Notes under the pieces: generated by a model
The model's database searches: none
What the model was told of the DNA's origin: nothing
The model's input: only the letters and a program-made list of their open reading frames with translations
Position numbers and translations under genes: made by a program
Origin: a virus
Direction: 5' to 3' (one strand)
IMG/VR virus record: IMGVR_UViG_3300035183_000242
Span: 1 to 48,945 of that record
Length of the DNA: 48,945 nucleotides
Part shown: in pieces, positions 1 through 48,945 of the stretch
How the letters are laid out: every line of letters begins with the position of its first letter
Position numbering within the stretch: position 1 is the first letter of the stretch

Positions 1-101
1 TACCGCCTAGTTGCAACAACGATGGGGGTTTCGCATTCCTTGCAAACCCACACCCATTGCAGACCGATTGCTTTTGGTTTTACAAGGTTATTATTCATAC
101 G
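1..101. repeat. Terminal direct repeat, left copy
   Basis: Bases 1-101 are identical to 48845-48945. This is the overlap left when a circular assembly is written linearly, and its length of exactly 101 suggests an assembler word-size overlap rather than a true packaged terminal repeat. The copy carries the 5' part of the cassette gene listed at 48709-48942 (start codon at 96-98 here). Confidence 0.95.
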
Positions 102-191
102 CCCAACGGTCTTGCGTTAGCCGCCGCCGCTTTCAGAATTTTCGTTGTCCGTCTCTCCGCCAGCGGCGGTCGGCTGCACGCCTTGTTGGGC
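101..191 (-). repeat. attC-like recombination site A
   Basis: Imperfect inverted repeat of 91 bases. On the minus strand it starts with R''-like GCCCAAC (191-185), runs into AAGGCGTGCAGCCGAC and ends CGGCTAACGCAAGACCG followed by R'-like GTTGGGC (107-101). The two ends pair with a few unpaired bases, as in attC sites, and match the known RYYYAAC / GTTRRRY termini and inner CAGCCGA / TCGGCT boxes. It lies at the 3' end of the gene at 117-326, the arrangement of an integron cassette. The next cassette gene starts only 2 bases after its R' end. Confidence 0.82.
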
Positions 192-326
192 AGATTTCTT
201 GGCCTGCATATCAAGATCGCGAAGCAAAGCCTCAATCTCCCAACACATACAAGTTTCATCACACAATACAACGGCTTTTTTCGTGTGCCTTTCAAGCAAT
301 TTTTCAAGTTTCTTTTTTAATTTCAT
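117..326 (-). CDS. Cassette gene A: small lysine-rich hypothetical protein
   Basis: A 69-aa protein of unknown function. The start is the second of two adjacent ATGs (326), 6 bases after AGGAG; the first ATG (329) would be too close. The N-terminus is very basic (MKLKKKLEKLL) and probably helical, followed by CDETCMC. The last third is encoded by attC site A: the frame reads through the 5' half as AQQGVQPTAAGG and stops within the site. The tail is therefore recombination-site sequence rather than conserved protein. It is the fourth gene of the cassette array counted from promoter 1877-1905, between sites B and A. Confidence 0.7.
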   Translation of the reverse strand: MKLKKKLEKLLERHTKKAVVLCDETCMCWEIEALLRDLDMQAKKSAQQGVQPTAAGGETDNENSESGGG

Positions 327-341
327 CATTCGCTCCTATCT

Positions 342-433
342 GCCCAACGGTTTTGCGTTAGCGGCTTGCGCCACTAACTACTTTGCTTTCAGACGCGCCC
401 GCTGGCGCAAGTCCGCTGCACGCTGTGTTCGGC
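342..433 (-). repeat. attC-like recombination site B
   Basis: A 92-base imperfect inverted repeat. Minus strand: GCCGAAC (433-427; one base off RYYYAAC), then ACAGCGTGCAGCGGAC, ending CCGCTAACGCAAAACC and GTTGGGC (348-342). The TTGCGCCA and TGGCGCAA segments in the middle pair as an additional stem. It lies at the 3' end of the gene 358-657 and directly ahead of the SD of the next cassette gene. Confidence 0.8.
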
Positions 434-657
434 GGCTGTAATTTGCGGAGATACGCATTTACGCCATCCACTTCACCGAACGGTTCAGACATTTCCTTTT
501 CAACAAATGGACAATTGACTTCAAAGCAATGTGACAAGGCGCCAAATTGCTCATCCATTAAAAGCCCGAAGATAACTTTCTTGCATGAGCCAAAACAATG
601 CGTTTCAATCTCGGCTTTCTGCAAGCCCCAAACGGTTACAAACATTTTTTCAGCCAT
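358..657 (-). CDS. Cassette gene B: hypothetical protein
   Basis: A 99-aa protein of unknown function starting MAEKMFVTVWG at 657, preceded by AAAGGAGAATC. The frame is open further upstream to 732, but that part crosses attC site C and lacks an SD. Several cysteines and histidines (THCFGSC, SHCFEVNCPF) could bind a metal, but no family is recognised. The C-terminal residues from about PPNTACSGL onward are encoded inside attC site B. Cassette position is between sites C and B. Confidence 0.68.
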   Translation of the reverse strand: MAEKMFVTVWGLQKAEIETHCFGSCKKVIFGLLMDEQFGALSHCFEVNCPFVEKEMSEPFGEVDGVNAYLRKLQPPNTACSGLAPAGASESKVVSGASR

Positions 658-679
658 GATTCTCCTTTTGCAAGATGCC

Positions 680-804
680 GCCGAACTGTTTGCGTTAGTT
701 GCGAGGCGATTTGCAAAGCCCGCAAATATCAAAATTTACACTGCAAAAGGAATTACATTTTTTGCAGCACCAGTAAGCCCCGTCAACTGCACGCTTTGTT
801 AGGC
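680..804 (-). repeat. attC-like recombination site C
   Basis: A 125-base imperfect inverted repeat. Minus strand: perfect R'' GCCTAAC (804-798), AAAGCGTGCAGTTGAC, a long central arm, then ACTAACGCAAACA and GTTCGGC (686-680; one base off GTTRRRY). TTTGCAAAGC / GCAAAAGG-type complementarity extends the stem. It lies at the 3' end of gene 695-925. Confidence 0.78.
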
Positions 805-925
805 GGCCAGATTGTTCGCGGAGGTCTGCAAGTTGCTCAAATGCCTCTTCTATAACTTGCGGGTGGCTTTCAAGAATTGCCCATTTGCCATCACGCGCCC
901 ATTCAAGAACATCATCAATTTGCAT
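695..925 (-). CDS. Cassette gene C: small zinc-finger protein (RanBP2-like pattern)
   Basis: A 76-aa protein with SD AAGGAAG before the ATG at 925. The first half is acidic and helical (MQIDDVLEWARDG...). The C-terminal part has W-C-C-x2-C-x10-C-x2-C, close to the RanBP2-type zinc-finger spacing W-x-C-x2-C-x10-C-x2-C, though the usual Asn in the x10 segment is Cys. The finger is encoded within attC site C: the site's terminus reads RLTKRAVDG and its variable central arm supplies the cysteines. That would make the site protein-coding and functional. No further function can be assigned. Confidence 0.72.
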   Translation of the reverse strand: MQIDDVLEWARDGKWAILESHPQVIEEAFEQLADLREQSGRLTKRAVDGAYWCCKKCNSFCSVNFDICGLCKSPRN

Positions 926-949
926 ATTACTTCCTTTCTAGGCGAAGCC

Positions 950-1021
950 GCCTAACATGTGATTATACGGATTAGATTAATTTCTATTGCTCCCAAGCCC
1001 ACGCGCCGCGCGGGGTTAGTC
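950..1021 (-). repeat. Degenerate attC-like remnant
   Basis: GTTAGGC on the minus strand at 956-950 matches an R' terminus and is followed by GGCGGCTTCGCC, the small hairpin also seen after site G. The other end, GACTAAC at 1021-1015, is off consensus and the inner boxes do not pair. It marks the left end of the three-gene block 1029-1823. The rest of the 926-1028 gap shows nothing else. Confidence 0.3.
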
Positions 1022-1028
1022 AATTGCA

Positions 1029-1244
1029 TTAATGAGAGCGTCTAGGTTTTTCGCAGATGTCATTGACATCTGCTTCACCTCTCGCAAGATGGCCTTGCGC
1101 CTCGGCGTCTGTCTCCGAAAGGCGCGCCAAAAATGCCATTTTGTCTGATGCAGGCAGCCACATGGTACCGATTTGATACAGGGCTTCGGGAAGCGTTGGG
1201 TGTTAAAGGTGGTAGGTGTAACCATTGGCCCTTACAGTATTCAT
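1029..1244 (-). pseudogene. Small ORF interrupted by an in-frame TAA
   Basis: The ATG at 1244 has a good SD (AAGGAGAC, 6 bases away) but meets TAA at codon 14 (1205-1203). The same frame then stays open for 57 more codons with protein-like composition (LPEALYQIGTMWLPAS..., acidic LSETDAEAQGHLARGE) and stops at 1031-1029. The overlapping frame on 1016-1225 is Arg/Cys-rich and looks like a shadow. Most likely a gene inactivated by one nonsense mutation (CAA to TAA would suffice). Readthrough is possible but not shown. It follows 1263-1529 in the promoter 1877 transcript. Confidence 0.5.
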
Positions 1245-1262
1245 TGTGTTGTCTCCTTATCC

Positions 1263-1529
1263 TTAATCCCTACGGTTTGCTCCCCTGGCTGGCGGGAGCG
1301 TGGCGGAATATCCAGGGCGCATGCTCAAATACACAACTGCTTTGCCTTGCAACGCCCTGTTTTTGATATAAGTTAACATGCCTGACCATGTCGCGAATCC
1401 ATTTACCTCGGCGGCGAGTTTCAATTCATCTTTTCGCTTGTTACCTCGCCTTGTGTTTGGATTCATGCCGTGCGCGTCGCCTTTCGGGGACGGTTTCCCG
1501 TCCTCTTTCGTTTTGTTTTTTGTTTTCAT
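1263..1529 (-). CDS. Hypothetical basic protein, paralogue of 2198-2398
   Basis: An 88-aa protein starting MKTKNKTKEDG at 1529, after AAGGAGAAAA. It shares a layout with the gene at 2198-2398: lysine-rich N-terminus, P-x-PKGD, a TRR/TKR basic patch, then AAEVNGFATWSGMLT (AAERDGFETWSQALT in the paralogue). The GF-x-TWS-x2-LT segment is probably a small helical DNA-binding or protein-binding unit. The family is not recognised. The pair lies on either side of attC site E, which suggests duplication or repeated acquisition. Confidence 0.68.
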   Translation of the reverse strand: MKTKNKTKEDGKPSPKGDAHGMNPNTRRGNKRKDELKLAAEVNGFATWSGMLTYIKNRALQGKAVVYLSMRPGYSATLPPARGANRRD

Positions 1530-1548
1530 TTTTTCTCCTTTTTTGTTA

Positions 1549-1573
1549 GGGAGCCGCAAGGCTCCCTTTTTTT
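1549..1573 (+). terminator. Hairpin with T-tract on the plus strand
   Basis: GGGAGCC-GCAA-GGCTCCC (1549-1566) followed by seven T's on the plus strand has the form of a rho-independent terminator for rightward transcription. No rightward gene is present. Read leftward, the hairpin is followed by an A-rich stretch and the SD of 1263-1529, so it is not a terminator for the real genes. It could block antisense transcription or be a leftward mRNA processing structure. Confidence 0.5.
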
Positions 1574-1823
1574 ATTCAATCTCAACCTTCCTGATTGTGA
1601 CGGACGTCTTTACGACACCGTAAATCGTATTATACAAGTCCTCCGCAGATACCCCCACCATCATAACCCGACCGCTGTCAATATCACCATATTTGCGGTC
1701 ACATCCATGCTCTTTTGCATACGCTTCGGCAGAGTCGTAATTCAAAAAATACTTTCGGATTTCCGTCTCGGTCATTTCCTCTCCGTCAAGAGAGCATATC
1801 ATTTCAAGTTCGTATGCGTTCAT
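1572..1823 (-). CDS. Hypothetical acidic protein, first gene after the array promoter
   Basis: An 83-aa protein starting MNAYELEMICSLDGEEM at 1823 after AAGGAGAAAAAA. The open frame extends to 1859 but lacks an SD there. Mixed alpha/beta composition, acidic N-terminal half, no recognised motif. It is the first gene downstream of the promoter-operator at 1877-1905 and leads the block 1823-1029 between attC site E and the remnant at 950. Confidence 0.68.
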   Translation of the reverse strand: MNAYELEMICSLDGEEMTETEIRKYFLNYDSAEAYAKEHGCDRKYGDIDSGRVMMVGVSAEDLYNTIYGVVKTSVTIRKVEIE

Positions 1824-1876
1824 TTTTTTCTCCTTTTTGATTTTGTTGATGCCGCGCATTTTAAACTTATATCCCT

Positions 1877-1905
1877 ATATTACTACACGTTGTACAACGT
1901 GTCAA
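1877..1905 (-). promoter_or_regulatory. Near-consensus sigma70 promoter with 18-bp palindromic operator
   Basis: On the minus strand: -35 TTGACA (1905-1900), 17-base spacer, -10 TAATAT (1882-1877). A perfect palindrome ACACGTTGT/ACAACGTGT covers 1885-1902 inside the spacer, an ideal repressor position. The promoter at 2875-2903 has the same -35, -10 and spacing and a CGTTG-CA-CAACG version of the palindrome. It lies just downstream of attC site E and points into the cassette array, so it is placed like an integron cassette promoter. Confidence 0.85.
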
Positions 1906-1941
1906 GGTTTTTTGGATACCAATTTTCGAGCAAGACAGGCG

Positions 1942-2070
1942 GGCTAACGGACTGGCGTTAGCCGCTTTGCCGTTTTAATCATCACGATGGATACAGTAAT
2001 TGACTTCGCCACAGATAGGACATGCTATGCCGTCGCCCGTAGGCAAAGTCGGCTGCACGTGTTGTTGGGC
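1942..2070 (-). repeat. attC-like recombination site E
   Basis: A 129-base imperfect inverted repeat. Minus strand: R'' GCCCAAC (2070-2064), AACACGTGCAGCCGACTTTGCC, a long central arm, then GGCAAAGCGGCTAACGCCAGTCC and R' GTTAGCC (1948-1942). The inner CGACTTTGCC / GGCAAAGCGG stem pairs well. The gene 1975-2187 ends inside it. It is the first full site of the array in transcription order. Confidence 0.82.
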
Positions 2071-2187
2071 GGCATTCAAAGATTGCAGGGCTTCCAACAC
2101 CTCCGATTCACTGAGCGTGCGGAAACCATCCTCTTTAAAGTCCGTAAACAACGCTATCAGCATATTGACCGAATAAATTTTTCCCAT
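1975..2187 (-). CDS. Cassette gene E: small protein with C-terminal CPIC motif
   Basis: A 70-aa protein starting MGKIYSVNMLIALFTDF at 2187 with SD AAGGAAAACGAC; an upstream in-frame ATG at 2223 lies within the preceding gene's end. The body is helical (LSESEVLEALQSLNAA). The tail QQHVQPTLPTGDG is attC site E sequence, and the last residues CPICGEVNYCIH form a possible zinc-binding knuckle encoded by the site's central arm. Function unknown. Confidence 0.7.
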   Translation of the reverse strand: MGKIYSVNMLIALFTDFKEDGFRTLSESEVLEALQSLNAAQQHVQPTLPTGDGIACPICGEVNYCIHRDD

Positions 2188-2197
2188 GTCGTTTTCC

Positions 2198-2398
2198 TTA
2201 TGTAGTTTCAAGTTGGGGTTCACGCTTTATTAGGCGCGCTTCACCCTTCGCCCACGCTGTAAGGGCTTGCGACCATGTTTCAAAGCCATCACGTTCCGCC
2301 GCCGCTTGCCAGCGGGCGATCTTTGCTCTACTCCGCTTTGTGCTGGTTGTGTCACCCTTTGGGGCTGGGAAACCAGCCCCTTTTTTCTTGTTTTGCAT
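2198..2398 (-). CDS. Hypothetical basic protein, paralogue of 1263-1529
   Basis: A 66-aa protein with SD AAGGAG 7 bases before the ATG at 2398. It has P-x-PKGD near the N-terminus, a TKRSRAKIARW basic patch and AAAERDGFETWSQALT, shared with 1263-1529. Its 3' end contains GCCTAATAAAGCGTGAACC (2235-2217), resembling the 5' half of an attC site with one mismatch in the R'' box, but no matching R' end follows. That suggests a decayed or truncated cassette end. Transcribed from the promoter at 2875-2903 after 2410-2844. Confidence 0.68.
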   Translation of the reverse strand: MQNKKKGAGFPAPKGDTTSTKRSRAKIARWQAAAERDGFETWSQALTAWAKGEARLIKREPQLETT

Positions 2399-2409
2399 TG
2401 CGCGGCTCC

Positions 2410-2844
2410 TTAATCAATCGGTCGCCCCAACGAACCCGCGCCGCGTCCGCCGTCATACTGGTCTATGTTTCTCGGATGATGATACCGAGTTACATAACTT
2501 AAGTAATCAACGAAAGTTTCGTGTTCTTCGCCGTCGCTCGTGTAACCTTCGTTTTCCACAAAATCCAGAAAGTAGTCTCGAAGAGTTTCGAGAGATATGC
2601 CGTACTTAGCGGCAAGTTGACCGTTAGTCATGCCCTTTCGGGTGCGGGTTTGCGGGTCCGTCGTACTGATAATCTCACATCTGTTTGCCTCGTCGTTGGT
2701 GGCTTCGTACCAATCGCCATTGACCATCACTAAAGTTCTGCCGATTTTGTCAGTTTTAACAACCTGCACTTTGCCTTCATCTGCATATTCCCTGTCATAG
2801 ACCCACTTCCAAACTCTCACAGTGTAACCAATCTGTACGTTCAT
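2410..2844 (-). CDS. Hypothetical protein with helix-turn-helix-like segment
   Basis: A 144-aa protein, SD AAAGGAG at 9-10 bases before the ATG at 2844. The N-terminal half is beta-rich (VQIGYTVRVWKWVYDREY...). From about residue 71, MTNGQLAAKYGISLETLRDYF fits a helix-turn-helix, preceded by a TRTRKG basic stretch; the C-terminus is Gly/Arg-rich. It is the first gene of the transcript from 2875-2903 and might be its regulator, but that is only inferred from position and the HTH-like segment. Confidence 0.72.
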   Translation of the reverse strand: MNVQIGYTVRVWKWVYDREYADEGKVQVVKTDKIGRTLVMVNGDWYEATNDEANRCEIISTTDPQTRTRKGMTNGQLAAKYGISLETLRDYFLDFVENEGYTSDGEEHETFVDYLSYVTRYHHPRNIDQYDGGRGAGSLGRPID

Positions 2845-2874
2845 TTCATCTCTCCTTTTGGTGTGTACTGCTTA

Positions 2875-2903
2875 ATATTATCACCGTTGCACAACGCTGT
2901 CAA
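2875..2903 (-). promoter_or_regulatory. Near-consensus sigma70 promoter with palindrome in spacer
   Basis: Minus strand: -35 TTGACA (2903-2898), 17-base spacer, -10 TAATAT (2880-2875). The spacer holds CGTTG-CA-CAACG (2885-2896 on the plus strand), an imperfect match to the operator at 1885-1902. It drives 2410-2844, 2198-2398 and cassette E. Confidence 0.85.
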
Positions 2904-2943
2904 GGGCAAAAGACCACCAATTTTCATTGCAGACCTGACAAGC

Positions 2944-3405
2944 CTAATTCCCTTCCTGCCAGATACGACTGACATTGTATTTGGCAAGTTGGATGCGTCC
3001 GCGGCGCTCTTGGATGTGTTCCTTACTCCCAATGCCCATCCAAGTCAGCGAGGCCAGTTGCACGACAAAATGGTCATGGACGGCTGTAACAGCCATACAG
3101 GTGAGACGGTCTTTCATCTTGAAGTTTCGGGCGGCCTTGATAATCCGCTCATACTCGGCTAAAGCTGTCGCTTCCTGATGATGAAACTGTTCGGCAAGAT
3201 AGTAAGCACGAGCGCCGACCAACGCCACGGACGGGTAGCAAAATGCCTCATTGTCATCTGGCTTCGGAATTCCATAGACCAAGACGGGCTGATTCTGAAC
3301 AAACCCACAGAACACCTCCCCATTCCGTCCCATCAAGCCCAGCCTGCGAAACAACTGGTAGGCATTTTCATCAAAGGCCGATACATCAACAAACATCTTT
3401 TTCAT
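2944..3405 (-). CDS. Hypothetical protein
   Basis: A 153-aa protein starting MKKMFVDVSAFDENAYQLF at 3405, with GGAGAGCGAAG upstream. Its ATG overlaps the stop of 3402-3944 (ATGA), so the two are translationally coupled. The frame extends upstream to 3528 without an SD. The sequence suggests an alpha/beta fold (FCGFVQNQPVLVYGIP, then a helix with EYERIIKAARNFK). No motif is recognised. Confidence 0.72.
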   Translation of the reverse strand: MKKMFVDVSAFDENAYQLFRRLGLMGRNGEVFCGFVQNQPVLVYGIPKPDDNEAFCYPSVALVGARAYYLAEQFHHQEATALAEYERIIKAARNFKMKDRLTCMAVTAVHDHFVVQLASLTWMGIGSKEHIQERRGRIQLAKYNVSRIWQEGN

Positions 3406-3944
3406 TCTTCGCTCTCCATCAATGCAATAAGGTTGGGCAGGGAGGGAGAGGTTGCAATTATCTGCATAGCAATTTTTTGAGACAATCTCCACTCGCTCCA
3501 TGAGGCACGCGCTGATAGTACAACGCATACAAGAATATTCAGCATCAGTTCCGGGTCATCTTGCGCTAATTCAGCGGCGTGCCGCATGAGCGAGGATGTC
3601 GCTCTATCCAGGGCTTCAAGTTCTTCTGCGGTAGGCGGGGTGTAGTCAGGCCCCTGACTTGGTAAGACCATGAAGTCATAAACATATTGCTTGGGCGGAA
3701 TTTCGTATGACGTTTGTCTGCAAAATTCCAACCAACCCAAATAGTCATTCTCCGAGAAAAACGCCAATGACCCATCCTTCATGAAAATGATGTACCCGCT
3801 CTTGGACTTGGAAAGACGGCCATAATAACGGGCTCCATCTTTCTCCATGCGAAACATCACATTTCGAGTACGCTCTCGGATTGACCCGCATTCAATCAAC
3901 CCAATATCATCAACTTCATGAGCAAGTTTCCATTCCATTTCCAT
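3402..3944 (-). CDS. Hypothetical protein
   Basis: A 180-aa protein, SD GAGGTG 4 bases before the ATG at 3944. The first 90 residues look beta-rich (RTRNVMFRMEKDGARYYGRL, SGYIIFMKDGSLAFF). The second half is helical (TAEELEALDRATSSLMRHAAELAQDDPE...). The stop overlaps the start of the next gene. Belongs to the operon started at 4958-4986. Function unknown. Confidence 0.74.
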   Translation of the reverse strand: MEMEWKLAHEVDDIGLIECGSIRERTRNVMFRMEKDGARYYGRLSKSKSGYIIFMKDGSLAFFSENDYLGWLEFCRQTSYEIPPKQYVYDFMVLPSQGPDYTPPTAEELEALDRATSSLMRHAAELAQDDPELMLNILVCVVLSARASWSEWRLSQKIAMQIIATSPSLPNLIALMESEE

Positions 3945-3952
3945 TTTTCACC

Positions 3953-4915
3953 TCACAAATATTTGCTGAACGTCTCGTAGTCAATGGACGCCAAGTCCAA
4001 TGTGTCCACGGAGTTGCCATCAAGGGCGAACGAGTAGTACCCATCCATACGAGCGGCGGCGAAAGCATTCACGGCATGAACACGAATAGCCTTTCTAGCT
4101 TCCATTGACCGAACTGACAGGCAGTAGGCCACATCGTAAACGCGGAAGGTGAGCATTACATCATCCTCCATGGCGTCCTTGAGGGATTTGGTCAACTTCA
4201 ACTTCGGGAGTTTCACCTGCTTCGTCAGCAACTTGGGGGCAGGGTAGCAGGCTCCATTATCCAAATCCGCCAATACCGGAATTGAAAATTCACCAGTTGA
4301 AAATCGACTCCGAGCCCAATATTCTGACAAGGCCTCCCCTTCTTGGGGCATACGGAACCGAAGGGGCCTCCCCATTGTCGCTACGATGAAGGGACTTCGG
4401 CATCCATGATGCAAACAGGCCGAGGGAGCAGAATCCATATCGACTTCATAGGTCACGGCTTCCTCGTAACATGTTACACAATAAGTACCGCCACTTGAAA
4501 CAGGCTTCGGGCCGCGCTTGGAAATGTTCAACTGGCGAGCCTCGAACGCTTCAAGGTCATGGGCAGATGCATGAACGTCAGAAGTGAACATCTGCCCAAT
4601 CTGGACGAACAGCGCCCCGTCTTTACTTGCCAACAATGCAATTTCCTGCGCCAAACTGTAACTGGAGACCATAATCATCCCTTCTTGAATGACCATACCT
4701 GACATCGTGTCGGACTTTTTCCCACCGGGGCGACTAGAACGCCAAGCCATCAGGGACGTTTCCTTCTTTTCACTCTCGGAACGGCGGTCGCGGCTCCACA
4801 GGCCATAATCGTGCAAACGATTATAGAAGGTGGTAGAGGGCTTCCGCCCATTCCACTCGATTGCCACAATATAACTAGCCCTGAATTCTTTTTCTTCATC
4901 GATATTGACGCCCAT
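3953..4915 (-). CDS. Hypothetical protein with cysteine cluster
   Basis: A 320-aa protein, SD AGGAG about 10 bases before the ATG at 4915. The middle has CVTC...CLHHGC, a likely zinc site, around residues 145-175. The C-terminal third is rich in Lys and Leu (KLPKLKLTKSLKDAMEDD) and ends in an alpha/beta stretch. First gene after its own strong promoter at 4958-4986, followed closely by 3402-3944. No family recognised. Confidence 0.74.
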   Translation of the reverse strand: MGVNIDEEKEFRASYIVAIEWNGRKPSTTFYNRLHDYGLWSRDRRSESEKKETSLMAWRSSRPGGKKSDTMSGMVIQEGMIMVSSYSLAQEIALLASKDGALFVQIGQMFTSDVHASAHDLEAFEARQLNISKRGPKPVSSGGTYCVTCYEEAVTYEVDMDSAPSACLHHGCRSPFIVATMGRPLRFRMPQEGEALSEYWARSRFSTGEFSIPVLADLDNGACYPAPKLLTKQVKLPKLKLTKSLKDAMEDDVMLTFRVYDVAYCLSVRSMEARKAIRVHAVNAFAAARMDGYYSFALDGNSVDTLDLASIDYETFSKYL

Positions 4916-4957
4916 CTTCCATTTTCTCCTAATTTTGGATGGTTTGCTTACAAAACT

Positions 4958-4986
4958 ATTCTACCCAATTTTATGCTATCTGTCAA
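4958..4986 (-). promoter_or_regulatory. Sigma70 promoter for 3953-4915
   Basis: Minus strand: -35 TTGACA (4986-4981), 17-base spacer, -10 TAGAAT (4963-4958), with the start codon about 43 bases on. No palindrome in the spacer. Confidence 0.82.
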
Positions 4987-4992
4987 GTAAAA

Positions 4993-5217
4993 TCAGGGAA
5001 TTTTCGCGTCAATTTGGGCAAGTGAGACAAGTTTATTTCCATTCACAATCCATTCTGTGTTTTCTGGTTCCTTTCTGATTTTCGTTCCTTCTGCATAAAA
5101 GTCCCCACTGGCAAGCATCAACAATGCCACTTTCTCTGGAAGCGCCGTCCCCTTTAGCGCACCCAGAGGGTCATGTATTACAGTCCACTGTTTGCGGGGA
5201 CGGTAATGTCGCGTCAT
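4993..5217 (-). CDS. Small hypothetical protein coupled to the VWA gene
   Basis: A 74-aa protein starting MTRHYRPRKQWTVIHD at 5217; the ATG overlaps the stop of the VWA gene (ATGA), so it is likely translated by coupling. Basic N-terminus, then a mixed segment with a possible hydrophobic helix (KVALLMLASGDF). Its tight link to the MoxR-VWA pair suggests a shared role, but no domain is recognised. Confidence 0.65.
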   Translation of the reverse strand: MTRHYRPRKQWTVIHDPLGALKGTALPEKVALLMLASGDFYAEGTKIRKEPENTEWIVNGNKLVSLAQIDAKIP

Positions 5218-6887
5218 TGCGCCCAAACCTCGGTGGCGAGGGCCTGAGCAATTTCATCCACGCCAGTAAACTTGATAATCTTGTCGCTGATAGTTTGGAG
5301 TTCCTTCGTCATCGTGTTCTTTTGGAACGAGTCATCGCTACCAATGTATAGTAGGATGAAGCGGACACCATACTTCTCACGCGCCTCGGCAAAAGCATCA
5401 ACCGTGTCTTGGTTGATGTCGCACTCACCATCTGTAATCATCAAGAAGTCCGATGAATACCGCTCGTCCTCCTCCAACTCCCAGAAGATTTCCAAGGCGT
5501 GGCAAATGGCGCTGTCAAAGTTTGTGCCACCATCAAAGTTGTGAGCGGCCCAACGGAGCAAATCGGCTGAAGACGTGGTGGGCTTCATAGATTCAGTTTG
5601 TTGACTGCTTGTGCCAAATCCGAAAATGTCAAACAACTGACCATTTTCACGGGCGGCCTTTGCCAGTCCAAGTGCAATGGCTTTGGCGATGACTGCGCGA
5701 GTATGATCACGTGATTCTGCGCCATTTGGGACTTGGTCCATGCTTCCACTCTCGTCCACGGCGGCGATAAATGTTCCCTCATACACCGACTGCGTACTTT
5801 GGGTGATGCCAGGCAAACCATCCTTGAGATATTCTTGGATTGCCTGTTCACGGTACGGGTTGAAATCAGTCAGGCTGACCACCTCCTGCGGGAACAGAAA
5901 CGGGATGCGCTTGGTATAACCAACGTCATCAACCATGACCTGAACAGGCGCTCGGCCCTGAATGGTCTTTTGAGCTACACCATGAACACGACCAATGAGG
6001 GAGGCCATATTCGCCAAGGCAGTATCGCCAATCATCTTCATCAGAAAGAACAGATCTTTGGGTGATAGGTCAAGGCCACGCCCTTCCTCAATACCCCAAG
6101 CGTCCAAAAAGGCTTTTACTTGTCCTCCAAACTGACGACCTCGTTCTATGCTACCTGCGCGGCCCAGAGAGGCCGCAACGGAGGAAAGCCCTTCCAAGGC
6201 TTTCTCGGCCTTTTGAGACATCTTCTCGGCCTCCAAACGAAGGTTCTTTGCTTGTTGGCGCATCTCATCGGATGTCATTTCACCTTCTCCATCACCATCC
6301 TCGCCGCCCTCGTCTCCGTCACCATTATCAAAATCGTCCTCACCATCGAATTCATTTCCACTACCGTACTCGCCCTGCTCGTTTTCATCACCGTCCCCCT
6401 CCCCATCCTCGGAACACTGGTCTTTTTTGTCCGCGCGATTCTCTAAATCATTGGCCCGCCGTTGCATTTTGTCGGACTGTACTTGGCAGTTCATGGCCTC
6501 TGCGATGGGCGGGATTTTCATCAACTGGTCAGTCACCTCATAGGCGAACGCCGCCGAAGAAACCTTCAAAGCAGTGAACTGCGAAAACATCACAGAAAAG
6601 CGGGGGTCAGAGATTACCCAATCCAATACAGCCCTGACAACTTCCGTTCCCTCAACTGGCTCATCATAAATGGAGGGGTTCGCCAAATACGAAAGCCAAT
6701 ACAGTTCACGCTGGAGCAAGTCAACCAGCGTGTTCTCAAACGAGGTGAGCGGAACATTCAAAGCCGTAACCTTTTCGCTCGGCGTAAGGCAAACATTCAG
6801 CGCAGCGTGAATCGGGTCGATAAAGCGGCGATTGCTTAGGGCGTTTACGTTCTTCCCAAATCGAATGATGGCGCGGTCATCAGTCAT
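5214..6887 (-). CDS. VWA-domain protein (CobT/CbbO/ViaA-like), partner of MoxR ATPase
   Basis: A 557-aa protein, SD GGAGATGAAAA before the ATG at 6887. The N-terminal 150 residues are unassigned and helical. Residues about 150-215 are a strongly acidic low-complexity linker followed by a coiled coil. The C-terminal third is a von Willebrand A domain with an intact metal-ion-dependent adhesion site: D378-E-S-G-S382, T455 in GGTNFDS and D486 in ITDGE. This order (helical region, acidic linker, C-terminal VWA) resembles cobaltochelatase CobT and the VWA partners of MoxR-type AAA+ ATPases. The adjacent upstream gene is such an ATPase, 23 bases away. In known pairs the two remodel or insert metal into a target protein. 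The phage target is unknown. Confidence 0.86.
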   Translation of the reverse strand: MTDDRAIIRFGKNVNALSNRRFIDPIHAALNVCLTPSEKVTALNVPLTSFENTLVDLLQRELYWLSYLANPSIYDEPVEGTEVVRAVLDWVISDPRFSVMFSQFTALKVSSAAFAYEVTDQLMKIPPIAEAMNCQVQSDKMQRRANDLENRADKKDQCSEDGEGDGDENEQGEYGSGNEFDGEDDFDNGDGDEGGEDGDGEGEMTSDEMRQQAKNLRLEAEKMSQKAEKALEGLSSVAASLGRAGSIERGRQFGGQVKAFLDAWGIEEGRGLDLSPKDLFFLMKMIGDTALANMASLIGRVHGVAQKTIQGRAPVQVMVDDVGYTKRIPFLFPQEVVSLTDFNPYREQAIQEYLKDGLPGITQSTQSVYEGTFIAAVDESGSMDQVPNGAESRDHTRAVIAKAIALGLAKAARENGQLFDIFGFGTSSQQTESMKPTTSSADLLRWAAHNFDGGTNFDSAICHALEIFWELEEDERYSSDFLMITDGECDINQDTVDAFAEAREKYGVRFILLYIGSDDSFQKNTMTKELQTISDKIIKFTGVDEIAQALATEVWAQ

Positions 6888-6910
6888 TTTTCATCTCCAG
6901 ACTGGTATTC

Positions 6911-8092
6911 CTAACCCTTGAAGGGGTTCTCGCCGCGTAGCATACGGCGGTAGACGCCGAACATTTCTTGCAAAGTGCGCTCAACGCGCGTGTCGTTCGG
7001 ATGGTTGCGGCGGATTTCTTCCTCGAATTTCTGATACGATGCGCCCAACTCCTGAGCAAATCCATCCATGCGAGAAGCGTCCACGCGGCCAGAGCGTCCT
7101 GAAAACTTTTCCATGATGTTGGCCCAGGCCGCATAGGCGTTGGCTTGGAAGGTCTGAATTTCCGTTTCCACAACATCCACAATCGAGGCCACGATATTCC
7201 GCCAACCAAGCGACTGCTGAACACTCTCGACCGGGTAAGCATACATCAGGGCGCGGAAGGCATCTTCGCGGAGGTCGTCGAAATCGTCCGTGCCAGACGC
7301 CCAACAGCCCATCGCGTAGAGCATCGCGCGCCATTGGAAAACACGGCGGTTGTTCAGGCTAAATTCCGTGCCTTCCATCAGGCGTTGGATGGTGCGAATG
7401 CACTCCACAATCAAACCAGTGGCGTGATATGACTTCGGGTCGCCTGTAATGTAGGCGTGCAAGAATTGTCGTACCTGATAAATTTCATCAAAGGTCGGGA
7501 GGTTGAATTTCCACGTGCTAATGGCAGGGGTAGCAATGAGACCCTCCACGTCTACGATGGGCGAAGCGTAGAACATGGTCATTGCGAAACGGTCGCGGAA
7601 GGCCGCCGAACGGGGCGTGGGAGTAATCCAGTTGGCATTCGCCACATAGAGCGGACGATGATAGCGCGACACATCGTGCATCGCATGGGTCAGCGTGTCC
7701 GTGCCGAGGTCGCCCAAGCGAGACACTTCGTCCAGCAAACACGCCTGAATGGATGGGTCCACCGGGGTGTTCTTGGTAATCCAATACTGGATACCCTTCG
7801 CCTCCGCGAAGGGGTCAACCGAATAGATGGGATTGGCAAACCCCACGATGTCAGACGGCAGGGTCGTGGGCAGGCAGGGCAGCATGAAAGTTGCATCAGG
7901 GCCAAACATCTGCTGGAGCATCGCCAACTGAATTTCGGTCTTGCCGAACCCAGGTTCGCCGACAACCAACAGATTCATCTTTGACAGCGCGGCGGCGGCC
8001 ATGATTGGGGTCAGGACGTTTTCAAGATCGTGAACTTGGTCAACCACAGCCTGTCCACCAACGGCTCTGGTCTTTGCGGTGTTATTTGCCAT
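6911..8092 (-). CDS. MoxR-family AAA+ ATPase
   Basis: A 393-aa protein, SD AGGAGAAACGA before the ATG at 8092. Walker A GEPGFGKT at residues 45-52, Walker B ACLLDE at 117-122, a sensor-1-like ANANW near 151 and an arginine-rich RSAAFRDRFA near 161. The GEPGxGKT form and the early conserved helices match MoxR/RavA/CbbQ ATPases, which hydrolyse ATP to drive a VWA partner acting on a substrate. The VWA gene follows directly. Own promoter at 8132-8161. Length is typical of the family (about 300-500). Confidence 0.88.
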   Translation of the reverse strand: MANNTAKTRAVGGQAVVDQVHDLENVLTPIMAAAALSKMNLLVVGEPGFGKTEIQLAMLQQMFGPDATFMLPCLPTTLPSDIVGFANPIYSVDPFAEAKGIQYWITKNTPVDPSIQACLLDEVSRLGDLGTDTLTHAMHDVSRYHRPLYVANANWITPTPRSAAFRDRFAMTMFYASPIVDVEGLIATPAISTWKFNLPTFDEIYQVRQFLHAYITGDPKSYHATGLIVECIRTIQRLMEGTEFSLNNRRVFQWRAMLYAMGCWASGTDDFDDLREDAFRALMYAYPVESVQQSLGWRNIVASIVDVVETEIQTFQANAYAAWANIMEKFSGRSGRVDASRMDGFAQELGASYQKFEEEIRRNHPNDTRVERTLQEMFGVYRRMLRGENPFKG

Positions 8093-8131
8093 TTCGTTTC
8101 TCCTAATTCGATGGATTTGTCGTACTTGCTA

Positions 8132-8161
8132 ATTCTAACCTATCTGCCTCTGATTTGTCAA
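8132..8161 (-). promoter_or_regulatory. Sigma70 promoter for the MoxR-VWA operon
   Basis: Minus strand: -35 TTGACA (8161-8156), 18-base spacer, -10 TAGAAT (8137-8132), about 40 bases before the MoxR start. Confidence 0.8.
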
Positions 8162-8194
8162 GTAATTTCAAGTGTTTTTGTTGATATTCACACC

Positions 8195-9364
8195 CTACCC
8201 ATTTTTCCCAAAAACCTTTGACGTCATGGTAATGGAGGAGCCTACACGAGCCATATAATCCATCAAGGCCGCAACCTTTACCATTCTATTCATCATTTCC
8301 TCATAGAGAGGCGTTCCAATTTCCACCTGAGCAAATTCAGATTCAAGCTGGTTATAGTCAAAAACTTCATAGGGCCATTTTGGCTCCCCAGAAGTATCTG
8401 CCAAAAACAAAACGCCGCGAATGTTCAAAGCCCAAGTATATCCACGCGGAGGCTCGGGAAGGTCTAAATCTTCAGGGGGTGTGAATGTCGCTGAATATGT
8501 GGGCAGAGAGGCCGAACCAACATGCGTGGCAAATGACAGTGTGCTTTTTTGTTTTCCATCAAAAACAATTTCATTGATTGAGATTGGATGCTTCAAAAGC
8601 GCAACCATCGCGGAAAAAGCATTGTCAGCCTGCGACACATAAGCGCGAAGGTTCGTAATATCCTCCCCATAGTACATAGGGCTTTGTTCCATAGGGTACG
8701 GCTCGAAAAACCAGTTCATACCGCCGGTCTTGGCGTCAATCACCGAATACCCAATGGCGTAAGACTGATTACATTGCACAGTGACGTCTACCTCTGCCGA
8801 GGTTGAAAACTGCGGGCGCATTTTGTGGATTGGCTTATATTTCTTGAACGAGGCATCCGTTGACCATGTTGCATTTACCGGGACTGGAATTTCAACACCA
8901 ATGCGACCACAGTGCACTTTGTTGGGGGCGGTTGGGATGTTCACCACTGTTCTGACATCCGAACGGCGCAAAATCATGAAAGCGCCCCGAACACCATCAA
9001 TGTTGAAACCCAAAACAACAGGCGAAATTGCCCTGCTCTCATCCAAGAAAAAATCAACCTGAATCGCGCTGGCAACAACAATGTCTCCCGCTGGAGTGTG
9101 CATTTTCTCGGTATGAATGACTTTCTTGACAATTACCCAATCACCCAGAAAAGCATTGACGTTGTCTAAAGATTTATTAAACCCGTCTAAATCCTTACCC
9201 CAAGCCGTGAACCACCCGCCCATCTTCAACATCGCACCTTGTTCTGCGGGAGAAACCTCAACAACATCCTTGGGCAATCCCGCGGCCAATTTAGCGGCAT
9301 TACTTTCAAGGCTGTTCGGGTAAACAAAACGAAATTCCATTCTTACTGCGGCAGAGTTCTTCAT
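8195..9364 (-). CDS. Hypothetical protein
   Basis: A 389-aa protein starting MKNSAAVRMEFRFVYPN at 9364 with AGGAGAAATC upstream. The first ATG of the open frame (9403) lies inside the terminator 9401-9424 and is not used. The sequence looks beta-rich, with no recognised catalytic motif (repeated short strands such as DIVVASAIQVDFFLDES, VDVTVQCNQSYAIGYSVID). It precedes the MoxR-VWA pair and could be a substrate or a structural/adhesin-like protein; neither is shown. Confidence 0.74.
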   Translation of the reverse strand: MKNSAAVRMEFRFVYPNSLESNAAKLAAGLPKDVVEVSPAEQGAMLKMGGWFTAWGKDLDGFNKSLDNVNAFLGDWVIVKKVIHTEKMHTPAGDIVVASAIQVDFFLDESRAISPVVLGFNIDGVRGAFMILRRSDVRTVVNIPTAPNKVHCGRIGVEIPVPVNATWSTDASFKKYKPIHKMRPQFSTSAEVDVTVQCNQSYAIGYSVIDAKTGGMNWFFEPYPMEQSPMYYGEDITNLRAYVSQADNAFSAMVALLKHPISINEIVFDGKQKSTLSFATHVGSASLPTYSATFTPPEDLDLPEPPRGYTWALNIRGVLFLADTSGEPKWPYEVFDYNQLESEFAQVEIGTPLYEEMMNRMVKVAALMDYMARVGSSITMTSKVFGKNG

Positions 9365-9400
9365 GATTTCTCCTAAATCAAAACCATCCAACCAAGAAAA

Positions 9401-9424
9401 CAAGGCCCGAGAAATCGGGCCTTG
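9401..9424 (-). terminator. Rho-independent terminator
   Basis: CAAGGCCCGA-TTTC-TCGGGCCTTG on the minus strand, a 10-bp perfect stem, followed by TTTTCTTGG. It lies 10 bases after the stop of 9434-10021 and ends the replication-side transcript. Confidence 0.8.
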
Positions 9425-9433
9425 TTGCGAGGG

Positions 9434-10021
9434 CTAAAACTCAAAGCCCTTGATGTTGTACCCATAATTGCCCTTTTCGACGTTCACAATTACGCCCTCC
9501 TGGGGCATCGGTTGAAGCTGGCCGTGAGGGAGTTGCTTCACAGTGGCAACAGGAAACAAACCCGTTTCCTGCACAATCTTCATCCCAAGCAAAATCTCGG
9601 CAAAACGGGTCTTGGTCTCATCATACACGCGAAGGATGCCCCAAGGTTTGCTTGGGTCATTCTTGTTGGGCCGCTCCGTGTAATCGAAGTACGCGGCTTC
9701 TAAGCGATTGCCAAGGATGGTCTCGGACTTGCGGGGACGACCATCCGAAGCGGCCCCACCCCCGCCGCGGGAGTAGGATGCCTTCGGCGCGTCCATATAC
9801 TTAAAGTCGATACCAGCCGACTGGTCAATGGCGCGGATGAAGTTCATGGCGCGTTGGTGAAGAGAGTATTCATCCTCGCCGGGAACGGCGCGGAGGGTGT
9901 AGCGCAAGGTGGCATTGCCGTTGTAAAACTCCAACAGCACCACGGCGGGCGATTCTCCGCCATAACTTACCACCTGCCCTTCAAACGGGGAAGGATTTTG
10001 AGGGGTCGTATCTACTACCAT
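9434..10021 (-). CDS. Hypothetical protein, last gene of the replication-side operon
   Basis: A 195-aa protein with SD GGAGG 7 bases before the ATG at 10021. A beta-rich first half (EGQVVSYGGESPAVVLLEF, ATLRYTLRAV) is followed by a glycine-rich SRGGGGAASDGRPRK linker and a second domain. The basic glycine-rich linker and position next to replication genes would fit a nucleic-acid-binding protein, but no OB-fold signature is clear. A terminator follows. Confidence 0.74.
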   Translation of the reverse strand: MVVDTTPQNPSPFEGQVVSYGGESPAVVLLEFYNGNATLRYTLRAVPGEDEYSLHQRAMNFIRAIDQSAGIDFKYMDAPKASYSRGGGGAASDGRPRKSETILGNRLEAAYFDYTERPNKNDPSKPWGILRVYDETKTRFAEILLGMKIVQETGLFPVATVKQLPHGQLQPMPQEGVIVNVEKGNYGYNIKGFEF

Positions 10022-10030
10022 TTTAGCCTC

Positions 10031-10264
10031 CTAGGGCTTGTCGAGTGTGACGCGGGCCGCAATCCACGCCTGGAAGTCTGTTAGATGTTCGAGTGTGTAT
10101 TCTGCAAACAGATTCAGGAGCAGGGAGAGGTTCCCACGCTCCTCGCCGTCACGCAAGCGGCGCAGGCCGAGTCTGTGCGCCATCAATTCGAGCGTCCCTT
10201 TGCGGCTGGAGGGCATCTCAAACGTGACGCTGGCTTTCTGAATTTGGTTCTTTTTATTACTCAT
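10031..10264 (-). CDS. Small hypothetical protein
   Basis: A 77-aa protein starting MSNKKNQIQKASVTFEMP at 10264, SD AAGGAG at 8-9 bases. One strand (KASVTFEMPSSRKG) followed by two helices (LELMAHRLGLRRLRDGE, LSLLLNLFAEYTLEHL) is the layout of ribbon-helix-helix proteins, so it may bind DNA. First gene after the promoter 10288-10316 and 9 bases before 9434-10021. Confidence 0.7.
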   Translation of the reverse strand: MSNKKNQIQKASVTFEMPSSRKGTLELMAHRLGLRRLRDGEERGNLSLLLNLFAEYTLEHLTDFQAWIAARVTLDKP

Positions 10265-10287
10265 TCGACGTTCTCCTTCCAAAGTTC

Positions 10288-10316
10288 ATTATAGTCTATC
10301 TTTATAAGTAAGTCAA
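10288..10316 (-). promoter_or_regulatory. Sigma70 promoter for 10031-10264
   Basis: Minus strand: -35 TTGACT (10316-10311), 17-base spacer, -10 TATAAT (10293-10288). Confidence 0.83.
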
Positions 10317-10333
10317 GGGAAGTCTAGGGTTAT

Positions 10334-10432
10334 TCATGCGCCAATAAGCGGCTTCTCCCAAACTTCGCAAGGGCCGATTTCCGAGTCCTCAACGTGCATG
10401 ACAAAGCCTTTCTTTTTCAAAATCGACTCCAT
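10334..10432 (-). CDS. Possible 32-aa peptide
   Basis: ATG at 10432 opens a frame of 32 codons (MESILKKKGFVMHVEDSE...) ending TGA at 10336-10334. The same frame is open 14 codons further upstream with protein-like sequence (GLRVAVPTPFAR) but has no standard start. No convincing SD: AAGG directly abuts the ATG. It fills an otherwise empty gap and could be a 3' remnant of a longer gene. Confidence 0.35.
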   Translation of the reverse strand: MESILKKKGFVMHVEDSEIGPCEVWEKPLIGA

Positions 10433-10483
10433 CCTTGCAAACGGGGTGGGGACGGCTACTCGAAGGCCTTTTCCTTCTCAATG

Positions 10484-10660
10484 TTAGAAAACAGAGCGGA
10501 TAAATTCCCCCTTCCTTCCTCTTTCCTCTTTGGAAAAGATGACAGAGACAATGACCCTATCTTCGTCAAGCCACAGATAGGACATCTCATAGAATTTGCC
10601 AGACGTAAATCCAATTTCTTTTCCAAAGTCGGAATCCAATACAATCATCCCATTTTCCAT
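10484..10660 (-). CDS. Small hypothetical protein
   Basis: A 58-aa protein starting MENGMIVLDSDFGKEIGF at 10660, SD AGGAG 6 bases away (the GTG/ATG two codons upstream falls inside the SD). Short beta-rich sequence (RVIVSVIFSKEE). Immediately follows 10669-11520. Function unknown. Confidence 0.6.
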   Translation of the reverse strand: MENGMIVLDSDFGKEIGFTSGKFYEMSYLWLDEDRVIVSVIFSKEERGRKGEFIRSVF

Positions 10661-10668
10661 TTTCACTC

Positions 10669-11520
10669 CTATGGATTTTGCTCGTCCACTGAAGAAACAA
10701 GCATCTCACCAATGGCGCGGGCAATTTCATGGATGGTCGAAGCGACGCTCCAGGCAGCCGCCCCTAAGTTGGGAAACTTCACAGCAATAGCCTGCGCCAG
10801 AGACCTGAAGCGCTGGTCGAGGTCTTGGAGTTCTTTGCTGAGCGCTTCGTCTTTCATAGGCTGGACAGTCTGGGGTTGAGCCTTTCCATCGGACAATGGG
10901 CCAGACACCAAAAGGTTGACATCGGTGAATTCATAGGCAGTTGGGGCATGCTGTTTTTTCGTGGCCTTTGCTAGTGAGGTCTGAGTTTTTTCTTTCTCGT
11001 ACTTATCGGACAGCACACGAACCGAACAGTTTCTTCCAAATTTCATGTACTGTGAGTACGAAAAGAGCAAAATGTCCACCCAATATTTCTGGCCCGTGTC
11101 TGGATTGATTTCATCCCATCGCCGTTGTCCAGCATAGGCAAAGTGGCTGAACGGTAATTCGTCGGCGTGATAGGCTTCTCGTGTTTTCTTTGTGAATCTG
11201 CGAGCCGTAATTGCCCATGCTTTGACAGTGGAATAGGAACGAGAGAAGTTGAGGTAGCGACTTGATACAAAGTAACAGACATCCAAAAAGGTGTACGGAT
11301 TGCCTTTGGAGTCTTTTAGATTGTTGGCTTGCACAATGTCCCAAATCAACAACGTCAAATCTCCCTTGTCCCACTGGAGGTGGTCTTCGAGAATTCCGAT
11401 GCTCTCAAATTTCTGCCCCACCTCCTCGGGAATCACTCTTTCAAAGGCCATGAACATTTTGGCAACTTCATTTTCCGTTTTCGGAACAAGAACATCCTGT
11501 TCCTCGTTATCATGTTTCAT
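10669..11520 (-). CDS. Hypothetical protein, replication-region
   Basis: A 283-aa protein, SD AGGAGTGAAAC before the ATG at 11520, three bases after the nuclease gene's stop is cleared. Mostly helical. Residues about 90-115 (RSYSTVKAWAITARRFTKKTREAYH) are basic and may contact DNA; the C-terminus has a coiled-coil-like stretch (LSKELQDLDQRFRSLAQAIAVKF). No family recognised. The position between DnaB/nuclease genes and the terminator suggests a replication accessory role. Confidence 0.74.
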   Translation of the reverse strand: MKHDNEEQDVLVPKTENEVAKMFMAFERVIPEEVGQKFESIGILEDHLQWDKGDLTLLIWDIVQANNLKDSKGNPYTFLDVCYFVSSRYLNFSRSYSTVKAWAITARRFTKKTREAYHADELPFSHFAYAGQRRWDEINPDTGQKYWVDILLFSYSQYMKFGRNCSVRVLSDKYEKEKTQTSLAKATKKQHAPTAYEFTDVNLLVSGPLSDGKAQPQTVQPMKDEALSKELQDLDQRFRSLAQAIAVKFPNLGAAAWSVASTIHEIARAIGEMLVSSVDEQNP

Positions 11521-11523
11521 GTT

Positions 11524-12066
11524 TCACTCCTCTGGTGAGAATTTTGCAAATCGGCTTACAAGGGTGATAAAACTTTCATAATCGTTATCTGGCTCAATTA
11601 CTTCAACACTCCATCCATACGGAATAACTTCTTTGTTCGGCATAACCTCTAAGAACGTATGCTCCGGGAACAGAGTCGCAGATGCGCGGAGCCGAGCGCG
11701 TGCATCTCTATAATTAGGCTGAAACTTACTGCCCTTTACTTCAACGTAAATGACCATCCCGTCTGACATCGTGTACTGAAAGTCTGGAGTGTACTGACCG
11801 ACTGGCAAATTGAATGAGACAGGCTTCACCCTCTCAAATTCCACAGAAGTCGTAAAGTGCTCTGCAAGAACATTTCGGGCCACCATTTTCCATTTGAGTT
11901 CCTCACGCGATTCAGCGGCGAGGAAAAATTTCGCAAACCTTCGCAACAAAGTATCAAGCGGGACTCTGACACTCTGGTTTGCGTTCTTGATGGCGCTTAC
12001 GGCCTCAAAAGAGAGGCCGTAAGTCTCCACCAACTTTGTTATCTTTTTGGTTGTTGTTTTTTTCAT
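11524..12066 (-). CDS. PD-(D/E)xK-fold nuclease-like protein
   Basis: A 180-aa protein. The second ATG (12066) is chosen because AAGGAG is better spaced for it. The central part reads YTPDF...YVEVKGSK: numbered from the first ATG, D96, E110 and K112 form the PD-x(n)-ExK catalytic triad of the restriction-endonuclease-like fold, as in DUF1064 and VRR-NUC/Holliday-junction-resolvase-type phage proteins. The N-terminus has a helix-turn-helix-like stretch (YGLSFEAVSAIKNANQSV). It likely cuts branched or foreign DNA during replication or recombination. Directly downstream of the DnaB gene, with its own promoter at 12099-12127. Confidence 0.75.
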   Translation of the reverse strand: MKKTTTKKITKLVETYGLSFEAVSAIKNANQSVRVPLDTLLRRFAKFFLAAESREELKWKMVARNVLAEHFTTSVEFERVKPVSFNLPVGQYTPDFQYTMSDGMVIYVEVKGSKFQPNYRDARARLRASATLFPEHTFLEVMPNKEVIPYGWSVEVIEPDNDYESFITLVSRFAKFSPEE

Positions 12067-12098
12067 CATTCTCCTTGAATTTGGATGTGGTCTTTCTT

Positions 12099-12127
12099 AT
12101 TGTAATTTCGACTGCCAAAAAAGTAAA
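12099..12127 (-). promoter_or_regulatory. Sigma70-like promoter for the nuclease gene
   Basis: Minus strand: -35 TTTACT (12127-12122), 17-base spacer, -10 TACAAT (12104-12099), about 32 bases before the start at 12066. Confidence 0.62.
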
Positions 12128-12151
12128 GTATTTCCCTTGTGCATTTTCGAC

Positions 12152-13573
12152 CTATGGCGTTGACGGGACTTGGGCGGTGGAGCGTGACGGTAAATCCTTC
12201 CACCACTGCATGATGGTATTGTATTCCCATCGTGTCGGGGCAAATCTTTGTCCATCTCTGTCTTTCATAATCCAAATGAAGATGCGGAGCAAAGTCGCCT
12301 TCACCAAATTCTGATTTACCTCTGGGACAAGAAACAGAATGGCATCAGCCAAAAACTTCATCTGCGACGCCCACGGGATTGCATTGATGTCTGGCATAAG
12401 ATTTTTCTGCGCCTTGTTCTGGGTAATGGCTTTTTGGTTTCTCTCAAAAAACGCCCTACTTTCCTCGGCTGTAATGGCATGCACCACAATCAAGGCGCAG
12501 TCATATTTGTTCGCAATCCTCTTCAATTCCGCGAAGTTTCTCAACATATTCTGGGTCGGATTGGTCGATGGGGCATCTTCGATTTGTGTAATCTGGTCAA
12601 CCACTGCGATGGCGGGCCTATGACGGCGGATTGCCCGCTCTACGGCTCGCAAGGTCGTTGCCCTCGAATTGAACTTCAGTCTTCCGTGGTACTTACCCTG
12701 ATAATCGTTGACAATCTTATCCCTAAGACGGTCTTGTTCTTGTTGAGTAAGCGTTCCTGTTCGAATAGCCTTCGAGGTAACACCAGCGGCAGAAGCAACA
12801 CGTCTAACAACCATAGCCTCGTTGGTCGATTCCAGACCCATGTACAAAGCCGTTCTCCCAGAAAACGCGGCCTGTTCACAGATTTGAAGACACCATGCGC
12901 TCTTGCCAAAACTGCTGTCACCAAGCAGAAGCGTTGCCCCGACAGGAAATCCTCCAAGCCCGTCGTATCCATCGAAATAAGGGAAACCAGACTTTACACC
13001 AGTCGGCGTATTTCTCATCACCATTTCAAGTAGAGCCAAGGCTGCTTCGTCACTGTCTTCCGTCTCATCCTTTTCCGTGAATTCAATTTCATTCGGGTTG
13101 TGCTTTGCCGCCATAGCCAAAACGTCCTCGATTGGCTTGTCCAATTCATAAGCGGCTTTGGCGATTTCATTGGCGCTGGCAATGAGTTTCCTGCGTACCG
13201 AATACGATTCAACAATACGGGCGTAGGAAATAGCGCTATACACACCGCCGCCAAAACCCAATAGGCGGGTAATGTAGGCAGGGCCACCAATTTCCCCCAA
13301 AACCCCCATCTTTCCAAGGTGGTCTGATACGGTCAGCAAGTCAAAGCCAATGCCACTTTCTTGTAATTCAAAAAACGCCTTATAGATTGCCCGCGTCTGG
13401 AATAGGTAAAAATCTTCGGGCGCTAAAATCTCCCGAACATCAGGCAGTACCTCGCCCTCGGACACGAGAACACAGGCGACAACCGCCTCCTCTGCCTCGG
13501 CGTTGTAGAGCGCGGAGGATGGGGCCGCATCATAAGGAAATAGTATTTCCGGCTCTGGAACATATTCGGTCAT
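12152..13573 (-). CDS. dnaB: Replicative DNA helicase, DnaB family
   Basis: A 473-aa protein. The N-terminal domain (residues 20-160) has the DnaB pattern NAEAEEAVVACVL...ILAPEDFYLFQTRAIYKAF. The RecA-like motor domain has Walker A GDSSFGKS at 218-225, a Walker B strand IAVVDQ ending at D326, and typical spacing of later motifs. It unwinds DNA at the phage replication fork and would be loaded by the initiator encoded at 13806-14681. Length matches the family (about 450). Start at 13573 with AGGAG about 11 bases upstream. Confidence 0.95.
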   Translation of the reverse strand: MTEYVPEPEILFPYDAAPSSALYNAEAEEAVVACVLVSEGEVLPDVREILAPEDFYLFQTRAIYKAFFELQESGIGFDLLTVSDHLGKMGVLGEIGGPAYITRLLGFGGGVYSAISYARIVESYSVRRKLIASANEIAKAAYELDKPIEDVLAMAAKHNPNEIEFTEKDETEDSDEAALALLEMVMRNTPTGVKSGFPYFDGYDGLGGFPVGATLLLGDSSFGKSAWCLQICEQAAFSGRTALYMGLESTNEAMVVRRVASAAGVTSKAIRTGTLTQQEQDRLRDKIVNDYQGKYHGRLKFNSRATTLRAVERAIRRHRPAIAVVDQITQIEDAPSTNPTQNMLRNFAELKRIANKYDCALIVVHAITAEESRAFFERNQKAITQNKAQKNLMPDINAIPWASQMKFLADAILFLVPEVNQNLVKATLLRIFIWIMKDRDGQRFAPTRWEYNTIMQWWKDLPSRSTAQVPSTP

Positions 13574-13590
13574 TTTTTAGGTTCTCCTAA

Positions 13591-13809
13591 TTATGGGAAG
13601 TTTCGCAACAAATCACGAATCTGGGCGCACGTCGGACAACACTGAGGGTGAGCAACCTCTGCACAAGAGCATGGCAAATACTCCTCCTCAGTAATGGTGT
13701 CCTGCCCCAACAGGACACCATTGAACACATTGCTATTTGGGCAGTCCGCTGAGTGAAACATGTGCGGTGTTTCTCCCTCAATGGGGCGATGACAAATCGC
13801 GCAAATCAT
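13591..13809 (-). CDS. Small cysteine-rich (zinc-binding) protein
   Basis: A 72-aa protein whose ATG overlaps the stop of the initiator gene (ATGA). It begins MICAICHRPIEG and has further pairs CSC, CC and CPTC, so eight or more cysteines and several histidines could hold two zinc ions. Located between initiator and helicase genes, where phages often place helicase loaders or small accessory factors, but nothing in the sequence proves such a role. Confidence 0.72.
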   Translation of the reverse strand: MICAICHRPIEGETPHMFHSADCPNSNVFNGVLLGQDTITEEEYLPCSCAEVAHPQCCPTCAQIRDLLRNFP

Positions 13810-14681
13810 ACGTCCACCTCGCCAAATCCGTCCGAGTCAAGGGACGTTTCCTGCTCTTTCGCTTCCATGCCCTTGATTGCTGTCATAAACGGCGTAAGGG
13901 AGCCGGGACGTGTCACAAACTCTGGAGTAGCCTTGTCGTAAGCCTTCAAAATTTGCGAAATGGTAAACCGCTCCTCATACCACTCATTGAATGTTGCAAT
14001 CCAGTCAAACACCCTCGACCCTCTCCGTTTCGAGGAGGGAATTTGTCGAGTGCAAAAAACATAAGCATCACAATAAGATTGTAGGTGTTCTGGAATTGCA
14101 TCCCGATTTTCATAGGTCATTAGGGTCTTATTTGTGGACGCCTTGAACTGGTCTTTTAGGGACTTGGTGAAATTCGCGTCGGTAGTATCTTCTTTCTTAG
14201 GTTTCTTTCTATGTACGATGTCGATATTTTCGACCCCAGATGTCGAATTGTTCGACATCTGGGGTCGAGAAGTTAGACCCCTAGTGTCCGTAACCTCGAC
14301 CGCAGAAACCTCGTCGGCTGGCAATTCTTTCATTCGGAGGGAGTAATACTTTTTCACCCGCGCGGCGTCATGGGCATCGACTTCAACGGTCAAAATGCCG
14401 TGGGTTACAGCGCGGCGCAACCCATCAATAACAGTGTCTTTAGACAGACCTGTTCCCGCATCGAGGCGAGTACCATCCCTAGCAACTCTGCCAGACATAA
14501 ATTCATCAAGCGTGATTCGCTTCGGAAGGCCAAATTCACTGTACCCCCAAGTGTGCCGAAGGGTGTACAAAACCACCTTCAACTCCCCCAATGAGTCGAT
14601 TATCGGAAGTAAGTCAATCAACTCATTAGGAAGCTTTGACCAATTTTGCCTTGGGGTGTCAAATCCCCTGAACGTGTTCAT
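13806..14681 (-). CDS. Phage replication initiation protein (lambda O-type N-terminal domain)
   Basis: A 291-aa protein. The first 120 residues resemble the winged-helix DNA-binding domain of phage replication proteins O/RepA-like: W-x-KLPNELIDLLP, ELKVVLYTLRHTWGY, ITLDEFMSGR, GTGLSKDTVIDGLRRAV. The middle (about 130-170) is low-complexity and carries a perfect 17-bp-arm hairpin in its DNA (14231-14267), as lambda O carries the origin inside its gene. The C-terminal domain probably contacts the helicase. The ATG overlaps the preceding gene's stop. The DnaB gene is two genes downstream, so this is a complete initiator-helicase module. Confidence 0.85.
   Translation of the reverse strand: MNTFRGFDTPRQNWSKLPNELIDLLPIIDSLGELKVVLYTLRHTWGYSEFGLPKRITLDEFMSGRVARDGTRLDAGTGLSKDTVIDGLRRAVTHGILTVEVDAHDAARVKKYYSLRMKELPADEVSAVEVTDTRGLTSRPQMSNNSTSGVENIDIVHRKKPKKEDTTDANFTKSLKDQFKASTNKTLMTYENRDAIPEHLQSYCDAYVFCTRQIPSSKRRGSRVFDWIATFNEWYEERFTISQILKAYDKATPEFVTRPGSLTPFMTAIKGMEAKEQETSLDSDGFGEVDV
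14231..14267. other. Perfect inverted repeat inside the initiator gene; candidate replication origin
   Basis: CGACCCCAGATGTCGAA, a 3-base centre TTG, and its exact complement: 17-bp arms (14231-14247 and 14251-14267). The flank 14201-14230 is pyrimidine-rich and AT-richer with a further short palindrome TCGATATTTTCGA. It lies in the non-conserved linker region of the initiator, the place where lambdoid origins sit. Codon constraint does not explain perfect symmetry. It could alternatively be a transcriptional operator. Confidence 0.6.
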
Positions 14682-15034
14682 TTCACATCAACGATGTCAT
14701 AGTTAACGTGCGACATCGGGACGCCAGACAACATGACCGAGAACCAAATTGCCGCCTGCGCCTTTCGGTGGGATGAGAAAACCGTGTACTCCTTCGAGTC
14801 CTCCGCCAAAATCAATTGTTTCGCGCGCAAGGTGCGCTTTTCAAGGCGCATCTCCCCAAATGGAACACAGAGCATGGGCCGTCCGGTATTGATGTCAACG
14901 ACATAGCACTCTTTCGGGCTGTCTGGTACGGTGTAAATCCGTCTGCGATTTTTGCGGCGAGCAAAGCGGTTCTGGCCCTGGAAATTACCTCGTCCAAATC
15001 CCGACGTTCTTGACTTGCCTCTCCAGTCTGACAT
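14678..15034 (-). CDS. Hypothetical basic protein preceding the initiator
   Basis: A 118-aa protein. The second ATG (15034) is about 7 bases from GGAG, while the first (15040) nearly touches it. The N-terminal 30 residues are very basic and glycine/aromatic-rich (RGKSRTSGFGRGNFQGQNRFARRKNRRR), typical of nucleic-acid-binding tails. The rest is a compact alpha/beta segment. It is the first gene of the replication transcript, directly after a long structured leader. Function unknown; RNA or DNA binding is an inference from composition. Confidence 0.72.
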   Translation of the reverse strand: MSDWRGKSRTSGFGRGNFQGQNRFARRKNRRRIYTVPDSPKECYVVDINTGRPMLCVPFGEMRLEKRTLRAKQLILAEDSKEYTVFSSHRKAQAAIWFSVMLSGVPMSHVNYDIVDVK

Positions 15035-15070
15035 TTTCATACTCCTTGTAGTAGTGAATTAGCCAAACAA

Positions 15071-15182
15071 AACAGGTTGGCTTTTCTCTACCCGTTACCG
15101 ACGGCATTTGCAAGGGGGCGGTACTAAAGACGAAGCGTTTAACGCAAGACTTTGGTAACCGGTAGAGAGAAACTAACCTGTT
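15071..15182 (-). ncRNA. Structured leader or small RNA with a 29-bp stem
   Basis: Bases 15071-15099 pair with 15154-15182 over 29 positions with only two mismatches and two wobble pairs, enclosing a 54-base loop that includes a GCG-TTTAA-CGC mini-hairpin. It is read from the promoter 15234-15262 and ends 25 bases before the SD of 14678-15034, so it forms the 5' leader of the replication operon. No open frame of note crosses it. It could be a cis-regulatory RNA, a processed small RNA, or as DNA a cruciform. It matches no riboswitch class I know. Confidence 0.6.
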
Positions 15183-15233
15183 CGAGACAAAAGTATTCTG
15201 CTGTGCCGTTCAGCGTTTACTTGCGTTGATCTT

Positions 15234-15262
15234 ATTTTAGAATATCTATTCTGAAAAGTCAA
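15234..15262 (-). promoter_or_regulatory. Sigma70 promoter of the replication operon, with inverted repeat
   Basis: Minus strand: -35 TTGACT (15262-15257), 17-base spacer, -10 TAAAAT (15239-15234). AGAATA-TC-TATTCT (15239-15252) inside the spacer is a likely operator. Transcription would start near 15227 and run through the structured leader. Confidence 0.82.
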
Positions 15263-15273
15263 GAGGAAAAGAC

Positions 15274-15302
15274 AGACCGCCCGATAGGAGGTCGGGCGGT
15301 CT
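15274..15302 (-). terminator. Hairpin terminator with CCTCC loop
   Basis: AGACCGCCCGA (minus strand, 15302-15292), loop CCTCCTA, complement back to 15274: 11-bp perfect stem, followed by GTCTTTTCC. It lies between 15375-15614 and the replication promoter. The stem shares AGACCGCCC with the terminator at 16343-16365; the loop on the mRNA is anti-Shine-Dalgarno. Confidence 0.68.
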
Positions 15303-15374
15303 CGCGTGGTAGGTTTTGGCCGCTCCACGCGCATCCAATTTAGATAGTAGCATAAAACTCCCTAACATTCAATA

Positions 15375-15614
15375 CTAGAGTGAATGAATTTTTTTAGATA
15401 TTGTGGAGGCTATACCATTCGAGACCTTCTCATACAAACCGCCACCATGCCAGATTCCATGACCGCTGGGAGTGTCCGTGTACACGGTTGAATCCTCATA
15501 GCCCGGCATCGGACAGTCCGCATCCCCAAGGGGGATGAGGTTGCCAGTCTGGACGCCACGCGCCAACTGTATCTCAGTCGGGTCGCCAATAATCAATTTG
15601 AGGATGTTCAACAT
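15375..15614 (-). CDS. Small hypothetical protein
   Basis: A 79-aa protein starting MLNILKLIIGDPTEIQLARG at 15614; SD is modest (AGGTAC, 6 bases). Hydrophobic N-terminus, then a Gly/Pro-rich middle (DCPMPGYEDSTVYTDTPSGHG). Own promoter at 15633-15661 and terminator at 15274-15302, so it is a monocistronic unit beside the regulator gene. Function unknown. Confidence 0.6.
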   Translation of the reverse strand: MLNILKLIIGDPTEIQLARGVQTGNLIPLGDADCPMPGYEDSTVYTDTPSGHGIWHGGGLYEKVSNGIASTISKKIHSL

Positions 15615-15632
15615 AATGTACCTATTGACACC

Positions 15633-15661
15633 ATTCTATTTTACCTATCCATGATAGTCAA
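15633..15661 (-). promoter_or_regulatory. Sigma70 promoter for 15375-15614
   Basis: Minus strand: -35 TTGACT (15661-15656), 17-base spacer, -10 TAGAAT (15638-15633). It overlaps the 3' end of the regulator gene 15641-15964. Confidence 0.78.
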
Positions 15662-15964
15662 GGGTTTTACTGGAGCAATTTTCACCTGCTTCTGACAGGC
15701 TGGCAACTCCACACGACCTTTCTTGGTGAGATAAACAGTGCGAGGTTGCACGACCTTGCCAGTCATCAAGGCTCCAACGTAGCCCTTCCCTATTAGGTTC
15801 TTCAATACCCGGCCAACCACCGAGGATGAAACTGGCTTACCATATCGGTCTTTCAACGCAACTGCGATGTCCCTAAAAGATGGGCTGAATGGGTTGGCCT
15901 TCTTGTACGAGGCGATGTAGCAAAGCACAGTAGCCTCTTGCGAATCCAATACGTTCTTTTTCAT
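15641..15964 (-). CDS. Winged-helix DNA-binding protein (LexA N-terminal-like), putative regulator
   Basis: A 107-aa protein starting MKKNVLDSQEATVLCYI at 15964 after AGGAGAAGA; the longer frame to 16015 crosses the promoter -10. Residues 15-75 fit a winged helix: ATVLCYIASY, FSPSFRDIAVALKDRYG, SSSVVGRVLKNLIGKGYVG, close to the LexA DNA-binding layout. No protease domain. It is placed at the boundary between replication and late genes with several palindromes nearby (15239-15252, 16280-16303), so it is a candidate phage repressor or switch protein. Confidence 0.75.
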   Translation of the reverse strand: MKKNVLDSQEATVLCYIASYKKANPFSPSFRDIAVALKDRYGKPVSSSVVGRVLKNLIGKGYVGALMTGKVVQPRTVYLTKKGRVELPACQKQVKIAPVKPLTIMDR

Positions 15965-15994
15965 TCTTCTCCTGACAATCCTTGCCCAGTCGTC

Positions 15995-16022
15995 ATTATA
16001 TAGCAAATCCCCCAAATTACAA
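15995..16022 (-). promoter_or_regulatory. Promoter for the winged-helix regulator
   Basis: Minus strand: perfect -10 TATAAT (16000-15995) about 30 bases before the start codon. The -35 is weak (TTGTAA, 16022-16017, 16-base spacer), which suggests it may need activation. Confidence 0.55.
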
Positions 16023-16138
16023 AAGTATCACTCTATACAATTTGGCTCAAATTGGCATTTGACTTCCAGAACGATTTTGCGCCATTTTGCCTTTATGGGT
16101 GTATTTAGTAGTGGATTCTCCAACAAAATCGCCCACAA

Positions 16139-16240
16139 TCAATCCTGAGCGTGTTTATATGCCTTGCAGGGAGCAAATGGCGTGGCCCCCGTTGAAATCA
16201 TAAGCAGGCAGAGCAAGGTACCTCCAATCAGCCAGCCCAT
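16139..16240 (-). CDS. Possible 33-aa membrane peptide
   Basis: Short frame MGWLIGGTLLCLLMIST...PFAPCKAYKHAQD: a hydrophobic N-terminal segment then Pro/Cys and a charged end, like a very small signal-anchored or lipoprotein-type peptide. There is no clear SD. It lies downstream of the lysis terminator, so it would need another promoter. The rest of 16023-16279 shows nothing else. Confidence 0.3.
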   Translation of the reverse strand: MGWLIGGTLLCLLMISTGATPFAPCKAYKHAQD

Positions 16241-16279
16241 AATCGGTTATATCTACGGAAATTTCCGCCCAGGGTTGTG

Positions 16280-16303
16280 GATTCTGTGAAACTTCACAGA
16301 ATC
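16280..16303. promoter_or_regulatory. Candidate operator: GATTCTGTGAA-AC-TTCACAGAATC
   Basis: A perfect inverted repeat with 11-bp arms and a 2-base centre, followed at 16309 by a second palindrome GTATAAA-C-TTTATAC. The TGTGAA-n2-TTCACA core recurs at 46127-46140, also intergenic. On the plus strand TTCACA and TATACA (16317-16322) are 17 bases apart and could be a rightward promoter, though no rightward gene follows. Confidence 0.55.
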
Positions 16304-16342
16304 TCGGTATAAACTTTATACATAACCTTATACTAAAAAATA

Positions 16343-16365
16343 AGACCGCCCAACTTGGGCGGTCT
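16343..16365 (-). terminator. Strong rho-independent terminator of the late operon
   Basis: AGACCGCCCAA-G-TTGGGCGGTCT on the minus strand, 11-bp perfect arms, followed by TATTTTTTAG. It is 8 bases after the holin-candidate stop, the last late gene. Confidence 0.88.
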
Positions 16366-16372
16366 GTTGTTG

Positions 16373-16858
16373 TCACGATTGCCTGAACACGGTCGGGTTG
16401 ATGGCTCGGCCCAAGCCGTTGTACACGCCCTGAATGATGAACTTGTAGAGCAAAGTCGCTGTCAGAAACCACGCCGACAAAACCGCATACATCGGCACAA
16501 GCCAGGCGTTCATGAAAATCTGAATATTCTGGCCGAGGTCTGGACCAAAGTCGGGCCAAAGAGGTAAGGTCTGTGGGTAGAAGACCCAGGCCAACACGCC
16601 GCCGGCAATATAGACAATGGCCTGCATGTATTCGTCGCGCCATGCGATTTTCGCCTTGGTCGTCAATTCAATGGCGAGGCGAAAAAGCGAAACGAACCCA
16701 GTGACGCAGAAGCCGACAATTAGAATCTGGGCCGCCGTCAGGTTCAGGCCGGGGACGCCCTCGTCGTGCGAAGGAGAGAGCGCGAACGCGGGCGAGGCCA
16801 TCAAGAGCATCAAGCCCAAGATGGCAAGAGCGAAGTAGAAGCGATACGAAGTCTTCAT
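16373..16858 (-). CDS. Membrane protein, candidate holin
   Basis: A 161-aa protein, SD AAGGAATTGCAAG before the ATG at 16858. An N-terminal signal-like segment (FALAILGLMLLMASPAFA) is followed by three further hydrophobic segments (ILIVGFCVTGFVSLF, AIVYIAGGVLAWVFY, WLVPMYAVLSAWFLTATLLY). Final gene of the lysis block, before a strong terminator, which suits a holin. It is longer than most holins and no holin family is recognised, so a different membrane role is possible. The ATG overlaps the stop of 16855-17793. Confidence 0.65.
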   Translation of the reverse strand: MKTSYRFYFALAILGLMLLMASPAFALSPSHDEGVPGLNLTAAQILIVGFCVTGFVSLFRLAIELTTKAKIAWRDEYMQAIVYIAGGVLAWVFYPQTLPLWPDFGPDLGQNIQIFMNAWLVPMYAVLSAWFLTATLLYKFIIQGVYNGLGRAINPTVFRQS

Positions 16859-17793
16859 CTTGCAATTCCTTTCAAGTTGAATATGACTGAATACAATACC
16901 TGCGGGTCAAAGGGCTTTCCAATCATCCTTGATTTCCATTCAAGGATTTCACTGTCCTTTTCGACATCGCAGGCCCATTCAAGAGCATAATACTCCCTTC
17001 CTTTTGGGAAATCAAGCAAGTCAATTGGGAATTTCATCAACTCCTTGTAACGCTCCCAACTTCTTGCCGACTTCAAATCATTGATGCCAGTGCCGGTCTG
17101 TGGTGGAATATTCTCTCCAAACATAACAGTGGGGATGCCCATTGCAACACAGGCAAAGGCATAGGTCTGCGCCGCAACCACAACATCTGCATCCTTAGCG
17201 TCAGAGAAGTTCAAATTCGGCAGGCCTTGGATGTACTCCACCCCATCCACACGACACAAACCATTGTTCTCCAAAGTGTTCAGGTGTCTAACTCGCAGCG
17301 AAAAGCCGTGAACCTTCGCAAGATTTTGGAGGATGGCAAATGCTCTCTGGTTTGCATCTTTGTACGCGGGAGGGATGAAACCGTTATTGTTCGGGTGGAT
17401 GGGAGCAAACAGAACGGTCTCGATTTTCTCGGATTTCCTGAATGGCTGAATGTCGCAATACGACCAACCAGAAACGACAATTCTTTTGTCAACGCCATAG
17501 GCGCGAAGGACATCCACATGTCCTTTCGCTGAAACAAAAATCGTATCCACTTCTCTGGGCAATGGAACAAATCCATCCCATGCCACCACAGGTCTAGCGG
17601 CATGAGGATAAATCAGAACCCTGCTTCCTTTGCAGCGGGCCTGGCGGACTTTTGCAATTTGGCCGGGCGTGCCGAGGTCAAACATGTAAATGTCAGCAGG
17701 GTGTCTTTTTTCCATCCCTGCTCGTATCAAAGCCCCCTCATAGGCCTGCCCCTTTCTTTGATGGTTATACAACCAATACGTCTTTGGTCTCAT
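16855..17793 (-). CDS. GT-B-fold glycosyltransferase-like protein
   Basis: A 312-aa protein starting MRPKTYWLYNHQ at 17793, overlapping the previous stop (ATGA). Two Rossmann-like halves: DTIFVSAKGHVDVLRAYGV and VLFAPIHPNNNG, then DADVVVAAQTYAFACVAMGIPTVMFGENIPPQTG, the segment order of GT-B transferases related to polysaccharide and teichoic-acid enzymes. The acceptor is unknown. Its location among lysis genes is unusual; it might modify the host surface or virion proteins. Confidence 0.65.
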   Translation of the reverse strand: MRPKTYWLYNHQRKGQAYEGALIRAGMEKRHPADIYMFDLGTPGQIAKVRQARCKGSRVLIYPHAARPVVAWDGFVPLPREVDTIFVSAKGHVDVLRAYGVDKRIVVSGWSYCDIQPFRKSEKIETVLFAPIHPNNNGFIPPAYKDANQRAFAILQNLAKVHGFSLRVRHLNTLENNGLCRVDGVEYIQGLPNLNFSDAKDADVVVAAQTYAFACVAMGIPTVMFGENIPPQTGTGINDLKSARSWERYKELMKFPIDLLDFPKGREYYALEWACDVEKDSEILEWKSRMIGKPFDPQVLYSVIFNLKGIAR

Positions 17794-18587
17794 TTCCTGA
17801 CCGTATCCTTCATCTGTACCCAACCGCGAAGGGTGAGACCCCATTCTCCGCTCAATTCGGAAACAAATAAAGCCTCTCCCTCGTGGGCAACATAGCCAGA
17901 CTTTTTGGCTGATTTATTCGGCGAACACCTGAGAACAGACCTGCGAAGCACAGTCACCCAAAATTCGTTGGATGGTTTGGGCGGAACATAGGGAGGCAGT
18001 TCAGATAGGAACGAATGGACATACTGCCTTCGAAGCCACATGCCTGTGCAATTACCATTCGCGCGAACACGCCCAAATGGGCTCCAGAGCGGCTGATAAA
18101 TCAACCCCGCCTTGGTGTAATGCGTGACATTCTTCTTGTTGGTCGCATACGAAACAATGTACAGCCAAGGGTGCGTCATTGGAGAGTAGAGGGAGAGGTC
18201 GTCCACAACGGGTATCGTTTCGATGTTGTAATAGCCTTTATCCTCGTCCACAATCTTGACGATGTTTTGCTTACCGGGTTCGTAGGCCATGCTCCCAATG
18301 AGGATGGAGGGCCAACGCCAAAGGCCGTTCTTCCCGTCTTTGGCATAGAACATAAAGCCTGGATTCTCATGCACGGCATATTGCTCTTTTTCGGTGATGG
18401 AATAGCCATCAACTCCAGTATTCACCATCCGCCAATGGACTTTCTCTGGAGAATCCAGAGCAATCCAGTTGGTCACGCCAGAGCAATTTCCATCCTGTGG
18501 CGTCCAACAAAGTCCAAACTGGTCGAGGTCGTCCTGTCCGGGACCTTTCTCGACTTCCCAAAGGCGTTTCAATATCGCGTATGTCAT
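17790..18587 (-). CDS. SH3-domain protein of the lysis block
   Basis: A 265-aa protein; the ATG overlaps the endolysin stop (ATGA). Residues 1-205 are unassigned, with many Trp/Tyr residues (WLYIVSYATNKKNV, GMWLRRQYVHSF), a composition seen in sugar-binding domains. The last 55 residues (VLRRSVLRCSPNKSAKKSGYVAHEGEALF...GWVQM) look like a bacterial SH3 domain that binds cell walls. Probably assists the GH25 lysozyme or is a second wall-active protein. Confidence 0.65.
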   Translation of the reverse strand: MTYAILKRLWEVEKGPGQDDLDQFGLCWTPQDGNCSGVTNWIALDSPEKVHWRMVNTGVDGYSITEKEQYAVHENPGFMFYAKDGKNGLWRWPSILIGSMAYEPGKQNIVKIVDEDKGYYNIETIPVVDDLSLYSPMTHPWLYIVSYATNKKNVTHYTKAGLIYQPLWSPFGRVRANGNCTGMWLRRQYVHSFLSELPPYVPPKPSNEFWVTVLRRSVLRCSPNKSAKKSGYVAHEGEALFVSELSGEWGLTLRGWVQMKDTVRK

Positions 18588-19552
18588 GGTTCAATCCTTT
18601 CTGCTTTATCGCTTCCATTGTAGCGGATGGCAATCCAGCCAGACCCATCACCCATCTTGCCCCAAATGTCTTTATCATTCCCAATGGTCGTTTCAATGGC
18701 GCTGGAGATAGTTACTGTTGAGTTGTAGGGAATTTTCGCAACAAAGGGATAGTTTACGCCAGGCCCGCTTCGAATGCGAACATACGGGGCAGAAATCACA
18801 CGATAGCTGGCAGGGAAGTCCGGCGGCTGGCCCTGTTCTTCTTCCTCGTCAATTTTAAGGCCAAGAACGCGCAAGCCATAGTCTGAAATCACATTCAGGT
18901 CATTGGCGTGATACCCATTGACGCGGCCCTTCTCACTGTACTGCCACATAACCCACTCATCCGACTTCCAGCCACCAGGCATGGACAGTGGTTTATCGTT
19001 GGCATCGGTAAACCAACTAAACGGATAACTAGCGACCCAGAGCGGATAGTCTCGGCACCAAGAGGGGTAGACCATCTTGCGCGTTTTCCTACCCTTCTCG
19101 TCCAAAACAGTATCTACCCAAGAGGTGAATTTCCACGCCCCGGCATTCGTGTAAATCATGGGCTTTTTCCCAAAGTGCAACTCAACAATGTCAAGCCAAG
19201 TCTTGATTTGAGAAGACCAATCCCGACCGCCCATGTTTACCGACATCTCGACATCAAGAATGGGAATTCCCAACGTACCAAGGCCGCCCAACTGCTCAAT
19301 CGTTTCAACATAGTGCATGGCCTGTTCGTAAATCGAGTTCGGGCGCAAAAAGTGATACAGGGCATAGCGGATTGACAAATCCATTGCGCCCTGAACATAA
19401 TCATCAACATGGTCGTCAACATACCTCTTGACGCCCCTGACATTCCAATCCGTGGCCTTGAAGATTTCTGCGGTCACGCCAACATCATGAACAACAGGCC
19501 ACTCCCCTCCATAGTAGTCGTACACGGCTGGCAATTTCAATTTAAACGGCAT
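18584..19552 (-). CDS. Endolysin: GH25-type lysozyme with SH3b cell-wall-binding domain
   Basis: A 322-aa protein starting MPFKLKLPAVYDYYGG at 19552 (SD AAGGAAGG); the frame to 19600 overlaps the previous gene. Residues 1-220 form a GH25-like barrel: D12 region, IPILDVEM with acidic D100 and E102, MIYTNAGAW, YPLWVASY and MWQYSEKGRVNG. Residues 245-322 are SH3b-like (VRIRSGPGVNYPFVAKIPYNS). It cuts the glycan strands of peptidoglycan at the end of infection. Two small membrane genes precede it and a holin candidate follows. Confidence 0.85.
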   Translation of the reverse strand: MPFKLKLPAVYDYYGGEWPVVHDVGVTAEIFKATDWNVRGVKRYVDDHVDDYVQGAMDLSIRYALYHFLRPNSIYEQAMHYVETIEQLGGLGTLGIPILDVEMSVNMGGRDWSSQIKTWLDIVELHFGKKPMIYTNAGAWKFTSWVDTVLDEKGRKTRKMVYPSWCRDYPLWVASYPFSWFTDANDKPLSMPGGWKSDEWVMWQYSEKGRVNGYHANDLNVISDYGLRVLGLKIDEEEEQGQPPDFPASYRVISAPYVRIRSGPGVNYPFVAKIPYNSTVTISSAIETTIGNDKDIWGKMGDGSGWIAIRYNGSDKAERIEP

Positions 19553-19553
19553 T

Positions 19554-19970
19554 TCAAACCTTCCTTTCAAGGGCTGCAATTCGAGCTTCCAATTCCACAA
19601 TTTTGGACCGGAGGGCTATATTCTCACGTCGGAGATTTTTATTCTCCAAAGTAATCAACGCTTCTCGTTTTTTACATTCTTCCCATTGAGAAATAAGCAA
19701 CTTGTTTTGATTTGTCAGAACCTCGTTTTGAAACTTCATTTCATTGTACAACGCAGACCAAGCCTCTGTGATATTGGCGGAGAACTCGCCCTCCACCTTT
19801 TTTCTTTCAATGTTGACATGCGCATCACTCTCCGGCTTCTTGAACTTGAAGTTCAAATACTGCGAGAATAGGCTAAACAACCCACTCATAAAACTGGCAA
19901 TAACCACATCCGTGAGCAAGGACGCCGTGTCTACTTGGTGCTGTATAAAGTTCCTAATCGTGTGCATCAT
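19554..19970 (-). CDS. Membrane-anchored coiled-coil protein, possible i-spanin-like lysis protein
   Basis: A 138-aa protein starting at 19970 or 19967 (two ATGs). Residues 15-45 contain one hydrophobic segment (LTDVVIASFMSGLFSLFSQYL); from 60 to the end it is a long coiled coil (NEVLTNQNKLLISQWEECKKREALITLENKNLRRENIALRSK...). One membrane helix plus periplasmic coiled coil is the layout of inner-membrane spanins (Rz). The stop is next to the endolysin start. No o-spanin lipoprotein is clear. Confidence 0.68.
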   Translation of the reverse strand: MMHTIRNFIQHQVDTASLLTDVVIASFMSGLFSLFSQYLNFKFKKPESDAHVNIERKKVEGEFSANITEAWSALYNEMKFQNEVLTNQNKLLISQWEECKKREALITLENKNLRRENIALRSKIVELEARIAALERKV

Positions 19971-20152
19971 TGTTTCGGTCTCCAGGCTTTATAGAGTTTT
20001 TCATTCAATGGGCGGATGAAGGCCGGAACCCCATGCACCAGAAACGCCAAGAAACTGTTGGGAAGGTTCGCGCCAAAAGCGCAAATTCGCTGCCAATTAT
20101 TCACGACCCACGGGACAATCCAATTTACGACTTCATCAAAAAACAAGAGCAA
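19967..20152 (-). CDS. Small membrane protein, possible holin or antiholin
   Basis: A 61-aa frame whose only start codons are TTG (20152 chosen, 8 bases after GAGG). It has a hydrophobic N-terminus (LLLFFDEVVNWIVPWVV), a second mildly hydrophobic segment (SFLAFLVHGVPAFI) and a charged tail, and its stop overlaps the next ATG (ATGA). Size and coupling to lysis genes fit a small holin or antiholin. The unusual start lowers confidence. Confidence 0.5.
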   Translation of the reverse strand: MLLFFDEVVNWIVPWVVNNWQRICAFGANLPNSFLAFLVHGVPAFIRPLNEKLYKAWRPKQ

Positions 20153-20224
20153 AAATGCAAACCTCGACCATCAAGGCCAGATTGACGTAGAAGATTGCGC
20201 GATGATATTCCATAAATCTATTCC

Positions 20225-22567
20225 TTAGTATTCATAAACAACATCCATCACACAGGTGGAGAATGTTGCTGTGGTTGAGTTTGGAGACGCTTCAATTACC
20301 GATAAGGTTATCAAACCAATATCGGTGGTGGCAATTGATCCACCTGTAAAAGCTGAAATTTGCGACGCAGAAGCGTTATATAGATCAACCAACCAGCCAC
20401 CACCAGATGTCCAGTTAGTCATCACGTCAATGGACGCTCCATCTTTCTGATTTCCACCCGCAAATACGGTGCATGGCTTTTCCGCGACACCAATGACGAT
20501 TTCGCAGTCCATTGTCGTTGTGTTATTCCATTTGCGATAGGTCGGGCTGTTGTATGTATGACCGTCGGCAAAGTTGGTCTTTTTGGCAGAGGTCAGGACG
20601 CGGTTGTAATAGTTCCACACGTGCTTGCGTGTCGGTGTGGTGCTGTTGACCGTTCCACCGATAATATCTGTGGCCTTCTTTGCGCTATCAATATAGACAG
20701 TCCCAACATATCTACGGTCTGCTGCGCCACTTTTGACAAGTATGACTCCCTGTTTCGCAAGGGCTGCGGCTCTGACATTCTTGCTTGCCCAGGCCACTGC
20801 TTCCAAGGTAAGTGTACCGCCGTTGTCATACACAAATATGTCATATGTTATGGATGCTGTTGGAAGACTTGTTAGGGTTAGACTGATTTCAGTTAGTGTA
20901 TATTCTTTCCATGCTCCAGAAGTGTACAGGGTAATAACATCTCCATAAGGCAAGGGTGTCAGATACAGGGTTGTTCCCTGGACGACTGAGGCAGTCGGAT
21001 ATGGAGTTCCAGAAGTCAAAGTAAGTCGTGCCTGAAACGCATACTTTGATAACCCAAGTGGGGTGCTTCCGCCCTGTAAAATAGCGAGGGTCTGATCTGC
21101 AGTTAGATCAACAGGGTCACCCGTTCCAGCGCCAGACGCTCTCCCCTTGATAGTTGCCTGCGCCATGTTTGCCATCTTCGCATTGGTGACAGCACCATTG
21201 GCAATGGTGGTCGTATTGCTATCTTGCGGAGCAGTAACATCACCAGTCAGTGCGGCTCGCGCTAGAAGCGGGGTCGCGTCCAAATAGACCAACGACGTTC
21301 CAGCCATCGAGCCGACTGCGTCCTGAGCCATTTCATCAGTGTATTGGGTTGGGATGGTAGGCTTATTCAAAATCTGAGCATCGCCACTGACTGCATCCCA
21401 ATCTGCATTGACATTTACCTCTGCCCCTTCTGCAATCCCATCCAGTTTCGATGCCTGCGCCGAGGTCATGTATCCATCTGTGCTAGCAGTAGCCGCGGGA
21501 ATGGAAATTGTCCTACTGGTAGATAAGTTTCCTCCTCCCACCAAAGGCGAGGTCGTGTTGATAGAAATCAACGAGGTTACATAATTTCCAAGTTGCCGCA
21601 ATAGCCCGGACAGTTCATAAAGGGTTACTCGGAGCAAAGCCCCAAGGTCATCCTCCACCACAAACGCTTCATTTCCAGATGCAATAGGTCCAATCTCTGG
21701 AGAGGTTTCGATTGTGTCGAGTAGGTCAAACGGAACTCCGCCATCCTCGATGTGCTTATCACTCGCAAAAACGGCCATGTGACCTGCGGTAATTGAACCA
21801 TCTTGAATGACATCACCAGTGCCGCTCTCACCACCACCCCTCCCCCACCGAAGGTCAATATAATCATCCCATTGACCATCTTTATGGGTCATTTCCTGCC
21901 CAGAATACAGCTTGATAGCCCAAGGCCCGATGCAATTTTCATCAGGCAAAGGGATGTCGGCTAACGTCAAGAAATCGACCGAGTCCTTTTCCGTTCCCTC
22001 CTTCACAGTCAAAACGTCGGACGAATCAATGTTCAACAAGACATATCTAGCCCCGTTGGTAGGAACACTGGCAGACACATCCACAATTCGGGTGGAGATG
22101 GTGACATATTGAGACCCATCAATCCAAAGAACAACGGCCCCATATAACTTCACACAGAACGGCCCATCCGTGGTCGAAGGAATTGCCAGCAATGGCAAAA
22201 ACTGGTTTCCATGAAAGTATGTCCAATCCTTGCCATTGGGCCAAGCATGTTCTGGGCCATGAATTGGCAACGTCGTTGTAACAGGGTCTTGAAAAACAAA
22301 TCGCTCGCTGAGAACCTGAAACATGTTGGGAAACTTCGCATCATATCCTAACCATACCTTTAGGTGCGGTAGATTGGTTGGGACAACTCGGTTTATCACT
22401 TCAATCGTCTGGCCGTTATACAGCGTTGCAAAAACATAACCGGGCCGAGAAACAACAACATCGCTGTTCGGTTTGCCAAGAATAGCAGGGATACGTTCAT
22501 CGGAAAAAACCTTCTTGCGAAGGCTTTCATAATATGACTTTATCTTCACTTTTGGCCGAGGAGTCAT
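20225..22567 (-). CDS. Tail fibre / receptor-binding protein
   Basis: A 780-aa protein starting MTPRPKVKIKSYYES at 22567, overlapping the previous stop. About 270 N-terminal residues attach to the tail tip and are followed by a glycine hinge (RWGRGGGESGTG). The central part has fibre-type repeats: NTTSPLVGGGNLSTSRTISI, DGYMTSAQASKLDGIAEGAEVNVNADW, QTLAILQGG, all common in phage side and tail fibres. The C-terminal 250 residues would hold the receptor-binding head. It follows the tail-tip gene and ends the tail module. Confidence 0.85.
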   Translation of the reverse strand: MTPRPKVKIKSYYESLRKKVFSDERIPAILGKPNSDVVVSRPGYVFATLYNGQTIEVINRVVPTNLPHLKVWLGYDAKFPNMFQVLSERFVFQDPVTTTLPIHGPEHAWPNGKDWTYFHGNQFLPLLAIPSTTDGPFCVKLYGAVVLWIDGSQYVTISTRIVDVSASVPTNGARYVLLNIDSSDVLTVKEGTEKDSVDFLTLADIPLPDENCIGPWAIKLYSGQEMTHKDGQWDDYIDLRWGRGGGESGTGDVIQDGSITAGHMAVFASDKHIEDGGVPFDLLDTIETSPEIGPIASGNEAFVVEDDLGALLRVTLYELSGLLRQLGNYVTSLISINTTSPLVGGGNLSTSRTISIPAATASTDGYMTSAQASKLDGIAEGAEVNVNADWDAVSGDAQILNKPTIPTQYTDEMAQDAVGSMAGTSLVYLDATPLLARAALTGDVTAPQDSNTTTIANGAVTNAKMANMAQATIKGRASGAGTGDPVDLTADQTLAILQGGSTPLGLSKYAFQARLTLTSGTPYPTASVVQGTTLYLTPLPYGDVITLYTSGAWKEYTLTEISLTLTSLPTASITYDIFVYDNGGTLTLEAVAWASKNVRAAALAKQGVILVKSGAADRRYVGTVYIDSAKKATDIIGGTVNSTTPTRKHVWNYYNRVLTSAKKTNFADGHTYNSPTYRKWNNTTTMDCEIVIGVAEKPCTVFAGGNQKDGASIDVMTNWTSGGGWLVDLYNASASQISAFTGGSIATTDIGLITLSVIEASPNSTTATFSTCVMDVVYEY

Positions 22568-25500
22568 TTCAACACCTTGATATATTTCACGGCGGGTAAA
22601 CTGCAAACATGGGCGAGGTTTCCAGAAATGTTGAGCCAAGACGTTCCAAAGTCACTTGTAAACCAAACAAATCCGCCACCAGCAACCCAACGATTCGGGT
22701 TGTACTTGGCCCAAGAAAATGCTCGAGTCGCAAGAGGCAGAATGTCATTGATGGAGTGCCAAGTCGAGCCATAGTCGCCAGAGGCAAAAGCTCCTCCCCC
22801 GGACGGGCAAATCATCAACTTTTGACCAGTCGGCTCTACACCCAACCACCACAATGGGTATGGAAAGCCAATTGACTTGCCGCCACCAGTTTCAATAATG
22901 TTTGAGCCATTTCCAGTGACCAAATAAAATCTGTCGAATGAAGTGGCATAGAACATACTAGACGAACCAACACGAACATGACCAGGGCCGGGGGATAGGC
23001 TGTCATTGTAGTCAATGCGTGGGCCAATTTGAGAACCGGACTGGCTAAAGTTCCAAATCGCTACATCCAAAAAGATAGATCTGATCGCTGCTGTCAATGA
23101 CCATTGCCCACCGCCAAAAGTGATGCAGCCAGGCGATCCAGACAAGTCTAGCAGATGTTCACCAGCGGAGAAGCCATATTCATTGCCGACGTAGAAATGG
23201 CCGTCAAGGTATCCGGGCGGCCCAGCCTTTTTCACTCCAGCCACCATAGCAATTTGGTCGTTAGCAACTGAGTTCACGCCAACCGCGACAAGCATGACTC
23301 CCTCGCCAGGACCAGCACCACACTCGGACAAAAGCCAGTCATTATCAAAGACCTGTCGCCAGTATCCGCCAAGACCATCTGTGCACCAAAGTTCATTTCC
23401 TGCGTTTTGGAAAGAGTCATACCCATAGTAGGCAATATAAATCTTGCCGTACTGCGTGACGAGAATTTCGCTGATATTCTGACGATGCCAAGCGTCCAGA
23501 CCGCCATTCATGGCAAGCCAATGCGCTCCATCCAAAGAGTCACCATCGAGGGTGTAATAAAACCCTCGTGTCTGCTCCAGCAAAATCATTTCTTTTGGCA
23601 AATCACTAACATTCGTACCGGGCGGCAAGTACGGGTCGTCAGGCGGCTTTGTCTTTGGAGGATTGGTATCATCCTCGTCAACATTGGGGATGTCGCCTTT
23701 CACACCATGGATGGGAGTGACTTCGGCCTCACAATCCAATTCCGTAAGCAAGAACCCGCCTTCAAGGTCAATGGAATATGTAATTCCACGAACAATCAAG
23801 TTCATCGACAATTCCTGTTCGCGAATGGTATCCTCGACCTGCCCATCTCTGGAGATAAATTGATTCGGCCACATGCTCACACAACGAAAGTTTGAAGCTA
23901 CCTTCAATGGCACATCCGGGAACGGGTTATTCTTGAACGCATAGATAGCGCCAGCAAGGGCAATGGCTTGGTCTTGTCCCTCCAGAAGCAAACGGTCTGC
24001 CGTTAGCGGGCGTCCATAATGCGGAAGGGAGTGTCCGGGAGAGAGAGCGTACCAAGTGGACGGTTTCCCGTCCAAGGTGACGGAAATTCCAGAGATGTTC
24101 ACGACCGATGTGTCTTCAACTTGACGGCGGCGAATCTCCCCACTTGGGAGGAGGTCTTCATCTTCAAATTGATAAACCACATCCCAATCACGGTCAGGGA
24201 CCGGAACAAGTTGCGGTTCGACGCAAAGCCAAAACTCGCCCAACTGGTCAACGCCAGGTCGGGCAAAAATTGAATTGACTGCCATGTCATCAATCTGCTC
24301 CCAAATGGTGGAACTGGACGTTTCAAACCCAGCAGAATAGAGCGTATTTCCAGACAAATTGATATTCATAATCAACGTGGCTGTACTGCGCCAATGGAGC
24401 AAATGCCAAACGGCAATGTCAATATTCAAGCCATCAACCTTGACCCAACTATCCTCATCTGTTGTCCTCAAACCAATGCCTGGGGGGTATCCAGGAATGG
24501 AGCGGAGAAAGTAATTCGCTCCCTTCACTTCAAATGTTACAGTACTTTCATCCTTCGACCAACGAATGGTCTCTCCTGCGATGTATCCAACGCAAACGAT
24601 GTTCTCGCAACCAGGCTTGAATCCAATGGACTGTTTGGCAGCGCCATACCAATCCTCGGCAAAAAGAACCACCTCGGCTCGGTCTCGGAGCAAGGATTTC
24701 GAAGCATCCCCATGCGCGGTTATGGTGAATGAGAATCCACCATCCTCATAACTGCCAGAGATTTGCCCTACAATAATAGGCGACTCTGGGGGTGATATTC
24801 TACTTTCAACATAAACCCAACGAACAACCGTAAACGCCTTTCCATTGTTTGCTCTAACAGTGCAATAGTAAAACTTCTTTCCAGGCGTTGTAAACCGCAT
24901 AGTCAAAGCGCCTGTATTTTCACCAACTAAAGATGAAGCATCCGAGCAAGTCCATCTGAACGAAGAAATGGAAGAGCCGAAAACAAACGAACGAGAAGCG
25001 GTCGCCTCAACTTCGGCCATAAAAACCTGTCCAACAAACGAGTGAATCGAAATCCAATGCCATGACGAACTTGGGTTCTTTTTTCCAGTCACAACGACTT
25101 TCAAAGTGTGAGACGTGTCTAAAAGACCAGTAGAAGTATAAGAATCGGTCAAATAAGTATCAACCTCATTCACCAAAACATCATCAACATAAATCCCGGC
25201 AATCCCATTGTATATGCCAGTCCCGAAGTTGACAGTAAACTCACGCCCAAAAAACTCCAACTCTGCATAACTGCCAACAAAGTCAGAATTCATTGCTCCA
25301 CTTCCACCGTTTACCCAAGTGCCAATAAATCTGAACACGCGGTCGTTTATATTGAAAACCTGAGAAATAGTTGGTTCCAACCATACAACTTTTGGAGCGT
25401 CAATTAGCACCAATGGGTCAAAGTTCTCATTCTGGTCAGTGTATTCAATATCTCCATCCATAAGAACATTCGCATCTTCATCAACAAAAACATGCTTAGC

Positions 25501-25854
25501 CCAAAGCAAATAGTCCCTATAAACCGTGATGTAATGGTCTTCGGCAATGCGAAGGATGGATTCTTCGCCAATGTAGAACGTTGTATTAGTAGGCGCTTTT
25601 CTAACCCGCGCCCATCCTATCTCATGTCCACCATCGGTAGTGCCAATGGCAACTGTCATTCCAGGCAAGACATCAGTATAGTTGCCATAGGTGGAATCAT
25701 CCCACAGGAACTCCTTCAAAAAGTCCCAAGTGGTGAAAGTTTGATTGACTCTGGCCTTGAAAACCACATCAGGATTATCAAGGCCGGTCAAATAGAACTT
25801 ACTAAACTGAGGGCCACTTCGCAGTAAGGCTTTTTGTTCTGGACTTACAATCAT
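22564..25854 (-). CDS. Large tail-tip / baseplate protein with Ig-like and propeller-like regions
   Basis: A 1096-aa protein; the ATG overlaps the stop of 25851-26243. The N-terminus (residues 1-170) resembles tail-tip attachment domains. Residues 190-360 are beta-rich with a PKD/Ig-like stretch (TCSDASSLVGENTGALTMRFTTPGKKFYYCTV). A middle part (about 370-720) may be the hub, and the last 340 residues have repeated Asp-box-like elements (GDYGSTWHSIN, SDFGTSWLNIS) typical of beta-propellers. It probably binds host surface glycans and joins the fibre to the tail tube. Confidence 0.8.
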   Translation of the reverse strand: MIVSPEQKALLRSGPQFSKFYLTGLDNPDVVFKARVNQTFTTWDFLKEFLWDDSTYGNYTDVLPGMTVAIGTTDGGHEIGWARVRKAPTNTTFYIGEESILRIAEDHYITVYRDYLLWAKHVFVDEDANVLMDGDIEYTDQNENFDPLVLIDAPKVVWLEPTISQVFNINDRVFRFIGTWVNGGSGAMNSDFVGSYAELEFFGREFTVNFGTGIYNGIAGIYVDDVLVNEVDTYLTDSYTSTGLLDTSHTLKVVVTGKKNPSSSWHWISIHSFVGQVFMAEVEATASRSFVFGSSISSFRWTCSDASSLVGENTGALTMRFTTPGKKFYYCTVRANNGKAFTVVRWVYVESRISPPESPIIVGQISGSYEDGGFSFTITAHGDASKSLLRDRAEVVLFAEDWYGAAKQSIGFKPGCENIVCVGYIAGETIRWSKDESTVTFEVKGANYFLRSIPGYPPGIGLRTTDEDSWVKVDGLNIDIAVWHLLHWRSTATLIMNINLSGNTLYSAGFETSSSTIWEQIDDMAVNSIFARPGVDQLGEFWLCVEPQLVPVPDRDWDVVYQFEDEDLLPSGEIRRRQVEDTSVVNISGISVTLDGKPSTWYALSPGHSLPHYGRPLTADRLLLEGQDQAIALAGAIYAFKNNPFPDVPLKVASNFRCVSMWPNQFISRDGQVEDTIREQELSMNLIVRGITYSIDLEGGFLLTELDCEAEVTPIHGVKGDIPNVDEDDTNPPKTKPPDDPYLPPGTNVSDLPKEMILLEQTRGFYYTLDGDSLDGAHWLAMNGGLDAWHRQNISEILVTQYGKIYIAYYGYDSFQNAGNELWCTDGLGGYWRQVFDNDWLLSECGAGPGEGVMLVAVGVNSVANDQIAMVAGVKKAGPPGYLDGHFYVGNEYGFSAGEHLLDLSGSPGCITFGGGQWSLTAAIRSIFLDVAIWNFSQSGSQIGPRIDYNDSLSPGPGHVRVGSSSMFYATSFDRFYLVTGNGSNIIETGGGKSIGFPYPLWWLGVEPTGQKLMICPSGGGAFASGDYGSTWHSINDILPLATRAFSWAKYNPNRWVAGGGFVWFTSDFGTSWLNISGNLAHVCSLPAVKYIKVLK

Positions 25855-26243
25855 GGCGTTACCTCGGTCAAATACTTGAACTCCAAACGAAAGTCCATCC
25901 GAGTTTTATTCTGCGGGTCTTCAATGGGAGGCCAGTACATATCGCCATAGAACAATTTGAATTGGTTGCTCCCTTCAAGGATTTTCGTCTGGACATAGAC
26001 CTTGGCTGAGGCGGCAGGGTCAGGACAAAGCGCCCTGAATACTGCCCTGTCTAAATCTGACAAAAAGCCATAGACCCAAGTTGCGGAAGCATAGCCAAAC
26101 TTTCGCTTGCCTCCAGACATCAAGGGCAATTCCTTGAACGCTGGAGAAAAGTTCCATCGAGGCTCCAATACATAGGTTAAATTGTCGGAGGTCAATCCGA
26201 CTGCCCAAAGGTATCCGGGGCGAGGGACAATTATCGTGGTCAT
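25851..26243 (-). CDS. Distal-tail-like small protein
   Basis: A 130-aa protein between the tape measure and the tail-tip gene, with ATGA overlaps on both sides. Beta-rich (IIVPRPGYLWAVGLTSDNLTYVLEP, KRKFGYASATWVYGFLSD). Position directly after the tape measure is that of distal tail proteins in siphophages. The sequence alone does not place it in a family. Confidence 0.68.
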   Translation of the reverse strand: MTTIIVPRPGYLWAVGLTSDNLTYVLEPRWNFSPAFKELPLMSGGKRKFGYASATWVYGFLSDLDRAVFRALCPDPAASAKVYVQTKILEGSNQFKLFYGDMYWPPIEDPQNKTRMDFRLEFKYLTEVTP

Positions 26244-28546
26244 GCGGGTACTGCTCCTCCCAACAGATTCGATATCTGTTGGAACACAGAGTTCTCGACG
26301 TTCTCCAAATGAGACTTCAACTCCATGGCCGTCATTCCGTTTTCCAACTTCAACTGGATAATCTGGGTCGTACCGCCTCCAATAGCGCCAAGCAAATTCT
26401 GTTGATTGAGCCGTCCACCAACCAACTGCTCGGCGGCGCGCGTGGTCGCGGCGCTCATGACAAATTCATTGTCATGCAACTGGTACAGGCCCTTATTGAC
26501 GTAGCCTCCACTTGCTCGACTTCCAGAGATGGACGGGGTCATAGCCGACTGGTAGGACTGCATGAAACTTTGAGCATCAGAAACAATAATGCTGTAATAC
26601 TTCTGCCGCATGGCCCGCTCTGCCTGCAACGCGCCGCCAAGGTCTCGGATTTGGTTATTCGCGGCAAGCACGCGGTCTCGGCGCTCCTGTTCATATTGCT
26701 TCTGCGCCTCTGCCAACTGTTCCTGAGCGGCTTCCTTTGCGGCGGCAATGGCTTCTTTTCTTGCCTCTAAAGCCTGCTCCTCCTGTGCGCGGGCCTGAGC
26801 GCGAGCCTGCGAAAGTTGTTCTTCATAAGCCTGTCTTCGCTGTTCAAGTTCAGCCTGATATTGCTTCTTGGCTTCTTCAAGTTGGCGACGGGTGTTTTCT
26901 TTTGCCTGCGCTACGGCCTCATTTGCGGAATCTTGAATTTCCTTTTTGCGGTCATTGTAGGCTTGTTCTTCTTGGTCTATGGCGAAGGCGTCACGTTGCA
27001 AGGTGAGTTTCTGCATTGTGCGATTATGTTCTCGCTCCAATTCCTCCAACTGCTTGCGCTCATCTTCCCGAATACGAACAACCTCATCACGGCCAGTCTT
27101 CTCAATGTTGGCAACGTTGTTGGCGTAATTTTGAGCGGCCTCGGCCAGGCCAGCCTTGTAACTCCTCATGATTGCGCCGACAGCCGCAGACAGGTCATCA
27201 CTTATCTGCCTGAGCGTTTTGGCAAGCGTAGCATTTGCAGACTTGATTGCCGCAGTCTCTTGCCGCACAATATCTTTTCTCTTACTCAAGTATGCGCGTT
27301 CAGCGGCCAAGTTTTCCTGTTCCAACTTCCGCATGATTTCAAAGCCAAGTTTGTCCGTCTCTGAGGCGGCCTCGCCCGCCTTCTCAACCGCATCAGTCAA
27401 CCCCAAGAATGAGGTCGTAGCCTGCCAGACCTTCTTGGTAGAACCTTCAGCAACCAAGCCCATCTTTTCAAGGGCCGCAGTCCATCCAGTAATGCCCATT
27501 GCTGTAAAGCGTTTGGCGGTCGTACCCGCATCCCCAAGCGACTGGTCTTTATAGTCCTTGCCATAGATTCCTTTTGCCGCGAAGTTTCCAAAAAACTTTC
27601 CAATCACGGCGCCAACAGCGGCGGCTAAGGCTAAAACCAATCCACCCCCAATTCCTTTCAAGACGCCAGTTAAAAGGCCAGACAACCCACCAACCGCGCC
27701 GCCTCCCCCACCAGCAACAGACGCACCAACATAGGCCGCAACGCTTTTTTCAAAGCGCATGGTAGCAAGGTCAAACTCTGCATTTGCGGCTACATATTTC
27801 AGGTCGGCTATAATTTTGATGCCAGAAGCGGCGACTTTTAGAATGGCTCCAAGACCCACCGCAACCGTTCCCGCGGTGAGCAATGTCTTTGCTAATTCTG
27901 GGTGAGCCTCAACGTACTTCGACGCCTGTTCGGTAAGGTCTGCGACTTTTTCAATCGTTGGGAGCAGCGCGGAGAGGGCAACCCGACTGACCCGCTCCAT
28001 CGACTGTTCGATTTGTTTTTGGGCGTCCAGCCATTCACGAGCGGATTTGGTCATTACGCCCATATCCTTTTGGCGAGCGGCTTCCTTTTGCGCGGCGGCA
28101 AACATTCCGCCAAGAGCCGCAGAACCTCCAGCAAATAGGCCAAGTCCGGCACTTCCAAGTATCCCAGAGGTCCTTGTCAGTTTTGAGACTTCTTTTGATA
28201 CAAGTTGCAAATTTCTCTCAGCCTGAATCGCAGCTTTTCCCATCTCATACACGCCATCTGGCAGCTGCTCAATCGTACTCTCAGCAACGCCAGCAATGTC
28301 AGCCATCTTCGATATTTCTTGGTTGACCTTCTGGGCTTCTTCGCGTTCGCGGCGGAGTTCTTCAGAGGACTGCTTTACCTTCTTCTTGACTTTATCAAAA
28401 CCTTCTTCCGTCTTTTTCGACCCCTTCAAAACGGCGTCAGTGTAGGTCTGGAAGTCTTTAGCAAGGTCGTCAGCAAACCCCTGAATTTCCTTTTCAGCGG
28501 CTTTTGCGTCAGCGACAATGCCAATCACAACATCAGGACTGCCCAT
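26240..28546 (-). CDS. Tail tape measure protein
   Basis: A 768-aa protein, SD AAGGTG before the ATG at 28546. Long helical stretches: a lysine/glutamate-rich coiled coil at residues 30-100, Ala/Gly-rich hydrophobic segments near 145-170 and 265-330 (GGGLVLALAAAVGAVIGKFFG), and a very long Glu/Gln/Arg coiled coil at 400-640. This is the classic layout of tape measure proteins, which set tail length and enter the host membrane. It directly follows the chaperone frameshift genes. At about 1.5 angstrom per residue the tail would be about 115 nm, an estimate only. Confidence 0.93.
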   Translation of the reverse strand: MGSPDVVIGIVADAKAAEKEIQGFADDLAKDFQTYTDAVLKGSKKTEEGFDKVKKKVKQSSEELRREREEAQKVNQEISKMADIAGVAESTIEQLPDGVYEMGKAAIQAERNLQLVSKEVSKLTRTSGILGSAGLGLFAGGSAALGGMFAAAQKEAARQKDMGVMTKSAREWLDAQKQIEQSMERVSRVALSALLPTIEKVADLTEQASKYVEAHPELAKTLLTAGTVAVGLGAILKVAASGIKIIADLKYVAANAEFDLATMRFEKSVAAYVGASVAGGGGGAVGGLSGLLTGVLKGIGGGLVLALAAAVGAVIGKFFGNFAAKGIYGKDYKDQSLGDAGTTAKRFTAMGITGWTAALEKMGLVAEGSTKKVWQATTSFLGLTDAVEKAGEAASETDKLGFEIMRKLEQENLAAERAYLSKRKDIVRQETAAIKSANATLAKTLRQISDDLSAAVGAIMRSYKAGLAEAAQNYANNVANIEKTGRDEVVRIREDERKQLEELEREHNRTMQKLTLQRDAFAIDQEEQAYNDRKKEIQDSANEAVAQAKENTRRQLEEAKKQYQAELEQRRQAYEEQLSQARAQARAQEEQALEARKEAIAAAKEAAQEQLAEAQKQYEQERRDRVLAANNQIRDLGGALQAERAMRQKYYSIIVSDAQSFMQSYQSAMTPSISGSRASGGYVNKGLYQLHDNEFVMSAATTRAAEQLVGGRLNQQNLLGAIGGGTTQIIQLKLENGMTAMELKSHLENVENSVFQQISNLLGGAVPA

Positions 28547-28548
28547 AT

Positions 28549-29222
28549 CTACACCTTACTCCTAATCTGTTCAAGCACCTGCGCGACAATTTTCTCGAAC
28601 AGCATATCAATATAGAGAATGACGTTCATCACGTGCTCCGGCTGGTCTCGCAGCCCACCTTTGCGCGGTAAGAACTTCCGCCCAGTCGAAACCCACATAA
28701 TCCAATCAGGGAGGACGGCGCGGAACTCATCCAAACTAATTTCCAACTCCAAAGGCAGAGAGTTATCCTCATCTACCTTTGGAGCAAACTTCATCAAAGT
28801 CTGAATTACTTCACGCGCCTCTGCCCTTTTTTTTTGTTGGACCCCCGACTGGTATTCAATGGAGCATTCGCGTCCATCCTAGTTGCAAGAGCCTCAACCG
28901 CTTCCTCGGCCTCATCCAACCACTTGTACCAGTGGGGGTTGAGTTTACGGTTCGCTTCAGTCAAGATGTTGATGTCAACCTCGCGCATGTCGCGGTATTC
29001 CATAATGGAGAGGGGTTCACCATTGACAGTGCAGGCAGCCGCAAGCGGAGCAAACACATTGACGAAGGCGCGAAGGATTTTCGGCTGTTTCTCGAACGCC
29101 ACCAGCGCCTCGCCAATGTATTCACCACGGCGTTCACCAGCAAAGTAATCCGCTTCGAGGACAAGGACTACCCGTCCATCCGAGAGCGTGACCATCTTGG
29201 AGCGAAGGCCCTGAGTCGTCAT
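28549..29222 (-). CDS. Tail assembly chaperone GT-like fusion made by -1 frameshift
   Basis: Frame 0 starts at 29222; ribosomes slipping back one base on the A9 tract (28835-28827) leave the codons NKKK and continue as RAEAREVIQTLMKFAPKVDED to the stop at 28551-28549. The second frame has no SD and its only early ATG (28794) is poor, yet it is open right back to the slip site and protein-like throughout. Gene order (tail tube, this pair, tape measure) is that of lambda G/GT chaperones. The fusion would be about 224 aa. Confidence 0.82.
28806..29222 (-). CDS. Tail assembly chaperone, unshifted form (G-like)
   Basis: A 138-aa protein, ATG at 29222 (SD AGAGG) overlapping the previous gene's TAA. 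Soluble, mixed alpha/beta (EEAVEALATRMDANAP near the end). Terminates with GSNKKKGQRRVK just after the A9 slippery tract. In siphophages the short form is made in excess over the shifted form and both load the tape measure protein during tail assembly. Confidence 0.82.
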   Translation of the reverse strand: MTTQGLRSKMVTLSDGRVVLVLEADYFAGERRGEYIGEALVAFEKQPKILRAFVNVFAPLAAACTVNGEPLSIMEYRDMREVDINILTEANRKLNPHWYKWLDEAEEAVEALATRMDANAPLNTSRGSNKKKGQRRVK

Positions 29223-30076
29223 TACACGGCCTCTTGGAAGACGATATGCACTTCCTTACCGGTTCCGGGAGCGACATCGAAGGTCACGCCCGCGGTGGTG
29301 GCAGTGTAATCAGCGGCGTCCACCTCGACCGAATAGACATCGGTCGGGTCGGCAACGTACACAGCAATATTGGCGGCACTGTTCGCGGGCATGGAGGCCG
29401 GGAACTCGAACAAGGTCTGGCCGGCGCCCGCGATGAACGAAGCAATGCGCGGGTCACCCTCGGCGAAGCCCGACCAAACGCCAGCCTCAAACGCACCCGA
29501 TTCAGGGACGCCGCTGGTCTCGTCGTATATATCAGCCAGCGGAGCCATGATTTCGCCCCACAGGTAGCGGGTCACAGGGTCAGGGGCAATGTCATAGACC
29601 AAATCAATGGGTTCCGCGCCCGCGCCTGGCAAACGAACCACGGCCTTAGTGCTGGTGATGAAGTGGAAGTGCGTGCGATACGGGCCAGATTTGGCAAGGC
29701 CCGACTGCATACAAATCAAGCCGACATTCGGCTCGCTGCCAGCAAGGTCAGACAGGTGCGGGAGCATCTTGAAGCCCGCCTTGGTCACAATGGTGGAACC
29801 AGACAGAGCGGCAATGACGTCAAGGTCTTCCGCGCCAACGGAAATCTCGCCAGATGCAACTTCGAGCGACGGGAATTGCTGGACTTTGAGCAGACGGTCA
29901 TTGCCAGTATGCGCAATCTTCCGCGTGCTGGGCAGGGTGAGGTTGTAAGCCTTTGAGCCGTACAACTCAATGCCGACATAGGCGGTATGACCAGTGGCCT
30001 TCGGACGCCCCATCGCGTTTAGTTCATAGACAACGACTTTCTTCAAACCAGAATAGACAAACGGTTCAGTAAGCAT
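29222..30076 (-). CDS. Major tail tube protein
   Basis: A 284-aa protein, SD AAGGAGAG before the ATG at 30076. The first 190 residues are beta-rich with the tail-tube style opening (KKVVVYELNAMGRPKATGHTAYVGIELYGSKAYNLTLP). The last 80 (TLFEFPASMPANSAANIAVYVADPTDVYSVEVDAADYTATTAGVTF) are an extra Ig-like surface domain. It follows the tail terminator candidate and precedes the chaperones, the standard order. Confidence 0.85.
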   Translation of the reverse strand: MLTEPFVYSGLKKVVVYELNAMGRPKATGHTAYVGIELYGSKAYNLTLPSTRKIAHTGNDRLLKVQQFPSLEVASGEISVGAEDLDVIAALSGSTIVTKAGFKMLPHLSDLAGSEPNVGLICMQSGLAKSGPYRTHFHFITSTKAVVRLPGAGAEPIDLVYDIAPDPVTRYLWGEIMAPLADIYDETSGVPESGAFEAGVWSGFAEGDPRIASFIAGAGQTLFEFPASMPANSAANIAVYVADPTDVYSVEVDAADYTATTAGVTFDVAPGTGKEVHIVFQEAV

Positions 30077-30091
30077 GGCGATACTCTCCTT

Positions 30092-30571
30092 CTATTTTGT
30101 TCTTACAAAAACTTGCGTGATAGTCACGACCAAAACTTGAGCAATGAAAGCGGGTGGGCCTTCTTGGTCACCCTTTGCGCTTGGGATGTACCGAGGGCGG
30201 TCTTCTGCGACAACAGTGAGTCGCTTCACACGGTCTGCCGCTCCAAGTGTTTCACCCCGGAGAGATAAGGCTAACAAATTGAACAAGTCGCCGCGATAGG
30301 ACTTGAAGCCTCTCCAAGCCTCCTCGCTAGTGGTCTTGAAGCGATAAAACACGTCCAACAAGACTTCCCAATTGACTTCGTAAAACCCAGAACCCGCAGG
30401 CATTATAGGGAACGCGCCCGGATAAGCAATGCCATAGTGGTCATGCCCATTGTCCAACACTGTGTCGTCGGAAGCAGTCAACTGCTTGGACGGGTGGGGG
30501 AACAAGGCTGGCAAACCCTCGGCAATGTAATCGAGCAAAGCCTGTTCAGCGGTTGAGTAGAGGTCGGTCAT
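30092..30571 (-). CDS. Tail terminator / tail completion-like protein
   Basis: A 159-aa protein, ATG overlapping the previous stop (ATGA). Alpha/beta composition (LYSTAEQALLDYIAEGLPALFPHPS, FYEVNWEVLLDVFYRFKT, FIAQVLVVTITQVFVRTK) is typical of gpU-like terminators, and position just before the tail tube fits. Assignment rests mostly on gene order. Confidence 0.68.
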   Translation of the reverse strand: MTDLYSTAEQALLDYIAEGLPALFPHPSKQLTASDDTVLDNGHDHYGIAYPGAFPIMPAGSGFYEVNWEVLLDVFYRFKTTSEEAWRGFKSYRGDLFNLLALSLRGETLGAADRVKRLTVVAEDRPRYIPSAKGDQEGPPAFIAQVLVVTITQVFVRTK

Positions 30572-31062
30572 TTGACTTTGAAGCCTATGCTTGTGGCAAC
30601 AATCTTGATTGACTCACGAACTTTCTTTGGAAGTTTCGCAATTTCCTCGCTGGCTACGGTCTTTAGCAAGGGCCAACGGTTGCGATGAATTCTGCTTTGC
30701 GCTTTCGTACTCTTGTACGTTCCGTAAACAAAGCGGGCATGAGACATCGGATTTTCAAGATCGCCGCCATATTCTGTGGAAATGACTTTCCAATTTCTCT
30801 GAATGGCGCCACTGCCTTTGCCGCGTTTGGTGGGAATTCCAGCGCCAAAACCATCACTGGCGAAGAACGCTCTCCTTTGCTTGGCTGTATCCCATCGAAT
30901 TGGGTACGTTGGCTTTGCTCCAGGCTTTGAGAGTGTCTTTTTCATCGCCATGAGAACTTCTCGAATACGCTGGCGAGACACAAGCGGTATTTTTTTTCTA
31001 AGGTTTTCAAGGCCCTTGCGAACCAAAGTCGCATTGACCTTCACACCAAGCAAAGACGCCAT
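30568..31062 (-). CDS. Head-tail joining / HK97 gp10-like protein
   Basis: A 164-aa basic protein; ATG at 31062 overlaps the previous TGA (TGATG). RKGLENLRKKIPLVSRQRIREVLMAMKKTLSK then HARFVYGTYKSTKAQSRIHRNRW resembles HK97 gp10-type neck proteins. It lies between the connector and the terminator candidates. Confidence 0.65.
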   Translation of the reverse strand: MASLLGVKVNATLVRKGLENLRKKIPLVSRQRIREVLMAMKKTLSKPGAKPTYPIRWDTAKQRRAFFASDGFGAGIPTKRGKGSGAIQRNWKVISTEYGGDLENPMSHARFVYGTYKSTKAQSRIHRNRWPLLKTVASEEIAKLPKKVRESIKIVATSIGFKVK

Positions 31063-31499
31063 CACATCACCCAGAGGCCAACAGTGTTTTTGCCGGGATA
31101 CTCACGATTTCTCAGGCATCCCAAAGCCTCAAAACCATAGGCAGATTCAGCTACCCAATCGCGCAATTCTTTTTCAATCGCGGCGAATGGACTGACGCCA
31201 GACTCAATACTCTGAGTTGTAAAAAACCGACCGGCACCGTGGGAATAGTCCACTAAATCTCGGACAATTCCATTTACCTTTTGGTCAAGGGAAGGAAGGA
31301 CGGCCGCCACGGTGATTGGCACAACAAACCCATAGATGGCAAGGGCAACATCCAGAGATGCAGAGACCTGAGCAAGCCATTCCTCTACCTGCGACAAACT
31401 AGGCACCGTGGGACGCTGATAGACATCTTCATCATAGAAGTGTCCATTATCAGACCACATGGCAGATAGGGCAGCAACTCCATCAACAGTTCCGTACAT
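31062..31499 (-). CDS. Head-tail connector-like protein
   Basis: A 145-aa protein, SD AAAGGA about 10 bases before the ATG at 31499. Helical composition (LSQVEEWLAQVSASLDVALAIYGF...VNGIVRDLVDYSHG) and the slot after the capsid gene resemble gp6-like head completion adaptors. No diagnostic motif. Confidence 0.62.
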   Translation of the reverse strand: MYGTVDGVAALSAMWSDNGHFYDEDVYQRPTVPSLSQVEEWLAQVSASLDVALAIYGFVVPITVAAVLPSLDQKVNGIVRDLVDYSHGAGRFFTTQSIESGVSPFAAIEKELRDWVAESAYGFEALGCLRNREYPGKNTVGLWVM

Positions 31500-31525
31500 C
31501 TCTGGGTGTATCCTTTCGGTCGAGT

Positions 31526-31559
31526 AAGGTCACTGTGTCTTTTACGGCACAGTGACCTT
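31526..31559 (-). terminator. Strong hairpin after the capsid block
   Basis: AAGGTCACTGTG / CACAGTGACCTT, 12-bp perfect arms with a 10-base loop. On the minus strand no clear U-run follows, so it may reduce rather than stop transcription into tail genes; on the plus strand TTTTCC follows. It is 5 bases after the stop of 31564-31752. Confidence 0.55.
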
Positions 31560-31563
31560 TTCC

Positions 31564-31752
31564 TTACTCAGTAACGTCCGCTTTCTTGCTGGCGGCCTTG
31601 CCGCGCTTTGGGGCGACATCCTTGTCGTCCTCGATAAGCGTCAACTTATCGAGGAAGCCAGAAGCCTGTTCAGGGGTGAGTTCCACAACATCACCTTCTT
31701 TGTACTCGTCATACGAGCCAAAGGTAAAGTCGGGGTTTACACGATACTTCAT
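31564..31752 (-). CDS. Small protein downstream of the major capsid gene
   Basis: A 62-aa protein, SD AAAAGGAGAGAG before the ATG at 31752. KYRVNPDFTFGSYDEYKEGDVVELTPEQASGF is followed by a charged tail ending APKRGKAASKKADVTE. Small proteins of this layout are common next to phage capsid genes; the role is unknown. Confidence 0.74.
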   Translation of the reverse strand: MKYRVNPDFTFGSYDEYKEGDVVELTPEQASGFLDKLTLIEDDKDVAPKRGKAASKKADVTE

Positions 31753-31764
31753 GTCTCTCTCCTT

Positions 31765-32745
31765 TTACAGGCCGGTGTAGTGCAACACACCGCAGGCGTG
31801 GTTCGCGTCAAACTTGATGCGCGGAGCCAACGCAGCCATGATGCGGAAGCGGGTCAACGCGCCGGCCATCTCGTCCCACTGGACAGGGGTGATGTCCTGA
31901 GCAACGGCAAGGTCAACGGTTTCGGCGCTCATCTGAACCATGACCATTTGGCCGTTGGGCAAGTTGAACGAGCGTTTGACGTCAATCAATTCAGGGATGC
32001 CTTGCTTGATAACGGTCAACTCGTTCTTGTCCTGATAGGTGTTCATCAGGTTGAGCAGTTCGCCATACTGAGCCGAGGCGACATAGACCATGAACGGGCC
32101 TTGAAAGCCCTTGTTCGCCATCGCTTCGAGAGCCTTGACAATTGTCTTGTAGCCGTTACCGACCGTCGAGAAGTCGTAGCCTGTGTCAGTTATGCGATAC
32201 GGGGCGTTTGTGTACCCATAAATCTGATAGCCGCCCAATTTCTTCGAATGGCCGTTGAATAGCATATCCTCGATTTTCTCGCGGACAACACGGGTGGCCG
32301 CGCGGGCCTGCGTGGTGTCGATGGACTCGCCCAACCGGCGGGACGCTTCAAGGCGACGCTGGCTGATGCGGAAGTCCTTGTGGATAATCGGGATAGGGAC
32401 ATACTGCGCGTCGAACTCGACGGCATCTTCACGACCGGGAACGTCTGCATCCATCGAGACATCAGCCGCATTCATGTCGCCCAACTGTTCGTAGGCAGAG
32501 AGCAGAGTGCCGAGACCGCCCAATTGCTTGACCAGACCGGCGGACCGGAGGTCGTCAATGCCGACCAAACCCGTCTTCACGGTGTCCAAAACGGCGGTGT
32601 CGATTTCAAGCCACTCGTCCTTGCGGAGCAGGGCGTTCTGATGCACGCCCAGATGCGGGCGCTTGGATTTCTCTGGAGCGATGGCGCCACCTGCGTTCAG
32701 GTAGGCGTCCATCGTCGAGAGTTGGACGTCATTGCTGGTGGTCAT
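31765..32745 (-). CDS. Major capsid protein, HK97 fold (encapsulin-like)
   Basis: A 326-aa protein, GAGGTG before the ATG at 32745. Features of encapsulin-related phage capsids: WLEIDTAVLDTVKTGLVGIDDL at the start, a mid-domain FDAQYVPIPIIHKDFRISQRRLEASRRLG, a helix with AATRVVREKIEDMLFNG and C-terminal GALTRFRIMAALAPRIKF. It forms the head shell. Preceded by scaffold-like and decoration-like genes and followed by connectors. Length is at the upper end for encapsulins (about 265-300) and normal for phage capsid proteins. Confidence 0.9.
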   Translation of the reverse strand: MTTSNDVQLSTMDAYLNAGGAIAPEKSKRPHLGVHQNALLRKDEWLEIDTAVLDTVKTGLVGIDDLRSAGLVKQLGGLGTLLSAYEQLGDMNAADVSMDADVPGREDAVEFDAQYVPIPIIHKDFRISQRRLEASRRLGESIDTTQARAATRVVREKIEDMLFNGHSKKLGGYQIYGYTNAPYRITDTGYDFSTVGNGYKTIVKALEAMANKGFQGPFMVYVASAQYGELLNLMNTYQDKNELTVIKQGIPELIDVKRSFNLPNGQMVMVQMSAETVDLAVAQDITPVQWDEMAGALTRFRIMAALAPRIKFDANHACGVLHYTGL

Positions 32746-33209
32746 TACATCACCTCCACGAGAATGGTTTTGAAGTCCGTGCCGGGGTTGTTATCCACAG
32801 CCTCCAGCGCACGGCAAACGATGTTGGACGAACCGGCCTTCAGGCCGCCATCGCCATTGGACACAAGAAACGCGCCCATGCTGACATCCTGACCTGCGGC
32901 AAGCAGAGCGACGATTTCATCACCGGGCTGGTGATAGCCCACGCGCACGGCCTGGCCGACAGTGTCGTACTCGGTCAGAATGTCGCCCATCGTCTTGCTA
33001 TCGGCGTCAATAGCAAGTCCTTCATGGGCAAAGGTGGGCGGGGTGTAGTTCGTGTCATCGTACTGCGGGGAACACTTACCGTCCGAGACATCCACGAGCA
33101 TACCGGGGCGCACGGCCCCATTGCCATAGATGTCGAACGAATCGAGCGGATATTCCTTGAAAATCGGGTTCCCTTTGACGAGAACAGTGGAATGACTGGT
33201 CTTAGCCAT
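32745..33209 (-). CDS. Capsid decoration-like protein
   Basis: A 154-aa protein starting MAKTSHSTVLVKGNPIFKEY at 33209 (SD AAAGGAGAG); the frame to 33278 crosses the intergenic space. Beta-rich, small-residue composition (GAVRPGMLVDVSDG, GQAVRVGYHQPGDEIVALLAAGQDVSMGAFLV) like DUF2190-type head decoration proteins. It lies just before the major capsid gene. Confidence 0.72.
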   Translation of the reverse strand: MAKTSHSTVLVKGNPIFKEYPLDSFDIYGNGAVRPGMLVDVSDGKCSPQYDDTNYTPPTFAHEGLAIDADSKTMGDILTEYDTVGQAVRVGYHQPGDEIVALLAAGQDVSMGAFLVSNGDGGLKAGSSNIVCRALEAVDNNPGTDFKTILVEVM

Positions 33210-33225
33210 GTCTCTCTCTCCTTTA

Positions 33226-33732
33226 CTACTTTTTGGCGGTGAGGAACTTGGGCGCGGCGGCCACAGTCTCACCAGCATTGGCGCGAGGGCGGAGCAGGCC
33301 AGAGCCTCCCCAGTTTACAACCTCGGTGGAACGATTGGCAGTGACGGTCTCGGCCATCTTCTCAAGTAATTTCAGAGGAACATCCTTCAGGTCGTCCGCG
33401 GTGATGCGGGCATTGGCCTCGGCCAAGACCTCGGTCAACTCTTTGCGACGGTTGACCTGAGCAGTCTGCTGCTGTTGCTGGTCCTGAGAAATCATCTGGG
33501 CGCAAGCAGCCAACAGGTCACGGAGAGCCTGCACGCCGCCCATTTCTTCGATGAGCGACTTCAGTTCCTCCATGACATCAGGCGGCTTAGGGGCCGCCGG
33601 GGGCATGTCTTCATTCGCATGGGCATCGCCTTCGGCGGCTGGTTGAATTTCCTCAATTGCGTCGGCGCTGTTGACGCGAAAGCCAACTTTTTCAAGGAAA
33701 CTCATCACGCTATCTTTGCTGAATTTCTTCAT
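33226..33732 (-). CDS. Scaffold-like head assembly protein
   Basis: A 168-aa protein, SD AAAGGAG before the ATG at 33732. Acidic and helical with a Gln-rich coil (QMISQDQQQQQTAQVNRRKELTEVL) and a Pro/Ala linker; short C-terminal tail ends in Lys-Lys. Small helical acidic proteins between protease and capsid genes are commonly scaffolds. Confidence 0.7.
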   Translation of the reverse strand: MKKFSKDSVMSFLEKVGFRVNSADAIEEIQPAAEGDAHANEDMPPAAPKPPDVMEELKSLIEEMGGVQALRDLLAACAQMISQDQQQQQTAQVNRRKELTEVLAEANARITADDLKDVPLKLLEKMAETVTANRSTEVVNWGGSGLLRPRANAGETVAAAPKFLTAKK

Positions 33733-33791
33733 TATTGTCTTCTCCTTTCAAAATTGTCATCGGCTGGCGACGCCACACCGTTGTAACCTAT

Positions 33792-34598
33792 TCAAACTTC
33801 TACACCAAACAGGGCCACGAGCAATTCTTCATCACTGACGTTGGCTTTGGCCCAACTGCCATCCTCGGACTTCCTCCAACCCGCGTTCTCGACCGCGCCC
33901 CAAGCCTTTTTGACGGCAACTTCCTCGCCATCACTGGCCTTGTTTTCTTCATAAACCTTTCCCCAAACCCTCTTAGCCTCTTCGGGAAGGTCTCCAGTCA
34001 TATTGAGTTCCGAAGCGCAAGGACATACAGAACAATTGGCGCGAATGTTCGCAGAATTTCGCATCAGACCACAGCCATCCTGAATCGAGCAGGCTCCAAT
34101 TTGGTCCGGGAGCAGGGCGATGTGGTCTGGGTGAATGTCGCTGTCAATGAAGGAGTAATCCACACCTTTGAAGTTGCCAGCAGCAGGGGTGGTGGCTGAG
34201 AAGTATCCCGTACTCACCTCGACGGGCAATCCCTTTTCCACGCGGGCAATGATTTGCTTGCCCTCCTCGAAGGCATTGAGCTTTTCCTCGTCCAACCAAA
34301 ACTCGCCAATAAGCCGACTACCATCCATCTGAGCCTTGTAAAAACGGCCCACTACTGGAACGTCTGGAGACGCCACACGAGCAGAGCCGCGATTTTCATT
34401 CGGGTGTCGTAAGACCACAGGGATGTCATTCCAATCATTTACGAAGTAGCCAAACTGTTCAGCTGGAACATACCGCTTGTTCAAGACGCCCTCGACCAAC
34501 GGAACACCGGGAACTACCATAAATTTACGGCCATCACGTTCAACACGAGTGGCGGTCGGTTTCATACTTTGGGAGTAGAAATTCAAGGTCTTTTCCAT
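33792..34598 (-). CDS. DUF2213-like prohead protease fused to a ChaB-like domain
   Basis: A 268-aa protein starting MEKTLNFYSQSMKPTATRVE at 34598 (weak SD TAGGAT). A TTG start at 34667 is open but runs through the hairpin 34619-34655 and has no SD. Residues 1-190 match the DUF2213 pattern (YVPAEQFGYFVNDWNDIPVVLRHP, VEVSTGYFS, HPDHIALLPDQIGACS), a family placed at the prohead-protease position. Residues 200-250 (LPEEAKRVWGKVYEENK...AVKKAWGAVENAGWRKSEDGSW) are a clear ChaB-type domain. In between is a cysteine cluster (CSVCPC). Confidence 0.8.
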   Translation of the reverse strand: MEKTLNFYSQSMKPTATRVERDGRKFMVVPGVPLVEGVLNKRYVPAEQFGYFVNDWNDIPVVLRHPNENRGSARVASPDVPVVGRFYKAQMDGSRLIGEFWLDEEKLNAFEEGKQIIARVEKGLPVEVSTGYFSATTPAAGNFKGVDYSFIDSDIHPDHIALLPDQIGACSIQDGCGLMRNSANIRANCSVCPCASELNMTGDLPEEAKRVWGKVYEENKASDGEEVAVKKAWGAVENAGWRKSEDGSWAKANVSDEELLVALFGVEV

Positions 34599-34618
34599 GA
34601 CAATCCTATTAACGAGTT

Positions 34619-34655
34619 CGTCCTGAACGCCTGTGGAGGACAGGCGTTCAGGACG
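34619..34655 (-). promoter_or_regulatory. 16-bp perfect hairpin with CCTCC loop upstream of the protease gene
   Basis: CGTCCTGAACGCCTGT / ACAGGCGTTCAGGACG with the 5-base loop CCTCC on the mRNA strand. No U-run follows, so it is not a standard terminator. The loop is the anti-Shine-Dalgarno sequence and could pair with a GGAGG element. It sits 21 bases before the ATG at 34598 and downstream of the promoter candidate at 34687-34716. Confidence 0.7.
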
Positions 34656-34684
34656 CTCGCGGGACAAGGAGTATGCAACTGCCC

Positions 34685-34990
34685 CTAGTCTAAACCACTT
34701 TGACCTTTTTCGTCAAGGGGCCTTGCTACAACGGATTTCTCGGATTCTGGCATCCATAGGCGCATGGCCATGACGCGGAGTAAATCAATTTCCACGCTGA
34801 ACCTTCGTCCACGGGACTGGATTTCAATCGAACGGGTCTTTGCGTTGACACAGAAAAGCAAGTGTCCATCTGTATCCCTGACCTCTACAACCGACGGCGC
34901 CAATTGAATAGGGATGGAAGTTGCGCGGATGACAATCTTGCCATCTGCTGGAGTCTCTGGAGTTTCCTGTTCTTTTACTTGTTCGTCCAT
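34685..34990 (-). CDS. Small hypothetical head-region protein
   Basis: A 101-aa protein, SD AGGAAAAAG before the ATG at 34990, directly after the MuF-like gene. Acidic N-terminus (DEQVKEQETPETPADGK), then a beta-rich part (KIVIRATSIPIQLAPSVVEVRDTDGHLLFCVN...FSVEIDLLRVMAM). Function unknown. Confidence 0.7.
   Translation of the reverse strand: MDEQVKEQETPETPADGKIVIRATSIPIQLAPSVVEVRDTDGHLLFCVNAKTRSIEIQSRGRRFSVEIDLLRVMAMRLWMPESEKSVVARPLDEKGQSGLD
34687..34716 (-). promoter_or_regulatory. Possible internal promoter ahead of the protease-capsid genes
   Basis: Minus strand: -35 TTGACG (34716-34711), 18-base spacer, -10 TAGACT (34692-34687), within the 3' end of 34685-34990. Weaker than the other promoters listed. 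It would produce a transcript that begins with the hairpin 34619-34655. Confidence 0.5.
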
Positions 34991-35845
34991 TTACTTTTTC
35001 CTGAACCTGTATTTGCAAAGGCAATGCACAATGCAAGTCGCTTCTCCAATCGGGACCATCTCGTTTATCGGAATCCATCCCTTCGCCGCCAACTCAACAC
35101 AACCATGATGGGCGCGGCTGTCGTGGCAGTGATTTTCATTGGGACTAAGAACCCGACGCGCGTACTTGAAGCCATTGGACTGCGCTACCGCCAGCAAGTT
35201 GTTCTGATAAACCGCGTTCCCTGCTCTGGCATACATGCCCGCACGCACGACGGCAAATCCATTCAACGGCTGCGCTCCCGAATTGAGTTGGTCGAGGAAG
35301 TTGTTCAACCACCGATACTGTGGAGCCACCGCCCTACCAAAAAGCGCACGCTGACGACGGTTGTAATTCTGCTTTCCGCCAATACTGGCAATCCACGCCG
35401 CTCGATATTGGTCGCGCATCAACTGGCGCATCTGCTCGTACCACTGGAGTTTCGAGATTTCTCCATTGACTAGCCGCATGGTCAAATCCCGCATGGCCTG
35501 TTCCTGAGCGCGGGAGACCCGAAGCACACCCAACTTCACGCGGTCTTGCGGAACCAATCGGCCAGAGAGGACATACCGAAAGACGCCATCCTCGTCATCC
35601 CAATAGACTTCGGCGGGAGTGCGGGCATTCAGGACAATGCCATCTGAGCCTTCACGAACATTGGCATGGAGCAACCCGTAAACTCCCGCAGTCTGGTTCC
35701 ATAGCGTAACACTGGAGGATGCGTCTTCCTCGGCAAACTCCAAAAATAACTCGACGTCAGAGAGTGGGCGCACATAGCCCGCATCCCGCATGAAGGGACG
35801 GCGCACAGAAGCCAAAAACTTAGGGAGAGACAGAAGTGCCATCAT
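34991..35845 (-). CDS. MuF/SPP1 gp7-like head morphogenesis protein
   Basis: A 284-aa protein starting at 35845 or 35842 (two ATGs, AAGG upstream), overlapping the portal gene's last 26 bases. C-terminal SPNENHCHDSRAHHGCVELAAKGWIPINEMVPIGEATCIVHCLCKYRF has the Cys/His pattern of the MuF-type minor head domain. The central helices (VSRAQEQAMRDLTMRLVNGEISKLQWYEQMRQLMRDQYR) are also typical. Directly follows the portal gene, the usual place. Confidence 0.8.
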   Translation of the reverse strand: MMALLSLPKFLASVRRPFMRDAGYVRPLSDVELFLEFAEEDASSSVTLWNQTAGVYGLLHANVREGSDGIVLNARTPAEVYWDDEDGVFRYVLSGRLVPQDRVKLGVLRVSRAQEQAMRDLTMRLVNGEISKLQWYEQMRQLMRDQYRAAWIASIGGKQNYNRRQRALFGRAVAPQYRWLNNFLDQLNSGAQPLNGFAVVRAGMYARAGNAVYQNNLLAVAQSNGFKYARRVLSPNENHCHDSRAHHGCVELAAKGWIPINEMVPIGEATCIVHCLCKYRFRKK

Positions 35846-37919
35846 CTTCAGCGCCTTCAAACGGAGGATTGCCAAGTTTCAATGAGTGCAACGTTGAGCC
35901 GCTGTACAAGTAAATCTCGTTGAAGTTCACTTCAAGCGGTTCGGTAGACTGGACTGGCAATGCCGCATCATGGGGAACATAGGCTAAGGTCACGCCGGGT
36001 GAGAAGACACGCTCTTTGTGATACGGGATGTCGTATATATCCAATAAGGCGGTCAAGGCATGGTGGAAGCCCGGCAATTCAGGACTATCAGCCGTAAGAA
36101 CCACAGGGTCAATTCCATTGTCACCAGCGAAGCGAGTAATGCCTCCCAGTTTGACTTTTAGGGGCGAAGCAATGGAGGCAAAATCCATGACCGCTTCCAT
36201 GATAGCCGTCATGTCTAATGCGCGAGAATCGCCAATGTAGCACAGGGTGATATGCAGATTCATCAATATCTCTGGGGCAATGAACGGAAACCGATTGGAC
36301 AATTCCGCGCTAATAGCGTCAGGGATACGAAGGGCAACCATTACCGAGTATTCATTATCATCTGCCTCATTCCGCCAAGTGGAAGGCCAAGGGTTTGAGA
36401 ACTGAGATACCTTCTTCTTGGAGAGTATGTCGGCGATTTTTCTGATGTCAGTTTTTTGGCGCTTTGGCCCGAAAACGCCAGTCAGTTTTGACCACAGACT
36501 TTCAGGCTTTTGCGCGGGAGTGGGCCACGAGAATTCGGGAACCTTCGCAGGAACTCCCTGCGAACCAGGGGCCTTGGGGAACAACGCGGGGAAGGTCGGT
36601 TCGGGAGGCACATAGTCGAGATACCGCTTGGCAAATTCATCAGGCGGCATGATGGTCTCAGGCGCGCCGCCGCTTGCAGTCGAGAGAGCGCCTGCAATGA
36701 CGCCGGCGATTGAAGCCTTGTCAGATTCGGTGAGCTGGAACAGGGAGGGCCAAGTCACCGTGTACTTGGGCGGAACCTTCAACACGCCCAATTGACCACA
36801 GCGGTCAATAAAGGCGCGGAGAATATAGGGTTCAGCAAACCGCTTCTGGCGGGCAGAAATATAGGCCGCAAAGTTGTACTCGTCCTGAGACGACGCCAAC
36901 TGACCTGCCTCTGAACCAACCAAGATGCGCTGCGGAATATGCGACGCGCCTGCCAGATAGTCGATAATCGTGTTGAATTGGGCATCACTATCAACGGGCT
37001 GCCCTCCCAAATCAGTTACATCCACATTGGACAAAAGCATCCAGCGTTTGATTTGATTTGCATAATCTTCAATCTCGTCACGGATGTCTTCAAAGTTTGG
37101 TGAGCCTTGCGGCGGAACCTGCGCGTTCTCCTTGGCCGAAATGAGCATCCCGCGATGGATGAGCAACCAGAACGCCTCACTCCCACCGCCTACAACCTTT
37201 TCCAGGTCCATGAGCCGGTTGAACATCGGCTGTAACCGAGGGACGCCATAAATCTTGGAGTAGAGACGACGGGAACGACCTTCCTTCACGTGAATGACAC
37301 GGGAGTAATGGACACGATAACGAGCGCCATGCGAGGCGTCCACGCTGATGAAATAATATTCAGGCAATCCAAAGCGAGGGCTTTTCATGTCCGTGACAAT
37401 GGACAGTTCATCCACCTCTGCGCTCCCCTCATCGTGAACAGACACATATAGCAAGCTGCTTGGCCCCAATACAACTGGAGCAGGCTGCTCCATGTCGCCC
37501 GGCAAGCCAAGCAGAATAAGAGCAAAACGACTGATGCCGCAAGATGCATCAGCCTCATTGAACGCGGTGAACAAGTCAAGCCGTTCAGCCAATTGCGTGA
37601 AACTTCGCTGAAATTCATCTGGGTTGTCCAATTCATCCCGTTTGACATTCTCGCCAATGGAGAGGGAGGGACGTTCTCGCCACGTCTCGTCCGAGACCGC
37701 GTCCACAATGCGAGTCGCCAAACCATCCCGCTCATACATGGCAAGGAAGTCGGCAAACTGCAACTGGCGAGGATACCCCAATACCTCGTACATATCTCGG
37801 GCCCCATTGAATGAGCGGCCAAGGTTAGCCGATAACTCGGCTCGACGTACCAAGGCCCCATTTAGTTGTGCGCTGTTCGGAAACAGTCGGTTCTTTTTGG
37901 TCATCTTTCTTTTGTTCAC
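35820..37919 (-). CDS. Portal protein (DUF1073-like) fused to a C-terminal 2H-phosphoesterase-like domain
   Basis: A 699-aa protein starting with GTG at 37919, 6 bases after AAGGAG and overlapping the terminase stop (GTGA). Residues 40-450 look like a DUF1073-type portal (RDMYEVLGYPRQLQFADFLAMYERDGLATRIVDAVSDETWR, IPQRILVGSEAGQLASSQDEYNFAAYI). Residues about 520-690 form a second domain with the 2H phosphoesterase motif HIT (H556, T558) and a second motif position reading GVT (G642, T644) in FSPGVTLAY, where the fold normally has HxT. Domains of this kind joined to this portal family include Acb1-type anti-CBASS nucleases. Loss of the second His questions catalysis. Confidence 0.83.
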   Translation of the reverse strand: MNKRKMTKKNRLFPNSAQLNGALVRRAELSANLGRSFNGARDMYEVLGYPRQLQFADFLAMYERDGLATRIVDAVSDETWRERPSLSIGENVKRDELDNPDEFQRSFTQLAERLDLFTAFNEADASCGISRFALILLGLPGDMEQPAPVVLGPSSLLYVSVHDEGSAEVDELSIVTDMKSPRFGLPEYYFISVDASHGARYRVHYSRVIHVKEGRSRRLYSKIYGVPRLQPMFNRLMDLEKVVGGGSEAFWLLIHRGMLISAKENAQVPPQGSPNFEDIRDEIEDYANQIKRWMLLSNVDVTDLGGQPVDSDAQFNTIIDYLAGASHIPQRILVGSEAGQLASSQDEYNFAAYISARQKRFAEPYILRAFIDRCGQLGVLKVPPKYTVTWPSLFQLTESDKASIAGVIAGALSTASGGAPETIMPPDEFAKRYLDYVPPEPTFPALFPKAPGSQGVPAKVPEFSWPTPAQKPESLWSKLTGVFGPKRQKTDIRKIADILSKKKVSQFSNPWPSTWRNEADDNEYSVMVALRIPDAISAELSNRFPFIAPEILMNLHITLCYIGDSRALDMTAIMEAVMDFASIASPLKVKLGGITRFAGDNGIDPVVLTADSPELPGFHHALTALLDIYDIPYHKERVFSPGVTLAYVPHDAALPVQSTEPLEVNFNEIYLYSGSTLHSLKLGNPPFEGAEDDGTSVSP

Positions 37920-39280
37920 GGTTTTCTCCTTCCGGGCGCGCCAACAAATTTGGCGGTCGAGACTGTAATCACAGAGCAGGCATATCGAAGCGCATCCAGC
38001 CGATGGAAGGTGTTCTTGTTCTCAATGTCGTTCAGCACTTCCCCATCTGGAGTGACCTTGCGGCGGTAGCTTGAGAACTCGTGCCGTAAACCACCAAGCG
38101 ATGGGTGAATCTTTAGCCTGCCGAGTTTTAATAATTCTATCACGTTGCTGATACCAACTTCAATATCTGGCAGGGACGGTTGTTCGACAAACACTCCCTC
38201 CCGTTTCCAATCCATACGGGGTTGGGTCTCACTGGCTGATCCGCCCACTACGCGATAATGTTTCGCGCCAGACAGGCGAAGCAACATATTGCTCGCGTGC
38301 ATTTTAGTGGATAGGCCACCTTCTAACTCCTCCCGATAGGCATGGAACACAGAGGGTGTCACGTCCACATTCTCAGCCAAGTAAATCGTAGCCGTGTTCG
38401 CGCCGCCAAAGTCTAAACCAACGATGCGCGGCCAGTGGGCGGGTATGGCTTCCAAGTCCACATCCGACAACATGGTCTGTTCATCATATTCTTTGTACAC
38501 CAAGCCAAAGGGTCGAACGAACTTGGCCTCATAGAACATCTCGAAGCGCCAACCCGGCAAGGTGTCCTTTGCACGCTGGAATTCCACTTCTGGGAATGCT
38601 GGGTTCATGGTCGATGCAAACTGAATGACATCATAGTCTGTATCGCCAGCAACCCAACGGTCATAGACAAATGTCTTAAGCCATCCCAGATTGTACGGCG
38701 TGGTGGTGCCAAGTACGCGGCCCTGATGGATGGAGAGACGTCTTTGCACGGCCTCCCAAGCTTCATACTTGAACTCGTCCTGTCCGCACTCGTCCAACCA
38801 TGCCGCTTTTGCCGTAGCCGACTCAAGGCCCGCTTTTGCCGACGCTGTCCTCAATAAGATGCGAGCATACATTGGGTCGTGTTGCGACTTTGCCAAAAAG
38901 CCTTTGGATGGATGGGCAATCTCCAAAACCCCAAGCCCAGGCCAGAACTTCCCGATATGCAAGATTTTGTCGAAATACTCCATCATGGCCGGGAGCATTT
39001 TCAATTTGAATAAGCCGTAGTTGGAGGTAACGGCGAGATAGTCGCCGGGCCCCTGACGTTTGATTTCCTCAAAAAGCCAAAGCGGGCCGCTCACCGTCTT
39101 TCCACCCTGAGCGCCCGAAATCATGAAAACAAAGCGGTTAGGTGAGGTCAATGCCCTCACCTGACCGCTGTGTAAACTTAGTGAGATTTCGCCGTTATCA
39201 CTTACCTTGACCAGTTTGTTGTACAGGCTCAATCTTGACGGCGGGGAAGGCTTTTTCACCACTATCCCCCGCTCCGCCAT
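37916..39280 (-). CDS. terL: Terminase large subunit
   Basis: A 454-aa protein from the ATG at 39280 (AGGCG upstream); the frame is open to 39346, which would overlap the small subunit by 149 bases. ATPase: Walker A SGAQGGKT at 55-62, Walker B WLDE at 161-164, coupling motif GTTTP near 191. Nuclease: first acidic residue D290 in VGLDFGG. It cuts concatemers and pumps DNA into the prohead through the portal encoded next. Confidence 0.93.
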   Translation of the reverse strand: MAERGIVVKKPSPPSRLSLYNKLVKVSDNGEISLSLHSGQVRALTSPNRFVFMISGAQGGKTVSGPLWLFEEIKRQGPGDYLAVTSNYGLFKLKMLPAMMEYFDKILHIGKFWPGLGVLEIAHPSKGFLAKSQHDPMYARILLRTASAKAGLESATAKAAWLDECGQDEFKYEAWEAVQRRLSIHQGRVLGTTTPYNLGWLKTFVYDRWVAGDTDYDVIQFASTMNPAFPEVEFQRAKDTLPGWRFEMFYEAKFVRPFGLVYKEYDEQTMLSDVDLEAIPAHWPRIVGLDFGGANTATIYLAENVDVTPSVFHAYREELEGGLSTKMHASNMLLRLSGAKHYRVVGGSASETQPRMDWKREGVFVEQPSLPDIEVGISNVIELLKLGRLKIHPSLGGLRHEFSSYRRKVTPDGEVLNDIENKNTFHRLDALRYACSVITVSTAKFVGAPGRRKP

Positions 39281-39818
39281 AATCGCCTGCACTAAGGCCA
39301 AGTTGCTCAATCGCGCTTTCGTAGATGCGTCTAAGTGTTTCATCATCTGCTGTCACAGCCTGCATCAACCAATCGGGCAAACCCAGAGACGCCCGCTCAA
39401 AACTCAACCCTGTTTGCATAGCCTGAATTGCTACGGCCATGTTGTTCACAACCAAGACGGGACTTCCATCCGGGTTGAGTTTGGGCTGACCTGTTTTACT
39501 GTCTACGGCGGAATTCACAAACTGCAAGGCCGCACGCTGGAGCAACCTTCCGTACTGCGCCTGCCGCTTCAAAAAGTCAACTTGCTGTGCAACACTGTCC
39601 TCGAACGCCCGCTTCTGGACAGCCCGATCACGCTCGTCCGCTCGCGCATCCCAACCATACTTCTTGCGCCATCGGTTCACCGTGTCCACAGAAACAATCT
39701 GGGGAGGGGTGTCTAACCGCAGATTTCGGCACGTCGAGGCGGTATCGCGTTTCAGACTGTACCACAGTTCAAACACCGCAAGGTGTTTGGAGTTTTCCTT
39801 TTGCGGTTTTGGAGCCAT
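39198..39818 (-). CDS. terS: Terminase small subunit
   Basis: A 206-aa protein, SD AGGTG, ATG at 39818 overlapping the previous TAA. N-terminal DNA-binding region with the terminase-type helix-turn-helix (SVDTVNRWRKKYGWDARADERD) at residues 43-65; helical oligomerisation part (VAQQVDFLKRQAQYGRLLQRAALQFV) follows. The C-terminus is acidic/Gly-rich. Directly upstream of the large subunit gene. Confidence 0.82.
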   Translation of the reverse strand: MAPKPQKENSKHLAVFELWYSLKRDTASTCRNLRLDTPPQIVSVDTVNRWRKKYGWDARADERDRAVQKRAFEDSVAQQVDFLKRQAQYGRLLQRAALQFVNSAVDSKTGQPKLNPDGSPVLVVNNMAVAIQAMQTGLSFERASLGLPDWLMQAVTADDETLRRIYESAIEQLGLSAGDYGGAGDSGEKAFPAVKIEPVQQTGQGK

Positions 39819-40567
39819 TATTCACCTGCCGTAATGGACAAAATGAAGTTCTTGGCGGTCTGATAGTGCGAAACCATCAACTTCATGAAGTCCGCATCCT
39901 CACCAGAGAAGATGAATTCGAGGCGGACATTCTTTCCTGTTTCGTTTTGCAGGGTCTGTTTGGTCTGCTCTGAGAGGGCCTTGTGCGCGTTTGCTACTCC
40001 ATGACGTTGGGCCACCGTTTGTGCGGCGGCTCCCGTGAGACCCTGCTCGGTCAAGGCTTCCAGATTTTCATTCATGGACAGTTCCGAAAGAGCGGCGGCG
40101 TCCGTGTAGTCGCCAGCCTTTTTGAGCATGACATCAAGTTCTACATCGTCCAGGCCCAGGCTTTCCTTCAATTCAGCCGAGTCTACCGAGCCTGCCAGTT
40201 CTTGGAGGACTTTCGCTTCCAAGACGCTGTCGTGGTGGCCTCTGGCCTTATTGTGGCGGATGGTTGACACGCGCATATCCGCTTCACTCATATCCTTGTA
40301 CACCACTGGCACTTCTGGCATGTTCAGGACTTGGGCCGCCCGCCAACGGTGCTCACCGTCGATAATCATGTTGCGAAGATGCTGGTCGGTGACGCCTGAA
40401 TTCACCACAACGGGGAGAGTGAAGCCATCTTCCTCAATGGATTTGACCAAAAGCTCGAAGCTGGTCACGCTCTGCTGGTTCGGGTTGTATGCGTTGGGGA
40501 CCAGAAGATTGACGGGAACCTTCACAACAACAACATCTTCAGGTTGGGTTACAATTTGGTCTGTCAT
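39818..40567 (-). CDS. ParB-like nuclease-domain protein 1
   Basis: A 249-aa protein starting MTDQIVTQPEDVVVV at 40567 (SD GAAGGAAG). ParB/sulfiredoxin-like domain: NLLVPNAYNPN, SIEEDGFTLPVVV, IIDGEHRWRAA (DGEHRWRAA at 70-78), then VSTIRHNKARG. The C-terminus is a helical specificity region. It is a paralogue of the next gene upstream. Such stand-alone ParB-like proteins next to PAPS-reductase-like genes recur in phages and islands; the activity (CTPase, nuclease or regulator) cannot be read from sequence. Confidence 0.83.
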   Translation of the reverse strand: MTDQIVTQPEDVVVVKVPVNLLVPNAYNPNQQSVTSFELLVKSIEEDGFTLPVVVNSGVTDQHLRNMIIDGEHRWRAAQVLNMPEVPVVYKDMSEADMRVSTIRHNKARGHHDSVLEAKVLQELAGSVDSAELKESLGLDDVELDVMLKKAGDYTDAAALSELSMNENLEALTEQGLTGAAAQTVAQRHGVANAHKALSEQTKQTLQNETGKNVRLEFIFSGEDADFMKLMVSHYQTAKNFILSITAGE

Positions 40568-40568
40568 C

Positions 40569-41459
40569 TTACGCTTCCTTCTCGACTTCGTTTTGGATTT
40601 TGGGGTGCTTCTGACGGGCAAGGGTGAGCAGACGTTCCGCAGGCGTGGAACCAGCGATTTCAGGATTTTCCAAAACTTGCTGAACACGAATTGCCTCCTC
40701 TGGAGAAACCACCGCCGAAACAGTGAACAGGGTCTTGTACCCGGCAGATTTATCGCCATTCACCAACTTGTTGAAAGCCAACGTATTCGCGTCAGAGGTT
40801 GGAGAGCGAAGAACAACCGCAGAATCAATGGTCATTCTGGCCTTGAACACAGGCGACGCCACGGGCTTTCCAGCGTCATCCGTCTCATAAACGGAATCTT
40901 TTCTGACAGGCTCCCAAGACGGGGAAAACTCTTTTCCAGCCAACATATCAGGGGCGTTGGTGAATCTGAGGATTTCCTGTAATTCCTTCTGGTCCATGAG
41001 TAACTGACTCTCGATGAAACCCGCGCCCACCATCTTTTCTAGGTCAGCCAAAACAAGGGCCTCCAAGCCTGCATCGTGAGAACCAGTCGCCTTATTGTGG
41101 CGAATGGTTGCGATTTTCATTCTGGCCTCGTCCAAGTCCAAGCGAACCACAGGAATGGTCTTAAGACCAATCTTCAAAGCCGCACGCCAGCGATGTTCAC
41201 CATCAATGATGGTGTAGTCCATATTTGCCAGCACAGGCATGGTAAACCCGTCAGCGCGGATGCTCTGACAAAGCAAATCAAACTCATGTTCATCCTGCTT
41301 GTTGGGGTTGTACGGGTTCGGCTGAAGTCTTTTCGGGTCAACACGCTCAACCTTCAACGACTGCAACTCAATTTCCTTGGCCGCTTTGCCAGTACGCCTT
41401 TTCATCACTTCCTCCTGAGAGCGCAGGCTTGCGCGTTCTGTTTGCTGAATCTGGGTCAT
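40569..41459 (-). CDS. ParB-like nuclease-domain protein 2
   Basis: A 296-aa protein. DGEHRWRAA at 86-94 and IRADGFTMPVL, VATIRHNKATGSHD follow the order seen in ParB-like protein 1. Two in-frame starts both have strong SDs: 41459 (AAGGAG, 7 bases) and 41405 (AGGAGG, 6 bases, MKRRTGKAAKE). Either two forms are made or the first 18 codons are a leader. Four bases separate it from protein 1. Confidence 0.83.
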   Translation of the reverse strand: MTQIQQTERASLRSQEEVMKRRTGKAAKEIELQSLKVERVDPKRLQPNPYNPNKQDEHEFDLLCQSIRADGFTMPVLANMDYTIIDGEHRWRAALKIGLKTIPVVRLDLDEARMKIATIRHNKATGSHDAGLEALVLADLEKMVGAGFIESQLLMDQKELQEILRFTNAPDMLAGKEFSPSWEPVRKDSVYETDDAGKPVASPVFKARMTIDSAVVLRSPTSDANTLAFNKLVNGDKSAGYKTLFTVSAVVSPEEAIRVQQVLENPEIAGSTPAERLLTLARQKHPKIQNEVEKEA

Positions 41460-41471
41460 TTGTATCTCCTT

Positions 41472-41798
41472 TTATCCATGTTCTTTTTCGTGACAAGACC
41501 GACAAAGAACTTTCAAAATCCACGGAACTAGCCACTCCCAATACAGAACAGATAATCCCAAAATGGTATAGGTCTTATGGTGAACGTCCAGCCTGTATCG
41601 AGCGCCGCAACTCTTACAGCGATTTCCTGAAAAAAACAGGGCGATTTTGCGGGAAAGCCTCCACGAGGGCATCAACCAATAATGGTTTCTGTACCACGAC
41701 TTGTGACCGATTGTGCGGATTATCATTCCATTCCACACACGCCAGTATGTCCAAAACAGAATTGCCACTACCGCTGAGAAAACAAGTATCTGGAGCAT
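41472..41798 (-). CDS. Membrane-anchored HNH-endonuclease-like protein
   Basis: A 108-aa protein; the ATG at 41798 has only a weak SD. An N-terminal transmembrane segment (ILVFSAVVAILFWTYWRVW) precedes an HNH-type zinc domain: C61-x2-C64, DVHH (H73/H74), C99-x2-C102-H103 and H107. The amphipathic stretch near 80-95 is also hydrophobic. A membrane-tethered HNH protein might act on incoming DNA at the envelope (exclusion of rivals). It lies between the PAPS-reductase-like and ParB-like genes. Confidence 0.72.
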   Translation of the reverse strand: MLQILVFSAVVAILFWTYWRVWNGMIIRTIGHKSWYRNHYWLMPSWRLSRKIALFFSGNRCKSCGARYRLDVHHKTYTILGLSVLYWEWLVPWILKVLCRSCHEKEHG

Positions 41799-41816
41799 TT
41801 TACACCAGTAACTCTC

Positions 41817-42983
41817 TTAGAATGTCGGCTTGCCGTTGATGGTGCCAGCGCCCGGACGCATATCCTCTGGCTCCAAGAACCCAATGGCATCGCAATCTGT
41901 GTTCAACAAGAACGGGTCGCCAAGGTACATATTGGTTGTCATTGCCTGCCAAGAACCCCTGCCAATGGTGCAGGATGGGCAAGGGGCCACTTCCAAAATC
42001 GGCTCGGTTGAGTGACGGGAGTGCCTTTGAAGCATCACTTCACGGTACTTTTCCGCGCGTTTGGCAATCCAAGCCGGAGCCTCGTCAATGCAAAGGCGCT
42101 GGTACGCCTGTTCCCAAGTCTCCGCGCGGTGGCGGACTGGCGTCAAGGCGGCCTTTCCGTACAATGCGGCCAATCTTACACCAGGCAACCGAACACAAAG
42201 CCTATCAAACCATTCAGGCCAGGCGCGGGATGCCATCTGGAGCAATCGGATGCCATGCGTTGTCATCGCTACTGGAGCAATGCGTTGCCGCTCCCGCGAG
42301 ATGCCAAACCGTGTCATGACATCATAGGCGGTGTTATAGTCCCATCCCTTCTCCTTGCAAGCCAACCAGACATCTTTCGTTGTCCAATCATAGATGGGGC
42401 GGAAGTGCTTTTCCAATTCACGCCCCTTCCCCATTTCGCCCGGAATGGAAACGCCACTGAGTGCCCCGCCTGACACGTGAATCATCGTGTTGCGGCGGCG
42501 GGATTCAGTGGCGCGCACGCCCATCGTCACATACAAAAACTTTCCCGCTGGAGGTGGATAGGTCTGCGGATTGACTACATGGTAAAAGTCGTTGTACGGT
42601 ACGCGGATTGCCCAATCTGGCGGCTGACGCATCCACTGGTCAGGACGAAGTTGGTCATCAAAGGGCCACCAATAAGGCGACTCCCGGTTGAACACATTCA
42701 GTCCGGGTAGACCAGTCATTTTCCAATCCATTTTCACTTCTTTGCGCTCGGCAACGCGAAGGGCATATTCATATGTACCGGGATACATGATTTCTTCATC
42801 GTGAATCCACGCCTCGACCGGCAGGTTTCCAGTAATGCGGGCCGCCTCAATCATCACTTCAAGGACGGCCATGCTGTCCTTGCCCGCACTGAAAGACACC
42901 ACAATACGATGCCCGTCTTTGTAGGCTTTTACGGCGCGTTCAACGGCCTTGTCCCAGACGTTTGTTGAGTTATACACCTTCAT
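41817..42983 (-). CDS. PAPS-reductase-like PP-loop protein
   Basis: A 388-aa protein; ATG at 42983 overlaps the previous TAA (TAATG). PP-loop SFSAGKDS at 30-37, HDEE in WIHDEEIMYP, GVRATESRRR (substrate-loop pattern) and a Cys pair CPSCTIG near the C-terminus. The family uses ATP to activate a substrate, as in PAPS reductase, DndC (DNA phosphorothioation) and IbrA-type proteins. With two ParB-like partners it resembles the IbrA/IbrB pairing. A DNA-sulfur role is an inference only: no DndB/D/E genes are present. Confidence 0.85.
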   Translation of the reverse strand: MKVYNSTNVWDKAVERAVKAYKDGHRIVVSFSAGKDSMAVLEVMIEAARITGNLPVEAWIHDEEIMYPGTYEYALRVAERKEVKMDWKMTGLPGLNVFNRESPYWWPFDDQLRPDQWMRQPPDWAIRVPYNDFYHVVNPQTYPPPAGKFLYVTMGVRATESRRRNTMIHVSGGALSGVSIPGEMGKGRELEKHFRPIYDWTTKDVWLACKEKGWDYNTAYDVMTRFGISRERQRIAPVAMTTHGIRLLQMASRAWPEWFDRLCVRLPGVRLAALYGKAALTPVRHRAETWEQAYQRLCIDEAPAWIAKRAEKYREVMLQRHSRHSTEPILEVAPCPSCTIGRGSWQAMTTNMYLGDPFLLNTDCDAIGFLEPEDMRPGAGTINGKPTF

Positions 42984-43453
42984 TATTTCCATCCCTCAAC
43001 TTGGTAGGCCGCAACCACCAAGGCACAAACAGGCATGTCTACGCACTGGATTTCCGAGACAACCGACCGAATTTCGCCGTAGTCTACGGCGCGGGTGTCG
43101 GTCATATCTCCCAGCGTAAGGCGAATGTCGCGCTCCACATCCTCGCGGGTGCGTCCTTGGATTTCAACAAACAAACCTTTTTTGCTGGAGGGAGATTGTA
43201 CCCAACCAATGCCTGCTGCCACAGTTTCTCCCGGAGTGGCCGTCAACTTCCTCGACATCACCACATACAGGCGATGCCCATAACTGTCCTGTGGTCGAGG
43301 AAATTTCGAATAATGAATATTCGAGTTGGGCGGAATGACTGAGGACAATGGAATCAGATTGTAATTCCCAACCCCTGCTTCAAGCAAAGCGCGGTCAAAG
43401 GCCGACAACAGAGTTCGACCAACCCCAACAGATTTGGTGATGCAAATGTCCAT
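42983..43453 (-). CDS. Pyruvoyl-dependent arginine decarboxylase
   Basis: A 156-aa protein, SD AGGAGTTGAA before the ATG at 43453. Hallmarks: VGVGRTLLSAFDRALLEAGVGNYNLIPLSSVIPPNS, where Ser37-Ser38 is the expected self-cleavage site that makes the pyruvoyl group, and GLFVEIQG with Glu97 at the catalytic acid position. Length matches the family (about 160). It converts arginine to agmatine and CO2, feeding polyamine synthesis or acid resistance. A host-type metabolic gene in a phage; polyamines help to neutralise packaged DNA, which would suit its place near head genes. Confidence 0.85.
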   Translation of the reverse strand: MDICITKSVGVGRTLLSAFDRALLEAGVGNYNLIPLSSVIPPNSNIHYSKFPRPQDSYGHRLYVVMSRKLTATPGETVAAGIGWVQSPSSKKGLFVEIQGRTREDVERDIRLTLGDMTDTRAVDYGEIRSVVSEIQCVDMPVCALVVAAYQVEGWK

Positions 43454-43454
43454 T

Positions 43455-44066
43455 TCAACTCCTAACTAATCCAAAACTTCCAACATAGGTGTGATTTACT
43501 TCGTACTGAGAATGGTATTCTAAATCATAAAAAGACGGATAGAGACTTGGCTTTAATGAGTGTATCTGATAAAACAAACATTTCCATTCCGGGAGCCTAT
43601 TCCAGAAGTTTGGATAGAACGACCAAAGATGCTCCTCGTGAGAGTTTCCAAATTTTGCACTTTGAGTAAATCTACCAACTGGTATCCTGACCAAGACTGT
43701 TCTGCACAGCGCCGACGCAATTCTTAGAAGTTTCACAACTTCTACTGGAGGGATATGCTCCAACACATCTCCAAATAAAAAGGTGTCATACCCTGCTAAC
43801 TTGGGCATAATGTCCACGACATCACCAAGTACCACCTTTCTATATGGGTTCCCAATACGGTCAGAATGATAATCGACAGACGGCTGGAAAATATCACACC
43901 CATCAATGATAACTTCGGGCTTTTCTTTTTTCAACGCAAGGCCAAAGTCTCCTTGACCAACGCCAAAATCAAAAGCAATGGATGGGTTTTGGCCCAAACA
44001 CCATTCTATAAGTTTCCTCCTACCCACACCTTCACTCTTTCCTAAATTTCTTGTGCTTTGCGTCAT
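43455..44066 (-). CDS. SAM-dependent methyltransferase (class I)
   Basis: A 203-aa protein; ATG overlaps the previous stop (ATGA). Motif I AFDFGVGQGDFG at 31-42, acidic residue after strand 2 (DGCDIF), motif near YDTFLFGDVLEHIP. The DVLEHI pattern is shared by small-molecule, sugar and lipid methyltransferases rather than DNA methylases. Next to glycosyltransferases, so it may cap a glycan. Confidence 0.82.
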   Translation of the reverse strand: MTQSTRNLGKSEGVGRRKLIEWCLGQNPSIAFDFGVGQGDFGLALKKEKPEVIIDGCDIFQPSVDYHSDRIGNPYRKVVLGDVVDIMPKLAGYDTFLFGDVLEHIPPVEVVKLLRIASALCRTVLVRIPVGRFTQSAKFGNSHEEHLWSFYPNFWNRLPEWKCLFYQIHSLKPSLYPSFYDLEYHSQYEVNHTYVGSFGLVRS

Positions 44067-44776
44067 AAGCCCAACCGTTCAACCAACTCTGGGCGAAGCC
44101 CTTTTTGTACTTTTCTCGCAAAAGACTTCAAAGAGGATGCAGACCCGTCAACAAACAGGGATGGGTTCCATTTCATACCCAATGGCGATTCCTCCGCAAA
44201 CCAAGCGGCAACCTTGTTTTTATTACTAAACCCAATCGTACTCTCATTCGCTCCCAAGTGTTGTACTAAACTTGGAGCAGTTGCCCAAATCGGCTCCCTT
44301 GTGTCCATTGACCAAATCTCCAAACGACCATCATCTGTGTTCCAGTCTGGCTTGAAGTTGGCCGCATCATATTCTAAAAACTCTTGAATCCTGCTTACCG
44401 GGTACATGTGCGCCTGTCCCCATGCCCCACCCATCAAGCGAACAAAATTGACTGAAGAACCCCTCATTTCTGCAATAATCCTTTTTGGACAATACAAAGC
44501 CAAATGCGGCAAAACTGGACACGCGGCCTTGATATTCCCAATGATTTTCAAAACGGTCTCCTCGAAGTCCGGGCAGACCGTCACGTCATCCTGCAAAATC
44601 AGATGGTAGTCTGCTGTTGGGTCGGCCAATTCAAGTGCGGCGCGCCAAGTGTACTGAACCTTTCTCGTGATACGATAATCAATGGCAAACTTCGCCCTTG
44701 GCAATTCCTTCTCCAAACGAATATGATGCTGATGACGAGTTGCTACACCTTGAATTGCAATTGAAAATGAGGCCAT
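44063..44776 (-). CDS. Glycosyltransferase-like protein (GT-A, GT25/GT2-like)
   Basis: A 237-aa protein starting MASFSIAIQGVATRHQH at 44776 (AAAGG). LILQDDVTVC holds the DDV acidic motif (D63-D64) that binds the nucleotide sugar and metal; later LMGGAWGQAHMYPVSRIQEFL and IWATAPSLVQHLG match the GT-A pattern. It probably decorates virion proteins, DNA or host surface glycans. Confidence 0.72.
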   Translation of the reverse strand: MASFSIAIQGVATRHQHHIRLEKELPRAKFAIDYRITRKVQYTWRAALELADPTADYHLILQDDVTVCPDFEETVLKIIGNIKAACPVLPHLALYCPKRIIAEMRGSSVNFVRLMGGAWGQAHMYPVSRIQEFLEYDAANFKPDWNTDDGRLEIWSMDTREPIWATAPSLVQHLGANESTIGFSNKNKVAAWFAEESPLGMKWNPSLFVDGSASSLKSFARKVQKGLRPELVERLGL

Positions 44777-44777
44777 T

Positions 44778-45557
44778 TTATACCTTTCTATTTTTCTCGT
44801 GCATTTCGCGGGACAATGGAGTGAGGGCTTCACTTCCAGGCATAATCCAATCATTTCCATCAAACTTGTGCAACTTCTTGGCCGGTTGCGTTACCACGTA
44901 CTCTGGCTCTGGAATTTCCATTTTCACAGTGTCCAACAACTTGGACATTCCATCTGGCTTCAAAATTCCATGAATTGCCAAACTACCCAAGTAGCGATAA
45001 TTCTCATACCCCTCCAAATAGGCGACCAAAGACAAATTCAGGTCATCGAACATATAACGCCGAATTGGGTATTTCTGAACCAAGTCGGCAATGGCCTGAG
45101 TGTAAACCTGACCACCCGACATATTGACCAAGGGCTGCTTGATGTATTCATCCCTGTATTGGGCGCGGCGCATGAAGCCGGGAGACATGGAACGAACCCA
45201 ATTGCAAGAGATAACTCCAACCCCTTTTTCCATTACCTTGACGGCTGGCGAGGCATAATTCGTCATATCTGGGATGAACGCCATATCATCATCCAAGGAA
45301 CAATACACATCCACGGTTCCGCGCAAAGCCTTATACATCACATTCCGAATGAGGTACGGAGCTTCACGGAAATCATAAGATTTCTCATAAATCAATGCAG
45401 ACCCAAGTAAACTTCTAAACATTGCAACTTGTTGGCGCGAATATTCCTGAAATGTGACGGCCCAAGTCCAGTCGGACAAAAGCGGATTTCCAACCCAAGA
45501 CCTAACCAACCTCTCCATCAAGGATGGTCGGCACGTTGGAATAATGAACGTTTTCAC
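44778..45557 (-). CDS. Glycosyltransferase-like protein (GT2-like)
   Basis: A 259-aa protein starting with GTG at 45557 (AAGGAATG upstream; overlaps the previous stop as GTGA). FIIPTCRPSLMERLVRSW opens a GT-A fold; DVYCSLDDDMAF has the DxD-type motif at 89-91; RYMFDDLNLSLVAYLEG is the second acidic region. Forms a three-gene modification block with 44063-44776 and the methyltransferase. Confidence 0.74.
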   Translation of the reverse strand: MKTFIIPTCRPSLMERLVRSWVGNPLLSDWTWAVTFQEYSRQQVAMFRSLLGSALIYEKSYDFREAPYLIRNVMYKALRGTVDVYCSLDDDMAFIPDMTNYASPAVKVMEKGVGVISCNWVRSMSPGFMRRAQYRDEYIKQPLVNMSGGQVYTQAIADLVQKYPIRRYMFDDLNLSLVAYLEGYENYRYLGSLAIHGILKPDGMSKLLDTVKMEIPEPEYVVTQPAKKLHKFDGNDWIMPGSEALTPLSREMHEKNRKV

Positions 45558-45871
45558 TTTTCATTCCTTTTCATGTGGACAGAACGATGCTCACGATTTA
45601 CAAGGGTATTGTCATAATACCAATACTTATATTCCCCAACCCAAAGATACCTTTGAGGCGTTCCGAAAAATTCCGAGTCAAACCCGAACCTTTCAATAGC
45701 TTGAATGAGTGCGTCGATGGCAAGGGCATTTTCCCTGCTAACCTTCCTAAGAGCATAACTATGCTCATATCCTGAATTCCTAAACGTACTGGCTTCTCTC
45801 CATTGAGCGTTGGAGATAAAATCCTCTAACTTTTCAAGTTCTTCTTGGGGAATTGGGGTTGAGTTTTCCAT
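45554..45871 (-). CDS. Small hypothetical protein, possibly read from a leaderless mRNA
   Basis: A 105-aa protein starting MENSTPIPQEELEKLEDF at 45871. The ATG lies exactly 6 bases after the -10 box of the promoter at 45878-45906, so transcription would begin at or next to the start codon. No SD is present; the upstream ATG (45886) overlaps the -10. Conserved-looking core (FRNSGYEHSYALRK...ERFGFDSEFFGTPQRYLWVGEYKYWYYDN) resembles a common small phage/bacterial family of unknown function. Confidence 0.68.
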   Translation of the reverse strand: MENSTPIPQEELEKLEDFISNAQWREASTFRNSGYEHSYALRKVSRENALAIDALIQAIERFGFDSEFFGTPQRYLWVGEYKYWYYDNTLVNREHRSVHMKRNEK

Positions 45872-45877
45872 GCCCAC

Positions 45878-45906
45878 ATTGTACATTGCTTATCAAAATG
45901 TATCAA
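45878..45906 (-). promoter_or_regulatory. Promoter of the modification / late gene block
   Basis: Minus strand: -35 TTGATA (45906-45901), 17-base spacer, -10 TACAAT (45883-45878). It points into a long run of closely spaced or overlapping genes from 45.9 kb down to 34.7 kb and perhaps beyond. Confidence 0.72.
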
Positions 45907-45963
45907 GACTTTTCCTTGTTTTTTTCCTTACCAGATTTGTCCAGACGCACGCAAAATCAAAAA

Positions 45964-46178
45964 GTGACCCAATATATAGGGGTATCGGGTCACGTCCTTC
46001 ACAAACACGCTCAATGGAAACAGGGTAAAATTTTACCCAATGTACTGATTTCCAACCATCATAGGCAGCAAATCGAGGTCGGCGGCAAAACTAAATCCTC
46101 GGGCTAGCGACCCATTTCGATAAAACTGTGAAAGTTCACAACTAATTTTATTTCTCGTGGCAACAACACTATACATAA
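45964..46178. promoter_or_regulatory. Intergenic cluster of palindromes (candidate operators)
   Basis: The 314-base gap 45887-46200 has no gene. It holds GTGACCC/GGGTCAC (45964-45970 / 45987-45993), the perfect 16-bp palindrome GGGTAAAATTTTACCC (46023-46038), TGTGAA-AG-TTCACA (46127-46140) and CATAAA-TG-TTTATG near 46173-46186. The TGTGAA core is shared with 16280-16303. Likely repressor sites controlling the large operon that starts at 45906. Confidence 0.55.
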
Positions 46179-46200
46179 ATGTTTATGCTGTAATTATCAT

Positions 46201-46755
46201 TCAATCCTCGAACAAACCATGAGCCGCATGGGCATAAGTCTGGATTTTCCGCCCGCGGCTGGAATTTCCATCACCATACTGCTCGGCCTGACCACGTTCC
46301 GAAAACGTGCGAGGAAAGAACAACTCCCCGCACTCAAAACACCGAAGCATCCCAAAATTCATGGCAGAGCGCCCTCCGGAATGGTCGCAGGTGGAAAGTC
46401 CAGCAAGAGCCAACCACAACTGCTCTTCCGCTTTCATAACCATTCCCTGACAAGCCTTCTCGCTCACCCCTGCTCGTTGCATCCGATTGGCAAGGTAGCG
46501 GGCATATTCGATTTGGGAGTAGGCAGAGACCACATACTTGTCCGCAGGGTCAAGGTATTCTACTTTGAGGGCCGCAGTGTCAATGAAGATTTCACTCCCA
46601 TCGGTCAAGCGCACAGTCACCATCAAAACACGCCCACACTCAATCCCCATCAAGCGAAGTTTGGAGTTGGCCTTGACACGCTCCAGCAGGTCAGGCTGCG
46701 GCGGGATTGAGACTGGATGGTGGCCTTTCCGAACAACGACAAGACTTCCGTTCAT
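46201..46755 (-). CDS. Hypothetical protein with zinc-binding C-terminal half
   Basis: A 184-aa protein, SD AGGAGG before the ATG at 46755. The N-terminal part is beta-rich (LRLMGIECGRVLMVTVRLTDGSEIFIDTAALK). CDHSGGRSAMNFGMLRCFECGELFFP (about residues 122-147) offers C-H...C-x2-C ligands. No family recognised. Second gene after the promoter at 47112-47140. Confidence 0.72.
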   Translation of the reverse strand: MNGSLVVVRKGHHPVSIPPQPDLLERVKANSKLRLMGIECGRVLMVTVRLTDGSEIFIDTAALKVEYLDPADKYVVSAYSQIEYARYLANRMQRAGVSEKACQGMVMKAEEQLWLALAGLSTCDHSGGRSAMNFGMLRCFECGELFFPRTFSERGQAEQYGDGNSSRGRKIQTYAHAAHGLFED

Positions 46756-46764
46756 ATCTTCCTC

Positions 46765-47067
46765 CTATCCTGCTTGGGTCAATCCACCACAGTGCGAACA
46801 ATGATAATGATGCTTCACGACACCACACTTACACTGGCCGTCAGGCATGTAAACCCAATCCAACCCTCGGAACAGATTGCAATCGTCCGTGTTGTGGCAA
46901 GCGCGGCGGGTGAAAATGGGCCGACAAACCGTCCCTGCCTCTTCACGAGCCTGCGCCTCGCGCAAGGCAATCAAGGCCAATACCTCACCATTCTGAACAG
47001 GTGAGGCGCGAAGCGTGCGAAGGGCCTCCATGTTCTGCAAGGTTTTTTCATCAGTTTGAGTTTGCAT
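46765..47067 (-). CDS. Hypothetical cysteine-rich protein
   Basis: A 100-aa protein, AGGAG about 12 bases before the ATG at 47067. Helical start, then CHNTDDCNLF and a C-terminal CKCGVVKHHYHCSHCGG zinc knuckle. First gene of its promoter. Function unknown. Confidence 0.7.
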   Translation of the reverse strand: MQTQTDEKTLQNMEALRTLRASPVQNGEVLALIALREAQAREEAGTVCRPIFTRRACHNTDDCNLFRGLDWVYMPDGQCKCGVVKHHYHCSHCGGLTQAG

Positions 47068-47111
47068 TTCCGTCCGATTCTCCTAAATCGTTGGATGTTA
47101 CTGATGCAATT

Positions 47112-47140
47112 ATTCTAATGTACGTCTCTGAATTTGTCAA
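47112..47140 (-). promoter_or_regulatory. Sigma70 promoter for 46765-47067
   Basis: Minus strand: -35 TTGACA (47140-47135), 17-base spacer, -10 TAGAAT (47117-47112). Confidence 0.83.
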
Positions 47141-47146
47141 GGAAAA

Positions 47147-47338
47147 TCAAGCGTTTTCGTGAATGTTCACGCTTTTAGCAAGCGCCTTTGCGCTTGCTGG
47201 AAAGTCTGCAAAGCGGCGGTCATTCACCCACTGTTCAAGGGTTGGCGGTTCCTTCTTGTACAAGGCGCATCGCGCCGCCTCCAACTTGTACAGTTCAATA
47301 ATGACATTGGCGAGGGATTGGTCTGGTGATAGGTTCAT
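47147..47338 (-). CDS. Small hypothetical protein
   Basis: A 63-aa protein; ATG overlaps the previous stop (ATGA), AAGGGA upstream. Helical (LANVIIELYKLEAARCALYKKEPPTLEQWVNDRRFADFPASAKALAKSV). Function unknown. Confidence 0.68.
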   Translation of the reverse strand: MNLSPDQSLANVIIELYKLEAARCALYKKEPPTLEQWVNDRRFADFPASAKALAKSVNIHENA

Positions 47339-47538
47339 TTTTTGTTTCCCTTGCAGTCTTCACAATTGCACGCAAGGCCGTTCTCTTTTGCTTGTCGGCC
47401 TTTGGCATGTTCTTTTCTGGCAACTTCATACGAGATTCTGTGCTCAATGGCAATCAACTGATAGGGTTTGCCGTGATAGCCAGCAAACCGAATCAGGGCT
47501 AAGCCAATTGCGCGTTTGGACGGCCTTTTCGTTTTCAT
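47335..47538 (-). CDS. Small hypothetical basic protein
   Basis: A 67-aa protein, TAGGAAAAA before the ATG at 47538. Basic with a possible HTH-like helix (LIAIEHRISYEVARKEHAKGRQAKENG) and a terminal CNCEDC cluster. Overlaps genes on both sides by 4 bases. Function unknown. Confidence 0.68.
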   Translation of the reverse strand: MKTKRPSKRAIGLALIRFAGYHGKPYQLIAIEHRISYEVARKEHAKGRQAKENGLACNCEDCKGNKK

Positions 47539-47635
47539 TTTTTCCTACCAATCACTACAATGCGGGTCTTGACATCGGCGTCACTGAGGTGGAGAGCCTT
47601 CTCTGGCAATTCAACTTATTCACCAAATTTACCAT
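47535..47635 (-). pseudogene. Frameshifted 33-codon ORF
   Basis: ATG at 47635 has a strong SD (GGAGG) in the end of the NinG-like gene and reads MVNLVNK, then continues in frame to an early stop with unlikely sequence. Shifting -1 after AAG gives VELPEKALHLSDADVKTRIVVIGRKK and a TGA that overlaps the next ATG (ATGA), exactly like neighbouring junctions. One missing base near AAGTTGAA (about 47612-47620) would explain this: a real deletion or an assembly error. Confidence 0.5.
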
Positions 47636-48066
47636 GCCTCCTCCAGAATATTTTCCATTTCTGCAATCTTGGCCTGCAACTCAGGAATTGACCACTTGAA
47701 TGTGTGAAACTTTGCAGCAATGGTTCGCAAATATTGCGGGACTGCGCGTCCATGCTTTTTCCAAAGGTACCTCTCGTAGGCTGACTGGTCAACCTTATGA
47801 TTTTGGTTGCAGGTGGCGCACTGGCAGTTCAGGTTTAGCCTGTACTCGAACCTCAAGTACATTGAGGCTCTAGGAATGAAGTGAGAGCAAGTCAATTCTT
47901 GGCGGCTCCCACAGGTCACACACTTCCCATCGCGGATGCGGACATACTTAGAGCAAAGTTCATCCAGCCGCCTTTCGAGTTTTGCGCGTTCTCCCTTTGG
48001 GCTTCTGGAGAGTGGCTTTTTCGTCTTCTTCTTCGGCTTTGGGGCTGGTTTGGGCACTGGTCTCAT
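47629..48066 (-). CDS. NinG-like recombination nuclease
   Basis: A 145-aa protein from the ATG at 48066, with a very basic Pro/Lys-rich N-terminus. Zinc-HNH pattern of the lambda NinG (Rap) family: CVTC (49-52), LTCSHFIPRASMYLRF, CQCATCN (83-86), YERYLWKKHG. NinG acts on branched recombination intermediates. The SD AAAGGAG is better placed for an overlapping frame starting at 48076 (38 codons, acidic, MDEYETSAQTSPKAEEE...) that ends at 47960, so a start upstream or dual coding is possible. It lies directly after attC site G. Confidence 0.78.
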   Translation of the reverse strand: MRPVPKPAPKPKKKTKKPLSRSPKGERAKLERRLDELCSKYVRIRDGKCVTCGSRQELTCSHFIPRASMYLRFEYRLNLNCQCATCNQNHKVDQSAYERYLWKKHGRAVPQYLRTIAAKFHTFKWSIPELQAKIAEMENILEEAW

Positions 48067-48104
48067 ATTCGTCCATTTTTCTCCTTTCGGTTTCGGGCGA
48101 AGCC

Positions 48105-48227
48105 GCCCAACGGTTTGCGTTAGCGGTTGGCGAGACAACCGCACTCATGCCAAGCAAGACCACAAATCGTACAATTACCTAAATTATCCTACGCTGTAAG
48201 CCCGTCCGCTGCACGCCCTTGTCGGGC
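48105..48227 (-). repeat. attC-like recombination site G
   Basis: A 123-base imperfect inverted repeat. Minus strand: GCCCGAC (48227-48221; one base off RYYYAAC), AAGGGCGTGCAGCGGACGGGC, long central arm, then CGCTAACGCAAACC and perfect R' GTTGGGC (48111-48105), followed by GGCTTCGCCC. The last site of the array in transcription order, ahead of the NinG-like gene. Confidence 0.78.
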
Positions 48228-48413
48228 AGACTGACTGTTAGCAAAGATTTCTTTTAGGGCGGCTTCTTGCCCTTCTGCGTAGCCTTTTAAGCACACTTCA
48301 CACTTGCACGGCATTTCACTTGACGTATCAATACCATCGTACATTGCGTCATCGTATCCATTTTGCCATGCGTCAAAACCATCTTGCCAAGCATTCGGAT
48401 TATGTTCGCTCAT
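48189..48413 (-). CDS. Cassette gene G: small acidic protein
   Basis: A 74-aa protein starting MSEHNPNAWQDGFDAWQNGYDDAMYDG at 48413, SD AAGGAG at 7 bases. Repeated W-Q-x-GF/GY-D units, then CKCEVCLKGY and YAEGQEAALKEIF; such short Asp/Trp-rich proteins with a C-x-C-x2-C motif occur in phages. The last residues ARQGRAADGLTA are attC site G sequence. Confidence 0.7.
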   Translation of the reverse strand: MSEHNPNAWQDGFDAWQNGYDDAMYDGIDTSSEMPCKCEVCLKGYAEGQEAALKEIFANSQSARQGRAADGLTA

Positions 48414-48434
48414 GTTTATTCTCCTTCTGAGTCT

Positions 48435-48484
48435 GCCCAACGGTTTTGCATTCTGGCTCTTGCCACTAACGCAAACCGTTAGAC
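48435..48484 (-). repeat. Compact attC-like site H
   Basis: Only 50 bases: GCCCAACGGTTTTGC...GCAAACCGTTAGAC on the plus strand, with GCCCAAC (48435-48441) and GTTAGAC (48478-48484) termini. The arms pair almost end to end through TGGC/GCCA with little central loop. Both halves resemble the R'-side of the other sites, so it may be a shortened or rebuilt site. The gene 48479-48661 stops inside its R'' box. Confidence 0.72.
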
Positions 48485-48661
48485 CGCTTCTTTGCGCTTA
48501 AGCAACTCATCTGATTTTGAATCAACGGGGTCTGCAACTGCCGATAAGACTTTCAAAAGCAATACGACCAATTCTTCATCAGTTAGATTAAAGCGGTGTT
48601 GAACATACTCAACGCTATCTAGTAATTCTTGGTGGGGCGTTCTATCGCCGAAATATGACAT
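48479..48661 (-). CDS. Cassette gene H: small helical protein
   Basis: A 60-aa protein starting MSYFGDRTPHQELLDSVEYVQHRFNL at 48661, SD AAAGGAG. Acidic helices (DEELVVLLLKVLSAVADPVDSKSDELLKRK). The TAA stop is part of the GTCTAAC terminus of site H. Function unknown. Confidence 0.7.
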   Translation of the reverse strand: MSYFGDRTPHQELLDSVEYVQHRFNLTDEELVVLLLKVLSAVADPVDSKSDELLKRKEAV

Positions 48662-48692
48662 TGCTATAACTCCTTTTATTTGCAAGATATGG

Positions 48693-48818
48693 GTCTAACG
48701 GTTATGCTTTACTGGCGGGGCGGTTCTAGCAAAGTATCATCGCCATCCAGTACATCAGCGGGCGTGTCCCCGCTGACTTTCGGGGCAGTAGCCCCGTCCA
48801 GTGCAAGCGGTGTTGGGT
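48693..48818 (-). repeat. attC-like recombination site I
   Basis: A 126-base imperfect inverted repeat. Minus strand: R'' ACCCAAC (48818-48812), ACCGCTTGCACTGGACGGGGC, central arm with GGGGACACGCCCG / GCCCCG pairing, then CCGCCAGTAAAGCATAACC and R' GTTAGAC (48699-48693). Termini fit RYYYAAC / GTTRRRY exactly. Inner boxes differ from the GCCGAC type of the other sites, pointing to a different source. Confidence 0.75.
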
Positions 48819-48942
48819 GTATGTGACAAGTGCAAGACCAGAAATACCGCCTAGTTGCAACAACGATGGGGGTTTCGCATTCCTTGCAAACCCACACCCA
48901 TTGCAGACCGATTGCTTTTGGTTTTACAAGGTTATTATTCAT
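48709..48942 (-). CDS. Cassette gene I: small protein spanning the assembly join
   Basis: A 77-aa protein. Its ATG (48942, equal to 98 in the left repeat copy) is 2 bases from the R' end of site A and has no SD; it may be translated by coupling to gene A, whose stop is 18 bases upstream. WVWVCKECETPIVVATRRYFWSCTCHIHP gives a C-x2-C...C-x-C-H possible zinc site. The second half (PTPLALDGATAPKVSGDTPADVLDGDD) is encoded by attC site I. Confidence 0.65.
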   Translation of the reverse strand: MNNNLVKPKAIGLQWVWVCKECETPIVVATRRYFWSCTCHIHPTPLALDGATAPKVSGDTPADVLDGDDTLLEPPRQ

Positions 48943-48945
48943 ACG
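48845..48945. repeat. Terminal direct repeat, right copy
   Basis: Identical to 1-101. Sequence across the join continues from 48945 to position 102 without gap, so the cassette array is contiguous through it. Confidence 0.95.

Follow-up and report, generated by a model that had tools for sequence, protein, structure and literature searches.

How does a tailed phage that encodes no integrase come to carry a row of integron gene cassettes? The question is raised by a viral stretch of 48,945 nucleotides, here called the window, whose array comprises seven such cassettes together with remnants of older ones. We consider it likely that the cassettes were inserted, and have since been exchanged, through the action of an integron integrase (IntI) supplied in trans by the host.

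The carrier is a complete circular tailed-phage genome. An exact repeat of 101 bp at the two ends shows the genome to be circular and falls within one of the cassettes (cassette E), and the genes expected of a tailed phage are present: a large terminase (37916..39346, minus strand; PHROG 2, E = 9e-25), which marks the carrier as a phage, a portal protein (35820..37919, minus strand; PHROG 146, E = 2e-58), a capsid protein, a tape measure protein, and an endolysin. The window holds no candidate of any kind for an integron integrase (TIGR02249) or other tyrosine recombinase, in agreement with an earlier reading of the letters (the sequence-only reading), which had seen no intI-like gene; it is not a complete integron, in which intI and attI would stand beside the array. 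The NinG-like neighbor that the same reading had pointed out is a NinG/Rap-like junction endonuclease gene at the array border (47629..48144, minus strand; Pfam NinG, E = 3.7e-10; PHROG 5034, E = 1.3e-15). The start of its longest open reading frame (ORF) overlaps the R' side of attC site G, so a later start codon is likely. No resistance genes were seen. An Rfam search of the window gave no hit; Rfam has no attC family.

attC sites and cassettes of the window

Candidate sites were scored with a covariance model whose training set consisted exclusively of attC sites from bacterial MAGs, chiefly of Chloroflexota, and contained no phage sequence; double changes support 13 of the model's 22 base pairs. 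All seven inverted repeats listed by the sequence-only reading were found where it had placed them, and six of them scored far above background as attC, with E values between 5e-10 and 1.5e-16 and hits confined to the minus strand. These six possess the R''/R' (RYYYAAC/GTTRRRY) and L''/L' boxes, an imperfect hairpin, and extrahelical bases, and their folds show the bulge. The seventh, site F, does not stand as an intact attC: it is a near-perfect palindrome of 50 bases in which the R and L boxes are present and the extrahelical bases and central spacer are absent. Its scores are at background level (13.9 and 10.2 bits on the two strands), the higher being the best match outside the six strong sites in the 49 kb (E = 0.04).

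The cassette layout described earlier holds throughout, in that all seven sites share one orientation and the stop codon of each of seven ORFs lies inside its own site. The sites span about 2.8 kb of the circle and, there being no intI, form a CALIN (at least two clustered attC sites, no intI). The array had also been described as contiguous through the circular join; it does run through the join, and is interrupted elsewhere by about 1 kb, between 1942 and about 957, in which no attC is detectable.

The cassettes, lettered A to G, and all features named in this paragraph and the next lie on the minus strand. What is probably an older cassette, its attC decayed, lies at 2198..2398; it retains a half-site, GCCTAATAAAGCGTG, near 2240-2218, recognized by reading the sequence, and its ORF body resembles an ORF that ends at an attC in locus L103. 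Site A (1942..2070; R'' = GCCCAAC, R' = GTTAGCC; 44.1 bits, E = 5e-10) contains the end of an ORF with a C-terminal CPIC..C tail (1975..2187, start codon approximate). An isolated R' box, GTTAGGC (951..957), likewise found by reading, has lost its own L' and hairpin; it complements the R'' of site B exactly, and cassette B probably has its true left boundary here. Site B itself (680..804; R'' = GCCTAAC, R' = GTTCGGC; 66.6 bits, E = 7e-16) encodes the zinc-ribbon-like tail of a 76-aa ORF (695..925), and this tail resembles those of other phage cassettes.

Sites C (342..433; R'' = GCCGAAC, R' = GTTGGGC; 69.2 bits, E = 1.5e-16) and D (101..191; R'' = GCCCAAC, R' = GTTGGGC; 63.9 bits, E = 3.5e-15) close ORFs at 358..657 (start approximate) and 117..329 (70 aa), respectively. 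On the circle, the R' box at 101 marks the beginning of cassette E, whose 77-aa ORF (48709..48942) starts within the end repeat's second copy and stops in site E (48693..48818; R'' = ACCCAAC, R' = GTTAGAC; 49.8 bits, E = 1.8e-11). The degenerate site F (48435..48484; R'' = GTCTAAC, R' = GTTGGGC, assigned from the fold) serves an ORF at 48479..48658, and site G (48105..48227; R'' = GCCCGAC, R' = GTTGGGC; 55.5 bits, E = 5.6e-13) serves one with a CKCEVC motif at 48189..48411, both with approximate starts.

The insertion footprint

A strict regular expression for R'' and R' finds only one site in the window, because the two boxes of one site often mismatch, and it was this mismatch that prompted a comparison of each R'' with the R' of the neighboring cassette. 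In the other viral arrays, R'' matched the R' of the upstream neighbor exactly in 47 of 79 cases and its own R' in 14 of 79; the corresponding counts for bacterial arrays were 31 and 6 of 35. None of 10,000 permutations reached the upstream value. Such a match is best read as the footprint of circular-cassette insertion, the TTRRRY of each R' belonging to the next cassette. Its lower frequency in viral arrays (59% exact, against 89% in bacterial ones) suggests decay or missed sites. Within the window, five of six junctions are exact by eye and the other agrees at 3/4, a count that takes in both site F and the lone R' box at 951..957; the automated test restricted to the window (five pairs) was not significant. 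The neighbor comparison provides a simple way to separate arrays built by insertion from chance hairpins.

These results also bear on another idea, in which the hairpins only look like attC and act as terminators or RNA processing signals; we find it scarcely credible. Strong hairpins do sit at the gene ends, and attC sites may weakly terminate transcription, but these hairpins match the attCs of chromosomal integrons in sequence, covariation, and extrahelical bulge, the ORFs stop inside them, and a footprint between neighbors would be meaningless for terminators. The model scores and the footprint refute the idea.

Recurrence and turnover in other phages

About 80 IMG/VR loci bear attC sites of the window type, and dozens of uncultured phages have comparable rows filled with other genes. 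Besides the window, three circular phage genomes without intI (G011, G020, and G052) carry arrays. The possibility that a bacterial integron was mis-joined to a phage in a chimeric contig is very improbable. The circular join does lie inside the array, and assemblers fail at repeats, but array sequence occupies both contig ends with phage genes inward of each; the three other array-bearing circles also carry a terminase; one of them (G052) is a distant relative of the window with the same structural gene order; and the cassettes are unlike those of chromosomal arrays in length and reading frame. Phage cassettes have a median length of 462 bp, compared with 801 bp for host cassettes, and ORFs run into the attC in 108 of 138 phage cassettes versus 18 of 60 host cassettes.

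Several cassettes recur in other phages. Cassette E shares 90% DNA identity with phage G015, whose backbone is unrelated, and cassette G shares 78% with the temperate phage G036, between the cassette borders; neither phage has any other protein in common with the window, and in both cases homology begins at R' and ends in the attC. In viral locus L097, a gene without an attC is 72% identical to the body of cassette C at the amino acid level, and site D is 88-90% identical in DNA to sites in loci L058 and L064. In three sister phages (G003, G011, and G049) the flanks of the array are 77-87% identical and the cassette bodies are all different; since conservation of the flanks breaks off 0.3-1.3 kb before the outermost attCs detected, the borders of exchange are only approximate there. 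Related phages thus gain and lose cassettes, as the sequence-only reading had envisaged, and the array is not always collinear among them. Named phages were too distant, a search for related loci with the 557-aa protein found none, and PAPS-reductase relatives had no attC match and were uninformative on cassette gain and loss.

Alternatively, a single capture event, through illegitimate or homologous recombination, might have brought in one block of a host integron, which has since been inherited passively while decaying. Decay is indeed visible in the palindromic form of site F, in the lone R' at 957, and in the half-site near 2230; the phage has no integrase; and illegitimate capture has been suggested for some phage clusters (Qi et al. 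2023, PMC9892861). Single capture is nevertheless distinctly unlikely, since relatives are known for window cassettes C, E, and G and lie in different phages, sister phages hold wholly different cassettes at one locus, and phage cassettes are shorter than host ones, with ORFs that reach into the attC.

Exchange might also proceed by homologous recombination between conserved attC halves (about 25-30 bases), assisted for example by phage annealing or NinG functions and not by host IntI. The NinG-like gene adjoins the array, the homology of cassette E with G015 breaks off within the attC, and the same kind of attC tail turns up on different bodies; however, recombination within attC would not yield a match of R'' to the upstream R' phased to cleavage at G^TTRRRY, and we regard this route as unlikely. 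Recurring attC tails on different gene bodies were also considered as a clue to cassette birth and set aside, as attCs within one taxon resemble each other anyway.

The likely integrase and known systems

An attC motif scan of bacterial genomes matched 26, of which 19 are named as Chloroflexota and 12 contain IntI above the curated cut-off. One of the bacterial genomes, G069 (the record of Anaerolineales bacterium H5_CFX6), has 31 attCs of the window type directly after intI. The covariance model matches 13 of 60 genomes of that genome's class (Anaerolineae) versus 1 of 59 in a control class, and that sole control genome is itself one of the motif-scan genomes. The window attC type is that of Anaerolineae integrons, where it lies beside genuine intI genes, so the likely source of the integrase is Chloroflexota, chiefly Anaerolineae. 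The window phage probably infects these bacteria, to judge from its attC type, though cassettes pass from one host to another. In Anaerolineae genomes the capsid matches reached only 24-33% identity, too weak to name a host, and none of the exact window cassettes was found in bacterial integrons among the loci compared.

Under the mechanism that we favor, each cassette would have arrived singly in circular form and been joined at G^TTRRRY by an integron integrase foreign to the phage genome. The likeliest enzyme would be IntI from the host cell under infection; working in trans, it would act on attC hairpins that become single-stranded while the phage replicates. The phage lineage would then keep, swap, and lose cassettes, and the array would be a docking locus for mobile genes, fed by a pool common to other phages and host integrons. 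We lean slightly toward the broader view that Chloroflexota phages maintain a dedicated, fast-changing locus loaded in trans by host integrases, drawing on a shared pool of compact, attC-tailed (often zinc-ribbon) cassettes adapted to phages. The small proteins may benefit the phage, and these rapidly exchanged genes are candidates for host take-over or counter-defense. Clusters of attC sites, previously an oddity met with sporadically in a handful of phages, now emerge as a feature that recurs among uncultured phages, is apparently dynamic, and has an enzyme source open to testing; virus particles would offer a route for integron cassettes between cells, and attC type a handle on the hosts of unassigned phages.

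Class 1 and Vibrio integrons have the same cassette layout, R and L boxes, extrahelical bases, and circular-cassette insertion as the window array, which differs from them in its attC sequence and in having neither intI nor attI. The sedentary integrons of Anaerolineae, such as that of G069, share its attC consensus and hairpin; they differ in being chromosomal, in possessing intI, and in their cassettes, which in bacterial loci have a median of about 800 bp and ORFs that usually end before the attC. In 10,705 deposited phages, virulent ones included, 17 attC clusters without an integrase have been reported, and IntI1 recombined five of six tested phage attC sites (Qi et al. 2023, PMC9892861). 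That a lytic-looking phage should carry such an array, which the sequence-only reading had thought new, was therefore already published, and no claim of first discovery can be made for it. Like those phage CALINs, the window array has several attCs in one orientation with small genes and no intI. Unlike that set, its attCs are of the Chloroflexota type, occur at about 80 uncultured viral loci, and are accompanied by an insertion footprint and by turnover among sister phages; the link to Chloroflexota looks new, as do the recurrence of the sites and the turnover of cassettes.

Sites and layout of the array

The window record is circular, with an exact end repeat of 101 bases, and encodes terminase, portal, capsid, tape measure, endolysin and DnaB helicase. 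The seven inverted repeats reported by the sequence-only reading are all present; in circular order along the minus strand they are sites A (2070-1942), B (804-680), C (433-342), D (191-101), E (48818-48693), F (48484-48435) and G (48227-48105). Most fold as attC hairpins on that strand, with an unpaired base after the CAGCCG-type boxes. As that reading had proposed, one small ORF precedes each site and a NinG-like gene borders the array, following site G; each ORF has its stop codon inside its site. The remark that no intI-like gene is visible also held: a search of the window for tyrosine recombinases, integron integrases included, gave no candidate.

Training loci for a covariance model were obtained by scanning 85k bacterial genomes for a motif; the 37 loci retrieved come from 26 genomes, of which 19 are named as Chloroflexota, mainly Anaerolineae. 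The model was built independently from 35 aligned sites, all from these bacterial loci; its consensus hairpin has 22 pairs, 13 of which show compensatory changes. Run on the window with all filters off, it matched six of the seven sites on the minus strand (E 5e-10 to 1.5e-16), with the qualification that the loci were chosen by a 3'-half motif from the window phage, so that the 3' half of the model is not fully independent; its 5' half and pairing are. The best remaining match (E 0.04) falls on site F, which is almost perfectly palindromic and no longer has the attC asymmetry. The basic reading of the window as an attC cassette array is confirmed. The left arm of site F resembles an inverted copy of a right half-site (GCCACTAACGCAAACCGTTAGAC), and template switching at an attC hairpin may be its origin.

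Decayed array remnants lie at 951-1942 and 2198-2400, including an isolated R' box (957-951) and a half-site near 2240-2218; ORFs at 1263-1559 and 2198-2398 are similar to array ORFs in other phages. The portal protein (35820-37919) has a C-terminal extension, found also in the compared records G003 and G029, that matches the phage RNA ligase profile PHROG 14859 (E 4e-8).

Recurrence and the insertion footprint

Two motif scans of IMG/VR located sites of this type at about 80 loci, representing somewhat fewer distinct records (a few loci overlap or share a record), and the covariance model gave 304 matches in them at E up to 1e-4. Fifty records were examined, 49 with the motif and one PAPS-reductase relative. 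Terminase was detectable in 23 and an integrase above the integron cut-off in five, none of which had a detectable terminase; these five (G016, G024, G033, G043, G045), each with attC sites plus a complete integron integrase, could represent fragments of a chromosome, or else a phage or prophage that carries an entire integron. Three circular records (G011, G020, G052) combine an array and terminase without intI. G052 and the window phage are distantly related and have their structural genes in the same order; the array of G052 (58.4-59.2 kb), like that of the window, is located between the genes for DnaB helicase and terminase. In G052 a DNA-methyltransferase-like ORF (DPPYG motif; 59256-60056) begins about 10 bases past the last R' box of the array, which is a cassette position.

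In true integrons each cassette takes in the final six bases (TTRRRY) of the preceding R', and R'' is therefore expected to match the R' of the upstream neighbor, not its own. With sites located by a separate script, R'' equaled the upstream R' exactly in 31/35 bacterial cases and its own in 6/35; viral loci outside the window gave 47/79 and 14/79, the former reached in 0 of 10,000 permutations and the latter at chance level. Neighboring sites in viral loci shared orientation in all 89 pairs. By hand, in the window, the R'' of B agrees with the isolated R' box at 957 (GTTAGGC), that of C with the R' of B (GTTCGGC), that of D with the R' of C, that of F with the R' of E (GTTAGAC), and that of G with the R' of F at all four variable bases; for E against D, three of these four bases agree. 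The five automated window pairs are too few for significance, so the footprint claim rests on the class of arrays.

General recombination between attC halves cannot yield this footprint. We infer that a host IntI would act in trans on single-stranded attC while the phage replicates; general recombination between conserved halves probably contributes besides IntI, since attC tails are found on different gene bodies.

Cassette sharing, turnover and content

Cassettes G and E of the window have counterparts in the temperate phage G036 (78% identity) and in G015 (90% identity), respectively, with homology running from the R' boundary to within attC. Both records are phages, judged by their genes, and apart from cassettes a protein comparison found no window protein common to either. 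A comparison of related phages, as the earlier reading had suggested, revealed different cassettes: in the sister phages G003, G011 and G049 (12, 8 and 6 sites), DNA beside the arrays is 77-87% identical, and DNA comparison found attC-sized matches only and no common cassette bodies. The outer sites lie between some hundred bases and 1.3 kb inward of where the conserved flanks end, which places the exchange borders only approximately. The attC sites are genuine, arrays of this kind bear the insertion footprint, and their cassettes are shared and turned over.

G003 (80 kb) has two terminase genes (24134-25627 and 78130-79518) and long stretches 76-90% identical to each other, which suggests a tandem pair of related phages or a join made in assembly. 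In locus L097 (1721-1933; record G037) the cassette C gene stands as a normal phage gene that has no attC sites, and homology spans the ribosome-binding region and ORF only; the two copies may show the gene before and after the birth or loss of a cassette.

Median cassette length is 462 bp in phages versus 801 bp in bacteria. ORFs run into attC in 108/138 phage versus 18/60 bacterial cassettes, and attC therefore also encodes the end of the protein. In viral loci such as L047, L052, L060 and L063 it is read as a protein tail in all three frames (..LTQRAADG..CxxC.., ..NTACSG.., ..AQQSVQPTA..), often zinc-ribbon-like. At least two CxxC motifs occur in 23/138 phage cassettes versus 33/1,440 control ORFs, a rough contrast given spurious ORFs in the control; window cassettes A, B, E and G encode cysteine motifs of this kind.

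Source of the cassettes and known integrons

IntI exceeds the curated cut-off in 12 of the 26 motif-scan bacterial genomes, and in Anaerolineales bacterium H5_CFX6 (G069) intI adjoins an array of 31 sites of this attC type. The model matches 13/60 genomes of that bacterium's class and 1/59 of a control class, the one being the genome through which the control was chosen. These findings make Anaerolineae the likely source of the cassettes; they are probably also the host of the window phage, though this is no proof of host range.

Chloroflexi intI was reported in 2008 (PMC2426708). Carriage by a lytic-looking phage, which the sequence-only reading took to be new, had already been published: Qi et al. 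2023 (PMC9892861) described such attC clusters in virulent phages, with IntI1 active on 5/6 sites. Integron cassettes in an integrase-less phage stand; the claim of first discovery does not. In the open-licence literature our searches turned up neither Chloroflexota-type cassette arrays in phages nor cassette turnover between sister phages, and the wider pattern of such arrays in phages is probably new.
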